The notes below the pieces were generated by a model. It saw only the letters and a program-made list of their open reading frames with translations, was not told the DNA's origin and ran no database searches. Positions 1-64,000 of a DNA stretch of 64,000 nt are shown here, piece after piece. Position 1 is the stretch's first letter. Every line of letters begins with the position of its first letter. This stretch comes from Capitulum mitella (lineage: Eukaryota; Arthropoda; Thecostraca; Pollicipedomorpha; Pollicipedidae), in contig CP099842.1 in NCBI GenBank assembly GCA_030062745.1, positions 21,795,822-21,859,821 of the forward strand, read 5' to 3'. The position numbers and the translations under genes were made by a program.

Positions 1-1682
1 GGCGCCGCCGGCCGGCGATCGGCGACCCGACCGTCTTCCAAATTTTGACGCAGTCATGCAGCGCCATAAACCAAACTTCAATCGTGCGTGTCATGCCCCT
101 CCCCCCATTCATATATCGGCATCGAACACAAACGTTAAGGTCATATTGCAACAAGCGATTCATGACGATCTTCCTTTGTGAGGGCACAGACGGACGACGG
201 CAAACGTCACGATTTCCTTGCGGCTGAAGACAATAGGACGCCGTAGATACGTCTGCCTTTACGTCTTCCAGACATCTGCAGTATTTGCCTTCTGAACGAT
301 AACTTGTACAAAACGCAACGCGCCAACATCTATGACAGCGAACCTCTCGTTCGTAGGCCAGTGCTTTCCGGAAAACCCAGGATAGCTGAACCAATGCGAC
401 AAACCAGCGTCTCGCTGAGCCCACACAACTCTAAGACGTCACACAGCTCTTCAAACGCGGCGCTGGTGGGAGGTTTCTGGGCGCGTGCAGTGTACGGCTG
501 TCCTGCCTGCCGGTGCGGCCCACTGACCCCGTGCGCGACTGGCGGTCACCAGCCAGCGCATACCGCCGGCCTACAATTACACAGGGTAACAGTGAAAGGC
601 ACGCGCGCGCGCGCCACGGCGGACGGTGATGAAACGAACGTTTGGCAACGGCGAGGGTCGAGACGGTGCCAACTCGCGCCACCGTCGGCAACGGATCGGC
701 GGGGCGGCCAGGATACGGCCGCGGTCCGCAGGCCGCCGTCTGGCTCGCCGCCCGCCCCCGTGACCCAGGCCTGGGTCACGACCAGAGGTCAGCCGGCGGA
801 GAGACGCGCGTCCGCACACTGGGCGTCCCCAGGGACACGCGACCGGACGAAACGCAATCGCGTCATCCTCCGCCGGGAATGGAAGGATAACCGCAGGGGT
901 CGCGTTTTTCGCCGCAACAGCTGGGCCCATCATGTAACATCACGCCAGGCGAACCGCTGAGACAGCCGGCCCGCTGTTGGCGGCGTGGGTGCGACTGCTG
1001 TGCTGGGAAGACCTCGAGGCGGGTTGGCCAGCCGCCGACTTTACTGCCGCGCGTGTGTCAACGCTGCGGTGCGGCCGCGGTCGGCCGGGCCATTCACACC
1101 CGCCCAGCTGTGCAATCGGCCCGAGCGCGGAACTCCGCCGCCGACGCACGAACGCGTGTCACGCGCCGCTGAGCAGCCCATTCAGTCGGCGGTTGCAACA
1201 CCGGCCCTCTGCAATATTTGCCGAAATCGCTAGCATTGTTTGTGCCGCGGCCTGCAGTGCGTGTCGAAACGTCCGGGGAAAATGCAAAGAGAGAACCGTA
1301 CACCTCACAACGGAAAGGAACGGCATGAACGAAAAATGCCGTCCGCCGTGACTGGCCGAGCGACAGCTTCCAACGGTGGCGTCGGATCACACCGTCTTCA
1401 GCGACCATTTCACATCGCCACCGTGCACCGCCGGCTGGCCAGTTCTGCGACCAGCCGGCCTGGCGGCGCCGTAGAAAGCGACGATCTGAGATATGGCCGC
1501 ATATCGTTAGTAGCGAAGGATTGGCGCGGCGTCGCCGACGAGGGGAGCGGCCGCCATTTAAGGCTGCACGATCGGACCGGCCCGGACGTCACCTGAGGCC
1601 GGGTAATCAGCGCGACGCCGCTCTTCACAAACACACCGGCAGTGGCGGCATCACCACGGCCGACAACGCCAGCGACGGACAC

Positions 1683-1885
1683 AGGCTCGTCAGCAGGGCA
1701 GGCTCCATCTTGACCCTTATAAAACGTCACAGAACGGTGGTAATGCCGCAGCCGACAGCGCCAGCGGCCGACAAAGGCTCGTCAACAGCGTCAGGTTCCA
1801 TCTTGGCCCTTATAAAACGTCACAGAACGGTAGCAATACCGCAGCCGACAGCGCCAGAGGCCGACAAAGGTTCGTCAACAGGGTA
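1683..1885. repeat. Minisatellite, 92-93 bp unit, two and a fraction copies
   Basis: AGGCTCGTCA-type starts occur at 1683, 1775 and 1868. Each full unit contains CCCTTATAAAACGTCACAGA. The period keeps a short reading frame open by chance. Confidence 0.8.
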
Positions 1886-2138
1886 ATGCTCGCTCTCTGC
1901 CCTTTCCAAGTCGTCACACCTCGGACAGACCGCGCGGACGCCAGCCCGCCAGCCGGACGTCTCTTATCGGACTGCCTCCCCCCTGCCAGTCGTCACATCG
2001 CCGCGCTCAGTGCGTTGTTGAATGAGATGTCTTGCGGATTCACAGCAGCCGGGCACTTGGAGCTCAAGACTCCCAGCAGCGCGAAAGAACAACCGCATCC
2101 GGAGTACAGAGTGCAGAGGTTCACGGTCCACAGGAGTA

Positions 2139-2227
2139 CCGTTGCTCGCAGCTGCATAAGAGACCGCGTTATGCTTGCCACGACATAGCCTTCCCGATCA
2201 CGTGCGCGGTGGGCAACAGGAAGTGCC
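2139..2227. repeat. Dispersed duplicate, copy 1
   Basis: This sequence recurs at 3091-3179. Both contain AGACCGCGTTATGCTTGCCA and GGGCAACAGGAAGTGCC. The copies are about 950 bp apart in the same orientation. Confidence 0.75.
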
Positions 2228-3090
2228 CACAAGGTCACGTACCGTCGTCATCACATCGCCGTCCCCACATCAACCATATCACCGTCCGCGGGTCAACCCG
2301 TGTGACAGCGTGGCCACCAGTACCACCGTAGTCTGCAAGGCATGTGCGCACGGCCAGCGACCCCACCCCACACCGTGGCCGCAGGTTCACACAGGCCCAG
2401 AGCTCCCCGCTCGCCCCCAAGCCCACACTGTGTCATGTAGTTCACAAGCCACGGTCAGTAAACAAAGCCAACACTGCGCCATGGGGTTCACAGACCATGT
2501 CCAGCACGGTCATTGCTTGCTGCGCGATGCATGAACGCATGGCGCAGCAAGCAATGAAGCAGGTGGTTCACGCACCATAGCCAGCCGCATTTTTCAAGTC
2601 TATCTGACTGTCTATGTGACTGTCTATCACAGCCACAAAGCGAGCGACCGGAAACAGTGAGCCCGTGTCCTGTTGATCCCGATGGTAATCGGTTCTGGAG
2701 ACAGTGTACGTCTCATAGATAGATGTCCTTATGTATTTCTACGCAGATCATTGACAGTTGCTCGTATAATCAAGTTCGGCTTTCATCAATCATTCGCAAC
2801 CGAAACTTTGTCGATTCCTGTGCGAATGAAGCACGACAATCTACTGATCAGTAACCACTACCGTTTAAAAACTGCCCATGACACAGCTTCGACACAGCTG
2901 AGTTATTTCCAGAATGCCTGTGTGACGGATGAAAGTCTGCCGAGGGACCCGGCGCAAGGATTTAAGTAGGTACTAAGCAGCGCTTAAATGACCATTTCCA
3001 CGACCGCAGATGTTAAGCGATCCCCAAAACGCCGAGTTAAGCCAGGCAGGCGAGCGAGGGCAGGGTGACGGTAATGCCACCACACCTCGA

Positions 3091-3179
3091 CCGTTTCTCG
3101 CAACTGCACACCAGACCGCGTTATGCTTGCCACGACACAGTCTTCCCGACCAATTGCGGGGTGGGCAACAGGAAGTGCC
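3091..3179. repeat. Dispersed duplicate, copy 2
   Basis: Same-strand partner of 2139-2227, about 85% identical by eye. Confidence 0.75.
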
Positions 3180-4279
3180 GCTAAGACAGACCACCAAGTC
3201 CAAGCTCTGGGACAAGGATCTTGTACATGCAGTCGCTCAGGATTTTGCGACGAACCTTCCGCCGCGACAGCGGTTCGTGTCGGCCTCGTCACAGACAGAA
3301 TGCCATGATGTCATGTCCACTTTCACACCGGCGAACCCGCCAAACTGTGAGGAAAAGAGACCGGTGGGCCGCACTTTCGCCCGAAACAGGCACCTTGTTC
3401 CGTCCTCTCCTGCAACGCTCCACGCGCCCGTTTTGTCACCCGCCTGTCCAGCGCAGGCTGACAATCTCCCACTCTGTCCGGAACGTCACACGCCGGCCGA
3501 CGCACCTCCGTGACGTCACGCGGTGACGTCACGGCGCGCGCGGCCGACCCCGACCCAAGGCCGCGCGCTCGCCGTGACCGGCGGCGGCGGCGGGCGATCT
3601 GGGTCAGCCGGCGCGGAAGAGCCGGGCCGCCCGACCGGCCGCCGCTCCCGTCGTTAACAGGTCGTCATCGATTGGCCGCGGGCGGCGCCGGCGCGCGGCG
3701 TGGCGCAATTTCAATCGGCGCCGGGCGTTGGGCAAGCGCGCGACCTCTGTCGCCGCGCCACTTCCTGCCAGACGCCCGGGAGGCAGGCGGGAGACCAGCG
3801 CGAGCAGCCGCCGGTCACCTGCGCGGCGCGGACACGGCTCCCGACAGACCGGACTAGGTCAGGTCAGGTCAGCGGTCCGGGCGGCCCGGCCCGCCGCGGT
3901 CTGCCATGAGAGGCGGCGATCGGCCAGATACGGCGCCCGTAAAAACCGGCCGGCGCCGGCTCCGATCCGAAAGTGACTTTTTACGAGAGCCGAGACGGCG
4001 CAGCCGAACAAACAGGAAACGCGACCACTTTCATGAATACATTACACCGCGGACGGGCCGGCGTGACACTGGTTATCACGCCACGCAGAGCTGCCGCCGC
4101 GGCGCGGCCGACGCCCGGTCTGAGCCGTCCGGAGCGGCACCCGACTCCGCACTGCCTGGGCTCATGGCGGCCAGTGCGCCGCCCATTCACCGGCCGCGGC
4201 ACACTCGTGCCATTGGGGAGTCGAGCCACGGAGCGGCCAGCATTGCGATACGCTCGGACACAGTCCGGGCCGCGGTACC

Positions 4280-4600
4280 GTCTGGAATACAGATGGACCG
4301 CGGCAGTGTGTCCGCGGTACAGTTCCAGACAAAGATGGACCGCGGTAGTCTGAGGTTCAGTCGGGACGGAGAGACTGGATGATGGAGACATGGCCCGAGA
4401 GACTCGGGCCATCGTATACCCTGAGCGACGGCCTGAGTCTGGATGGACCGCGGTACAGCCCGAGATATACTCAGGTTAGGATACAGCGTGAGATACAGTT
4501 GGACCGCGGTAAAACCCGAGATACACTCAGGCCATGATACGACCTGAGATACGGATGGACCGCGGAAGTCTGAAATACACTCAGACCGTGATACACTCTG
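4280..4600. repeat. Degenerate repeat built on GATGGACCGCGG
   Basis: The core TGGACCGCGG occurs five times (near 4292, 4336, 4443, 4500 and 4555), mixed with GAGATACACTCAGG-like segments. Spacing is irregular, about 45-110 bp. Confidence 0.65.
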
Positions 4601-5820
4601 GAGTGCAGCGCGACTGCCGTAAAGCCTGCGGTGAACTCGTTCCTCGGCTGAGTATCCTGTTTTCCCGACCACGGCGGACACGTTCCTCTCCCGAGGTTCT
4701 TGGTCGGCCTGCCAGGATGCAGCCGCCGGTCGGCCGTGTCAGCCCACCGACTACCCTGCAGGTCGCCTGGATAGAGCGGCACGTCACGGGCCGAGCGCCG
4801 TAGACCGGCACCGCCTTCCGCCCGGCACACTTCGCCAGCGCCTGACACGGTCGACATCAGCGCGGCCGGCTCCACCGGCACCCGGCTACCTGCCCTGCTC
4901 CGCAGCGCCGATATCTCCCGCGTTCGTCCGACCCGTCAGCCTTCACCGGGCGGGCCCCATCCAGTCCGATCTCTCCCGAGGCGCCACGGCCACCTGAGCG
5001 GCCGCCTGCGCCCGGCCACCGGGTCCGCGCCCGCACAACATCCGGGGACGGCGGCGAGCGTCGCGCCCCCGCGGCTACCGGGCGCCGCTTTCCCCGGCGC
5101 GCCGGACGCGGCCGCCTCCGCCTCGGGTCCGGCGACGGCGGCGGGGCGGAACCGAGTCTCTCCCTCCCCCTCCTAGGGCGTCCCCGGACGGCCTGAGAAA
5201 TCTCACGAACACCTGTACGTGGTGTTCTGCACGCGACGGCATCGACTGGCGGAGGCGTCGGAAGACCAGACTGCGGGGAGGGAAGGCCGGCTCCTGTGAA
5301 AATGAGCGAAACGGCCCAAAAATGGCTGTAGCCATACCAACTTCCCAACAGCTGGCAGGACGGGAAGCTGGTACGGCTACGGGAATTTCTGGATCATTTC
5401 AATGCACGACCACAACATTAATATTAAAATTTTCCGAAGTTGATGAAGCCGCCACTCGACCAGCCTTTTGGGCTCCTACACGCAAGGTCAACACGGTGAC
5501 AACATCTCGGAATCCTCCATCATCTGTAGCGCGGATGATGACAATGGGGAGCTGAAAAGGTGATATCATCTGTGCTATTTATCCGCCACCATTCACTATC
5601 GTCTGGACACCGCCGGGATGCTGCGTCGACACAGACTGGATCTGCTCCACCATTTATTGCCACCAAATTACTAACCCCAGGAAATCGAGAGCCGACATGG
5701 TGACACGTCCTCCCCCTGTTGTCCACCACCGCCTGCATCCGGACCCGACGGAGTGACAGCCGCTGTGGACGGCCTGGCTCTGCCCGAGGCCCCGAGGACG
5801 TCTGCGTGAGGTACTCATGA

Positions 5821-5921
5821 GGTGGCCGTGAGGTGGATTGTTTGACCGTGAGGTGGCCGTGATGTGACCGCGAGGTGGACTGTTTGGCCGTGAAATGGCC
5901 GTGAGGCGGACCGTTTGGCCG
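5821..5921. repeat. Short tandem repeat of GTGAGGTGGCC-type units
   Basis: Alternating GTGAGGTGG and TGTTTGGCC modules recur about three times. Confidence 0.7.
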
Positions 5922-8900
5922 GGCAGACGACGTTTCACGACCGTCAGCCGGCTGCAGCGGTCGGCGGTCACAGCTGCGCCGACGGGACTCAGGGCCGCCG
6001 GTGGCCGGAGGCCGACTCCGCTAGTCGAGGAGACGGCCAGAGGCTCGCCACGCCGCGGGCCCGCCGGCGCGGCGAGCGAGCCTCCGACCGGCCCGCAGAC
6101 GGCAGCGGGGCCGCAGATCGCTGCCTCGATAGCGCAGCGGCCGGCGGGACCGGCAGCGGCCGGCGTCGATACCGCCTTGAACTACATACTGGCACGGTTC
6201 GGAGCCGCGCTGCTTCCGATAGCCGCTGACTCCCGGCGCGTTCCACCTCCGCCCGGCATAGCCTGAGGCGGATTCAGGAAACAATTTCTACACCAGCAGT
6301 AACCTAGACTGCTCCTGAAGGTTTTAAATTCGGCACGGGGTGATTTGACCTAGAAACGTCCCGAGCCATTCTGTCTAGTGAAAACTGTTACAGTGAGTTG
6401 TAGCGACTGATGCCCAGCAACACTGCAGCTGAATGGGCCATTTGGAAACAGATAAACTTAGCTTTTGCCGTGACTGATGATTTAAGTACTGATCTGCAAC
6501 ATCTATCGTCTACATCCTCGGAAAGAGGCAAAAACATGATCTCCGCAACATCAATCTTAACATCATTCAGCCGCTTCATCCAGCCGAATGCGACATCGCA
6601 GGGAAATCCAGGATACGTTGCCGAGTTTTTTTATGATTCTCTTTATTAGCCATACTCAGCACACCTTTGAAAAGAATGCCATCGGGCTCACAGAACACAA
6701 AAGTTGGGCAATATCTGGCCTACACACCAGCATGCTTAAGACAATATAGGTCACGCTCACAAACGCCACGATCACTGGTAATTACAGCCATGGTGCTAAA
6801 CGTGTTTTACCAACATCTCTGGGTCATAATGTACCTGTCCCTTCTCAAAATCAAATGCCAAACACTACTGTACATTTATCACAGCCGACAAATGAACCGT
6901 CAGAATTCCATTTTAAACCAATCGTCAAAACAGCCTGCATTCTACTCTAAAGTGTATTACGCAACTCTTTTGTGATTTGTACATCGCCATCATTTACGTA
7001 TGTATGACACAGCGCTCTGAGAAATAACAATGAAGATGCCGATAGTGGTGACGCATCACTACATGGCGCGTTGAACGCTTAAAACAAAATAAACTGGTTG
7101 ACAAGATGAATGAAACAGAAAATACAGACGACGCAGCGTGAAAATGTTCCCGCCATGAGCGGCCCAAGGAGTCGCCAAAAACAAGTTTTTAATCCTGGCC
7201 TTTGTGACTAATTTACCTGGCGCTGTGTTTTGACTTTACCGTTTCTTCCTACACAAGTATCCCTCCCGTTGGTCCGGAGTTACAACATGAAGTGCAGCGC
7301 CAGGCCGGTTGTACCGCTCGCTGCGGCTGATTTTTACCATGTCTGTTCCTGTGCCTCAACCCAGCAGGGATTTAACGCCCCGAGTGCAGAACCCTGTATC
7401 TGTCACCTGTGCTCGGTTCGGCACCGTTGTCGCGTTCGCGCTTATTGTTCTTTATCTAATCCCACATATTAGCATCGCTTTCTGAACGTTCTCTGTACAT
7501 TTCTGCTTCAATAATTCGTTTTTATTTTCACACGAATCGCAAACTGCAACGTGGACTACTGAGGCCATTGGGAACAATATGGAAAAAACACACAGAGGCA
7601 GTGACAAAAAAAGCACTATTTCTTATTACTACATATACATTTGTATGCATACGTATATACATATATATATATATATCTAAACTGACGCAATTATATAACC
7701 TATGATGAACGGTCCAACTTTTATTTCTCAAAACATGGCTATAATGTTCAAGATGGTTGGCTTCAGTAAATGGCTTTTACATTTCTGGTGGTGTGATAAA
7801 ACAACACGGAAAGAGTAGGAGTAAATATATCACTGTAGTGCTTGGATGGAAGATCACACGAGATATCTTGTTATGGTAAATGACTAAACATTTCATCAAA
7901 AAGAAAACTAGTGATATTTACACCCTCCGAACTTACGACTTTAAACTATTCGTCAGTCAGACAGGAAGACCGTCCCCCGCCCATTTCCCTACCGATCAAG
8001 GCAGAGAAATAAAACAAAAACCAGGGATAAGCTTGATTCGTATTCAACCTGTGCCCAATTTAAGCTATTTAATCAACATAATGACCTCTTAAGTCGCACA
8101 GACAGAAAGATACCATTTAAAATCGACTATCTCCGTTGTTCACGCAGCGGCCATCATCCTGTCAGAAAGGCTAATTTTTTTTTCTCGCGCAACAATGGTT
8201 AAATCATACTACTTATAACTAAGACTAGTGGTACAACTATCCGCGACTTGTCTGGACCACGTGAGGTCAGGCAGGATAAATGGTCATGAAAAGTCTAGAA
8301 AATGTCACTGTCCTTCCGAACAACAACTTTTTACCACAACAATATCACAGAAGTTTCGTTTCAAGAATGCATCTCATACCTCATCGGGATGTTGAGAAGC
8401 CAAAGACGATGGTTAAGATACGGCATAAATGTTTCGGCCTCTTGTTCTCGTTACGTGTGGCATGGCGGCGAAAAAGTGTGAACAATCATCCCATCTGCAC
8501 AACGGGCATGCCGGAGCCAGGCCGTAGCGATGTAAAACTACGACGGTAGATCCCTCGCCTCCTCCCGTGCTTAGCAAAGAAAAGAACGGCAGATTACACA
8601 GGCCTGTGCAGCGATTGCGTCACGAGTCCTTCACCTGGAATACCGGGACCATGAGTGGCCGCGCTTCATCATAGAGCTGCGAGAGCTGGACGCGGGAAAC
8701 CCTGAGCAGAATGACGCCACAGTTCCTACTAACAGCGAGGTCCGAGAAGGATGGCTGTTGTCTCCCCGACCACAGCGGGGAAGAAGCACAAGGAAAACCG
8801 CCACCACCCCGTGCATAACCTGCAATGCAAGTGCAGAAGATGTTCCGCTCATGGCCCTTCTTGCGGATTATTTCTGGTCCAACCGCATCCGCCCTGCTGC

Positions 8901-10594
8901 CGGCGCCCGGCAGGCCGCCTGCCCTGCGGATCGGAGGCGGCCGAGCCATGACTGGAGAGGTGCGGCACCCCCACCCGCTGTGGCGGCGGCCTCAGGTCGC
9001 CGCGTCATCTCCGACGGCCCGGGTTGCCGGGCGGGTGACGAAGGTCGCCCGCCGGCACCCGGCCTTCACACGGGCCGGGAGCCGGAGTTCCGCACCGTCC
9101 GCACCCCCACGCGCCGAGCCCCGCGCCCCGGGAGGTCACGCGCCATACGCGCCGAGCCGACAGAGCCCGCCGACGTCGCCTGACGCCGATCTCGGCATGT
9201 GAGATACGTTAGCCACGCAGCTGGCGTTGAATTTCGCGGGAAGCTGCCTGGCTGATCCGCAGATGCGTCGGCTGCAGTAAAATGGCACGTGGTCCTGTCC
9301 ACTAGGCGATCTGGAGAAATAACGCCACGCACCGCCTGCCGTCAAAACCGCCGCCAGGGACGACAAGTTCCGTAACAGAAAAGAGTACACGACGGAGCAT
9401 TCCACTGACGCGATTTCGGTGCGTTCCCGGACGAATCCGGCAGCGGCTGGACGTTGGACCTCGGACGCGGGTGTCCGCCTAACACGTGGCGTGCGGTGCG
9501 CCCGTCACTCAGACGCGGTCTCGGCCGAGCCGGCGCGGCCGACCGTTTGTCAGCGGCGAAGGACGAACAGGCGAGCGTGCATGACGCACGCCGAGACGCC
9601 ACAAAGGCCCGAGCCGGGCAGGCCGGCGCCGGCGCGGCCCGCCGGTGACTCAGGAGCGGCCGATGCACACACGCACATAGAGAAGTCGGAGCGCCCGCCC
9701 CCGGGAGGACGGAGAGCGGGCGGTCCGACTCCGGCCGCAGGAATCCGTCCCGGCGTCCGGCGTGACTCGACCCGGCCGGCAGCGGGCAGGGCCGAGACCG
9801 AGACCGAGACGGCCTTCCCGGGCTGCATCACCGCCGTCTCCGTCTGACGCCCCATCCGGGAAACGCAGTCTGACCCCGACTCTGAAGAACATCACGGGCG
9901 GCACGGCACGGGCGTGGAGAGCAATTAAAGCTAACACGACCAAATTCAAACACAACCAGGAAGGGCAATCCAAAAACTTATGGTCTGTAAGGCAATGGCG
10001 TAGTAAAAGCCCGCGGTACGAACAGTAAAAACCATCCTTGATGACTACGACAGTCGCATCCAAATTCGCCATCAAATTGAAATTCAACACAGGTTCACAT
10101 GGTAGGAGGTGAAAATGAAATGGCTAAATAATCTGCAGAATAACAACACACTACAGACAGTGATTATCATGCCAGTCCCAAATTGTTTTCATGTTGAGGC
10201 CAACAACAACTTTGTCAATGAAAGGTAGGCAACGCATCGGATTTCGTCTGTCATAAAGTTCACGACTGAGAATGGAGCAGCCGCAAAAAAGCAGTCCTTT
10301 ATTCAAAATGTTCTTTTCGCGAACACAGCCGAACGTTTGACATGTGAGATGGAAAGAAAAGCATACCATAACAATGAAGCGATGGATATGCTTTTGCAGC
10401 ATAATTCACAATCAATGCCAATATAAAATATTAACATACTATCGATGTGCTACTTGAATGTCCAACAACTGTCATGACCGAATCAGGAAAAAAGGAGCGT
10501 CCGGCATATGTGGAGTGACGAGGAGGGATTCAACGCAGACATGTCATTTTTCAGCTCAGTGGTGGAACCGTTAGAAGAAAGGCAGCCCTAATCA

Positions 10595-11075
10595 ATCCTG
10601 CAGAGCCGGCAGATCTCCGCCGGACACAACCGTGCACAGCGCCTAGAGAGCCGGCCGACTTCAGTTGGACACTGTCGCACTCATTGCCTAAAGAGCCAGC
10701 TGATTTCAGCTGGACCACTGTTGTACACAGCGCCTACAAAGCCGACCGATTTCAGCTGGACAATGTCCTACACAGCGCCAACTGAGCCAACTGAGCCAAC
10801 CGATTTCAGTTGTGCTCTGTCGCATACAGCGCCTAAAAGGCCGTCGATTTCCGCTGGAAGCTGCCGTACACAGCGTCCTACATAGCCGGCCCATTTCAGC
10901 TGGGCACTGTCGCACACAGCGCTTACAGAGCTGGAGGATCTCAGCCGGACACCACCGTCCACAGCGCCTGCAGAGCCGGCCGATTTCAGTTAGACAGTGT
11001 CGCTCACAGCGCCTACGAAGGTCGCGGGTCTCAGCCGGACACCGCCGTACACAGTTCCCAGAGAACCTGCGCCGG
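10595..11075. repeat. Minisatellite, unit about 48 bp, about ten copies
   Basis: Recurrent modules are ACACAGCGCCTA, AGAGCCGGCCGA and TTTCAGCTGGACA. On the minus strand the period of about 48 bp gives a reading frame with a 16-residue Cys-rich repeat (like RRCVRQCPAEIGRLC). There is no start context, domain or splice support, so I treat it as non-coding. Confidence 0.85.
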
Positions 11076-12519
11076 TGGGTCACGTCAGCTGTTGTCGGCG
11101 ACCCGGACAGGCGCCGCGGCTTTCGGTCCCGGGATCGCCACACGGCCCGCACCTCCGGATTCCGGAGCAGGATCGGGACACAGCGCAGTCGGGGCAGTCG
11201 GGACCGGAGCCTGCCGTACATACACAGGGCCGTCGGCATTCCCAGCGAGACAGGCCGGGTCTGGCAAACAGGCCCGGCGGCCGGCGGCACCGGCGGCCAC
11301 GGAAATCAGGCCGACCTGCCCCTGTCGGCCCCGCCGTCCTCAGGTCGCGGAAGTCAGGCCAGTCTGAGCACAGGTCGACTTTATGGACATCTGGTTGTCG
11401 GATAGGTCGCAAGGCAACTTGGCCTCAGGCGTCCGGTGTCCAATCCACAACACACGTGTCACCGATCGAGAGCTGGCGTCATCGAAATTCGCATCCACAA
11501 CCTAGCGATTTTGAGTCTGAGTCTCTTCCCACTGAGCTGAGGGCTTCAAACGGCGCCATCGACTTCAGGCGGCCAGCGGAGGTGCACGTCCGCCGCAGTC
11601 TCGGACTCCGACCTTGGACGGCGCTGAGCATCATCCGGAGCCACCGGCCAATGGGAGCAGATGCTCGAACAATGGCGTGCGGTGCAGAATGCAGAACCAC
11701 CGCCACTTTCTTGTGAATTCGGGATTCGTTCCTGGGATGTTCGCTGGGGAAAAATGAATTCGACCACTACAAAGGGTCCGAGCCAAAACAAAACAAATAC
11801 CACCAGGCCAATGCCGCGCATATGGAAGGGCGAAAACCGGCTAAGAAGATGAGCAAACCGATCCCCACACGTCAAAAATGCTCTGTATCTCTGGAGCAAT
11901 CACGCATTATGGAGTAAGTCACACGAAATTCCTAATGCCGCGGCATTCAAAAGTTGCGAGGGAAATATCATTCGGTCCCATCCTAATCCTACCACTTGCG
12001 CAAACCACACGCGAGAAACTTAACCTGCAATCGTCTATCCATCAACAACGCTCTCCGGCTTTTCAAATATCATCACGGACCCAAAAACAACTCCATGCTA
12101 ATCCAAACATGCAAAAAAGAATAGCATGTTGCTGTAACACCAAATACATTCTTGGACAGACCAACCGCCACGTTATTCTGTTTCAAGTACTTTGCTATGT
12201 CGATCGCAACAAAATCCTCGGTGACATTTAGCTTCGACCACAAAGTTCTTTTCTGTACCGTACAGGCTATTGTTCGACAGATATTCGCATCCATTTCGTA
12301 ACAGTCGATCTGATCAGTACCTGGTAAGCCCGTGCCTGCCCTAATAGAGCCCCGATCGGGTCGGCAGGGACGTCGCCGCTCCGCTGCAGACAGCCGCCAA
12401 TCGCGGCCGGGAGGCACGTGACCTGGGCGCCCCGGCGCCGGCCGCCACTGGCGCCGACTGCACACGACTCAATCAGTCGGAGCAGCGACCCACTGACCCG
12501 GGCCGGGCGCCCGGTTATC

Positions 12520-12550
12520 GGCGACCCGGCGACCCGGCGACCCGGCGACC
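12520..12550. repeat. 9-bp tandem repeat (CCCGGCGAC)n
   Basis: Three to four exact head-to-tail copies of the nonamer. Confidence 0.85.
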
Positions 12551-13960
12551 ATCCGACGTCTCCGACTCAGATCACGCGCGGGCCGGGCAAAACGGCACCG
12601 AGTATGACCGGAGAGGTCTGGGCATTCGGGGCTCACACGCCGGGACGCCGGGAGCTCACAGCAGAGACACAGCCAGGATAACGGGGAGAGACCTCGGCAG
12701 AAAGGCGGTCGAAATTGGTCAGGGTATCACGGAGATCACGTCTGTAGCGGGATTACAGCTATCGGAATATGGGTACCTGTTGCAAACAGGCGCGCAAGGA
12801 CAAGTTAAATACAAGATAGACAAGGCGGATGCGGATTCAAAGACCCACCGGCGTCTCACTTCAGCCGCGGTGGAGGCCGGCAAATAACGTCTGAAGACTA
12901 CCGCAAGGACCTGCACCAGCCGTCGCAAACCCGCTTCAAGCTTCAGAAACAATGCGACGGCGCCACAATGGCGTTTTTTCCGGACAGAGAGATCACTGCT
13001 ATTTTGCAGAAACTAAGCCGATTTAACGCGCGTTTCAGGACCCGAATCAGGCCGACTGTGCGCGGCTCCCTGGCTCCGGATCCGTGACAACAGCGTTGCC
13101 ACGACAGCGGCACGTCTCTCCACAGCCGAGCCCCGGCTCCCGAGTGGGTGTCGCCAAACAGTCCGTCTCCGGCGGCATCCCCCCTGCAGGCCGCAGAAGC
13201 TCGGCCCGTAATCCCTGCACAATCGGGTAAAAATCGCGGCCCACCGCCTCCCATCGGACCGCTTCAGTCGGTAAGAATGCGGCTGAACAGCCGACTACTC
13301 TGGAAACACCAAGGCCAGGCGGCCGGGCGGCGGCGTAGTGCGACGGTCCCGTGTCCAGGTGTGGCAGCAGACACGGCCTCCGAGCCGCCAGCGCCGGCGG
13401 GCCCGGGTCCCCGCACCAGCCAGCGGGCGGCCGGGCCGCGGCGGACCGCCCGGCGCTGCGCAGGCCGCGCGGCTGCCGTCCCCGTCAAGAGCTGCAGGAC
13501 CAGATCACGGCGGCGGCGGCGGCCGAGCGGAGACGGTCGACCTTCCTCTGAAGACGCGATCCTGACAACACCCCTGGACGACGGCCGAGGCGGCTGACCC
13601 GCCGCAGTCACGCAGCAGAAAGACCAGTGGGATGCCGACACTGCGGCCCCTGAGGCGTTCCGGCACGGGAAACTGATCAGTCATCAGAGCTTCGGGAGGT
13701 TATTTATTCATTTATACACCTACCTGGAAGCATCCACAGAGGGCCGTGGTTATAACACCATGACCTGGTCTAGCGCGCTGTAAGTAACACAGCTGGACAA
13801 CAAGGGGCATGGGTGGACCCACATACACAGGCCGAAGACCGTAGTCACATTAACTTCGGCCGACAAACGGTAGAACAAACGGACAGTGGAACACATAGAG
13901 CGCACGCCACCTGGTGGCGAACAAATGGCGGATCCCTCGCGACAGGCTCCGACCGACCTC

Positions 13961-14150
13961 GACTGACGTCATCAGCTCTGACGTGTTCAGGTCCGGTGGG
14001 ACTGACTCCTGACGAAAGACTGACCCCACCGGACTGACGTCATCAGCTCTGACGTGTTCAGGTCTGGAGGGACGGACTCCTGACGACGGACTGACCCCAC
14101 CGGGCTGACGTCATCAGTTCTGACGTGGTCAGGCACGGCGGGCCGGACCC
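13961..14150. repeat. 71-bp tandem repeat carrying TGACGTCA sites
   Basis: Units start at 13961, 14032 and 14103, exactly 71 bp apart. Each contains the palindrome TGACGTCA followed by TCAG and TCTGACGTG; the palindromes lie at 13964, 14035 and 14106. The palindrome is the core CREB/ATF site; whether it is used is unknown. Confidence 0.85.
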
Positions 14151-14953
14151 CAGATGGCAGATCTGACGTGGCCAGGTCCGACCGCCCTTCCGCTGGTGGC
14201 CGGAAATATCACGCTCATCTCGTAGCGCGACTAAATCCCGAACAAAGAGCAGCCTTTAAAGGCGCAACTGGCTCCGTTGCACCATGTGCCAGTCTCGTGG
14301 CGGTTATCTCAAGAGAGCGGTCACATCAACAAGTGCACAGTAAGTCACGCGAGACTTAGCGGGGCCAGAAAATGGCCAGGCGCACCGTTAATTCGCCGTA
14401 ACATTGCAGCAGTGACTATGCGGCTAATCTGCATACATCACGAAGCACGGTATGTCACCGTCGTGTTTTCGCCATGCCCATTCGACGACGGCTCTCGGCC
14501 GTTTCTGTATTTGCACCACCAACAGGCGGTCACGTCGTCGTCATGCGCGTCACTATCCCGCCGATGCCAGTCACGGACACCCTGTCCCCACCACGACCGT
14601 CATTCGTCATCGCTCCGCAGCTCGGGGACAGCCTTCAGCCGTCGCCGGCATCAACACTGCTTGGTGTGCCTCGGCGTCACGAGACACCGGCAAAGCGGCG
14701 CGACGCGCGTCATTTCCGTCTCGGACCCGCACACGAGTCATCCCGCGGCCGACGGTGCGGCTAAGCCCCAGCCAACGTCAGCAGCAAAACCACGGCCGAG
14801 CTCGGTGTCGCAGCCATCGTCGCCCCGGACCGTGACAACTGACGATCGCCGTCGATCCCACCGCCATACCACAACCACCGGACCAGACCGCCCCTCCCCC
14901 CCCCCCCGCCTACGGGCGCTGTTGGACGGTTTTGGCCGGCAATTCCTCCCCAC

Positions 14954-15095
14954 GGGTCAGTGGTGGTTCCACCGTCCCTCTCCGCTAGGTCAGTGGCGGT
15001 CCCACCGTCCCTCTCCGCTGGGTCAGTGACGGTCCCACCGTCCCTCTCCGCTGGGTCAGTGACGGTCCCACCGTCCGTCTCCGCCAGATCAGTGG
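14954..15095. repeat. 33-bp minisatellite
   Basis: There are four to five copies of a unit containing GGTCAGTGACGGTCCCACC and GTCCCTCTCCGCT. The 33-bp period keeps an 11-residue repeat frame open on the minus strand. Confidence 0.85.
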
Positions 15096-16721
15096 CGGCC
15101 CCGGTGACGGACGGGGCTGTTTGATCGCCCGTCACGGTGACGGTGACCGTGACGGTGACGGACGAGGTCGGCGTCACCGCGCGACACCGCCGCCGGCCGG
15201 CGGGCGGTGCGGACGCGACGACCGTAGATGCCCGGCGATTGTGGCGCCGCGGCCGGCCGAGCCGCCGGGCGCCCGGACAGCGGCCACTGCGCCGCCGGGA
15301 CTGCCGATGCCGAGCTGATTCGGCGGGAATCATCCCTCCGGTCCACACATCGGCGCGTGGAAAAACTGGGGAGATTCCGGAGCGTGGTGGCATGGCGCAG
15401 GTACGACGAGGTGACAAAACCGAGGCTGGCGGAGGGAGAGAAAGGGGGAAAGGCGCAGGCGAAGGGAGAGGTCGGAACAGAATGAGACGCGTGGGAGGAG
15501 TCAATGACGAAATGAGCACAAAGATGGCACAACGTAAACACTTAGAGAGTAACTGCGTGAGAAAAAAAAATGCTAAAAGAAACAGCAGCGCATTATGAGA
15601 GCGGTCTCGTGACCTACCTGTCGCACGGAATGCACAGAGTGGTGGTGTAGACTTTGACCCCGTCTGCTCGGCGCCGGTACTGAAATACAGGAGCCATTGT
15701 CAGGGCTGGTACCTCACCTGGGACAGGATCAACAACGGGTCACGGCGACTGATACTCAATCTCCATCCCCGTGCCCCACGCACTACCTTCCACCGACCCT
15801 ACCATATCGCTACAGCGGACGGCCAACGGTGTAATACGCACGTGCCAACGGTTTAATGCATATTCGCGACGTTCACTTACGCCGATGTTTTCCCTTCATC
15901 AGTCCCAGATCGGACGAGCCGCCTGTGAGGGCCGGGTGACAGGTCCCGGCCACATTCCTCAAAAGCTCCGTGACGTCACCGTCCCTAGCCCAGGTCAGAG
16001 TGGTGAACCAGATTCCCGCCGTGGGTCTGGGTCCCCGGGCCGGCGCGCTGGCCGAGCTGGCCGGCCCGGGGAGGGGAGAGCCCGCCGGTCCCGCCGGTCC
16101 GGCGGAGAAACGCCGCCCGACCCGCCGGCCGACACCCGGAGCCGGCCCGAACAGCCGCACCAATTCCACCGGGTGCGACCGCACCGTCCAGACCAGGCCG
16201 GCAGGTCGGCGGCACTCAGAGAACACCCGACCACCGCCAACGAAACGGAGAACGGAGAGCTGGGTGACCCCAATCCGTCAGCAGGTCAACCGGAGGGAGC
16301 CGGGGGAGCCGGCCGGTCCGGCCAGACAGACGGCGCCGGAGCGGCGGCGGCACCGCCACAGGCCGAGCCGGCGGCCCCTCCACCCGTCCGCGCTAGTCGC
16401 CAAAGCCACCGAGGCACGCCACAACCGCGGGATAGAGAGACACGCTCCGGATGGAGAGGCACGCTCCAGCTGCAAGCACGCGAGTGTCACGGCGGCCGGA
16501 CCGTCCGCGAGCTGTCCCGTGACCGGCTGCTGGTCGGAGGAGCTGGTCCGACCGCAGACGCCGCTCTGCTGGGGCACGGCAGCCGGCTGGCCGGGATCGG
16601 CGCGGCCGGACGGCAACCAGGCCCCGATCGGCCGGCGCCGGGCGGCGGTACCGCCACAGCCCGACCACACGGCAGCCGACAGGTCTCACTCTGCAGGCGG
16701 CCACAGCTCACACCAGAACAG

Positions 16722-16758
16722 AGTCGGACTGAGACTGTGAGACGGTCTCAGTCCGACT
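16722..16758. repeat. Perfect 14-bp inverted repeat (hairpin)
   Basis: AGTCGGACTGAGAC (16722-16735) and its exact reverse complement (16745-16758) flank a 9-nt loop. It sits among degenerate copies of CACAGCTCACACCAGA (near 16702, 16780 and 16840). No T-run follows that would suggest a terminator. Confidence 0.85.
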
Positions 16759-19169
16759 GACCACACTCGCAGGACGGTCACAGCTAACACCAGACACACA
16801 GCCTCCGTCCTGGCCCCACTCGGAGGAGGGTCACGGCTCACACCAGACACACCGTTTCTCAGTGTAACCCGACGATCCGAACAATTCAAACCGGGCTCAC
16901 CGTCACAGCTCGCTATTCGCCCTGACGCGAGAACAAAAAAATACAAATGTGTGAACTGGCCACCTGGGCGCTGATGGTCCCGAGGTCGTGGAAAGGTGGT
17001 ACCACCAGTCTAAAATACGACATACCTAAAATATTTACGGGTTAAGCAGGCACATCACGCGACCGTAAAGCCCATAAGTTTCCTGTCCTCGCGTAATACC
17101 ACACGGCGATCGTTCACTCTGCCGTAGCAGCGCTGCTGCGCGGTGCCCGACTGAGACGGTCAAACATGGCCATTTTCACGACGTGCAAGGTCGTGTGGAA
17201 CAGTAAAATCACGCCACATTCAGTGTAACAATTTAAAGAACGGGCATCCGGACTGTTTTTCTTTGATGTTAAACGCATGGCTCCGAACATTCTTCGCTTA
17301 CATCTAAGTCATGCCATGCACGTTTCAAGTGGACCAGGTTTGCTCTCCTAACGGTTCTGCAAATCCACAATAAGAAATCGTAAACCGGCCAGTTACCCAA
17401 CGTGCTTTCCTTTCACTAATACAAGCACCCCGACGATCTGCTCCAAACACAGATTCATGCCTTTTCACCGGGTTCCACTCATTACTATTTAGCAACAACA
17501 AATCTTGCGAAACAGAGGGCGAGTACACACTGCAGCTACCAGCCACACAAGTGCGGCATTGCAATGACACGTACTGGTTTGAAAGCACATTGGCTCAGCT
17601 TTAACGGGCTTCACTGGACAATCTAGCGCAAAGCTTGATTTTGCGAAAAGACGAGCTTCTGTATAGACCTTGGCCATAACGCAACATGCTAATCTCCGAA
17701 CAGCCTTACATACAGATCACGCCGAGTGCATTACAGATCGCCGTATCGGCAAGTTCTAATACACTTTCGCGTGCGATTCTCCCATCAACCGGCACCCGGG
17801 GGTCCGGCACGCCAACGCCCGCTTTACCCATGAGCAAGAACATACAAAACTTAGTGTTAGGCACGACATATTTTTCCGATTTTTTCGCACTTGTTCTCGC
17901 AAGTGTGATCTTATTATGCAATGTGTTAATATTTTCGGATTGTTATTCTCGCCAGGAATGTTACTTGGTACACCACGTTTGGGAGTTTGGACGAGCACGA
18001 CCCCCTTTCCCCTAAAAATACACATATACATTCATACTATGAAAATTTATTTCGTCGCAAGCATTCCGTACGACTAGACTCATTTAAACAAACGCAAAAC
18101 AGAGCTTATCCGGAAAGGCTGGCCTTTACGATAATCGACATCTAATCACGGGAAGTTCCCCAAAGACACCCAGGACCCAGGCGACAGAGGGGATCACTAG
18201 TGAAAGAGTGACGAGGCAAGCGAAACGGGTTCCAGCATGAGAAGATCTCTGTGCCGAAATGGTTCTTTAAAGGTTCCATGGGCCGGGATTAAGGTTCCGG
18301 GGGTTCTGAGACTCCGGATATGCCGTATTATGCCGTGTAGTTTCTAATCCAATGAGCTTCTTTAGTTAGAATGCCATTTTCCGAGCATCAAAAGCAGTCA
18401 AGGCAGCTATGCAAGGAGAAAACTTGCTTCTTCGCGGTTCGATCTGATCTGATCCACCCATTCCCCTCGTCGTAAACATATATTTTTGTACATATTCCAA
18501 ACTTCCAGAGAACATATCATGGAAACACGACGCACTGAACCGTCTATGACAATTTCGTCGTCGGTTAAAATGACACCCACGCAAACATTTGCGCACATTT
18601 TCAGTCAAACCGTCATACAATGAACGTCTGGCTGCAAGGCTCGGGGAACGGACCGTACACCCTCGCCCCATCGCCCCAACTGATCGCGCCCTTGGGTTAC
18701 GAGGTATATCAGGTAGGTATATCAAGGTATGCAGCAACACAGGGCCGAGAAGACCTGCAAGACCCAACAGGAAAGAACGGAGACTATGGACACCAGCTAT
18801 ACCTTACCATTTACAGTGCACTTACACATTTAAAACGTGGAACCTTTCTCACACCATCCCACAAGTTAAAACCATCGGCGAGACGAACAGGCGACAGAAA
18901 TGTAAACTTTCACAAACGTTAACCGTCCTTTGCAGAAGCAAATTTTTTACAAATATTTTCGGGCCGTTTCCGTGGAAACTTCTGAAACCCAATCGACCCT
19001 GAATCCTTTCAGTCTCCAAAAATTCCGAACAATGCTTCCCACATTTTACAAACCATAATTCAGTCCCGGCAAGTTAAGAGAAAAAATGAACTCATCAATG
19101 AAACGTTGAAGATGTATACTGGGCATTCGATATCAAGCCAGGTCACCCACAGTGTCTGAACAGGACACC

Positions 19170-19470
19170 CCTGATGCCCAGTCCACACACCCCCGTTGTC
19201 TGCCATGACACCTCGCTGTCAGCCAAGACATCCCGCTGTCTGTCAGGATATCCCGTTATCAGTCGGGACACCACCGGTATCCAGTCAGGATACCGCCTGT
19301 ATCAAGCGAGGACACCGCCGGTATCCAGTCAGGACCCCGTATCCCGCCAGGACACCGTCAATATTCACTCCAGACACCGCCGGTATACAGCCTCGACGCC
19401 CCGGTATCCGGTCAGAACGCCCCGGTATCCGTTCAGGACGCCCCGGTATCCGGTCGGGCCGCCGCCCCGT
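19170..19470. repeat. Minisatellite with CCGGTATCC core
   Basis: Degenerate units of about 20-45 bp contain GGTATCC and CAGGACACC. The right end holds three near-perfect 21-bp copies of CGCCCCGGTATCCGGTCAG. Confidence 0.8.
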
Positions 19471-21070
19471 TTCTGCTCGATCCGCAGTCCGGCGCCGAGT
19501 CCCGTACCGCCGCCGGCAGGTGAAAAGCCTCCCGTGTTTTTCCGTCGGAGGTCCAGTCGGCGCCGTCCGAGCCCCTCCCCGGACCGCGGCGTGACACCTC
19601 CGACGTGGCCGTTTGTTTCTCGGCGCCGAGCGATTCCGTCCAGCCGCCGCCGGCCAGTACCGGAGGCACGACCGACGTCAGTCACGTCAACTCCGGCCCT
19701 GGCAGGCAGTGACGGCCGGACGAGGACTTCTCTTGACGTTGCGCCAACGACGCGCGTCTCCGACGCCAGGCAAGAATCTGACCACGAAATGGCGCCGTTA
19801 GCTTCGTCAGATCTTCCGGGCTTCACGGCACCAGTGCACTGGCACCACGCAGTGAGCCGTGAGATGTGGTGCTGCTGCGATTGAGGATCCTGCGTACGGC
19901 AGAATGCACTCCGCCAAATATCCCGTCGTCGGGCATTAACCCCACCAGTGCACGTCACGACAATGGAGATGTATAAAAATACTCAATGTTCTGGCATATC
20001 ATGTTTCCAAAGTGATAATGATCGGCGTGCCTACGAGGTAGAACGCGTTGTGGTTTCAGGGTATATGCCTGCTTCGATTATCGTTCAAACCAGGAACATC
20101 TAAACGGAAACTCGATCCAAACAATGACAAGCAACGACACGCCAAAACGTAGCGTGGGAAAACGGCAAATCGCAACGTCTATCAATCCGAAAAAGGCTTG
20201 ATTCTGTATAGCCAAGACAAAGGGGTGACTTTTTCAAAGCACAACAGCGAGACGATCAGATTTGTCCAAGTTCGGGCACATGGCCGGTCGCGTCGGTCAC
20301 TTAACACTTGCAGGCAGTGACATTTTAAAGAAATGACAATTAAATATCGCGCCGAAGACCACGTCCGTTGTTTCCGATCTGATAACCGAGAAACGTTACT
20401 GGTACGATTGCCCGACAATGCAGCGATATTGATCTTACGTTAAGAAGATTATACTAACGGTTTCACGATACCGCGCCCATTCGAGACACACCGCCAATCT
20501 ACCATTTATTCTACTTTCAAACGGCGGCTATGCATTACCAAACCATTGTTAAATAGCAATGCAGCTGCTTGTTGCCGCTATTGCATCAGAATGTCATCAA
20601 AATAACGGAGCATTTTGTCTTCCATCTACAAAAAATGACACAGCAGCATGGCGCAAACAGGGCAGTCATACCATTTTGACTGACAGCCCATTGGTGACAC
20701 AATCGGAAAATCCACAGAGTCGACACACTAATCCGGACTAAACAATGCAAATACTTCTCGTCAAGAACAACATAGTTTCTTCACCAAAAGCAACGTAAAT
20801 TCCAAACTGATTAACCGTCCCTGAAGAGACGGCTCCTCTTCCGAACAGGCCTTTTCCCGATTTCTGCGCGCCTTCATTGAGACGTTGCGACCTCAGACGA
20901 TCTGGTTTACTTTCGGCCGCGGGCTCCCGTTGCCAAACCGGCCCGGAAATCCAGCCGTCTGCCGGTGATTCTGCAGTCGCGCCGGCCGGCTCGGCCAGCC
21001 GGCCTATTGCGGCAGCGGCAGACGGGAGTGGATAGGCCCGGCCCGACGGCAAGCCGGCGCCACCCGGTCC

Positions 21071-21625
21071 CTCCGTAACTAGCCAGCCTGCACTGCCCGG
21101 CAGCGCTCCTGCGGGCAGTCACCCGGTTCCCGGTCCCTCCGTAAGTAGCCAGCCTGCACTGCCAGGCGGCGCTTCTGCGGGCAGCCATCCGGTCCCCGGT
21201 CCCTCCGTAACTAGCCAGCCTGCACTGCCCGGCGGCGCTTCTGCGGGCAGCCACCCGGTCCCCGTCCCTCCGTAACTAACCAGCCTGCACTGCCCGGCGG
21301 CACTTCAGCGGGCAGCCACCCGGCGCCACCCGGTCCCTCCGTAACTAACTAGCCCGCACTGCCCGGCGGCACTTCTACGGATAGCGAGCCGGCGCCACCC
21401 GGTCCCTCCGTAACTAGCCAGCCTGCACTGCCCGGCGGCGCTTCAGCGGGCAGCCACCCGGTCCCCGTCCCTCCGTAACTAACCAGCTCGCACTGCCCGG
21501 CGGCGCTTCTGCGGGCAGCGACGCAGCGCCACCCGGTCCCTCCGCAACCAACTAGCCCGCACTGCCCGACGGCACTTCTACGGATAACGAGCCGGCGCCA
21601 CCCAGTCCCTCCGTAACCAGCGTGC
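21071..21625. repeat. Minisatellite, 65-69 bp unit, about nine copies
   Basis: CTCCGTAAC-type starts recur at 21071, 21137, 21203, 21268, 21337, 21406, 21471, 21540 and 21609. Each unit has CCAGCCTGCACTGCCCGGC and GGGCAGCCACCCGG. The two length classes (about 66 and 69 bp) alternate irregularly. Confidence 0.9.
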
Positions 21626-23550
21626 ATTTTCCGCCGTTGCTTCCACGGGCAGCGACCGACCCCCCGGCGGCCGCACGTGCCGACGAGCTCCGCCTGTATG
21701 AACCGGTATGCCACATGATGAGACAGGAGTGGGCGGACCGGCTGGCCCGCAAGGCGGCCCCGCATCCCGGCGGGGTTGATCGGACACCTCCACGGCGACT
21801 GCGAGGAACCGGCCAGCTTCTTCAGAACTGCAGCTGGGGCTTACAACCGCCGACTCACCAGTGGGCGTAATCGGTATGGAACAATGTTCAGCGATGGTCG
21901 GATCACTAGACCGCGCACTGTGAGGTCTTGGCGACCTTACAGGTCCGATGACGCGACGCGTACCTCGATTCCCCTCCACGGCCATCAAGCGGGCAGGCGA
22001 CCGATTAGCCTTCACTACGGCGAAGACATGATCGTTAAAGAATGCCTTAACATATACCTGGCAGCATAGTCCAGGCAAACTAGAGCGAACCGTGCAGACC
22101 ATACCGATCAGGGCACGCCACCCGTCTCGAAGCAATAAATGGACCAGGGACGACCAGGGGGACTACAGCCATGACAGCGCGCCTGACTAAACTGATGACC
22201 CAGTGCAACAGGTGAACGAAAAGGACCACGAGGAGCGGCACGTGGCCAAATTGGCAGACCTGACGGTGGACCAGACCAGACGGTCCCGGGCGGCGGTCCC
22301 GACCGTTCGTACCCGCGCCACCTCGGGCTGACGACAGTAAAAAGGCCGTAACCTGGCGCCCATCGTCAGCGATCAGCTCTATCTAAATCGATCTCGGGTT
22401 GTTCGCAGACCAGCCGGCCCGATGGCTGCCAGATGAATTTGCGCGATAGTGCCCACGGCGTCGCGGATTATGACAATCTGCCCGAGGCCGGCGCGTGATG
22501 ACAGCCTGTCACGGTGACTGGACGCTTCCATGAGAACATCGCGCAGGTTTCTGGACCAGAATGTGACCCGATCCCCGAATCATCAATGCTAATGAGCGCC
22601 CACACGTTATCAATTCGAAAGTCACCAAGGTTCGCTGTCCACGTCCTGCAGAAGTAAATAACTCTAAATGATCGCCAAAGGTTCAGGCCACTTAGCGGCG
22701 GCCCAGGACTCTTCAGTCCACCCGTCCCGAATGAAGCAGCGTGACATGGTTCGTGTGCACGTGCCCGCACGTGATGCACTAAATAGATAGGCGTCGAGCA
22801 CACAAAGGATTTCGTCACCAGGCCTGACGAGGCTACTTAGCGAGGGTCGGCGCGGCCGGCCCAGTGACGACGCTCTTATCCGGCCGGCTGAAAGCGGCGG
22901 TTACGTCACATTCCAGAAGAAAAAACCACCACAGAAGACGATAACAATCTGACAAACTGCCACGCCTAACTGGCCGGCAGGTAAAGAGACGCACTTCAGC
23001 TGGTCAACTGCAGATGGACTGCGGGCAGTCATTGCCAGTAACGAAGGGTAGCCCCATCGTTGGCTTAGCATTAGACGCTCGGCCAGCGGCCGGCACGTCA
23101 ACAGCGCGTGCAGACTCGTCACTGCCGGCGGACGGCAAACGAATTCTCCTGACCAAAACCCCGCCTCAGATTCCTGCCCCCCCCCCTCACCAAACAGTCA
23201 TACCCAGGTCCAACGACCCACTGTAGGGCCTGCCAGGGCTCCAGCCCGGCCGTGTTGGACCGCCTCAGGACTCCTCCCAGCCCCGTCTGAGTGGTCGGGC
23301 TCGGTCGGGCCCCTGTGAGCCTTGTTATCCTCCACCGCCGCAGTCACAGCCCCGCGCGACAGACACCGCAGGACCAATCCCCCGGCCCGTCTCCACGGCG
23401 GCCCTGAGCCGCCCATCACCGCCGACAGCCGGCTCGTGGCACGAGACGAACCGCCGCGTCGCCACACTACGGCCGTCCGTACCGCGACTCCGCCGACAGC
23501 ACCGGCCGGTGCCGCGCCGCCCGGTCGGCCGGCCGGCCGCGCCCGCGTAC

Positions 23551-23701
23551 CTGGTGGGCCCACTCGGGCGCCCGGTTCAGCTCGGGCTGCTCCAGGCCGC
23601 CGGTCGGGTCGGTCGTGCCGCACGTCTGGCAGCGCGCGCACTCCACGCAGTGCCAGCGCCCGGTCGGCACGCGCCGCAGACCCACGCAGTAGATGTGGTA
23701 G
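23551..23701 (-). CDS. PHF10: SAYP/PHF10 coding exon 9: end of PHD2 and an extra Cys pair
   Basis: The exon is 151 nt (1 + 50 codons), with a GGCCAG acceptor and a GTACGC donor. It encodes [18 protein letters not shown], which supplies H1781, C1784, C1797 and C1800 of PHD2. A further C1803-x2-C1806 pair and the ending EWAHQ follow. Vertebrate PHF10 stops shortly after PHD2, so the extra cysteines suggest a further zinc-binding tail, as I recall for insect SAYP. Reading through the donor gives an Arg-rich stretch and then a stop, which looks like intron. Confidence 0.9.
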
Positions 23702-26700
23702 CTGGCCAGCGGACGGGCGGCGTCAGCGGAATTCTCTCAACCACAGATTACGTGCAACGTGGCGGTACAAAAGCAATGATCAGCATGTCCATGCAAATCA
23801 CGCAAACCTAGGGTAATCTACATTTATTACGACGGGTGACTGGAACACAGTGCAACTAATGTTTGCAACTATTGTTACAAAATAACATCGAGAAACTTGC
23901 ATCGTTTTGTGAAGCAACATAACACAAGGTGCTTTCATACGGTTAGACTGAGCGCATTATCATACAAGGCACTAGAACAGAACGACGGCCCGTCATCAGA
24001 GTAGGGTCCTCCTCCCCGCCCCGCTCCAGAGTTCCGCGGCGCGCGCTCACCCCCTGTCGCAGAAGTCGCAGAAGATCATCTTGTCCTCGTCGTCGGCCGA
24101 GCCGCAGGTCATGCACGTCTTGCAGTCCATGCACTGCCAGGGGTAGGCGCGGAGCCGGGCCAGCATGTCGGCCGCCAGCTCCAGGCACTGCGGGTGCCCG
24201 GACGAGTCGCACCTGGCCGGCCGCGGCACGGGTCAGCAGCCAGACCCGGGTCAGCGCCGCGGTCACCGCGGGTCAGCCTCCCGACCCAGGTCAACGCAGC
24301 GGTCACCGCGGGTCAGCCGACCGACCCAGGTCAACGCAGCGGTCAGCACGGGTCAGCCTCCCGACCCAGGTCAGCGCAGCGGTCACCGCGGGCCAGCAGC
24401 CAGACCCAGGTCAGAGCAGCGGTCACCGCGGGTCAGCAGCCAGACCCAGGTCAGCGCAGGGGTCAGCACGGGTCAGCACCGGCTAGAGCTGAACCGCATG
24501 TGTTTTGGGATTCGAATCCTAGGGTGGGTGGATTCGGATTCGGATTCGGATTCGGATTCGGATTCGGATTCGAATTCGAGATTCGAACAGATTCGCATAT
24601 TTCCATATTTCAGCAATGTACTTCTCTTTCTTAAACCAGTTTCCTTGGTTTCCGGCTGGCTATTCTCAACCATTCTGCCAGTGGCGCATTTCAAACTCGG
24701 CCAAAAAATGGCGGGGACAATGGTGCCAGTCTGTGTAGGCGTTAGCACTGACATATTTGTCGGTGCTACATGTTACGATGTATACGTGTTACATTTACTT
24801 TATTATGAAAAAAAATTGAGCCTGGAACATATTCCAATGTAATTATTTGCATATTTAAAGGATGGCTTACAGAATTCGACTGGGGTCCTTAGGATTCGAA
24901 TACTGGTTTTCTGAGTCTGTATGAGTCGTCGTTTTCAAGATTCGACGTTTCCCAAGACTCGAATCGATTCGAATCCTGCGAATCCGAATCTTCAGCTCTA
25001 GCGGGGACCGAGGTCAGAACCGGGGTCAGTACGGATCAGCACGCGTCAGCGGGAACCGACTGTGAGCGGTCAGCATCAGGAGCGGCGGCAGGCAGCGTCC
25101 CCTGACCAGCGACGTGAGTTGGATGAGGGCCATGAACTACGAAGCCGTTTAAAGTTACCCCATGCGGTGAGTATGACAACGCCCACTGCAATCCAACGCC
25201 GATTTCCCATGACGCCCTCGGACGACTGTTACATCCGTGCGCAAACAACATCCTTCATAACATCGCCGGAGCAATGTCCCCGAGAGACGTTCTTCAAAGC
25301 CCGGTCGTCCCGATGCGAACGACAATCACCGCTCCGCGGCGGCGGCGGACGGTGCCTACTTGGAGCAGTGCAGCAGCTGTTTGCCGGGCTTAGCGCCGCC
25401 GCAGACGCGGCAGACGGCGCCCGGCCGGCCGTGCGACTCCGACTGGCTCTCCTGCTCGCTGGGCGTCTCCTCCGTCTGCGAACTGTCGCCGCTCGACGAG
25501 CTGGCGGACAGGCGGCGTACGGCGCGTCACAATCGACTACCGGACACGGTCCGCGCCTCGAGAGGGCGACATACCGGCGCGTCACACCGCGCGCATCATA
25601 AACGGCCCGTCACAGATGCGTCACAGACGATGGCCAGCAGTCACACAAGCATCACGGAACGCCTCCGTCCTGTGCAAAGGTGTGTAAAACTGGCCTGACT
25701 GAGGGAGTAACATAAGCGCTGCGGACGGCACTGTTCGTCACATAAGCGTCACACGCGGCGACCAGCGCGTCACATAAGCGTTACAAACGATACTCATCCG
25801 TTACACGAGGTACAGGACCAGCGTATCAGATGAGCATGGCACAAGGCCAACGTTGGGGATTCAGCAACTAACCTTTTAATCCGTCAAAATTTATTACTAA
25901 GATGTCGCTGCAATGCTACTACATCACTATAACAAACGGATAGTTCCTAACAATACGTGATGGATCAAGAAAACGTCACCAAACAAGCCACGGATAAATG
26001 CACTTAACATACTCGTTCCGGAAGTAAAAAACGTTATGATTCAATTCCCAGCATCCTTTCCAAACGATGACCACGTGTTTCAGTCGAATTTACCGGCAGG
26101 GGCGGACTTTCATTACTGGCCAGTTGATGGCTTTGGACACAACGGTGTCCATCCACCAATTCAAGAAATGACACCAATCAACACTAATCCCCTGGCGTTT
26201 TGCCTTGGCCATTTGCGCGCCGCACGGATCGAGGCGATTCTGCTGACATGCTTAATCGTCGTCAAAGCAACAGACATGACGAACAATGGGTCATTAAGCA
26301 TCGATGGTATTCTGTACATTAACGGACGCACCAGCGTGGATGCGACAGTCAAATCCTTTTATTCAAGGTAAGCGCATCAAGAGGTATTAACCTCGCGCAT
26401 ATCTGCATAACATGTAACCACGCAGGACCATGCCAGCATAGCCCTCAAAACAATCCCCTGAGCCTTAGCGAAAGGCCAGTTCTGGAAAACGGCGCGACCC
26501 AAGGTCTGTAACTGCACCAACATCCAGCCCGGGGTCCGTGCTGTCGCCGGGCAAGCGGGGCCGTCCAGTCGACCGCAGCGGGCGGTAACAACACGCAGAG
26601 GCTGCACCGCGCCTCCGGCCCGGCGACAGACTCTTTCCCACGGTCTCCAGGGACGAGCACATGGCTCCAGCATCAATGACGATAATGTTGATGACCTAGA

Positions 26701-29700
26701 TGCGGTTGCCGCAGCCGCCAAAAAAAAAGACGCGGCATTCCGCGGCAGCAACTTTTCGCGCACGCGCGCCGTCTGCACCGTGGCGCCGCGCCGGCGACCA
26801 GGCGGCGGGAAACAGTTCGGCGGCCGGCCGCCAGGCGGCACCACCTGGCCCGGAGAGGAGCGATGCCGGCTATACCGGGGATACTGCGGCACGGTTCGCA
26901 GGTGCCGGGCGGCGTGTCCCCCGCGGCTGGCGAGCCGAGCAGAAGCCGCCCTGAAATAGTGCCCAAACCACCGCCGGCCTGGTCCGGCCCGCCAGCTGTG
27001 GGAAACAGGCCAGCTCCGGTCACGGCAAACGGGAGACCGGACGCCGCGTGACGCCCCACGACCGCTTTACCTGATGCCCACGACGAACGACTCCAGCGGA
27101 CGATCTTGGTCGGCGCGCCACCGGCGGAGGCGCTGGTTCACATATCACCATTGTACGTGCCGTTTATTGCGATATGTCGGCAACAAGCTTCTCTCCACTC
27201 GGCCAGCCTACTCCCAAACCGTCTATCACACGTATTGCATCGAGAAGGAGGACGGCTTCCTGCAGCCCTCCGTAACCTGCACCAGGACCTCTACTGAGAC
27301 AGAGCAGCGTTCCCATAGTAACAGAGCGTGTCGGCGGCGACTGTCGGCCCGGGGAGGGCGCCGCCCGGGCCGTGACCGTGTCGGGCCCGCCCGGCCCGCG
27401 GCCACCGACGGACGGACGGCGGCGCGGACAGACAGGGCGGCGCGGCGCAGGCGCTGGGCCCCGGCGGCTAGCGGGCGAGCCGCGGCGGCCGCGGCCGGCC
27501 GGCCGGCGGCGGCCGCGCGGCGCCGGAGCGACTGAAAAGGCGGCGCAGCGTCAGCAGGGCGCACGGCCGGCCGGCGCCGGGCGGCTACACTACCGGCCGA
27601 GACGGCGACAGAGAAAACGGCCAGACGCCATGCGACCAAACAAAGGTGATGCGGAGGGACAGCCAGAGTGCACAGAACGAGAGCGAGAGCACATCTAAAA
27701 GTGAAAGAAACAGAGGTGAACGGTGCTCGTCACGCGTCTAGAAGTGAAGCGGCGCGCCGGCAGCGGCGGGCGCGCGGCACGGCACGCCGCCTGCAGGCTG
27801 CCACCGCCCCGGATGCAACTACGGCGTTCCGCTGCCGGCCGGCCGGCCGCCCGGTCTGCGCCGCGGCCGGTGGTCCCGGGGACTCTGCTCTGCCGGCCGC
27901 GGCGGACTGGGCCCGGACGGCGCGGCCGGCACCAGGTCCGGGCCCGGTCCCACCGATCGACTCAGATCGGCACTACCTGACGGCCGTCACATCACGGCTC
28001 CCGGAGCAGTTCCCGATCCCGCCGGCGTGTCACATCAACAAACAACGCTATGAATCCGGAGCGCTCCGTACGGACGCCGCCAGCGATCGATTTTATCGCA
28101 GCATATAAATTTTGCTCGACACATCAAAACCGCCACGAGATACATGTTTCACTGCAAGCTAAGGGTACAAAAGAAAAACGCAGAGATCCTACTTTTTCGC
28201 TGGGGGCCTATCTCGCGACGTGCCAAAGGCTGAAATGTTCCGTCAAACGGGACCTTTCAACAGATACCGAATAGTCGTAAAACGCAAAATTCGTCTTTGG
28301 TAATTTTGCAACAATCTGCAATGGAATACCTCGAAAAGCCGATCTGTTACATAACGCGATGTCAGCAAAAACACCCACGTCAATAACGGTTTTCGTCATT
28401 GCAGACTATCTTCTCCGTGGCAAAGATTGCACACATCGCTCGAATCGCGTCGCACAGAGCACCAGACATTTTTGCCAGGATCCGGGTTCTGGTTCAGAGT
28501 TCCAGAATGAGTTCTGGGATAAGAGCTACGAGAACTTTCGTCGGGCTGGCCCAGCCTTGGCCTGACTTTCTCCGCAATCCGAGCACTCGCGCGCCGTCGG
28601 ACGTTTCGGAAACGTGCGGCCTTGCGGCTGGCGGCTGGCCGCAAGGCTTCCTGATCCCTCCCCGCCAGCACAGGGCACCGTGAGCCGATGCCGGTCAAAT
28701 GCACGCCCCTAGCGTCCTGTCAAGCCTCACCTTGCTCCACCCGTCAGCAGCCGCTACTGAGAACACCTACGGCCCAGGTGCCATCTGCTGTTCTGAGCAG
28801 CGCATTACCGAGAGCTCCCGCGTGCCACTGGGCCGAGCGTTACCTGGAGCTCCCACGTGCCACTGGGCCGAGCGTTACCAGGAGCCCCGCGTGCCATTGG
28901 GCCGGGCGTTACCTGGAGCCGTCGGAGCTGGAGTCGCCTGACTCGGAGTCGGAGCCGTCCGAGCCGAGCTCTTCGATCGGCCGCGTGCCCATCACCGTGT
29001 TCACGGGAAGGTACTTCAGGTCGCTGCTCGAGTATCTGGACAGCGGGCAAGGCGAGGTGAGAGACGACAGGACCAGTTTCTACATGTAGAGTAGTGACGA
29101 ACAAGCAAATCACATGACGTTTGAAAAGCTGATCGAAGGCACAGTGATCCTGAATGGTACGTGTACACAGTATCCGCAGTTGCCATCGCAGCAGCCGAAG
29201 CTGAGCCCCACCGTAAAAACACACGGCATTACGGCGCGAGACGTCGCGGCGTCCGCCAGACGTCCCTGCGATCGTACCTGCGGTAGTAGTCGGTGAACTG
29301 TCCGGGCAGAACGGCCACCGGGTAGTGTCCGACCCGGGGGCCGGTGGGCGCGGCCGGCCGCCGCCGCTGCGGGTAGTGCACCGTGAACGTCTGCAGGTCA
29401 AACGAGGCGCGTCGCTCCTCGCGCCGGTCCCGGTTCAGCTGGGCGTTCCAGGCGGCCGCCTGGCGCGCCGCCTGACGCACGAACGCCTGCAGTCGGTTCT
29501 TCTCCACCTCGGCAGGCGTGTAGCTCGCTGAAACGGACCGGCCCGGTGCGTCAAGGCGTCCGGCCTGGGCGACAGATTTCCCAGTCGGCCGTCCACGGTT
29601 TCAAGAGGCCTGCTTTGAACGGACTTCGTGACCCGCAGCAATGGCAACGTGATACGCAGGTGACCACATCAAATGTGTGTGGTTCAAAGAAGTGATCCAA

Positions 29701-31755
29701 CCTCAGCTTTCCAACGTCGCGGTCCGCTTACCTCAAAGAGCCAGGCAATGTCCCGCGCGTGCTACGGGCTAGACTTGACACAAAACTGCGGTACCGTAAA
29801 TACGAGCGAGAAGGCACGAGCAGATGCAGCACAGACCCGCGAGAACACAAGTCAGGCTGCAATGACGGCTCCTCTCTGACCCCGTGCGGCACTCACCCTG
29901 GGTCTTCTGCACCTCGAGCATCTTGCGCTCGTCCAGCAGGCGGCGGAACTCCTCGTACTTGTCCGGGAAGTCCTGGAAGAGCACGTCCATGACGTCGGCG
30001 CTGCGAAGCGCCGTCAGGCCGAGCTCGGCCTGCACGCCCGAGACGACCCGCTGCTCCAGCAGGAACGTGCGCTCCTCCGCCTCCACGGCGCGCCGCGACA
30101 GATCTGCCGGCCACAGAGCAGCCAATCAGAACCCGGCGGGACCCGCCGTCCACAGGGCAGCCAATCACAGCCCGGCGGGGGCTGGCCAGGCTCCAGATTC
30201 CAGGCAGATAGCCCTTCTACCACCACCGTCACCAGAGACGGCACTTTTGTTCCTACAGCCGCGGCTCGCCCGTATACCAGCCTGCTGCAGCTCACAGGCA
30301 ACAGCCTGCCACCAACGCTGAAGGGCGGACTCCTTACGACCACAGTATCCACGTCCGCCACCCACGGCCAGACACCCCGCGTGCCGGACAGGGCGCAACA
30401 CCGCCCACGCGGGCCCCGGCGACCGACGCAACCCAGGTCTGGTGTGACGATCCCTCCGTCGCAAGACAGCCAGGAGTCCTACCGCCGCAGCGTGTAACGC
30501 TCTGCACCACTGACCCGGGTAACGGCGCCGGAAGGAGACCAGGTCCAGGTAAGAGGAGACCTGCTCCTGCAGCATGTAGAGCTCAGCGCATGGGTCGTCC
30601 CGGGGCCAGCGGTACTCGAACAGCTGGTTGGCCGAGAGCGGCTGCTGGCTGAAAAACGGACCGCACCCGTCAGTGGGTGCGCACACAAGAGACAGACAAG
30701 ACGGGCGGGCCAAGTGGTTGGTTACTGGGGCTTAGGGGCGCACCGACTTCAAGGTCATTCGGCGCCCAAGGGCCAAGTGGCCAACGAAGTTACGGTGGTG
30801 AAAGGCGGGGGGCGAAATTGTCAAAAAATGGGATGGTGTGGAAAGATCGGGCAATTTCGATGCTGAAAACGGGGCATGAACGTCTGTCGGCACCCATTCC
30901 GAATAAACAGAATGGCCGGCCCAATAGCAGCGGGCGTACCCGAACGCAAGGCGGCAACACACAGGAAGAACGATGGCCACAGGTAAAACGGTTGTCCTAC
31001 AGACCGTGCCGTGTACATAAACCTAATATAAGAGGTTTCATGGAAAAGTGCTGGCTTTCGTTCTGAGCTTTCTACTCAGATGTGGAAAATTAAAAAGAAA
31101 TGTGGTATGTCGAACCAATACAGCATTTTTCAGAAAACCACGTCCATTACAAACAAATTTTGCGAGAGTACGCATGCATGAAATGACCTATCAGCCGTCT
31201 ACACTTGTTCCTCTTAACGGTCGTAAAAACTTTACCTATGGCATGCCAAATTTTATGCTCCCACACTAAGAATAAAGTTTTAGCTGCTCAGCGCGGATCG
31301 CCCTGAACAGAAATGCTGTTTACGAACATTTGGCCAAGGACTGCCCATGACAACTCCAAGCGAAACTAGAACGACATGTACATCCGCTGTCTCCTTGGTT
31401 ACTGCACCCAAAGAGACAATAAATGCGCCTTAGGCCGCTTCTCAGCCAAGCAGGAACGGCGATACCGACCTGCTGAGATCGAATATTTCGCTGCGTGCTT
31501 TGCGGGTGCCGCCGGCCGACCGGACGCTGCTCTGCGAGTCCTCGTCGACCGGCAGCGGCGGACGGGCGACGGCCGGCGGCGCTGGCGGCGATGGTGGCCG
31601 CGGCGGCGGCTCCTCGGACGACGGCGCTGCCCGTCCGGCCGCCGCTGGAGGCGGGGCAGGCTCCGCCGCCGGCGGGGACGCTTCCGGCTCCGGCTCAGGC
31701 TCCGGGTCCGCCACCGGCGGAGACGGCTCCGGCTCCGGCTCCGGCTCTCGTTCTG

Positions 31756-31786
<31 letters not shown>

Positions 31787-31895
31787 CTCCGGCTCCGGCT
31801 CCGGCTCCGCCGCGGGCACGAGCTCCACAGCGGGCGGTGGGGACGGCTCAGGTCCCTCCAGCCCCATCGGCTCCTCCGGCTCGACGGGCGGCGGA

Positions 31896-31948
<53 letters not shown>

Positions 31949-34900
31949 CGGCGGTGGAGGCTGCGCGTCCTCGGCGTCCATCATGGCGTTGTCGTCGGCA
32001 GGCGGCAGCGGCGGCACCGCCGTCGGTTCCGGCCGCCCACCGCGCCTCTTCCGCTTCTTCTCCCGCTCCGGCGGCTCCGGCGGCGGCGGCTGCGCGACCT
32101 TAGGTTTGGGTCCCGGGATCTTGGCGGGAGTGCCGTCTGCAATGGAGCAAAAGACAATGTGGCATTTGAACAGGTTTTCTGCTCAACGCCATATGATGAT
32201 GGCAAATTATGCATCACTGACCGATCTTCACATCGTGCTGTCTAGTATCTAGCGCGTACCGCTCCAAGTGAACTTACCATGGCAGAGTTTGTGGCAAAAA
32301 TGCATCATGCATCACAAAAAAACGTGACAAAGACTCACCTTTCTTCAGCCGGATTTTCTTAATGGGCGGCAGTTCGCCGGTGGCGTCGTTGGAGTCGGTC
32401 GACACCTGCCATACGCTGGCCTCCGGCTTGTCGTCCGGCTCGGCGGCCGGCTCCACCTTCGGCACAACCGGCACCGGCGGGGACGGCTCGGCCACCGGCG
32501 GCGCGTCCGGCGGCGGCCTCTTCCGCTTCCTGCCCGGCTTCCCCTTGACCGGTGGCACCGGCGGGGGCGCGGCCTCCGGTGGCTTCTCCCTGGACGCAGC
32601 GGCAGCGCGCGCCTTGGCCGCTGCCTCCTCCTTGCGGGACGAGCGGGCTGGCCTCTCCTCACTGGCCGGCGCAGAGCGTACGCGCTCCTCGGCCAGCCGG
32701 GCCTTGGCGTGCTGCACGCGCCGTTGCTCCATCTCCTGCCGTTCGTCCTCGGACAGCTTCTTCTTGCGCGGCCGACCGCTCTTCCGGACCGGGTCGGCCG
32801 ACGGTTTGGGCGCCGGCGGAGCAGCAGAGGCCGCGGCCGCAGCCGGGGCTGAGGCCGGGGCTGGGGCTGGAGCTGGAGCTGGAGCTGGAGCTCGAACTGG
32901 TGCCGGGACTGATGCTGCCGTCGGCACAGGCTCCCCCGGCCGCGGGTGTTTGCGCGGCCGGCCGCGCTTTCGCTTCACGGGCACGGCGGCGGCGTCCGGC
33001 ACCGACGCGTCCGAGACGACGGGCGTGGCGTCCGAGCTGGCCGGCGTGGTGTCGCCGCCGGTCGGAGCCCCGTCCCCCACCGACGTCTCGCCCTCGGCCG
33101 CCGCCGGCGCCGACGCCGCCCCGCCCGTCGGAGCGGCGGCGGCGGCGTCCGCGGCGCGGCCGTCGCCGGCCGCAGGCGCGTCCATCACCACCCGGCTGAG
33201 CCGCACCACCGCCTCGGGTGCCGTCTCTTGCAGGAAGGCGTCGATGGCGGCGATGCCCTCGCTGTCGCGTGACGTCTGCCGCCGCGCCCGGCCGACGGCC
33301 GCCTCCTCCTGCGCGCCGCCGCGACGCGGCGAGCGAGCCGACTCCGACCGGGGCGACCGGGGCGACTTGGACGGATCGGAGCGAGGCGAGCGGGCTGACT
33401 CGCGCCGCGGCGAGCGGCCCGCCTCGGCGGCCGGCCGGCCGGCGGTGCGAGGCGGCTCGGCCGGCGCCAGGTCGCGCGGCGAGTGGCGCCGCGGCCGGCC
33501 GGCCGACTCGGCGCGCGCCGCCGCCGGAGACCGCGAGCCGGCCTCGGCCGCCGCGGCCGCTGCGTCCGGCGGCGGCATCTCGTCACGGACCTCGGTGGCC
33601 GTCGCCGGCTCCTGGTCGCCCTCGGCAGCGGCCCGCGCTGGCGCCGGCGCCGGAGACGGGCTCGACCCGGCCGCCGGTTGGTCAGGGGGCCGCGCAGCCG
33701 CGCAGGGAGCCTGGTCCGCCGCGTCGGCCGCCTTCGTGTCTGCAGTGGGCGCTGGGGCACCAACCGACGTAGCTTCGCTGTCGGGATCGTCACGGGTGTC
33801 GCCAGAGGTTACGGGAGTTTCATCGGCCTCGCTGACACGTGCCGACTGCTTCGAGACGTCTTGGGGAGCCGACGTCGACAGCGTTATATCACCCCCGCCG
33901 CAGCTTTTCTCCCCAGCGATGAGGCTGACCAGACGCTCCGACCCAGAGACCGGGTTCTCCTCTTTCGCCCACTCCGACGGAGCGCCAGAGGACTTCTCGC
34001 CCCTGTCACCCGCCGCAGAGTCATTGGAGAGCTGCGCCGATGACGGCTGTTCCGGTTCCGAAGGCAGTTTGGCCTTCATCTCCGAGGAGGACTCGGCCGG
34101 TGGCTTCTTCAATCGCTCAGCGGATTCCTGAGAGGAAGCCGCAGCGGGCGTCCCTCCCGGCGTCTCGGCCTGGGTCTTGACGGCCGACTCGGGCGCCGGC
34201 ACGGCCTCCTCGCCGGCATCAGCCGGCGCTCTGAAGCAGTGCTGGTCGGACGCCTCGACAGATGGCTCTGCGGGCGGCTGGACGGACGGCCCGCCGGGCG
34301 GGGGCGGGGGCAGGGCCGGGGCCGGGGCGGCGTCCACAGGCGGTACGTCCGGCGCCTCTCCCGCCCCGGGCGGAGAGCCGGACGCCTCAGCGTCCCCCGA
34401 ACTCTGGCACGTGCCCAGTTGCTCGCCGCCCAGCCCGGCGAAGTCGCCCGAGCTGACGGCGCCGCCGTAGCCGTTCAGCGAGTCGTCCGCGTTGTCGTGC
34501 GAGTCGATCCGCGAGTCGGCGTTCTCCAGCGAGTCGAGGCGCGAGTCGGTGTTGTCCACAGAGTCGGTGCCGTGCGAGTCGATGCGCGAGTCCTCGTCGA
34601 GGCAGTCCAGCACCGGCCGGGGCGCCAGGTCGTCGTTGATGTGCGAGTCGATGCGCGAGTCGGTGTTGGAGTCGTCGGCGGCGTTGGAGACGAGCACGTC
34701 GCTGCTGCCGCTGACGGCCGGCTCGGGCCGCGGCGGCGCGCGCGACGTTTCCTCCTGGTCCCCGGGCCCCGCCGCCACCGCCTCCGAGCTCTGCTGCTCG
34801 CTCAGTTTGCGCGCCTCGGCCGGCGGCCGGCGGCCGGACGACGGCCCGGCCACGGCGGTCGCCGGCGAGCCGGGCGAGCTCGCGGAGCCCGGCGAGGCGG

Positions 34901-35990
34901 GGGAGGCCGGCCGGGCGGCCGCCGCCGGCGCAGTCCCGCCGGCGTCCGGGCTCAGCTCGGCACGCTCCTCCACGACGCTGGTCGAGATGCCGGCCTCCTC
35001 CGAGTCCTGGCGGCGGGAGGCCGGCGGCGGCACCGTCTCGCTGGTCGAGATCTCCTCGTCGAGGCGCGGCGCCTTGCCGGCCGACGAGGCGCAGTCGTCC
35101 GAGTCGTCCGAGTCGGAGTAGTCGGGCACCAGCGCCGGCCGCTTGCGGCCGGTGCTGCTGCTGGCCGGCCCCTCGTCGCGCGGCCCGGCCGCCGTCCGGC
35201 TGAACGTGGAGTCGGCGCCGCCGGCGTGGCCCGGCGAGCGGCTCTCCTTGCGCACCGAGCTGACGTCGGCGCCCTGCGAGTCGGCGCCGACCGGGCTGCG
35301 CGCGCTGCCGCGGCCCGCCGAGCCGGACACCTCCTGGTGCTGCGGCGTGGGCGCCAGCAGCGGCGAGAGGCGCGACGAGCCGGAGATCTCGCCGTGCTGC
35401 GCGGTGGCGGCCGGCGTCCAGCGCGGCCGCGCCACGCCCGAGCTGGAGACGGCCGCCTGCTGGTCGCCGTTGGGCCGCCGCGGCGTCGGCCGGCAGTCGG
35501 CGCTCGACTCGGGCTGGTCGGGCGGCGGCCGGGGCCGCGGTCGCGGCGCCGGCGGCGGCGCGCCGGCCGCCGGCGCGTCGCTACCCGCCACTTCCAGCGC
35601 TTCAGCTTCCGAGTCGTGCCGGATGCGGCCGCTCGGCGACGAGCCGACCCGCGCACCCTCGTCCGGCTCGCAGGCGTCGCAGCTGCGGCGCGACTGGCTC
35701 GACGACGGCTCGGCCGACCCGGCGGCGTCGGCCAGCCGGCGCGCCGCCGCCGCGCCGCCGGCGTCCGACGAGCTGGCGGCGGCGGCACCGCGCGCCGGTG
35801 CCGCCTGCGGACGGCGCGGCGGCGAGTCGGCCTGCGCCTCCGAGTCGGGCTCGGGCGGCGGCGAGCGACGGCCGCCGGCGTGCTGATCGCTGGACTCGGG
35901 CAGCTCGGGGGACGGCCGGCGGCGGCGCGCCGGGCTGAGGCCGCGCCGCGGCTCCGTCGATGTGATGGTCGAGTCGGGCTGGTCCGACAT
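23551..35990 (-). CDS. PHF10: SAYP/PHF10 (e(y)3)-type PHD-finger subunit of PBAF/PBAP chromatin remodeller, 3' end missing
   Basis: Nine coding exons were assembled from GT-AG sites with compatible phases: 35990-32339, 32136-31470, 30648-30515, 30103-29897, 29527-29278, 29035-28913, 25500-25360, 24212-24051 and 23701-23551. They total 5,487 nt, or 1,829 codons without a stop. The order is a disordered Ser/Pro/Ala-rich N-terminus with three AT-hooks, a proline and Glu-Pro tract, the SAY domain (about 1440-1680), then PHD1 (1708-1755) and PHD2 (1758-1800) with all C4HC3 ligands present. Known members are signature subunits of PBAF/PBAP SWI/SNF complexes that bind chromatin in the nucleus; Drosophila SAYP also links to TFIID. 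The last exon ends in phase 0 at a GTACGC donor, so at least one more 3' exon is needed and I could not find it. The family call is firm. The length resembles insect SAYP rather than vertebrate PHF10. Splice sites are inferred without transcripts. Confidence 0.9.
24051..24212 (-). CDS. PHF10: SAYP/PHF10 coding exon 8: rest of PHD1 and start of PHD2
   Basis: The exon is 162 nt (1 + 53 codons + 2), with a GGCCAG acceptor and GTGAGC donor. PHD1 ligands C1726, H1731, C1734, C1752 and C1755 fall in CDSSGHPQC and [11 protein letters not shown]2 ligands C1758, C1761, C1773 and C1776 fall in CMTCG and [10 protein letters not shown]. It closely matches PHF10 YPWQCMECKTCIICG and MMFCDMCDRG. Confidence 0.93.
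24236..24476. repeat. 40-bp minisatellite in SAYP/PHF10 intron
   Basis: About six copies of a unit containing CCGACCCAGGTCA and GCAGCGGTCACCGCGGGTCA. It begins about 20 bp from the acceptor of coding exon 8 and ends beside the family B transposon. Confidence 0.9.
24484..25000. mobile_element. hAT-like non-autonomous element, family B, in SAYP/PHF10 intron
   Basis: Perfect 10-bp terminal inverted repeats TAGAGCTGAA and TTCAGCTCTA bound 517 bp. Seven or so GGATTC hexamers follow the left end. The interior matches the element at 37476. The flanking 8 bp do not clearly match, so the duplication may have decayed or the insertion may have been rearranged with the neighbouring minisatellite. Confidence 0.75.
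25360..25500 (-). CDS. PHF10: SAYP/PHF10 coding exon 7: Ser/Glu linker and first half of PHD1
   Basis: The exon is 141 nt (1 + 46 codons + 2), with a CCGCCAG acceptor and GTAGGC donor. A Ser/Gln/Glu-rich linker precedes PHD1 ligands C1708, C1711 and C1723 in [18 protein letters not shown]. The human counterpart has CGICLKG and LIHCSQC. The short spacing between the ligand pairs is tighter than in human PHF10. Confidence 0.88.
25501..28802. other. PHF10: SAYP/PHF10 intron between coding exons 6 and 7
   Basis: This is most of a 3.4-kb intron. It has a very GC-rich block at 26.5-28.0 kb and AT-richer flanks. I see no further exon or mobile element in it. Confidence 0.6.
28803..28912 (-). repeat. 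PHF10: 35-bp tandem repeat containing duplicated splice donor
   Basis: Three copies of a unit of 34-35 bp lie immediately 3' of SAYP/PHF10 coding exon 6. On the minus strand each begins GTAACG or GTAATG preceded by CCAG, CCTG or CTCG. The array therefore repeats the exon 6 donor. Confidence 0.85.
28913..29035 (-). CDS. PHF10: SAYP/PHF10 coding exon 6: end of SAY domain plus acidic Ser tract
   Basis: The exon is 123 nt (1 + 40 codons + 2), with a CTGTCCAG acceptor and GTAACG donor. It encodes [16 protein letters not shown], corresponding to the ELRYLPLNT motif of PHF10, followed by an acidic serine-rich stretch. The donor lies at the edge of a 35-bp tandem array that repeats a near-identical donor (see findings), so alternative 5' splice sites are possible here. 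Confidence 0.87.
29278..29527 (-). CDS. PHF10: SAYP/PHF10 coding exon 5: SAY domain
   Basis: The exon is 250 nt (2 + 82 codons + 2), with a GTTTCAG acceptor and GTACGA donor. It encodes an Arg/Ala-rich helical segment beginning [15 protein letters not shown] and ending [14 protein letters not shown]. The ending matches the PHF10 segment containing PVALIPGQYQDYYKRY. The split arginine codon (AG|A) is completed in the next exon. Confidence 0.9.
29897..30103 (-). CDS. PHF10: SAYP/PHF10 coding exon 4: SAY domain middle
   Basis: The exon is 207 nt (2 + 68 codons + 1), with a GGCAG acceptor and GTGAGT donor. It encodes the segment running from [15 protein letters not shown] through [13 protein letters not shown] to [12 protein letters not shown]. 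It matches the PHF10 motifs [17 protein letters not shown] and DKYEEYR. The phase joins exon 3 at the conserved YPD. Confidence 0.9.
30515..30648 (-). CDS. PHF10: SAYP/PHF10 coding exon 3: start of SAY domain
   Basis: The exon has a TTTTTCAG acceptor and a GTCAGT donor, and is 134 nt (1 + 44 codons + 1). The peptide contains [21 protein letters not shown] and SFRRRYP. These align with the human PHF10 segment containing YEYQWP, QYMIQEQISEYL and SFKRKYPDL. This is one of the strongest homology signals in the window. A 52-bp retroposon sits only about 70 bp upstream of the acceptor. Confidence 0.9.
30718..30769 (-). mobile_element. Ultrashort retroposon (52 bp, SINE tail domain)
   Basis: The element is flanked by perfect 11-bp duplications GGGCCAAGTGG (30707-30717 and 30770-30780). 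On the minus strand it opens TTGGGCGCCGAATGACC, folds into a GGGCGC/GCGCCC hairpin and ends CAGTAACCAA. It corresponds to the 3' hairpin-tail domain of the SINE at 54242. It sits in the SAYP/PHF10 intron between coding exons 2 and 3, close to the acceptor. Confidence 0.8.
31470..32136 (-). CDS. PHF10: SAYP/PHF10 coding exon 2: basic patch, 25-proline run, Glu-Pro repeats
   Basis: The exon starts after a TTGCAG acceptor, completing the GAC codon begun in exon 1, and ends at a GTCGGT donor leaving AG. It encodes 221 whole codons: a basic segment (REKKRKRR), an uninterrupted run of 25 prolines (31886-31960, encoded by GGC-type repeats on the plus strand), then a long (EP)n tract. The end (IFDLS) joins directly to the conserved start of the SAY domain. 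The homopolymer is probably variable in length between individuals. Confidence 0.85.
32339..35990 (-). CDS. PHF10: SAYP/PHF10 coding exon 1: long disordered N-terminus with AT-hooks
   Basis: This exon encodes 1,217 residues plus one base and ends at a GTGAGT donor. The start is the ATG at 35990-35988. An in-frame ATG at 36014 lies upstream of a good acceptor (exon begins at 36002), so it would be intronic. The sequence is rich in Ser, Pro, Ala, Glu and Arg, with many Ser-Pro sites and RS-like SPRR/SPRS motifs near residue 900. The motif DSRIDSH and variants recurs four to five times at about residues 437-497. Three AT-hook-like motifs lie near residue 1003 (KRGRPRK), 1067 (SGRPRKKK) and 1147 (KPGRKRKR); these would bind the minor groove of AT-rich DNA. 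High GC makes long shadow reading frames of about 600 codons on the other strand. Confidence 0.88.
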
Positions 35991-37475
35991 CGCCACTCCC
36001 TCCTGCGCACGCACAGACGCGGCTCCGTCAGCACGTCAAACGTGGATTTGAACCAGTGAAAACGTTTGAAACATGACTAGGGTCAAATATTTTCGCAACG
36101 TAAATGAAGAATAGACGTGGCTCGCCTTGCGGCACTGGTGGTGCTCAAAACTTTGTTTTCTTAATCAAGCAAAACCATTGCGGAAATGGCAGTTCTCCAA
36201 CGTCTCCTTTGCAGACTCAAAAAAGTGCACATATATGTTGCTGTGTGATCGAATGTAGTTTGAGTTTGCTAAGGCATGGAAAAAATACAAAAAAAGTATG
36301 ACCCTAAAGCATCCAGAGAAACTTCATGGCAGTCCAGTGCCTTTTAATCTCTTAGCTGTTTTTATCTTCTTTTGGCAAACCCCCCATTTTCCATTTGGTG
36401 ATTTTCATGTTCACATATTTTAGTCTGATGACCCAAAATACTGAGGAAACAAATTTCATGACTGGCTGCTTTCCTTGGAAGGTATCTGACGTTCACGTGT
36501 GCCAGCACTGGCCATGTCATTGTAAAAAGCTTCAATCTTTCTCTCGTTCTCCCCTGATGTTTTGCCCCCCCCCCCAAAAAAAAAAACTGACGCTTACGTA
36601 AAACACGTTCAAACGCTTTTACGCATCATTCACCTGTCACCTGGAGTAAGTGCCTATTCGTCGAACATGGGGATGCACGTACACCCTCATAATAAAGAAG
36701 AATTTAGGTTAAGTCTATGGCGTTGCATGGAAGGAAAAGACTTCAAAATGGCATTTGCATCCACATGAATTTTTGGAACGTTCTGACCTTGTCTTCAATA
36801 GCTTCACTGTCACTATCTCCACATGGAATTTCAGCATCCACCTTTATTACGCCGATTCAAGTGCCTCTTTGTCGAAAAGTTTTCTGAAATATTCTCGTTG
36901 TCACTCTCCTGGTCACATTGGCCAGCAGCTGGCGATGACAATATATCGACCTCTCGCACTTGTTCCAGTTCGGCCCTTTCTGTGTCTCTAGCAGACTTAA
37001 CAGCACGGCAATATACGTCATCGCCTGCAAAACGTCCCGTCTATCCCTGTACTAAGTAAAGGCCGTATATGTTCGTCACGCATTGCGTAATTTAATCCTC
37101 TTAGGCCAAGACTGAGTTCGCTGCGTCGACGCCGTCATTTGTAGTCTGTTTTGCCACCTGGCAAATGATCCCCACGTCGTCATCAAACCGGTGGTCTTCC
37201 TTCCCGAACGTAAAACCAATGCGCAGAATCGCCAGCTATTTTCCACCCACAGTCCAGTGCGCACATGGATTCGACATGTATGATAACATCCAAATAACAG
37301 GCCTATGGCTAGGAAGATTTTGCCATCCAAGAAACGCATTGAAGATCGGGACATTTTGCCTCCTCCCCTCCCTGCCTATTCCCTTCATGTAGCTCCAATC
37401 TGCACACGATTTAATACTGTAGTTCAAAGTTTCAGGAAAACCTACATGTCTGTCCAAAACAAGACAACTGGCAAT

Positions 37476-38951
37476 AAAGCTGAGGATTTGCATGCATTCT
37501 GGGTTTCGGATCCTATGGTGGATTGATTCGGATTCGGATTCGGATTCGAGACTCGAATATATTCAAACAGACTGGAATCTCTGCATCAAAATCTCGAAAT
37601 TTTTAACGTCGTATAGTTCCCATTTTAAAACCAATTTCATTGGTATCTGGTTGATTGTTTTCAACCCTTCTGCCAATGGCGCATTTCTAACTCGGCCAAG
37701 ACAAAAATGGAGGGGCGATGAATCTGATAAGGAATGGGGAAAGTGCATGACAAGGTGGGCATGGTCAAGGTCGGGCATGGGCCCGACCTTTCCCTTAAAT
37801 ACCTGTACTTGCATAAAACAGATATCTGACCTATCAACAGGCCAACAATCGCGTCGAGTAAGCCGTGCCCGGCACGATAATTGTCGGACATCAGGATTTT
37901 GGAAATTCTCGCATCGTGGCGGCGTGAAAACAGTAGTTACAGCAGTTGGATTCCACAACAAGTAATACAATGCAATAAAATCCAGGACGGGCGACTTAGC
38001 CCGATGCAGCACCAACATATACGTTTTACATTTAGTTTTCACATTTACTTTTACATTTAGTTTATTCAAAGAAAATTTAAGCCTACAGTATATTTCGACA
38101 CATTTACTGACACATTTAAATGATGATTTTCAGAATTCGATTTTCTGGTTCCCTGTCCCTTTAATGGGTCGGCAGGTGTGCCCTTCCATGTCCATGTGAT
38201 CCAGTCACGTTATTACTAAACCTGAACATTTATTTCCAGTTGGACGAACGTCTTCAACCCACCCATTCACGTTGCACCACACCACTCCTCGCTATTTTTT
38301 CCGGGGGGGGGGGGCAACCAACTACCAGTGTTAGTATGCTGTGAAGTCCAGAACCTCGACAAGGAAAGCTAGAATAACTAGTAGCGTCCATCACGGTCCT
38401 GGGGCACTTATTCTAAACACTTAACAAGACTATGAGGGAGAAAAAAACAATGCAAAACTGAACAATCAAGCAAAAAGAAAGTATAATAAAATGTGCCAGA
38501 AATAAATCTCTAGTGTTCTTTCCACTAACCAAATAAAGATTAGATGATGCATAACAACCTCAAATGCACACGAGTAACAATGTTTTACTTCCATAAATAA
38601 TAAAAAATTTTGCTGTTCTTTTTCATGAATAACTTTTTGATTTGTTTCTCTCACATTACTTTTTACTTGGTACCTAAGCTGTAATAACAAGCACAACACA
38701 ACTCACAACATGCAATGCAAAACAAATGTGAGTGAGGTGTGGGTGTAATTTGTGTAGACATCAACACCGTCACCGCAACAGAGATCCAGCTGAAGAAGAC
38801 AACGGTAGACGAAATGAAGATAAAAAGCATAAGATGGCAAAATGAGATTCAAATCCTGATTTTCAGGGCTGGAATCCTTTTTTTTCAGGATTCGAGGGTT
38901 TGCATGATCCGAATATATTCGAATCCTACGACTCCGAATCCTGAGCTCTTA
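37476..38951. mobile_element. hAT-like non-autonomous element, family B, with 8-bp TSD
   Basis: Perfect 8-bp duplications CTGGCAAT (37468-37475 and 38952-38959) flank a 1,476-bp element. Ends are AAAGCTGAGGATT and, read inward from the right, TAAGAGCTCAGGATT. Near the left end are several GATTCG repeats. The sequence TGGCGCATTTC near 37680, the following AACTCGGCCAA and a later ACATTTACTTT tract are shared with the 517-bp copy at 24484. The block of about 38.15-38.85 kb is absent from that copy, so it is either a secondary insertion or lost there. Confidence 0.75.
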
Positions 38952-39435
38952 CTGGCAATTTGTTTTTTTTTATACAAATTGTACCGAGCAGGCCAATGTT
39001 CCCACACAGGAACAAGCAAGTTCTGGGGTACTGTTGTAGGCAAAGTCTCCATTTTAAGCAACATTTTTGAAGTCATGTAAACGGCAAACTGAACGAGTTT
39101 CAGAAATGCTGGTCTGTTTGTGTGGAAATTGAAGCAACATTCCTGAAATAAATCTAAACCTACCTCAGTGTCTGAGGCTGTCAGTTTTACTTATTTTGAA
39201 CATGGTAATGAAGCACTTTGCTATGGAGCATCCACATGAAAATCTGGCCAATGGTAGATCATTTGAAACATAAACAGACAAGCATGGACTGTCCATTCCT
39301 AGCAAAATATCTAGTTAGTGCAGGCCACAAAATGTGGTGTTTCCGTTAGACAAGTTGCTGGACCCCAATGGAGCATGGGTTAGCCTTGTTCTGCATCCAA
39401 TTCTGAACTGACTTTGGTGACTGCTTCGTCGCCTG

Positions 39436-39689
39436 CAAGGGCACAGCCACAATTTTGTTCTGGGAGGGGGGAACTCAGTGGCAAATGAAATCATACAAAA
39501 ACTGCTTGCTGGGAAGACAATAGCAATGGGTTTCACTAAGACTACTAATGATCGCCGGTACCCATTCCCGTAAATGGAGCAGTGCAAGACACCTCACTCA
39601 CTGTGTACACAGCATTAAACAAGAAAAAATGCAGCTCTAATGGGAAGGGGCAGGCCCTGCCTCCCCCCACACCTCTGGCTGTGCCAACG
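39436..39689. mobile_element. hAT-like MITE, family A
   Basis: This is a 254-bp element. Ends are CAAGGGCACAGCC and, read inward from the right, CGTTGGCACAGCC. Flanks GTCGCCTG (39428-39435) and ATCACCTG (39690-39697) differ by two transitions, consistent with an old 8-bp duplication. The interior shares CTGGGAAGACAAT with the 58398 copy. Confidence 0.7.
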
Positions 39690-42600
39690 ATCACCTGTGC
39701 ACTGTTTTACTCTGTGCAGATGCAACATTTGCTCTGTCTGGACACAACGTCTAGCATGGATGCATCATTTTGAGATGACAAATGACAAGCCCAGGTTAGA
39801 CAATGGCTCAATAAAAATGGGGATACCATGCATTGCACTGGGATCCAGCTGCATGTCTCATTTCCATGTGGGAATATTAGAGCAAAAAAGTTGAGGAACA
39901 TGGAAACATGGGGCCAGGACTGCAGCAAAAAGCATGGGATGAGTATGTTCTCTTGTTGTGTGAGCAAGAATCTTTCCTGAATGGCCCAAACTCCTGGGAA
40001 TGTCATTTTCAACCCTACCGTGGTCATGTGTCCTTTACCCCAACTGGTATTGCGGGCGCTGACGCACCCGCCGCCCTCCAAGGTCAGCGAAGATAACTTC
40101 TGAATGGTGAGTTTGATCATCCTGAAGCTTGATGCACCCTCCAGGGCCTCCTTTCTGCATCTTATGGTGTAAACTTTTCTCCTATGCACTGTCATGGTCA
40201 TGGCCTATGACCTCATAATGTGAACCAAGTCAACGGCTTTCGCGGCTAAAGCGGCCGGTCGACAATAACCTCATTTTTGTTACCACTGTATGACAGCCAG
40301 AGTGCACAAATGTCATCCAGTATATATCAATCTGCTCCAAATTATATGTTGCATAATATTACACATTCGGTATGTGTAAACTCGCTGCTGGGATTATCAC
40401 TGGTGTAAAGCGAGGGCACAAGCCAGCAGGAAACATGTTGCTTTTAACTCTGGGAATGTGATAAGAAATAGGTATTGCAAAACCATCCATATATTTGGAT
40501 TGCTTGAGCTATAAGAAATCATGTTATATAAACTGGTGCAATTTATGTTATTTCACAGAAACAGGGCAGAATACAGCAAAGGCCTTGCTCCAACAGGCAG
40601 ACCAGCATAGGCCACAAGGTGAGAGCACACAATACCACAACATGGCTAAAATTAAATTCTGTGCTGGATATGGATTCAAAAATGCTTTAACACATCTACA
40701 TCATGATTTTTGCATAATCTACAGTGATTATAATTTCTAGTTCATTGCATTCAGAAAATTTTGAATGACCTAAGATGACCTTCACATGTCATTAAACCAG
40801 AGTGTCTGCAAAAAACTTCTACAGCTCCAAGAATGCCTTTAAACTGATGCCCCCCATGGACAATGATTGACCTAGCATGCCCTGTATCAGACTTCATGGG
40901 TGAAATACAAACATGTGGGGTAGACAAACTCATAACTGATGACAAATATTATGATACCTGCTTTGCTTCATTGTCATTTACTCTTTAACATTCATACAAG
41001 ATCAAACTAAAAAAAAGACCACTTTCTGTCCATTTCTGGTCTATGACCTGACCTGCAAGGTCATCCAATGACCTAAGGCCTTACAAGGAATACCAGTGGT
41101 GATATGTTGTAATGAACAACACACTGATTTCCTTGTGATGATCTGAGTGGAAATGGCTGGGGGAAGGTTGCATCCCCCTATACATCTGCATTATGCAGCC
41201 ACCCCTGTATCAGCAGGGATTCATCCTTAGATGCTTAGGAACTCAAGCCTGATATACACAACTGCACAGGGCTTAAAGAGTAAAAACTGAAATAATTCTT
41301 GTTCTCATTTAGGATGAAACATGAGGTTGTGCCACATATGTCATCCAGGGTGACTTTGGGGTCATTTAAGGGTGTCTGCAGGTAAACATAACATTACTGC
41401 ACACCATTCACTCCATTTACATTTCCTTTAAACAGCTGGCTGCCTTTTGTGACAAAATATGTTCTATACTACACAAATAGGCAATAAAAAGCTTCCTGAG
41501 TGGAAACAAAAAAGAAAAACAATAAAAAATGAAAGCAAGCAGTCATGGTTGTGAATGCAAAAAAGTCACTTAACAAAATACAGTATGTTTCCCAAACACC
41601 CAACATAATCAGTCATGCATGAATTTACAATGGGCCAAGTACAATAATGCAACAGCCAACTCTACACAAACTGCACCACCCACTTATAGCAGACTTTTAG
41701 TACTATCATTTGCTTACCTGTACAGTGCAACTCAGAACCACATTCTGCCTGTCATCTTGATATTACTCAAGGAGTTCCTGAAAGGAAATACACTATGTTA
41801 CAACAAATCAGCCACATTTACCACATGAAGCAAACAAACAGAATAAAAAGCAGGTATGCTCAAAATGATCTTTAATATGTCCATACCTCCCCACCCTGTG
41901 CCTGAGCATTCTACATGTTTTCCACTACTCCTTGTCCTTGTTGTTAATAGCACCATTCACTGCACTTACAGAATGTATAGATCAGAACAGAATATTTGCC
42001 CCAAGGCAGACTACCTTGCAAAGGAATCCAAACCTTACAGTCTGCTGCATCATTACAGATAAGTGCCAATTCTGTGCAAATACTGCAAAATAATATCATG
42101 TGACAGGGTTGTGTGGCAACTGATAGTCGGTGCAACCCTCCTGGCCATGTACCCATGAGCCATTCAGCAAAGAACTAACAGATGAAGGATCCCATGCCTG
42201 CTTTGCCTGGGAACACAGATGTTCTTGCAGTGCAGAAATTGGGAGGGTGACAAACAACTGCAATCCATCAAGAACAGAAAGGTCAGGGGCAAAATAACCT
42301 TTTTTGAGCATTTCATGACAAACTATGGTTGATATCCCATTCGTTAAATTTTTAAGTTTACGCAATTATCTCCCTAATAGGAAATGCCTATTTTATGCCT
42401 TACAAATAAGGGAGACACACCACAGCTTCTCAAAAACTGAGGGATGTTCCTCCCACAGCCTTGCAGATTACACTCATGGAAGAAAAGACAACACCCTTTA
42501 AGACTGCTATGAAATCACTTGCAGCATGGCCTCTGGCCTCATTTGGCATGGGAATAAGAATGGTCCTTTACTAACCACCCCCTTGTGGCAGGCAGCAAAA

Positions 42601-42879
42601 ACAAGTGGTTTCTCAAAGTATCTACCTGCAGTTCTACTACTGGACTTTTGAACTCACTATCTGAATGTACACGAAAATCAAAACCTTGAGAATAGTGGGT
42701 TCCTTTCAAGAGGTATTTTACATAGCCCGAATGAATCTCACAAAGATGTCAAGCCTACACCATTAACTAAGTTTGTGCAAAGCAGACAGAATGAGGGCTA
42801 GTGTGGAAAATTGCATCTGTTTCAACAAATCATATATGAAAGTAATCTAGTATCCGACATGGCCACTGTGTTTGGGATA

Positions 42880-43566
42880 TTTATGAAAATAAATACAACT
42901 TCTCACAGTTCGTAATAATGGCCTGAGTACCAGTATTTTGAAAAATTAAAACCTGTCTTTCGCTACCTCGTTCCTTAACCCACAGCATGCCAAAAATTGC
43001 GAAGGGACAGCATACACAATAACACCCCCAAAATGGCGTATAAACGTTAACAGTACCGCTAGACACTACACATTCCTGTACCACTTCCACACATTTCACG
43101 GGGTACCGCGACTGCCCCTATTATGCATCACATACAAAACTGTTAAAAACAAACAGCCGGTGATATCAAGGTTAGGTGGCAATTAATAAAACAAAATCTG
43201 GAAATATTTAGCAAGCGTATCAAGACATCAATGTTTGGGTTTTTATACATGTGACAATTTTTAAAGGAAATATACATTGAAGTTGTGTTTTGCCTTCCGT
43301 CCTCATAAATATTTCAAAATAGTTAATATATGACGTCATTTCTACCAATCATTCAAATTCTTCACGTCGGAACCCAGTGGGATCTTGAACAGATTGGCTG
43401 ACATGTTATGAATCAAGGATAATGTGAAGAAAAGTTTTGGATAAACTAAGCATAAATATTTTTTGGCCCATTTCAAATATCTCCATATTTTCTCTTCGCT
43501 GGACGTCTTGTCTGTAGTCAGGCTACAATGGTGGCACGACAACACTTTTTGTAAATGGCAGCGCGG
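42880..43566. promoter_or_regulatory. CpG-retaining spacer, candidate bidirectional promoter RPL37 / SAYP-PHF10
   Basis: CpG dinucleotides are frequent from about 42.88 kb to 43.87 kb but scarce on both sides. The stretch contains AAAATGGCG (YY1-like, near 43030), a TGACGTCA and the RPL37 start. On the minus strand GAG|GTAGCG (exon end at 42967) could be the donor of a SAYP/PHF10 leader exon, leaving a 7-kb intron down to the acceptor at 36002. That assignment is inference only. Confidence 0.35.
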
Positions 43567-43588
43567 CCTTTTCCCCTTCAAACAAATC
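43567..43588 (+). promoter_or_regulatory. RPL37: RPL37 5'TOP leader
   Basis: A pyrimidine tract (CCTTTTCCCCTTC, 43567-43579) lies ten bases before the ATG, preceded by GGCAGCGCGG. This is the expected 5' terminal oligopyrimidine start of ribosomal protein mRNAs, which places them under mTOR-dependent translation control. The transcription start is inferred at the C at 43567 or 43568. A palindromic TGACGTCA (CRE-like) lies upstream at 43331-43338. Confidence 0.75.
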
Positions 43589-46500
43589 ATGGTGAGCTCT
43601 GGCAAAGCGTTATTGGTGTAATTTAGGAAGTTTTTGTTTAATTGACGAGGATTTGATTATTTTTTCGTGGTTAATGCCTTAAGCATATTTATGGGGGTTG
43701 GGCGCTAACCTGATTTGCTGCCTTCTGTCGTATCGGTTATGCCGGTTTGTCTGACACCTGCATGCATATGCATAAAAGACATTTTCTTTCAGACGAAGGG
43801 AACATCAAGCTACGGAAAGAGACACAATAAGTCTCACACTCTCTGTCGGAGATGTGGGCGGTCATCTTACCACATCCAGAAGCACAAGTGCTCTCAGTGT
43901 GGCTACCCTGCTGCTAAAATGCGTTCCTGTGAGTAATGATTTGGCAGGTGAAAGAACGGTAGAGGTGAGGGAAGCAGTGGCTTTTGCCCTGTCCGTGAAC
44001 TTTCCTGATCAATTTTCTGTTGCTCATGGAGCCTGTCATTGCAGACTTTGGTTGCTTTGATTCTGTTTTCCTTGGGCATTTGTTTTTGGCATTTCTGATC
44101 ATGTCATTCATCACTGTACATTCACCACTTTACTATTGCCAAATAATAGGGTCTGTACCTTGCTTCCCTTTTGTCATTTTGCCCCTGGTGATTCAGTTTT
44201 CTCCCCACACATCCATGTACTGCTGTTGTGGGAGCACATTTGCAGCAGGGTAGGATCTGAGGCTATCAGAGGGGCCAGTCCACCAGTAGTCTTTTCTAAA
44301 TGCCATAATGCCAAATGCCACTAAATGCCAAAACTGCAAGAATCCAAGGTTTTGAGAAAGACCCTACATGCAAATGCAGGTACTGGGGAAGGTATAGAAG
44401 CCAAAATACAAATTCCTTGGGTCCACTAAAATAATTTATCTCCGCAGTTTACGGAGGTCATCATTGGGTAAATGGACAGACGATTATGTGGAAAAGTTGT
44501 GCCAGGGGTATAACATACTTGAGGTTGCTGGCTGATAAAGGGTGCAGTTGGGCTGTGCCCAGCAATGAAGTTAGGTCATGTGAAGCATGGTGTTTGGTTA
44601 GATGTAAATGATCTTCTGTCATACTTTGTTAAATATACTATAGTATGACAAAAGATCATAAGCAAAAGATGATAATGCAAAAGAAGGTATGAGACAAATA
44701 TCTAAGGACACATACTGCACTGAAGTTGAAACCCAGTGCTGGGGGCACAGTGCAGGATACTTGAGACCACAGGCCAATGGTAGGGTGCAATTGGAGTTGG
44801 CTCTGTCCATCAAAGAGGTCAGGTTGTGTAAAGTGCAACACTAGGTTGTATTTAAGTAGGCCCTATTTGGATATAACCAAATACTGTGCTTTGCATGACC
44901 TAACCTCTGTTGGACAGAGCTAAGTCTGATCATGCCCTCATGTTGGCCTGCAGCTTTAATCTGGCCATGGTGGTACACTTAAAGGTTACTAGTCTGCCTT
45001 GTAGCAGTAACTTTGGCATTCTCATGGTATGTTGTCGCTGTCTTTGTCCCTATTAGGAAACACTGGTTCTGGCATCATTCACCTGCCAGTCTGCTGACCA
45101 TTTACCATGTCACAGAGGTTGACAAGATACTAGGGTCAGCCTCAGTTCTGGCCCAAATGAAACAGCACTTTTGTCCATATGGGGCAGAGTCTGTTGACCT
45201 AACCTACTCATAAAATTTTTTTTTATTGGATTGGGCCAATTTTGATCTGCAGTCCACAAAAATGCTTCTTTTTTAATTAAGTCTGTGGCACTGAGGCAAA
45301 TGTGGTGCAGTTATGGTGTTGTTACTTGTCAAACATTATGTAAACTTAGATCCAAGTTGCTTCCCCAAGATGGGCCATGCTGCCTCAGTTTTAGTAGTTC
45401 TACCCTGAATTTTGCAAAAGCTTCCCCTAATCTGGCTCCCTGGCCCATGTCAGCATCAGTAAGATCTTATTTAAATGTACAATGTGTTGCAGATTGGCTC
45501 ACCTAAAGTTCTGGGTATTTTGGACTGTGAGCTCAAATTTGCCAAGTAGTTAGCACCACATTAGTATGGAAACATGTACATAAGTAGATTGCTTTGGATG
45601 CCCACTTGAATGGGGTAGTGTTGGCATTAGAAGTGGAACTATGACCTTCTTTCAGGTCTGTCCATGCATCACATTATTTTGGGGTTACATTTCCACACAA
45701 TTACAAAAATTCCAGAACACAAAAAGATGATACTCCAGTCTGCTGTAGACTCTAGTAAATTGTGAAGTGTTTGGTGTGTGAATGTGTTGAAATGTAATGG
45801 AAACCTGCATACACATGATTCTAATTTTGGGTGTTTGCTTGAAGAAGTAGCATTGAAAATATGCATATTCTAAGAATACTAAGAAGAATACTAAGAATTC
45901 TAAGAATGTTTGTAATGCCATCACTGTTATATTCGTGGAATGACTGCTGTACTCAACTATTTGTGTTTTTATTCTAGACAACTGGAGTGTGAAGGCCAAG
46001 AGGAGGAAGACCACTGGAACCGGTCGCATGCGTCACCTCAAGGTTGTCAGGAAGCGGTTCAGGTTGGTACTTGTCTGCATTTGGTTCAGCATTACCAGGA
46101 AGTGTAAGGTATTGTTGGACCCCTTCACAAAAGGTTTAATGTTTTATTTACAGCTTTTTGGGCTGTGAAATCTTTGCATGGTTAATTGTTATCATATCAT
46201 GCATTTTTTATCCTTTATAAACCTCAAAGAATGATGTCAGACTTGAAAATGGTGTGGTTGTACCCTGCATCTGTGATGTCTGTTGTAGAGAATGCTCTGG
46301 AGGTTAGGGTAGGACATTCCCTTAAAACTGTTCTAACTGCATACTTTACTCAGCTTGCATTCCTTACCTCTGAAGCATATTTATAGATTGTGTCTTAATC
46401 CTCACCAGGTGAAGGGGAGGGGCTGCTTGTACTAGGGACAGAATGTGTTTGAACTAGGAGGGCACCAGTTACTTTTTGGGTCAGTTCTTTCCATGCAGTG

Positions 46501-48660
46501 CCATAGGGTTAATGTTAAATGTGGCCAGTTGAGGGGCATGCTGCCTTCGTGCTCCCCCCATTCTGTCGTATGGTTGCTGCCACCCCATCAGTTTTTGTGA
46601 TAATGTGAAAGGTCTTAACATTAACTTTGAAAGTATTGGGGCTAGGACCCTGAAATCTTAGGCATCTTGGTTTTCATTCATTCTGCATTATTTTAAAACT
46701 GTTGAGTTCAGGTCAGATCATGAAGATATGTAATTCTCAGTGGTCTGCAAACTTATTTTGCACAAAAATGGCACCATTTTTGTGGTTACATGGTGCTCTT
46801 GGCACATTTCATGTTTCCTTGGGTTGAACAGCTAACATCACAGTGACAATGTAGCATGATCTGAAAGTCACTTGTGAAGTTCACATCAGGTCATTGGCCT
46901 TAATTGGCCCTGGTTGACCTTGGTCTCATTTCAATTTTTGTAGGCTTATTTCCATGTGTATGGAGGCAAATCACATTAAAGAGGTTACTTGGGGTCAAAC
47001 TAGTCGTAAATTTACAGCATCTATGGGCCCTAGTAAGTTCAAGATCCTCTGGAGGTCAGCTGAGGTCACTGAACTCGGACGACTTCGGATTGCCTTGAAT
47101 TTCGGATGAAACATACGGAATCAGCCAGAATGGTGCAAAGTAGATGTCAAATTCGACATCAGTGGCCCAAAATACGGCATGTTCGACACGTGGTCAATAA
47201 AGGTCAACCGAGGCCAACCAAGGTCACTGACCGCGGACAGTCTCGGATGATTTACTGACCTTTGGCGGAGTTGGAGTTTTTTTGTGAGTGTTCGTGTCCA
47301 GTTTTGCATAATTCCGCATCGTTCTGACTTATCCAGGCCCATTGTATAGCAGCTAGAGGGCCCTAGATTTCATACCATTCCAGCTAGCCACAGGATTTTA
47401 CCTCAGCTGACCTATTTCATTTACTGGAAGTAAGGACGAAGGGTAGCATTGTATTGGCAAAGGTCCATTTAGTCTTATGCTTCTTACCCAGAGTCTCTAA
47501 CTGTTAAATTATGCATTGTGGCCTTTCAAACAAAATTTTGAGTTTTTCCCCATCTTGCATCAATGGTCTGACTTGGGAATCCATCAGCTGACCTGAAATC
47601 CTAAAACTGAAACCACTGGCATGCTGTCATGCCGGGCAACAGGCTCATTTTTGTTTCGCGGCTCTAGTCCATTTGAGAGCGAGATGGCGTGGGGTCCTAC
47701 GCACCCGTCCCCCTCGCCTGAGACGTCAGTAAAAAAGCACACGTTCGCCGAGGATTAAACATATGTTTTTATCTCAGTTGTCTAGATTGTAGCTTGCAGT
47801 ACAACAGTAATGATCCTTAATATACGCTAGGGTTGAGTTTATGTTTACAGGGTTTACATTGATGTTCTTTCAGTTTATTGTGTCCTATTCAGCCATGTCA
47901 GACTTTGCGCGACGTGACAAGCGGGTGCTGGCCATTGAATGTTAGCACTGGACCCATATTGTGTCACATCAGCAGATGACAGGAATGTAGTTTTTTATTA
48001 ATCGCATGCCAATGCCTCCAGGTTTTCCTTTAGTTAATCTTGGAATGCGATCAATGGGCGCCGAATGACCCTGCAGTCGGTGCGCCCCTAAGCCCCAATA
48101 ACCAACCAACCAAGGAATGCGATCAGTACTGGTCTTAACCATCCAGTCGTATTCCCGGAGAAATTGACCTGCGAAGCATTCCCTGTGTAATAGACTTTCC
48201 GGTTAGGAAGATGGATTTAGCAACATGAATGTCAAGAAAGGTTTTTGTGGGGGGAGCAATACTGACCAGGGCGGTTTTAACCCCTTCCCCCTCCAAGCAG
48301 GTTTAGTTCCTTTGGATTTAGTTTTCCAGCTAGAAAGATCAGCATCATTGTTTTTCAACACAAATATATTTTGAGCCAAAACATCATTTTTCAGTTTGGT
48401 AGATAATGTCAGATACGCTTACCCGACATCCACCGCCTTGAGGCTGGAGGGTTCGTACGGCATGCCGCTGTAAAAAAAGGTTTCTGAAAAAAAGGGTACA
48501 AAAGGCAGAAAAAGTGTTCCACGATTACCACTTCTGCGGTTTAACTAAGTTGTGGATCGGCCCTTACCAATGTTTGACAAGTCCCGTGCCTTTCAGATAC
48601 GGCTTCCGTGAAGGCACCCAGCCCAAGCGTCAGGTGAAGACTGCTGCCGCCGCTAAGTAA
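43589..48660 (+). CDS. RPL37: 60S ribosomal protein L37 (eL37)
   Basis: There are four coding exons: 43589-43591, 43793-43928, 45978-46062 and 48597-48660 (288 nt, 95 residues plus stop). Donors are GTGAGC, GTGAGT and GTTGGT; acceptors are TTTCAG, TTCTAG and TTTCAG. The first coding exon contains only the ATG, the arrangement I recall for human RPL37. The protein opens [18 protein letters not shown] and carries the eL37 zinc finger C19, C22, C34 and C37, then [19 protein letters not shown]. It binds 5.8S/28S rRNA in the large subunit. Length and sequence are normal for the family and no lesion is seen. Introns of 2.0 and 2.5 kb are long for a ribosomal protein gene. I looked for intronic box C/D snoRNAs and found none I could support. 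Confidence 0.97.
47021..47370. repeat. Internal duplication in RPL37 intron 3, possible MITE
   Basis: GAGGTCAGCTGAGGTCACTG (47052) and GAGGCCAACCAAGGTCACTG (47210) begin two related segments of about 40 bp. GGGCCCTA occurs at both outer edges (near 47026 and 47358). No target duplication was found. Confidence 0.4.
48054..48113 (+). mobile_element. Ultrashort retroposon (60 bp, SINE tail domain)
   Basis: The element is flanked by perfect 12-bp duplications GGAATGCGATCA (48042-48053 and 48114-48125) in RPL37 intron 3. It opens ATGGGCGCCGAATGACC and ends AATAACCAACCAACCAA, with the same hairpin and nearly the same 5' end as the copy at 30718. Confidence 0.8.
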
Positions 48661-48678
48661 ATGCCCTTCGCGATGATC

Positions 48679-48691
48679 AATAAAAAATAAA
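48679..48691 (+). terminator. RPL37: RPL37 polyadenylation signals
   Basis: Two overlapping AATAAA hexamers (48679-48684 and 48686-48691) lie 19-31 nt after the stop codon. They give a very short 3' UTR typical of ribosomal protein mRNAs. Confidence 0.85.
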
Positions 48692-51600
48692 ATGTCTGCG
48701 CAGTTGTTTTCTGAAGATTGGCCACAGCAGTTGGTATGGTTTTATCCCACCCCTGGAAGGAGCAGGTGTGTGCCTTCTAGCTGTCGTTACGATCTTGCGG
48801 TCTTTTTCTGCTGCTCCTCCGGAAAGCTGTAGTACGTGAGCACAGTACTACACCGTATGGCTTACCCAGGTCCGCAGATCGAGTAAGATGAAGATTTGGT
48901 GGGCCTTTGCTTGCCCAGAAGAGCATAGGTGAGTAGATCGACTGGAGGCGAATTTTGGAAGAGATTGCTCACGTTTAGTCACGGCCGGCCTGGGCGGGGT
49001 GGAGTGCACAGCATACCGTGCGGACGTGTTGAACTGGTTTGTGGTGGTCCCACGACTGTTTGATACCGACGTAGACGAGGCCCCGGGTGTGCGGTCTAGG
49101 AGGGGTCCATAGCACGGGCCGGCTGCTGGCCTCTGCGAGAGGCTCTGAACTGCGTGCAGCTCCTATTCAGACCGGCTATAGCTTCATCAACCGCACCTGA
49201 CGCTAAGCCGGGTTTGTGGACCTCCTCTTTGTGAAGTTACAGTGGCCGTTGCGGAAGAGCATCTGTTTTGGACGGCGGAATGAGCGCATAGCATATGTTC
49301 CGTACTGTTTAGGGACGTCCTTACGTGACAGAAACGAAGCCGGACTGCGGCCAAAAGATCTAGAGCCAAAAGGGAAACATTTCGGTGGGGGAATCCAACG
49401 TACTCTTGATGTATGAGATATGAAGTAGAAGTATGGAAACGGAAGTCTGACGACTGCCTCGTAATCAAATGCAGCATCATTTAGGGTTTACATTGCGGTT
49501 TACAGTACATTGCAGGTTTGTAGTGCGTGGCATTTACCCGTCATAGAGTTAACAAGCATAACTTGTTACAGGCCCGTCTCCTTTTTTACTTTGGGTTTAC
49601 TTCGGATTTGTGACTAGCAAGAAATTTGTTACGGAATTGCTTTGCGTTGTGGCAACGCTGGCAAAATTCGTGCTAACCTGCGTTGAGGTCAGTGTGCCAC
49701 AGGAAATGCGCTTGGAAGTCTATTGGCAAGTTTCCGTTGACTGACTGGTGCCGCTTGCCCCATGGAGGTTCATGAATGGTCCCCTCAGCATCATTGAAAG
49801 ATTTGGCCACAGGCCGGAGGAAGGTAGGACAAAAAAGTGTACGCAACACCAAAGCGCTGCTCTCGTTTTCCCGTGCCAGAGGCATCAGCCACATTTGCTC
49901 CCCGCCAAAACAGTCTGCGCAGCTAGCGGCCATTCCTGAAGCGTCGTTGGAAGTGATGTTTCCTCGAAAACAGCTGTTTGTCGCCTGAAGCTTGCCTTTT
50001 CGCGCGTCCTTCATTCACCCTTGCTTCTCCCCGGGACGCCCCGCGTCGTGATCCGGTCCAGTGTCCCTAAAAAAAAAACTGGGTCCTGGCGGCTTAGTCT
50101 CATCGACCTCGCATGTCGATTAAAGCGTCTCGATATGACACATCACTCCAGTCTTGCACGTCCATCTCCGTGGATTCTAAATATAGCAGCTCCTTTTTGG
50201 CGGTCGAGATCTCGAGCTCCGTTTTCAAACCATTGTGTGATCCTCGACCCCGACGCCAGCATGAGCTTAAGAGATTGTAGCATGGACCTGAAACCCTGTG
50301 GCCGTTTCCCTGTAGACTGTGAACAACAGGTTAGATTTGCGGTGTCCATCTGTCCCTGCAGGAAAGTAAGTAGGATTTACTGATAAATGCAAATCATTGC
50401 TGCAGAGCGATTCCGATATATCCATCGAGAACCTAGGCGTGGGAATGCCCACGGAGCCTTTCATTTCATGTGGGTGTGGAGCCGTTCCTATGACGGATGT
50501 AGGCAAATGTTTTAAGCAGTTTTTCATGCAGCGCCATTATCCTACGTTATTTTTCCATGAAGCATAGGATGCAGCTTCATCCCCAGGTGGCATGTTCAAT
50601 TTACAACCAGAAGGGAGCGGGGATTGCCAACTTTGTGGGTTGCTGATTCTATCACCGAGCCTGTGAAGTGCCCAGGGGCGTCTGATTTTTGGGAAATTCA
50701 TTGTGCTGAGGTCCCAAACTTCCGGCCTCGGAACTTCCTCTGCCTCCGCGTCAAATTTTCTCGGGATCGAAGGTACATCCAGCTGCTCAGAGAGCACTGT
50801 TCGCTGGAGCCTCTCCCAGGCCTCAGCAATACAGCATGCCGCCGCCGAGCGTCGCTGCGGCATATCGAGGTCATGCCGCGTCAAGCCGCACTGCATGGTA
50901 GGGTGAAGCATACATCAGATGTTCACGGACGGTGGCAGGCGTGGGCGGCGCTTAAGCGAAACTAGGGAACGCCTCCACCCCCCGTTTGTGAGGCTGGACG
51001 TCCGATCTATGTATATTTGTTTGACGCCTGTAAAGAAATGCCATACGTTGGACATCGATCACCATCCAGATTTGTAACTACGTCGCCGTATGCCCAGGTG
51101 TCGTTTAGACATGGCTGGAGATTTCCGAAAATTATGGGGTAGTGGTCCACATAGGATTTCAAACTGTTCCCTTCCAGTCTTTGTCCAGGCACGTCGCCAG
51201 GATTTTCCTTGGGGGAGAAGTGTCAGATTCAGTCATATGCCACTGGCATGACAGAATTTATAGGAAAGAGCAGCATTGTTATGTAGTTGACCTTATATTT
51301 AAGATACAGTAGAGATGTTTGCTTTTGCATCATATATGTGGTCACTGCTTCGTATTCCTGCGAAATCGATAAGTACCTAATGCAGAGTGCTTGGATCGGC
51401 GAGCCATGGCCCCCATGCCCCCCTGACATCGTAGACCTAATGTTAAAACCCCTAAACATTGGAGGGGTCCCGACCCCTGCCCTCACTCCCCGGGACCGTC
51501 AGCCGTGAAAGCCGTGGGTTTCGAGTGAACCAGCATTTCAGAATGTCACTATCTTGAAAAGGTGAAGAAACTGACTTGTTTTAGTAACGTTTTCTACCTT

Positions 51601-52074
51601 GCTCTACACCAGTTTATCAGTTTTGAAGTTCTCCGGGGAACCGTGAGATGTCAGTCGAGTACAGACGCTGGGACACGGAGTCCCTGCAGGTCAAATATAT
51701 TTCGCGAGGACGCATTTAGTACGCCACTGCTCTTCAAACTTGACTTCTTAGGATAGTGGACGGACAAAGTGGAAAGTAGATTTCCCCGCACTCGAAATCT
51801 GGCGGGGATTTTTTGGATGTTCTTATTACTACACATTGGATCGAGCCGCACTTTCCTTGCGTTTTACGCAGTCAGTGGATATTTACTGAAATCTTAACTG
51901 AAAATCCAGTCTATTCAATTTTTACCAAGTCAGTGTATGCATGCCCGACGACCAGCTGTCCGGACATAGATACCCACGTGTTTGTGACTTCATTTCCAGC
52001 GTTCATTATTCAATAAATAACAGATTCGGTATCCAACCAAAAAGATCTTGACCACAAAGCCATTTTCAAGAGAA
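48692..52074. other. Intergenic, between convergent RPL37 and HMGB
   Basis: 3.4 kb with only short random frames and one family A element fragment near 51188. Confidence 0.6.
51188..51250. mobile_element. End fragment of family A element
   Basis: CAGGCACGTCGCCAGGATTT followed by a G-run and GTCATATGCCACT matches the inward reading of the right end of the 62651 element, including GTCATATGCCACT. I did not find a convincing partner end, so this is probably a decayed or truncated copy. Confidence 0.5.
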
Positions 52075-52080
52075 TTTATT
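52075..52080 (-). terminator. HMGB: HMGB polyadenylation signal
   Basis: TTTATT on the plus strand reads AATAAA on the minus strand about 405 nt after the HMGB stop codon. It is the first clear signal downstream and implies a 3' UTR of roughly 420 nt. Confidence 0.6.
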
Positions 52081-52484
52081 ATGATGAGACCCGACGAAAC
52101 TATGATCTATGCATGTCGAACCTAACTGCGATGAATAAAATGCAATGATGAAACTGGGAGCGTCACGACCAGAGCAGCCATCGCAGGTCCGTAGGCCAAC
52201 TCCTGGTGCGGATCCGCCCCGGCGGACGGCGCTGAAGATGAAGGCGGTCTCGCTAAATAAATAGGCCCAGTTTCGGGCCGGCCGTTCCGAGTGGTGAGGA
52301 CGGCACGGGAGCCAACCAATCCGACATAGACGTATCCGGCCGCGATCTGCCGCCCCGCCGCACACGCAAGACCCACTCTCCATGGTCACCGTGCCGGCCC
52401 CACGGTCTCCAGAACAACTGTCTAGTGTTTGTACACGCACGTGCGCGAGCCGGCTCGCACGACGGAACGCGGTCAGCGTCCCGT

Positions 52485-53964
52485 TTACTCGTCGTCATCC
52501 TCCTCGTCATCATCCTCCTCTTCCTCCTCGTCTTCTTCAGGAGGGGCCTTACTTGCGCCGCTCTTGTAGGCAGTCATCTCCTGCAGACGAATGCAATTAC
52601 TGTTATAATTAAAAGCATCACGCATTACGATCGATGGGATCAACACAGCAAACCACATGAAGAACTGTTATGCGCGAGTTCCTCGATATTATAAACCACT
52701 AAGCGTGATCTATACAAACATCCCATGTAAACTCTGCAAAAAAATTATCAATAACCGACTGAGCATCTGCATCTTGCATGGTACAAGACGTTTGCAATTC
52801 ACTTGGTGCCAGTACAAAGAGCAGGTTGTCAACACAGTGCACGAACATAGTGCACGTGTGCCGCAAACAACGAAACAATCTGTATCAACAGTAAAACCGG
52901 GAGCATCGTATTCCTTACCCGAGAGTATCTGGCTTTGTCCTTCTCGGCCATGGCCTCATACTTTGCCTTCGTGGCATCGTCGGCTTCAGACCACTTCTTT
53001 CCCAGGGCCTTGGCCAAATCACCGACGGTGTGGTCTGGATGAGCGGACCTCAGAGCCGGTCTTTCATCATTGCAGAACCAGAAGAACGCCGAGAGGGCGC
53101 GCTTGGGAGCGTTGGGATCCTTGGTCTTGCGTTTACCCTTGCCCTTCTTTCCGCCCGGCGGGGGGACATAGGTTTGCATCTCCAACTCAAATCTCTTCTT
53201 GTCCTTGTCTGCCATGTCAACGAAACGCTTCTTCTCCTTGTCGCTCATGACCTGATGTAAAATAATTGACAATCACTCCACACTACAAAACTTTAACATC
53301 GACGTACATACTGAACGGACAATAACGCACACGTACAAGGATCCGGACGGCTATCACTGTGACTCAATGTGTTACAATGGCTGGCAAATTTCCTTCGGTG
53401 AAGTGCAAAGATAAAAAACACTCATAGCTTTGCAGCATTTTTGGGCCCAAAATCCCCAGTTACCAGGATTTTTTTCCTATACTGGAGGGATCTGCCCACT
53501 TCGTCTCACAGACTACGCAAGAAATCATGCGATCCGCCACGAGAGAACGTGATGATTAAATGATTATAATGATTAAATGATGATTAAATTAAATGTTCAT
53601 TGGTACCGCTAGTCAAAGCGCCAACATTCGTGGAAAATCCGTCTCACTCTTTGCGACCTCGTTTTCCCGCGTTTCTAAAACAGATACTCGACGAGACCTG
53701 CACCTGGACGTGGGTTAGGCACCACGACAGAAAGGCTTGGCCCTCTAGCTCTGAACAGAGAGCTCGTGGCGAGGTCTTTGGTCACCGTTGTACCAGCCCT
53801 ACTAAACGCCATACCTTCCATCGCTCAGAGCATTTCTTCGAGAACGCAGAGAAAGCAATGGCTTCATTTGGGTGCTTCTTGCGGTGCTCCTCTCTGCACG
53901 TCTGAACAAAGTAAGCATAAGAGGACATACGCCCACGCGGCTTGTCGGCCTTGGCACGAGGCAT
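52485..53964 (-). CDS. HMGB: HMGB-type high mobility group protein, two HMG boxes and acidic tail
   Basis: Coding exons are 53964-53815, 53251-52919 and 52580-52485, giving 192 residues plus stop. Donors are GTATGG and GTAAGG; acceptors are ACATCAG and CTGCAG, both at phase 0. Box A starts [20 protein letters not shown] and continues through [12 protein letters not shown]. Box B contains [20 protein letters not shown] and [18 protein letters not shown] basic linker GKKGKGKRK separates them, and the C-terminus is a run of about 17 Glu/Asp. HMGB proteins bend DNA in the nucleus and assist nucleosome and transcription-factor assembly. The domain order and size match animal HMGB1-3 and related invertebrate proteins. 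The start is the first ATG of the exon, which opens at 53974 after a TTTTTTTTTCAG acceptor, so a non-coding leader exon lies upstream. Confidence 0.96.
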
Positions 53965-53974
53965 TTTTGGAGTC

Positions 53975-56900
53975 CTGAAAAAAAAACACGTTTGTCAATA
54001 TCCGTTCCCAAACATTAATGATGTAAGTCCGATTTATATTGGTTTACCATTGTCGGCCTATCCAGCACATTAATTTTTGCCTTCGCTTTTCAGTTTCCAT
54101 TTTCCTTTTTCTGGGGGGATGCGTTGCGTCCCAGAAATTAGTTAAGTATATGTCGACTTGGGTGGGGGAATCAATATGCTACCAATATATCGCAATCGTT
54201 ATCATACTGACTGGTTGAGCGTCAGATTACTTGTATTCATGTGTTGGTTGGTTACTGGGTTATTTAACGACGCTATCGACTGCCAAGGTCATTGCGCGTC
54301 GCAACTTCTCACACTGGTTGTCGCGAGGGACGGCAAAATGTCTGTGTTAACTGGACTCGAACCATAGACCTTTCGGTCACAACGCGAGCATGGTAACCAC
54401 TACACTACACCGCCCCTTGTATGCATGCGTCTCTTCATGCAAGTGGCAAAAAAGCGTAAATGCACATAACCCTCCAAGGGAATTGGAACCCGGCCTCGCT
54501 TGAACCTAGCGACATAACACTACAGAATCGCGCGCCTGCGGTGTTCAGCGCCGTCAAGTAAATTGCAATTCCCTTGACATCTTGTGCCAATATTTCACTT
54601 TCGGGGTGGCGTTCAGTTACGATTGAAACGTTGCTGATCTCCGTCTTTCTTAATTTACGTTTTCGATTTTTCAACGTGACCCTTGCGTACGTGAAAGTAA
54701 ATGAAATGCAATTTACATACGAAAGATGTTCGTTTCCTCCTATGTCCCACCAACTTCTCAATCCCCTTTCCGAAATTCATTCAATCCGAAAATCCGGAAT
54801 TAAAAAAAACATTCGGAGACTAAGGTAAGGTACCAATAGCCTTAAACTGATATCATTCAAATAATAATAAAAATAACGACTAACTCATCCTCTATTCCGA
54901 CCAAGAAGGGCGTTCCTTTGGCACAGTGTTTTCAAACGACAACTCACTGGCATTTAACATATTGAAGAACAGCTCTTAGGTATTCCTGTTTTCCGAAGCT
55001 GGTTTTTACACCGACAATGATCCATCACAATGAAATGTTCCCATACGACATTTGTAACTACATATCAGTCAATCCAGCTTGAATCAGCGTAGGATGGTGC
55101 TCCAGTGCGATGGATGCACGTGTCCTGCACGGACACGGTTAATTTTGTATGAGCCAATGTCGGTGTGTTGTCTTTCCGAAAAACCTATCCCTGACGAAGG
55201 CCCGTGCCGAAATATGGGAAGAAATAATTTGTTTTCGGCTCTTTCTTACATTCTGCGCCTAAGGCTTACCTAGTCGCAACAGAAACACTAAGTCAAGCGC
55301 AACAGCACATTCAAATTTGGGGACTTGTTTAATTCGCACGACCTGTTCGGTTCCTTCGTGGAAACCAAAGGTCTAGTAGTTACGGTACACGAGAGAAATC
55401 TAAGCCTAAAAATGGGCATGAATGCTTAAAACGAGAAATATCTCATCGATCACACGTCATATCATGGTCATTTCCAGCTTCAATGACGGTCTGGCTATCG
55501 TCAACACATTTCCGTTACATTTTTGTCATACCACCACGTCGTCGTTGTGGAACATTCATTTGCTTTCGCTGAATCTCACCTATCAGGGTCACACTACAAA
55601 AATGACGACAATTTGTTAAATGACGCCCCCTCCCTTGACTGAGACTCTGAAATAACAGAAATGAAAAAATCTGTAGAACGAGTAAGTCTAACCTAGAAGT
55701 AAACTTTGGCTATTTAAAGTCTCTAGCGCAAACTTCGACGGCATTTTTAGGCGAAGAGTCCCCGACACGGCAGTTTACGGAAATCCACTTTGTATTTAAT
55801 TTTACGAATTTCATCTGGGCGGTTTAAAAAGCCAAACTGCATCAGTTTTCACATGCTCCATCATCGTTTCCTGTCCCAGCATTCTAAATTTGATTGTACA
55901 CATTCTGCTCGTTGACAAAAACTGACTGCCCTCTTTCTCGCCTTCAACTGCTGCTTTACATCTCCTAGCCTTCAACATGCTGCTATACATCTCCTAGAAC
56001 AATGTGTGCATTCAGAATCGCCCTCCACCGTTCCTAGCGCAAGCCATCTGACGTCGGCATGTGGCGCCGCCCGCCCGGCCGGGCACCAGGCGTCACCACC
56101 TGCTCCTAGCCTGCCGCCGCAGCCCCGCCACGCAATGCCGGTCCGACCGCCCGTCCCTTCCCCGTACCGCCAGCCAACCACCGGCGGCCGACCGCCAGCC
56201 GAGGGAGCGGTGGCCGCCGGCCGCTGAGCCAAGTCGGACCCGCGCCGGCGATCACGCTGTCGCCAGTCGGTCCGGCCACCGCCATGTTGGATTCCCGGGG
56301 AAATATCGCGATATAACGATCCGCCGCCGCCAGATGGACTGCTTTAAAAACGCCTCGTGCAAAATCCTGCTTACGTAACCCTTGCGACTGTCGTTACTGA
56401 CAGGGACGACCCCAAGCATTCCAGTAAGGATGGTCATCCAACCGATCTAAATTTAACTTTTTCTCACTATTTGAACAAAGAAAATCGCCTTGGGCAAAAC
56501 GAAAAACACATTCAGCTGACTGAGAAACGACCAAGCTGCATCCGAACCTTTGCCGTTCACGATACACCCAAATAAACGCCCTTTCCAATTTCCCACTCAA
56601 CGCCAATACCAAAAGCATGCGAGGCAATGGCAAGAGCGAAGCCAACGGGCGGCCAATGGATCTCCAATGCCCGTAGCCCGTGGGGCCGCCGGGGCCCTGA
56701 AGCATCCAGATTAAACGTGGATTTCTCCATCAAACAAAGATAACCCACCAAAGGAAAGCCATTCCCAAAACAAGGAGGGATGAAACTTCACATTTAAAAT
56801 CTAAGAACGCCACAAGACTCGTAAAGGCTCCAGAAATTCAAAGTCAAAAAGCACCCACGGCCGCTCCCATGCTTTCACAATGGCAGCCATACAAACGCAA

Positions 56901-57058
56901 TGGGAGCTGCCGACTCGGGCAGCCGTCGGAGAAAATACCGAAATAAAATAGGACCAATGTTACGAACTTAACCAAAAAGACACCAAACGACAGAATAATA
57001 ACCCTTCTGCCGAATTCTTAAATAAAAGCGACGGGTCACCATATAAAAATCGACTTAC
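53975..57058. other. HMGB: Putative HMGB leader intron
   Basis: It holds the SINE at 54242-54416, a CTGACGA..GAAA motif near 55191 and a GC-rich patch at 56.03-56.35 kb. No coding exon is seen. Confidence 0.45.
54242..54416 (-). mobile_element. tRNA-derived SINE with target-site duplication
   Basis: Read on the minus strand, the element starts with a tRNA-like head: A-box region TAGTGTAGTGGTTACCATG, an anticodon-region TTGTGAC like tRNA-His, and B box GGTTCGAGTCC. It has no matching 3' acceptor strand, so it is not a functional tRNA. A body follows, then a hairpin domain (CGACGC paired with GCGTCG) and the tail AGTAACCAACCAAC. It is flanked by 11-bp duplications TTGTATTCATG (54231-54241) and TTGTATGCATG (54417-54427). 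It lies in the HMGB leader intron. Confidence 0.85.
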
Positions 57059-57210
57059 CTTAAGCTTTCTTCAGCGCCTACCGCCCAATACGATTCAATG
57101 CAGCTCCAGTCGCACAACAGGCGCTCGGCCGCTGCGTACAAAGGCAACGGGGCGATACGCGGCCTGTGATTGGTTCACCTTCAAACGCCCCGCCGTCAAT
57201 AGCCAATCAC
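57059..57210 (-). promoter_or_regulatory. HMGB: Putative HMGB promoter and non-coding leader exon
   Basis: On the minus strand AAG|GTAAGT (exon end at 57059) is a strong donor that could pair with the HMGB acceptor at 53974, giving a 3.1-kb leader intron. Upstream are a CCAAT box (57169-57173), an inverted CCAAT (57203-57207) and GC-box-like sequence, a common arrangement in housekeeping promoters. The start point itself is not visible. Transcript data would decide whether this leader or another in the GC-rich patch at 56.0-56.35 kb is used. Confidence 0.5.
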
Positions 57211-58397
57211 TAACAGGGACTGTTCGTGCTACAAGTATAGTTATCAATCTGTTGCTGTTTGATCTTAATATACGAAGTAAATCACATTTATTGTAATGCT
57301 GTTGACTTACTAAAAAAAATGAGTATAGTTTTATGTCTCTTGATCCTAATTTTAGTCAAGATTTTATGGAAGCAGTAAGATGCCGGCAGTGAAATGTTCA
57401 TACGCTTGTTCTAGAAGTCAGGAAATTTTTAACCGGAACTACCTTGTTCTTTGTGAAACAATTCATGCCACATTCTTCTTGAAAAGAAAAATGGCATACA
57501 TATTCATACGATTTACTGGCCTCATCTAAACCTATAAAGCGCCAACATATTTGTCTTATATTGCATTTTATCACCAGGAGTGGGATACCAATGAACATGT
57601 GGACAAATGCAGCCACACAGTAAGGGCTACCAGATCAAGAAATATCTCTAAATTGACATTTAATCTCTCAAGACGCCAGTATTTCTCCTATTTGCACATC
57701 CGTAAAAGTGGTGTTTTGGAATGCTTCGGAATGGCCTCTCCTGTAATTTTCGCGGAGTTTCGGAAGACGTGCTGGTAGAGTCGAACCACTCAATGGCTGA
57801 TCATAGCATGTTAACATTACAAGATTTATATTTTATTCAGACGAGGATATGATTACAGGTAGTTTCACACAGTTCCGTCAATTTCGGTTATCCTTCTTCC
57901 ACAACTTGGGCCTCTAAGACTAACATCTGAGTAAGAAATTTACATTCCTAAAGACAAAAATGCATGCAGGTGCATGAAAATGGCAATGGATCATTGACGT
58001 GAACAAGGCATCCGAATTACGTAACCTTACTCTCCACCAGACTTGTGGTCCTGCTGAACATCAAGCGAGGATCCGAATTCTTACGCTTTGGGTAACTTGA
58101 AATGTTTACCATGATTTTCAGTATAAAAAATGCTGAAATTTGCAAATGTTTTGCACAAGCTTTTAAGCAAGATTTCCCCGTAGGTACAAACACGGGCGCA
58201 GGAATAATTTCAAAGTTGGAGACCCGCCTCGAAAATCAGTGAAGTGACAAGAACTATGGACACAAGAACAGAGAGCCGGAACCCCCCCCCCCCCCCAACG
58301 TACTCGGTTTTTGGGAATTTAGCATTACCTTATGGGGAAAACCGTCTCTGGCCCCCACTTTTCTGGATACTCCGACACCCTTGCCAATGATTCATGC

Positions 58398-58539
58398 TAA
58401 GGATGCAGCCAGGATATTCTTAAGGAGGGGAGCTCAGTGTGAACCGAACACATACGAAAACCGCCTGCTGGGAAGACAATGTGCGGTGGTTTCCGCAAAG
58501 AAATCCGGCCCCCCCGCCCTCCCTTCGGTTGTGCCGGTG
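58398..58539. mobile_element. hAT-like MITE, family A, short copy
   Basis: Perfect 8-bp duplications ATTCATGC (58390-58397 and 58540-58547) flank 142 bp. The ends are TAAGGATGCAGCC on the left and CACCGGCACAACC read inward from the right. The interior shares CTGCTGGGAAGACAAT with the copy at 39436. Confidence 0.75.
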
Positions 58540-58585
58540 ATTCATGCAGACTTTGGTCATTGTGCCCCTTCTCTCTACTCCTCTC

Positions 58586-58611
58586 TCCCTCTCTCTCTCT
58601 TTCTCCCCCTA

Positions 58612-58681
<70 letters not shown>
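58586..58681. repeat. (CT)n microsatellite
   Basis: This is an imperfect then pure CT dinucleotide tract; the last 60 bases are pure. It begins about 40 bp after the duplication flanking the 58398 MITE. Confidence 0.95.
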
Positions 58682-58683
<2 letters not shown>

Positions 58684-59088
58684 CAAGCGACTCTTGACAA
58701 CACCGCACCAGCAAATGCCAATCGTTACTCAAAATCTCTTCGAACTGTACGCCATAATGTTTAAAATTTCTCACGACTGAGCCTTTGCCTGAGTTTCACG
58801 CTTCTATTGTTTTAAGAAGACAGAATGCTAATAACTACAGCAACTTTCTCATTCAGCTCGCCCGACTGAAAACGCATTCAAGCTGAAATAAACCATTTTC
58901 CTTAAAAAAAATACCAAACAAGGAAATTATGACACTTTCTTCAAAATCCGAATAACGCCTTCAAAGACATCCAGCTTACGATGGGGTTCGAACAAAACGG
59001 ATAACCGCCACTCATGGATACTCTGGTACATCGATCTGGCAACAAACTAAAAGCAAAGGTATACAAGGAGCCAACTACATGGAACTAC

Positions 59089-59121
59089 AAGAAGCCAACT
59101 ACTGGAAATAGTTGGCTTCTT
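59089..59121. repeat. Perfect 13-bp hairpin
   Basis: AAGAAGCCAACTA (59089-59101) and TAGTTGGCTTCTT (59109-59121) are exact inverted repeats around a 7-nt loop. Confidence 0.9.
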
Positions 59122-59176
59122 GAACTTGAACTTCTTGGTTTCTTGAATAGAAAAAATGGACTTCGATTCCTATGTC

Positions 59177-59212
59177 CTGATAAGTGTCTTCCTATGGCAA
59201 GACACTTATCAG
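59177..59212. repeat. Perfect 14-bp hairpin
   Basis: CTGATAAGTGTCTT (59177-59190) and AAGACACTTATCAG (59199-59212) are exact inverted repeats around an 8-nt loop, 56 bp after the hairpin at 59089. Confidence 0.9.
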
Positions 59213-62200
59213 TGTCTCTCACGACTTCTGCAGGCTATGCATGTCTCAACTAGTACCTACATATACGTACCTACCATCAATACGTACCTACCAACAATGG
59301 CGCACTTATTTTTGTAACTGTTGCTTTCTCTATCCTCATGAATCGCTGATCCCCCTGACGAAGGCATATCAAGTTGCGCCGAAGTAGGTAGACTTAAATA
59401 ACATCAAATCCATCAGACTTGCGCCACCTGCAGTCACCGGCAAAACCTTTTCACGGTCACAGCTTAAATAATGAGAAATGTCGACCTACCTGAGGTAGTT
59501 CCAGATCTTCCTTTTACTCACGAAATATAATAGGGCCGGTTGATGACGTTTCATTTCTCGGTTAACGCTGTGGCTACAATCAGACGTGACAACCGGAGCC
59601 AAAACGCTTCCCCTTGCCACCCATGCATACCAATAGTCTATAGTTTGTTCTATCTGTTGTGCTTACAAATGTTTCCTTTCCTTTGTCCACTCCTACTTTA
59701 CCTTTATTATTGGTTTGTCCTCGTTCTCTTCGCCGTTTATTTTGCATTGAAATGTCCGGTTCAAAACTGCAGGAGTTGAAAGCGCGCTTTGAACACTTTT
59801 AGCGAGTGAGATTTCATACATGGCAGTCGCTCGAAAACGAGAGTTTAGATCGAGATGTTCGTCAGTCAGCCCTTCCAAGTTTCCGAGCGTCTAGCGCCAG
59901 GACGCACCAGTCGATCGCTACACAAGTGGCACCATCGGCTGTGCCGACTCGGCGGACAAATCTGTGGTGCCAGTTTCGAAACGATTCGTGTTGTGTGGCA
60001 CGTGCCTCGTGGTGCGAGCCGGACCTCTGCAGAATTCAGTTGATCACGATTACAGGTCAAACGGCGGGTGCTGTTGACACAAGACTTGATGGCAACATGG
60101 GCCCTACTTGCGGGTGCGTGCTTTTGTGGTCCGTGCCCGCGTGTGATCCACGTGGCGATCCTCAGGCACGTTTTTCGATTTGGACTTGGGGACCTCCAAG
60201 TGCCGAGAACATTAACCTAGGCGGCTGAAATCTGGCGGATATATAGAGCATTGGAGTTATCCAACGGTACCCCACATGACGAACAAGGTGCAATGGGTCA
60301 CGTGCAGCACGCTTGAGCCTCCTTTACACCCTCTGTTTCTAATGGGCCAATTTCCGGGACGCACACGGCGCAGTATCGATACGATGATGGCTTGGAACGG
60401 GCACCTGTACCATCATTTTCGATAGATTCAGGCCAAAATGGAGGTGCAGCTTGCACGTAAAGCGCGAGGTGCCCAAGAATAACAGCCCTCGTCCTTTGCC
60501 GCAAAATTGCTACCGCTAGGATACTAAAAACTGACGTAGAGGAACACGTTGGTGGATGCAAACAGCCACACTTACCAACTGCTACGTACAGAAGTACGGG
60601 ACAGTTGATATGTGTAGGTGTTTCGCGTGCCCATAGCTTCAGTTTGGTGCGTGAGGGGCGCATGTTCTGGGGTGTGCCCCTTTTCCATTCAGATCTTTGG
60701 TTTGGTTCCTAAATTTTTTGATGTGCCACAAATTCACAAACGCTATCCAGAATACCCAAGATTTAAAGCAACAGTGGCAAGATGCCATCGATGTGAGCGT
60801 GCAGTTTGTCAGAACTGGGATCCTCCGTTTGCGGGAAGGTGCACACTATTTCTTCGTACAAGACGAGGACGGCAGGTGTCGTTTCACGGGGGTAATGCTG
60901 GTACTCAGCTGGTGCACAGGTCTGCATGCGATACAAAGCCTCGATTTTTACCCCAAACCAACCGTGTTGGTTTGCCTCTAGCTCAAAACTGGAAGAGGTA
61001 AAACCGTGCTTTGCATACTTAGCGGACGAGATTTCATACATGGCAATCGCTCGGAAAACTTCAGATCGAGGTGTTCGTCATTCAGTGAATCAGTCAGTTA
61101 GTCCAAGCTTCCGAGCGTCCAGCGCCCGAACTCGCTGACCGATCGCAACACAGTTGGCACCATCGAGCGCGCCAACTCGGCGGACGGCTTGTGGCCCCGG
61201 TTTGAAAGTGATTCGTGGCGTGCGGCACGTGCCGCGTTGCGCGAGCCGGCCCTCTTTAGAATTCGACTAACCACGGGTACATGTAGAAAGGCGGGTGCTG
61301 CTGATTCAAGACTTGGTGACAACATGGGCTCCATTCGCAGTTGCGTGCTTTTGCGGCCGGCACCCACATGCAATCCACGTGGCGATCCACAGGTACGTGT
61401 TTTGATTTGGAATCAGGAACCTTCAAGTGTCGTCAGAAGTGACCCAGGCCGCTGAAGTTTGGTGGGTAGATAGACCAGCATTGGTACTGTACAACAAATC
61501 CAGCACGATAGGCATGGTTCAGCGGCCCACGTTCAGCGCACGTGCACCTCTTTTCCACCCGTTTTCCTTCCGGGCCAATGGCCGGGACGCAAACCGCGCG
61601 GTTCGGTGCGATGTTGACGGCATGGAAAGGAGGACGGACAGGTGGACAACCGATTTCGATGGATTCAGAGCAAAACAGGGGTGCTGCTTGCACGCGAAGC
61701 GCGCGGTGCCTAAGCGATTTACACTCCGCCTTCAGTGTCGCAGAAGTACTACTGTTAGAATACTAAAAATTGGCGGGCTGGTGATACGTGGTAGTCGATA
61801 TATATGGCTATTTCGCTTGTCAGTAGCTTCAGCCTATTATGTGCGGGACGCACGTGCTGATGTGTACCCCTTTGCCATCCAGGCCTTTGGTTTCGCAACC
61901 GTTGATGCTGGAGGCGCCAAATATTTTCGTGGACTACAGTTACAAACGCCACCCAGGGCATGCAATGGCTTTGACCATCAGTGGCCAGATGCCATCCATG
62001 TGAGCGTGCAACTTGTTGGACTTGGGACCCTCCGTTTGCGGGAAGTTTGTGACCCTTACCTTGGTACCTTTATTTAGGTACAAGTGCTTAGCACAGGTGC
62101 ACAGGTCTGCGTGCGATAAAAAGCTTCGATTTTGACCCGAAACCAACCGTGTAACGCTTTCGTTTGCCTCTAGCTGAAAATCGAAGGAGGTGAAAGCGTG

Positions 62201-62650
62201 CTTTGTACGTTTTTAGATAACGAGATTTCATACATGGCAGACGTTTGGAAACAAAAGTTCAGACTGACATGTTTGTCAGTGTGCATGTTCAACCTTCGGA
62301 GCCTTTAGCGCCGGAACTCACCAGCCGATCGCGACGCAGGTGTCACCATCGGGTGTGCCGACTCGGCAGACAGATTGCAGTGTAGATTTCAAAGCGATTC
62401 GTGTCATATGGCACGTGCCACGTGGTGCGAGCCGGACATCTGCAGAACTCAATTAATCACAGGTACAGGTCAAACGTCGGGTGCTGTTGACTCAAAACTT
62501 GGGGACAACGTGGGCCCCACTTGCGTTTGCGTGCTTTTGTGGCTGGCACCCAAATGCATTCCACGTGGCGACCCTCAAGCATGTGTTTCGATTTGGACTC
62601 GGGCACCTCTGCGTGCCGTCAACAGTGACCTTAGCGGCTGAAATTTGGTG

Positions 62651-62748
62651 GAAGCACATAGCCAAGGGACGGCATGAGGCCATGTACCCCTCTGAGCCAA
62701 TCGTTTTACACTAGATATTTAGCGATTTCGCAGGGATACAGAATAGCG

Positions 62749-62823
<75 letters not shown>

Positions 62824-62944
62824 ATATCATATGTAATATAATAGATATATAATTAATAATAAAATAATATAATAGATCAGAAATAATGGTAAAAATCATA
62901 TATGATATAACAGATATATGATATAATAATACATATGATATATG

Positions 62945-62992
<48 letters not shown>

Positions 62993-63144
62993 AAGCAAAC
63001 ATCATACATTTCGCTGTGCGTTGAATATGATGTCAGTGACACGAAATTGCCGCTGTTTCCAATAAAGCTTATCATATCCTAGTGGCATATGACAAAATTT
63101 GGCATTTGCCCCCCCCCCTGAGCAGAATCCTGGCTACGTGCCTG
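62651..63144. mobile_element. hAT-like MITE, family A, with 8-bp TSD
   Basis: Perfect 8-bp duplications ATTTGGTG (62643-62650 and 63145-63152) flank a 494-bp non-coding element. The ends are inverted: the left starts GAAGCACATAGCC, and the right, read inward, starts CAGGCACGTAGCC. The interior is mostly (TA)n and AT-rich. It interrupts the third copy of the 1.2-kb tandem repeat, and the unit resumes directly after it. Confidence 0.8.
62749..62821. repeat. (TA)n microsatellite
   Basis: A pure TA dinucleotide run of about 35 units lies inside the MITE at 62651. A second run lies at 62947-62988. Confidence 0.95.
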
Positions 63145-64000
63145 ATTTGGTGCGTAGATGGACCAGTAATAGGGCTATCCGAAGGCACCCCACATGAAGG
63201 GCAGGATGCAATGTGTCAAGTGCAGCGAGCGTGCGCCTCTTTTACACCCTTCTTTTTCTGATGAGCCAATATCCGGGACGCAAACGGCGCAGTCTGGTGT
63301 CAGAATGGCTTGGTAAGTCGGACGGACGGTTGGACGATCAATTTCGATGGATTCAGGCAGAAACGGGGGTGCAGCTTGCACATGAAGCGCGAGGTGCCCA
63401 AGATTAGCACGTAGCCTCCATTGCCGCAAAGCCACTACCTCTGGCATGCTGCAAATTAGCGAGCAGGAGCACGTTATACGTGCTATTCGATATATAACGC
63501 CGTTTTGCACGCCAATAGCTTTAGCCTGGTGTGTGCAGGACGTCAGTGCTGCGGTGTACCCGTTTGCCATTCAGGCCTTTGGTTTGGGGATTTTTGATGG
63601 TGGAAGCGCCAAATTTTGTGGTGGGGTGCAAATTCATAAAGGCAATCAAGGGCAAGCAAGATTTAGGGCATCAGCGGCGAGACGCGACCCAGGTGGGCGT
63701 GAAACTTGTTGGACTTGGGATTCTCCGTTTGTACGAAAGTTTACGATTCATTTCTACCTGCATAACGGGGACGACCGGTGCCGTGTCATAGGGGTAATGT
63801 TGATACTAAACGGGTGCGCAAGTCTGCGTGCGATACACAGCTTTGATTTTGACTCCAAACCAACCGTGGACTGCGTTGGTTTGCCTGTAGTGTTTATAAG
63901 GCACTACGAGAGGGTTCAAACTTCGCTTTTAACGCTTTTTTCTGAAGAATATCAAGATGCACCTTAGCGGTGCAAAAAAACCTTTGATGTTTGGAAAGAA

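What the first reader, a model, noticed from the sequence alone, without database searches (positions are those of the whole stretch)
30707..54427. Ultrashort retroposons sharing a hairpin-tail domain with a tRNA SINE, with compensatory base changes
Seen: insertions of 52 bp (30718-30769, minus) and 60 bp (48054-48113, plus) each have perfect 11-12 bp target-site duplications and begin at the same point (GGGCGCCGAATGACC). Random 5' truncation would not be expected to give the same start twice. The same domain forms the 3' end of the 175-bp SINE at 54242-54416, which has its own 11-bp duplication. Stem pairs GGGCGC/GCGCCC in the short copies become CGACGC/GCGTCG in the SINE. Two of six pairs changed on both sides, while the loop AATGACC..TG..AGTCG and the tail TAACCAACCAA stayed. 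Inference: the hairpin plus tail is the recognition module for a partner LINE reverse transcriptase and can be mobilised without a tRNA head, which would make it among the smallest retroposons.
Basis: partly seen in the sequence, partly recalled or inferred. Interest (0 to 1): 0.72.

Follow-up and report, generated by a model that had tools for sequence, protein, structure and literature searches.

The report
Ultrashort retroposons from a LINE tail
A hairpin-plus-tail piece of about 50-64 bases from the end of a larger jumping gene has been copied around this genome many hundreds of times, nearly always starting at the same base, which makes it an unusually small mobile element and a handle on how such genes are recognised and copied.

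Summary
The two short insertions (target duplications 11/11 and 12/12) and the SINE (10/11) share a hairpin and AACC-repeat tail. The parent was found: an endonuclease + reverse transcriptase + RNase H LINE (at least 6.4 kb) ending in the same hairpin and tail about 130 nt after its stop codon. So the short copies are the LINE's own 3' end, not beheaded SINEs.

The strong result is the 5' end. An exact 26-base tail pattern occurs 1152 times in the genome. Of the first 62 listed places (one chromosome), 53 begin with the same T, one base outside the stem; 2 lack the T, 3 are cut inside the hairpin, 4 carry LINE upstream. Genome-wide the start motif has T before it in at least 924 places, another base in 34. 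Duplications are of normal length and 5' microhomology is at chance, as published for full-length L1/Alu.

I favour a short RNA with a fixed 5' end, probably a LINE RNA fragment, copied to its end; the enzyme dropping off at the domain edge is the main rival. The SINE shows no dominant class of this kind. Stem covariation rests on two families only.

The parts
30718..30768 (-). ultrashort copy 1: starts at the T of TGGGCGCC (30768), hairpin 30736-30767, tail TAACCAA; one extra T at 30769
   Evidence: loop variant CTTGAAG, also seen in the older LINE copy L166
30770..30780 (.). target-site duplication of copy 1, element's 5' side (CCACTTGGCCC read on the minus strand)
   Evidence: 11 of 11
30707..30717 (.). 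target-site duplication of copy 1, element's 3' side
   Evidence: 11 of 11
48055..48113 (+). ultrashort copy 2: starts at the T of TGGGCGCC (48055), hairpin 48056-48087, tail (AACC)n; one extra A at 48054
   Evidence: the 60-mer 48054-48113 has at least 40 copies of 100% identity elsewhere
48042..48053 (.). target-site duplication of copy 2, 5' side (GGAATGCGATCA)
   Evidence: 12 of 12
48114..48125 (.). target-site duplication of copy 2, 3' side
   Evidence: 12 of 12
54242..54416 (-). tRNA-headed SINE with a sister hairpin (CGACGC/GCGTCG, 54268-54301) and the same AACCAACC tail
   Evidence: 40 copies scored of 777 first-look candidates in the genome
54417..54427 (.). target-site duplication of the SINE, its 5' side
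   Evidence: 10 of 11
54231..54241 (.). target-site duplication of the SINE, its 3' side
   Evidence: 10 of 11

Best explanation
The short insertions are complete retropositions of the 3'-terminal module of an APE-type, RNase H-bearing LINE: one unpaired U, a two-part hairpin of about 32 nt, a linker and an AACC-repeat tail, about 50-64 bp in all. The LINE enzyme takes this module as its template and primes on the nicked target by target-primed reverse transcription (inferred from the duplications and the shared 3' end). The 5' end is fixed because the template RNA itself begins there: most likely a 3' fragment of the LINE RNA, left by a nuclease that cuts or stops at the base of the hairpin, which the enzyme copies to its end. 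Shown here: the parent LINE, the duplications, the nearly exact 5' end, the full-length-like junctions. Inferred: the short RNA and the recognition of the hairpin by the enzyme.
For: 53 of 62 copies, not selected for their 5' end, begin with the same T. Start motif genome-wide: C, G or T followed by T before GGGCGCCGAATGACC in 924 places, a base other than T before it in 34. The base before the T is random (A16 T15 C12 G10 of 53). Duplications found in 54 of 55 copies tested, 11 bp or longer in 50 of 55. In 40 of 50 anchored copies the duplication abuts or overlaps the T; it overlaps in 15, as chance predicts. PMC2912911 (passages) reports microhomology in nearly 80% of 5'-truncated L1 and chance level for full-length L1 and Alu. 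Among the 62, none ends 3-95 nt upstream of the T by LINE homology, so the lengths are two-peaked. LINE 3' end and ORFs. The SINE, with a sister hairpin, shows no dominant hairpin-start class: 2 of 28 fetched copies begin near the hairpin, 3-4 nt further out (read by eye).
Against: No RNA data were available, so the short RNA is not seen. No Rfam family matches the LINE 3' end or the short copy searched (4 sources, E up to 5). A start with U is unusual for a primary transcript (recalled), so processing must be assumed. PMC2912911 also finds only weak microhomology dependence for 5'-truncated Alu, so chance-level microhomology does not exclude truncation of an RNA copied in trans; its figures are for human and chimpanzee L1, not this LINE. 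In 10 of 50 copies the duplication stops 1-4 bases short of the T. A minority starts one base later (6 of 11 fetched non-T copies). The SINE may depend on a different LINE, which weakens that comparison.
Confidence: 0.5

Rival explanations
1. Abortive reverse transcription: the enzyme holds the hairpin, copies through it from full LINE RNA and nearly always falls off one base beyond, where its specific contacts end; the few that go on give longer LINE copies.
For: The end lies exactly at the domain edge; longer copies of the same LINE exist (4 of 62) and vary in length: of those probed, two reach 4 kb or more, L047 about 1.7 kb, L046 about 0.5 kb, L041 less than about 0.4 kb. A possible helix just upstream (UAACUUUUUU/GAAGAAGUUA) ends at the base before the start in some copies. 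A minority class starts one base later.
Against: Near single-base precision and chance-level microhomology differ from truncated L1 copies. SINE copies show no such dominant class (2 of 28). The upstream helix is predicted in some LINE copies (L049, L029, L083) and not in others (L043, L067), shows no compensatory change, and the 3' UTR folds no better than shuffles (z +0.73).
Confidence: 0.35
2. Independent ultrashort retroposon family with its own master gene or genes, transcribed from a flanking promoter, using the LINE enzyme in trans.
For: Short copies far outnumber LINE copies (53 to 4 in 62 places); 47 of 62 places share one loop and tail variant. The loop variant CTTGTAG, in 5 of 62 places, was not seen in any of the LINE copies fetched.
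Against: No head is present and no internal promoter was recognised (by eye; no promoter scan was run). Two loop variants of short copies also occur in LINE copies (CCTGCAG in young ones; CTTGAAG in the older L166 and in window copy 1 and L060), as expected of a LINE by-product through time.
Confidence: 0.1
3. Ordinary random 5' truncation of LINE copies.
For: Random truncation does occur at low frequency: L052, L068, L085 are cut inside the hairpin; in the separate sample chosen for identity, L031 begins about 5 nt and L035 about 60 nt upstream of the hairpin; L047 is about 1.7 kb long.
Against: 53 of 58 short copies share one base; a uniform spread over the 57-base domain gives P about 4e-87.
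Confidence: 0.01

Closest known systems
SINE/LINE pairs of the 'stringent' type (for example the eel L2 pair and tobacco TS/RTE; PMC3747384, passages read)
   Same: A 3' hairpin or 3' end and short repeat tail shared with an autonomous LINE; that paper reports compensatory stem changes in a plant L1 lineage
   Different: No tRNA, 5S or 7SL head; the element is the LINE tail alone, about 50-64 bp, with a nearly exact 5' end
5'-truncated LINE copies (PMC3747384: various positions, 100-1000 bp; PMC2912911; passages of both)
   Same: Colinear with the LINE 3' end, flanked by target duplications
   Different: One fixed 5' base instead of a spread; microhomology at chance instead of nearly 80% in L1
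Tailless retropseudogenes of therians (PMC5322556, abstract and outline only)
   Same: Many short retrocopies cut at defined positions tied to RNA structure
   Different: As I understand the abstract, there the tail is lost and many kinds of RNA are used; here the 3' end is intact and the 5' end is fixed
Non-autonomous R2 and R2/R1 elements (PMC3414825, title and start of abstract in a search listing; the name SIDE is recalled)
   Same: Short derivatives that depend on the parent's 3' RNA-binding end
   Different: In R2 a 5' ribozyme makes the precise 5' end; no ribozyme family matched here

Membership tests
SINE | short, non-autonomous, dispersed, flanked by target-site duplications | tested here: met
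   1152 tail matches; duplications in 54 of 55 short copies tested
SINE | RNA polymerase III head derived from tRNA, 5S or 7SL RNA | tested here: not met
   The element begins one base before the hairpin, leaving no room for a head; no Rfam match in short copy L030 at E up to 5. The same call also missed the tRNA-like head of the SINE copy in L014, so its sensitivity is limited
SINE | 3' end shared with a partner LINE | tested here: met
   60-mer identical in LINE 3' ends, e.g. L029, L043, L047
5'-truncated LINE copy | variable 5' end | tested here: not met
   53 of 62 at one base
5'-truncated LINE copy | excess microhomology at the 5' junction (as for L1) | tested here: not met
   15 of 50 with 1 nt or more, 4 of 50 with 2 or more, against nearly 80% for truncated L1; the same paper finds only a weak excess for truncated Alu
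APE-type LINE with RNase H (I group) | ORF2 with APE endonuclease, RT and RNase H | tested here: met
   Pfam PF14529/PF03372 and PF00078 on L130, PF00075 on L049; seen at two loci, not in one intact frame. Placement in the I group is recalled knowledge; no tree was built
Stringent-type 3' recognition | 3' hairpin needed for retrotransposition | not testable with these tools
   needs a retrotransposition or in vitro assay
Stringent-type 3' recognition | stem kept by compensatory changes | tested here: inconclusive
   2 of 6 outer-stem pairs changed on both sides between two family versions; only two families, no formal covariation test was run

The most novel reading that the evidence does not exclude
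A stable RNA of about 55 nt, trimmed from LINE RNA to one base before its 3' hairpin, is itself a retrotransposition substrate and has become the commonest young product of this LINE, so the minimal mobile unit of a LINE is its hairpin and tail alone, and it competes with full-length copying.
Probability: 0.45. Interest if true: 0.75.

Novelty: new variant of a known kind. Interest (0 to 1): 0.62.

Why it matters
What a stringent-type LINE needs on its template is usually approached by deletion assays. If the short-template reading is right, the genome has done that experiment many hundreds of times: about 55 bases suffice for complete target-primed insertion. The nearly exact 5' end makes a sharp question testable: does the RNA end there, or does the enzyme let go there? 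Either answer is informative, because the first means that RNA processing feeds retrotransposition and the second exposes a release step like promoter escape. Copies this short may also be missed by repeat annotation.

Tried and rejected
Ordinary truncation was rejected on the 5'-end table. A beheaded SINE was rejected because the stem sequence matches the LINE, not the SINE. A ribozyme making the 5' end: no Rfam match in the four sources searched. A second hairpin copy inside the LINE that could explain the end by template switching: none found in L130 or L049, though the LINE 5' end was not reached. An upstream helix as a stop signal: predicted in some copies (pairing probability about 0.75 in L049) and not in others, no compensatory change; kept as an idea. 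Formal covariation: not attempted, since variation inside each family is mostly decay after insertion and only two family versions were at hand. Literature: ten searches, of which eight listed papers and two found none; in the titles and abstract starts shown, some lists being capped, none described an ultrashort retroposon made of a LINE hairpin and tail. This covers only the held open-access library.

Not answered: counts for GTTATGGGCGCCGAATGACC (LINE 3' ends) and ATGGGCGCCGAATGACC, and a scan for further hairpin families, because the genome search machine did not reply.

Full report
What was checked. The window lies in a 477-Mb genome of 16 sequences. Copy 1 (30718-30769, minus) and copy 2 (48054-48113, plus) have perfect 11- and 12-base duplications; the SINE's is 10 of 11.

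The parent. A search with the 60-mer of copy 2 found at least 40 copies of 100% identity (40 scored of 581 first-look candidates). I fetched 20 of these 40: 7 of 20 carry a common upstream sequence, 13 of 20 do not. The upstream sequence is the 3' UTR of a LINE: in L049 an open frame with an RNase H domain ends about 130 nt before the hairpin. A longer copy, L130, has a first frame with zinc-knuckle-like cysteines (my reading; no Pfam match) and a second frame with APE-type endonuclease and reverse transcriptase. Of eight LINE copies probed 2.5 and 4 kb upstream, two (C4 and C2) match each other there, at 99.7% and 99.0%, and still at the first base of L130 (99.3% overall), so the LINE is at least 6.4 kb; its 5' end was not reached. 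Other copies are shorter and of varied length: L047 about 1.7 kb, L046 about 0.5 kb, L041 less than about 0.4 kb. The only copy of the hairpin in the LINE sequence examined is at the 3' end.

The 5' ends. The pattern GCGCCCCTAAGCCCCARTAACCAACC, chosen from the 3' part so as not to select the 5' end, occurs 590 + 562 = 1152 times, the reversed control 0 times. I took the first 62 of the 100 listed places, all on C1, in order: 60 newly fetched and 2 already held (L047, L048). Four of 62 have LINE upstream (L047, L059, L067, L083). Of the other 58, 53 have the T of TGGGCGCC before the hairpin; L062 has G and L092 has A there; L052, L068 and L085 are cut inside the hairpin (the script puts L052 with 'other base', its duplication shows the cut). 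L074 and L075 share duplication and flanks and are one event, so 52 of 61 independent copies. Leaving out L054 and L074 as well as the LINE and cut copies, the base at the start is T in 51 of 53 and the base before it is random (A16 T15 C12 G10). Genome-wide, GGGCGCCGAATGACC preceded by C, G or T and then T occurs 924 times, and preceded by a base other than T 34 times (C22, A9, G3); the count with A before the T was not obtained. Of 11 of those 34 that were fetched, 6 have a duplication ending directly at or overlapping the first G, and one (L166) is an older LINE 3' end. So a small class starts one base later. In the sample of 20 chosen for identity, L031 begins about 5 nt and L035 about 60 nt upstream of the hairpin, so other starts exist but are few.

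The junctions. A duplication was found in 54 of 55 short copies tested (L054 had none; the four LINE copies and L052, L068, L085 were left out). The lengths are 8-18 bp, 50 of 55 being 11 bp or more (the few of 8-9 may be chance), and 53 of 55 inserts between duplications are 50-64 bp. In 50 anchored copies the identity stops right before the T in 25, runs 1 or more bases into the element in 15 and 2 or more in 4, and stops 1-4 bases short in 10 (3 of 53 could not be anchored). The overlap is at chance level (15 of 50 against 25%, P 0.25). In the passages of PMC2912911 that I read, nearly 80% of 5'-truncated L1 insertions have microhomology, full-length L1 and Alu are at chance, and 5'-truncated Alu shows a weak excess. 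By that yardstick the short copies look like complete copies of a short template, though truncation of an RNA copied in trans is not excluded.

The SINE as control. Its tail pattern GCGTCGTTAAATAACCCARTAACCAACC occurs 34 times, control 0. I fetched 28 of 34; the other 6 appear as long SINE copies, the window's own among them. Read by eye: 13 of 28 keep a tRNA-like head or part of it; 4 (L139, L141, L149, L159) start near CATTTCGCCG, just after the tRNA-like part; 3 (L146, L156, L158) start a little further in; 3 are unclear or rearranged (L150, L162, L163); 2 (L136, L137) begin 3-4 nt outside the hairpin; 3 (L147, L152, L153, the last two sharing flanks) are cut in the hairpin's 3' strand. So a dominant hairpin start is a property of the LINE-type RNA and not of every RNA with this kind of hairpin. 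The caveat is that the SINE may use another LINE: none with its stem was seen in these copies, and no wider search for one was answered.

Covariation. GGGCGC/GCGCCC against CGACGC/GCGTCG: pairs 1 and 3 change on both sides. Variation within each family is mostly mutation after insertion and says little on structure. Two family versions give suggestive, not formal, support.

Mechanism. Shown: a LINE 3' module of about 55 bases inserted many hundreds of times, in the sample with target duplications and one start base. Inferred: copying by the LINE's own enzyme; recognition through the hairpin, as in the stringent-type LINEs reviewed in PMC3747384 (passages). Open: why the 5' end is fixed. I prefer a trimmed RNA template for its near single-base precision, full-length-like junctions and the SINE contrast. 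Drop-off of the enzyme at the domain edge is close behind. A stable structure that blocks a 5' exonuclease would leave such an end; that is recalled from other RNAs and is not tested here. An upstream helix that could stop the enzyme is predicted in some LINE copies and not in others.

Novelty. SINE/LINE pairs with shared hairpins are well known, and so are truncated LINEs. A dominant, nearly base-exact, headless class made of the LINE hairpin and tail alone was not among the titles and abstract starts shown by the searches I made, which cover only open-access papers. I file it as a new variant of a known kind.

Noticed in passing
L139, L141, L149, L159 (also L009:8122-8210): SINE copies that recurrently start near (GA)CATTTCGCCG, just after the tRNA-like part and upstream of a possible second small hairpin (CGCCG/CGGCG, by eye).
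   Followed up: partly
L074 and L075 (C1:9054605 and C1:9058452): Two copies about 4 kb apart on opposite strands with the same duplication and flanks: an inverted segmental duplication, not two insertions. L144/L145 and L152/L153 also share flanks.
   Followed up: partly
L029: The LINE 3' end is followed by sequence that matches LINE coding sequence, so one LINE seems to have inserted into another copy.
   Followed up: no
L049:1-1437: The 1.7-kb truncated LINE lies next to a coding fragment on the minus strand that resembles another retroelement (by eye).
   Followed up: no
L150: A SINE copy with what looks like an inverted head in front of the body, like the 5' inversions known from L1.
   Followed up: no
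L022:6871-6907: A diverged hairpin of the same kind without the AACC tail (81% match).
   Followed up: no
L055, L073, L081: Tails with a restarted TAACC unit (for example AACCAACCTAACCAACC), suggesting slippage or re-priming in the tail during initiation.
   Followed up: no
whole genome G000: 16 sequences and 477 Mb recall barnacles (a figure legend in PMC11331182, passages, draws 16 chromosomes for barnacle genomes; its own assembly is 512 Mb); this is a weak guess, the organism was not identified.
   Followed up: partly
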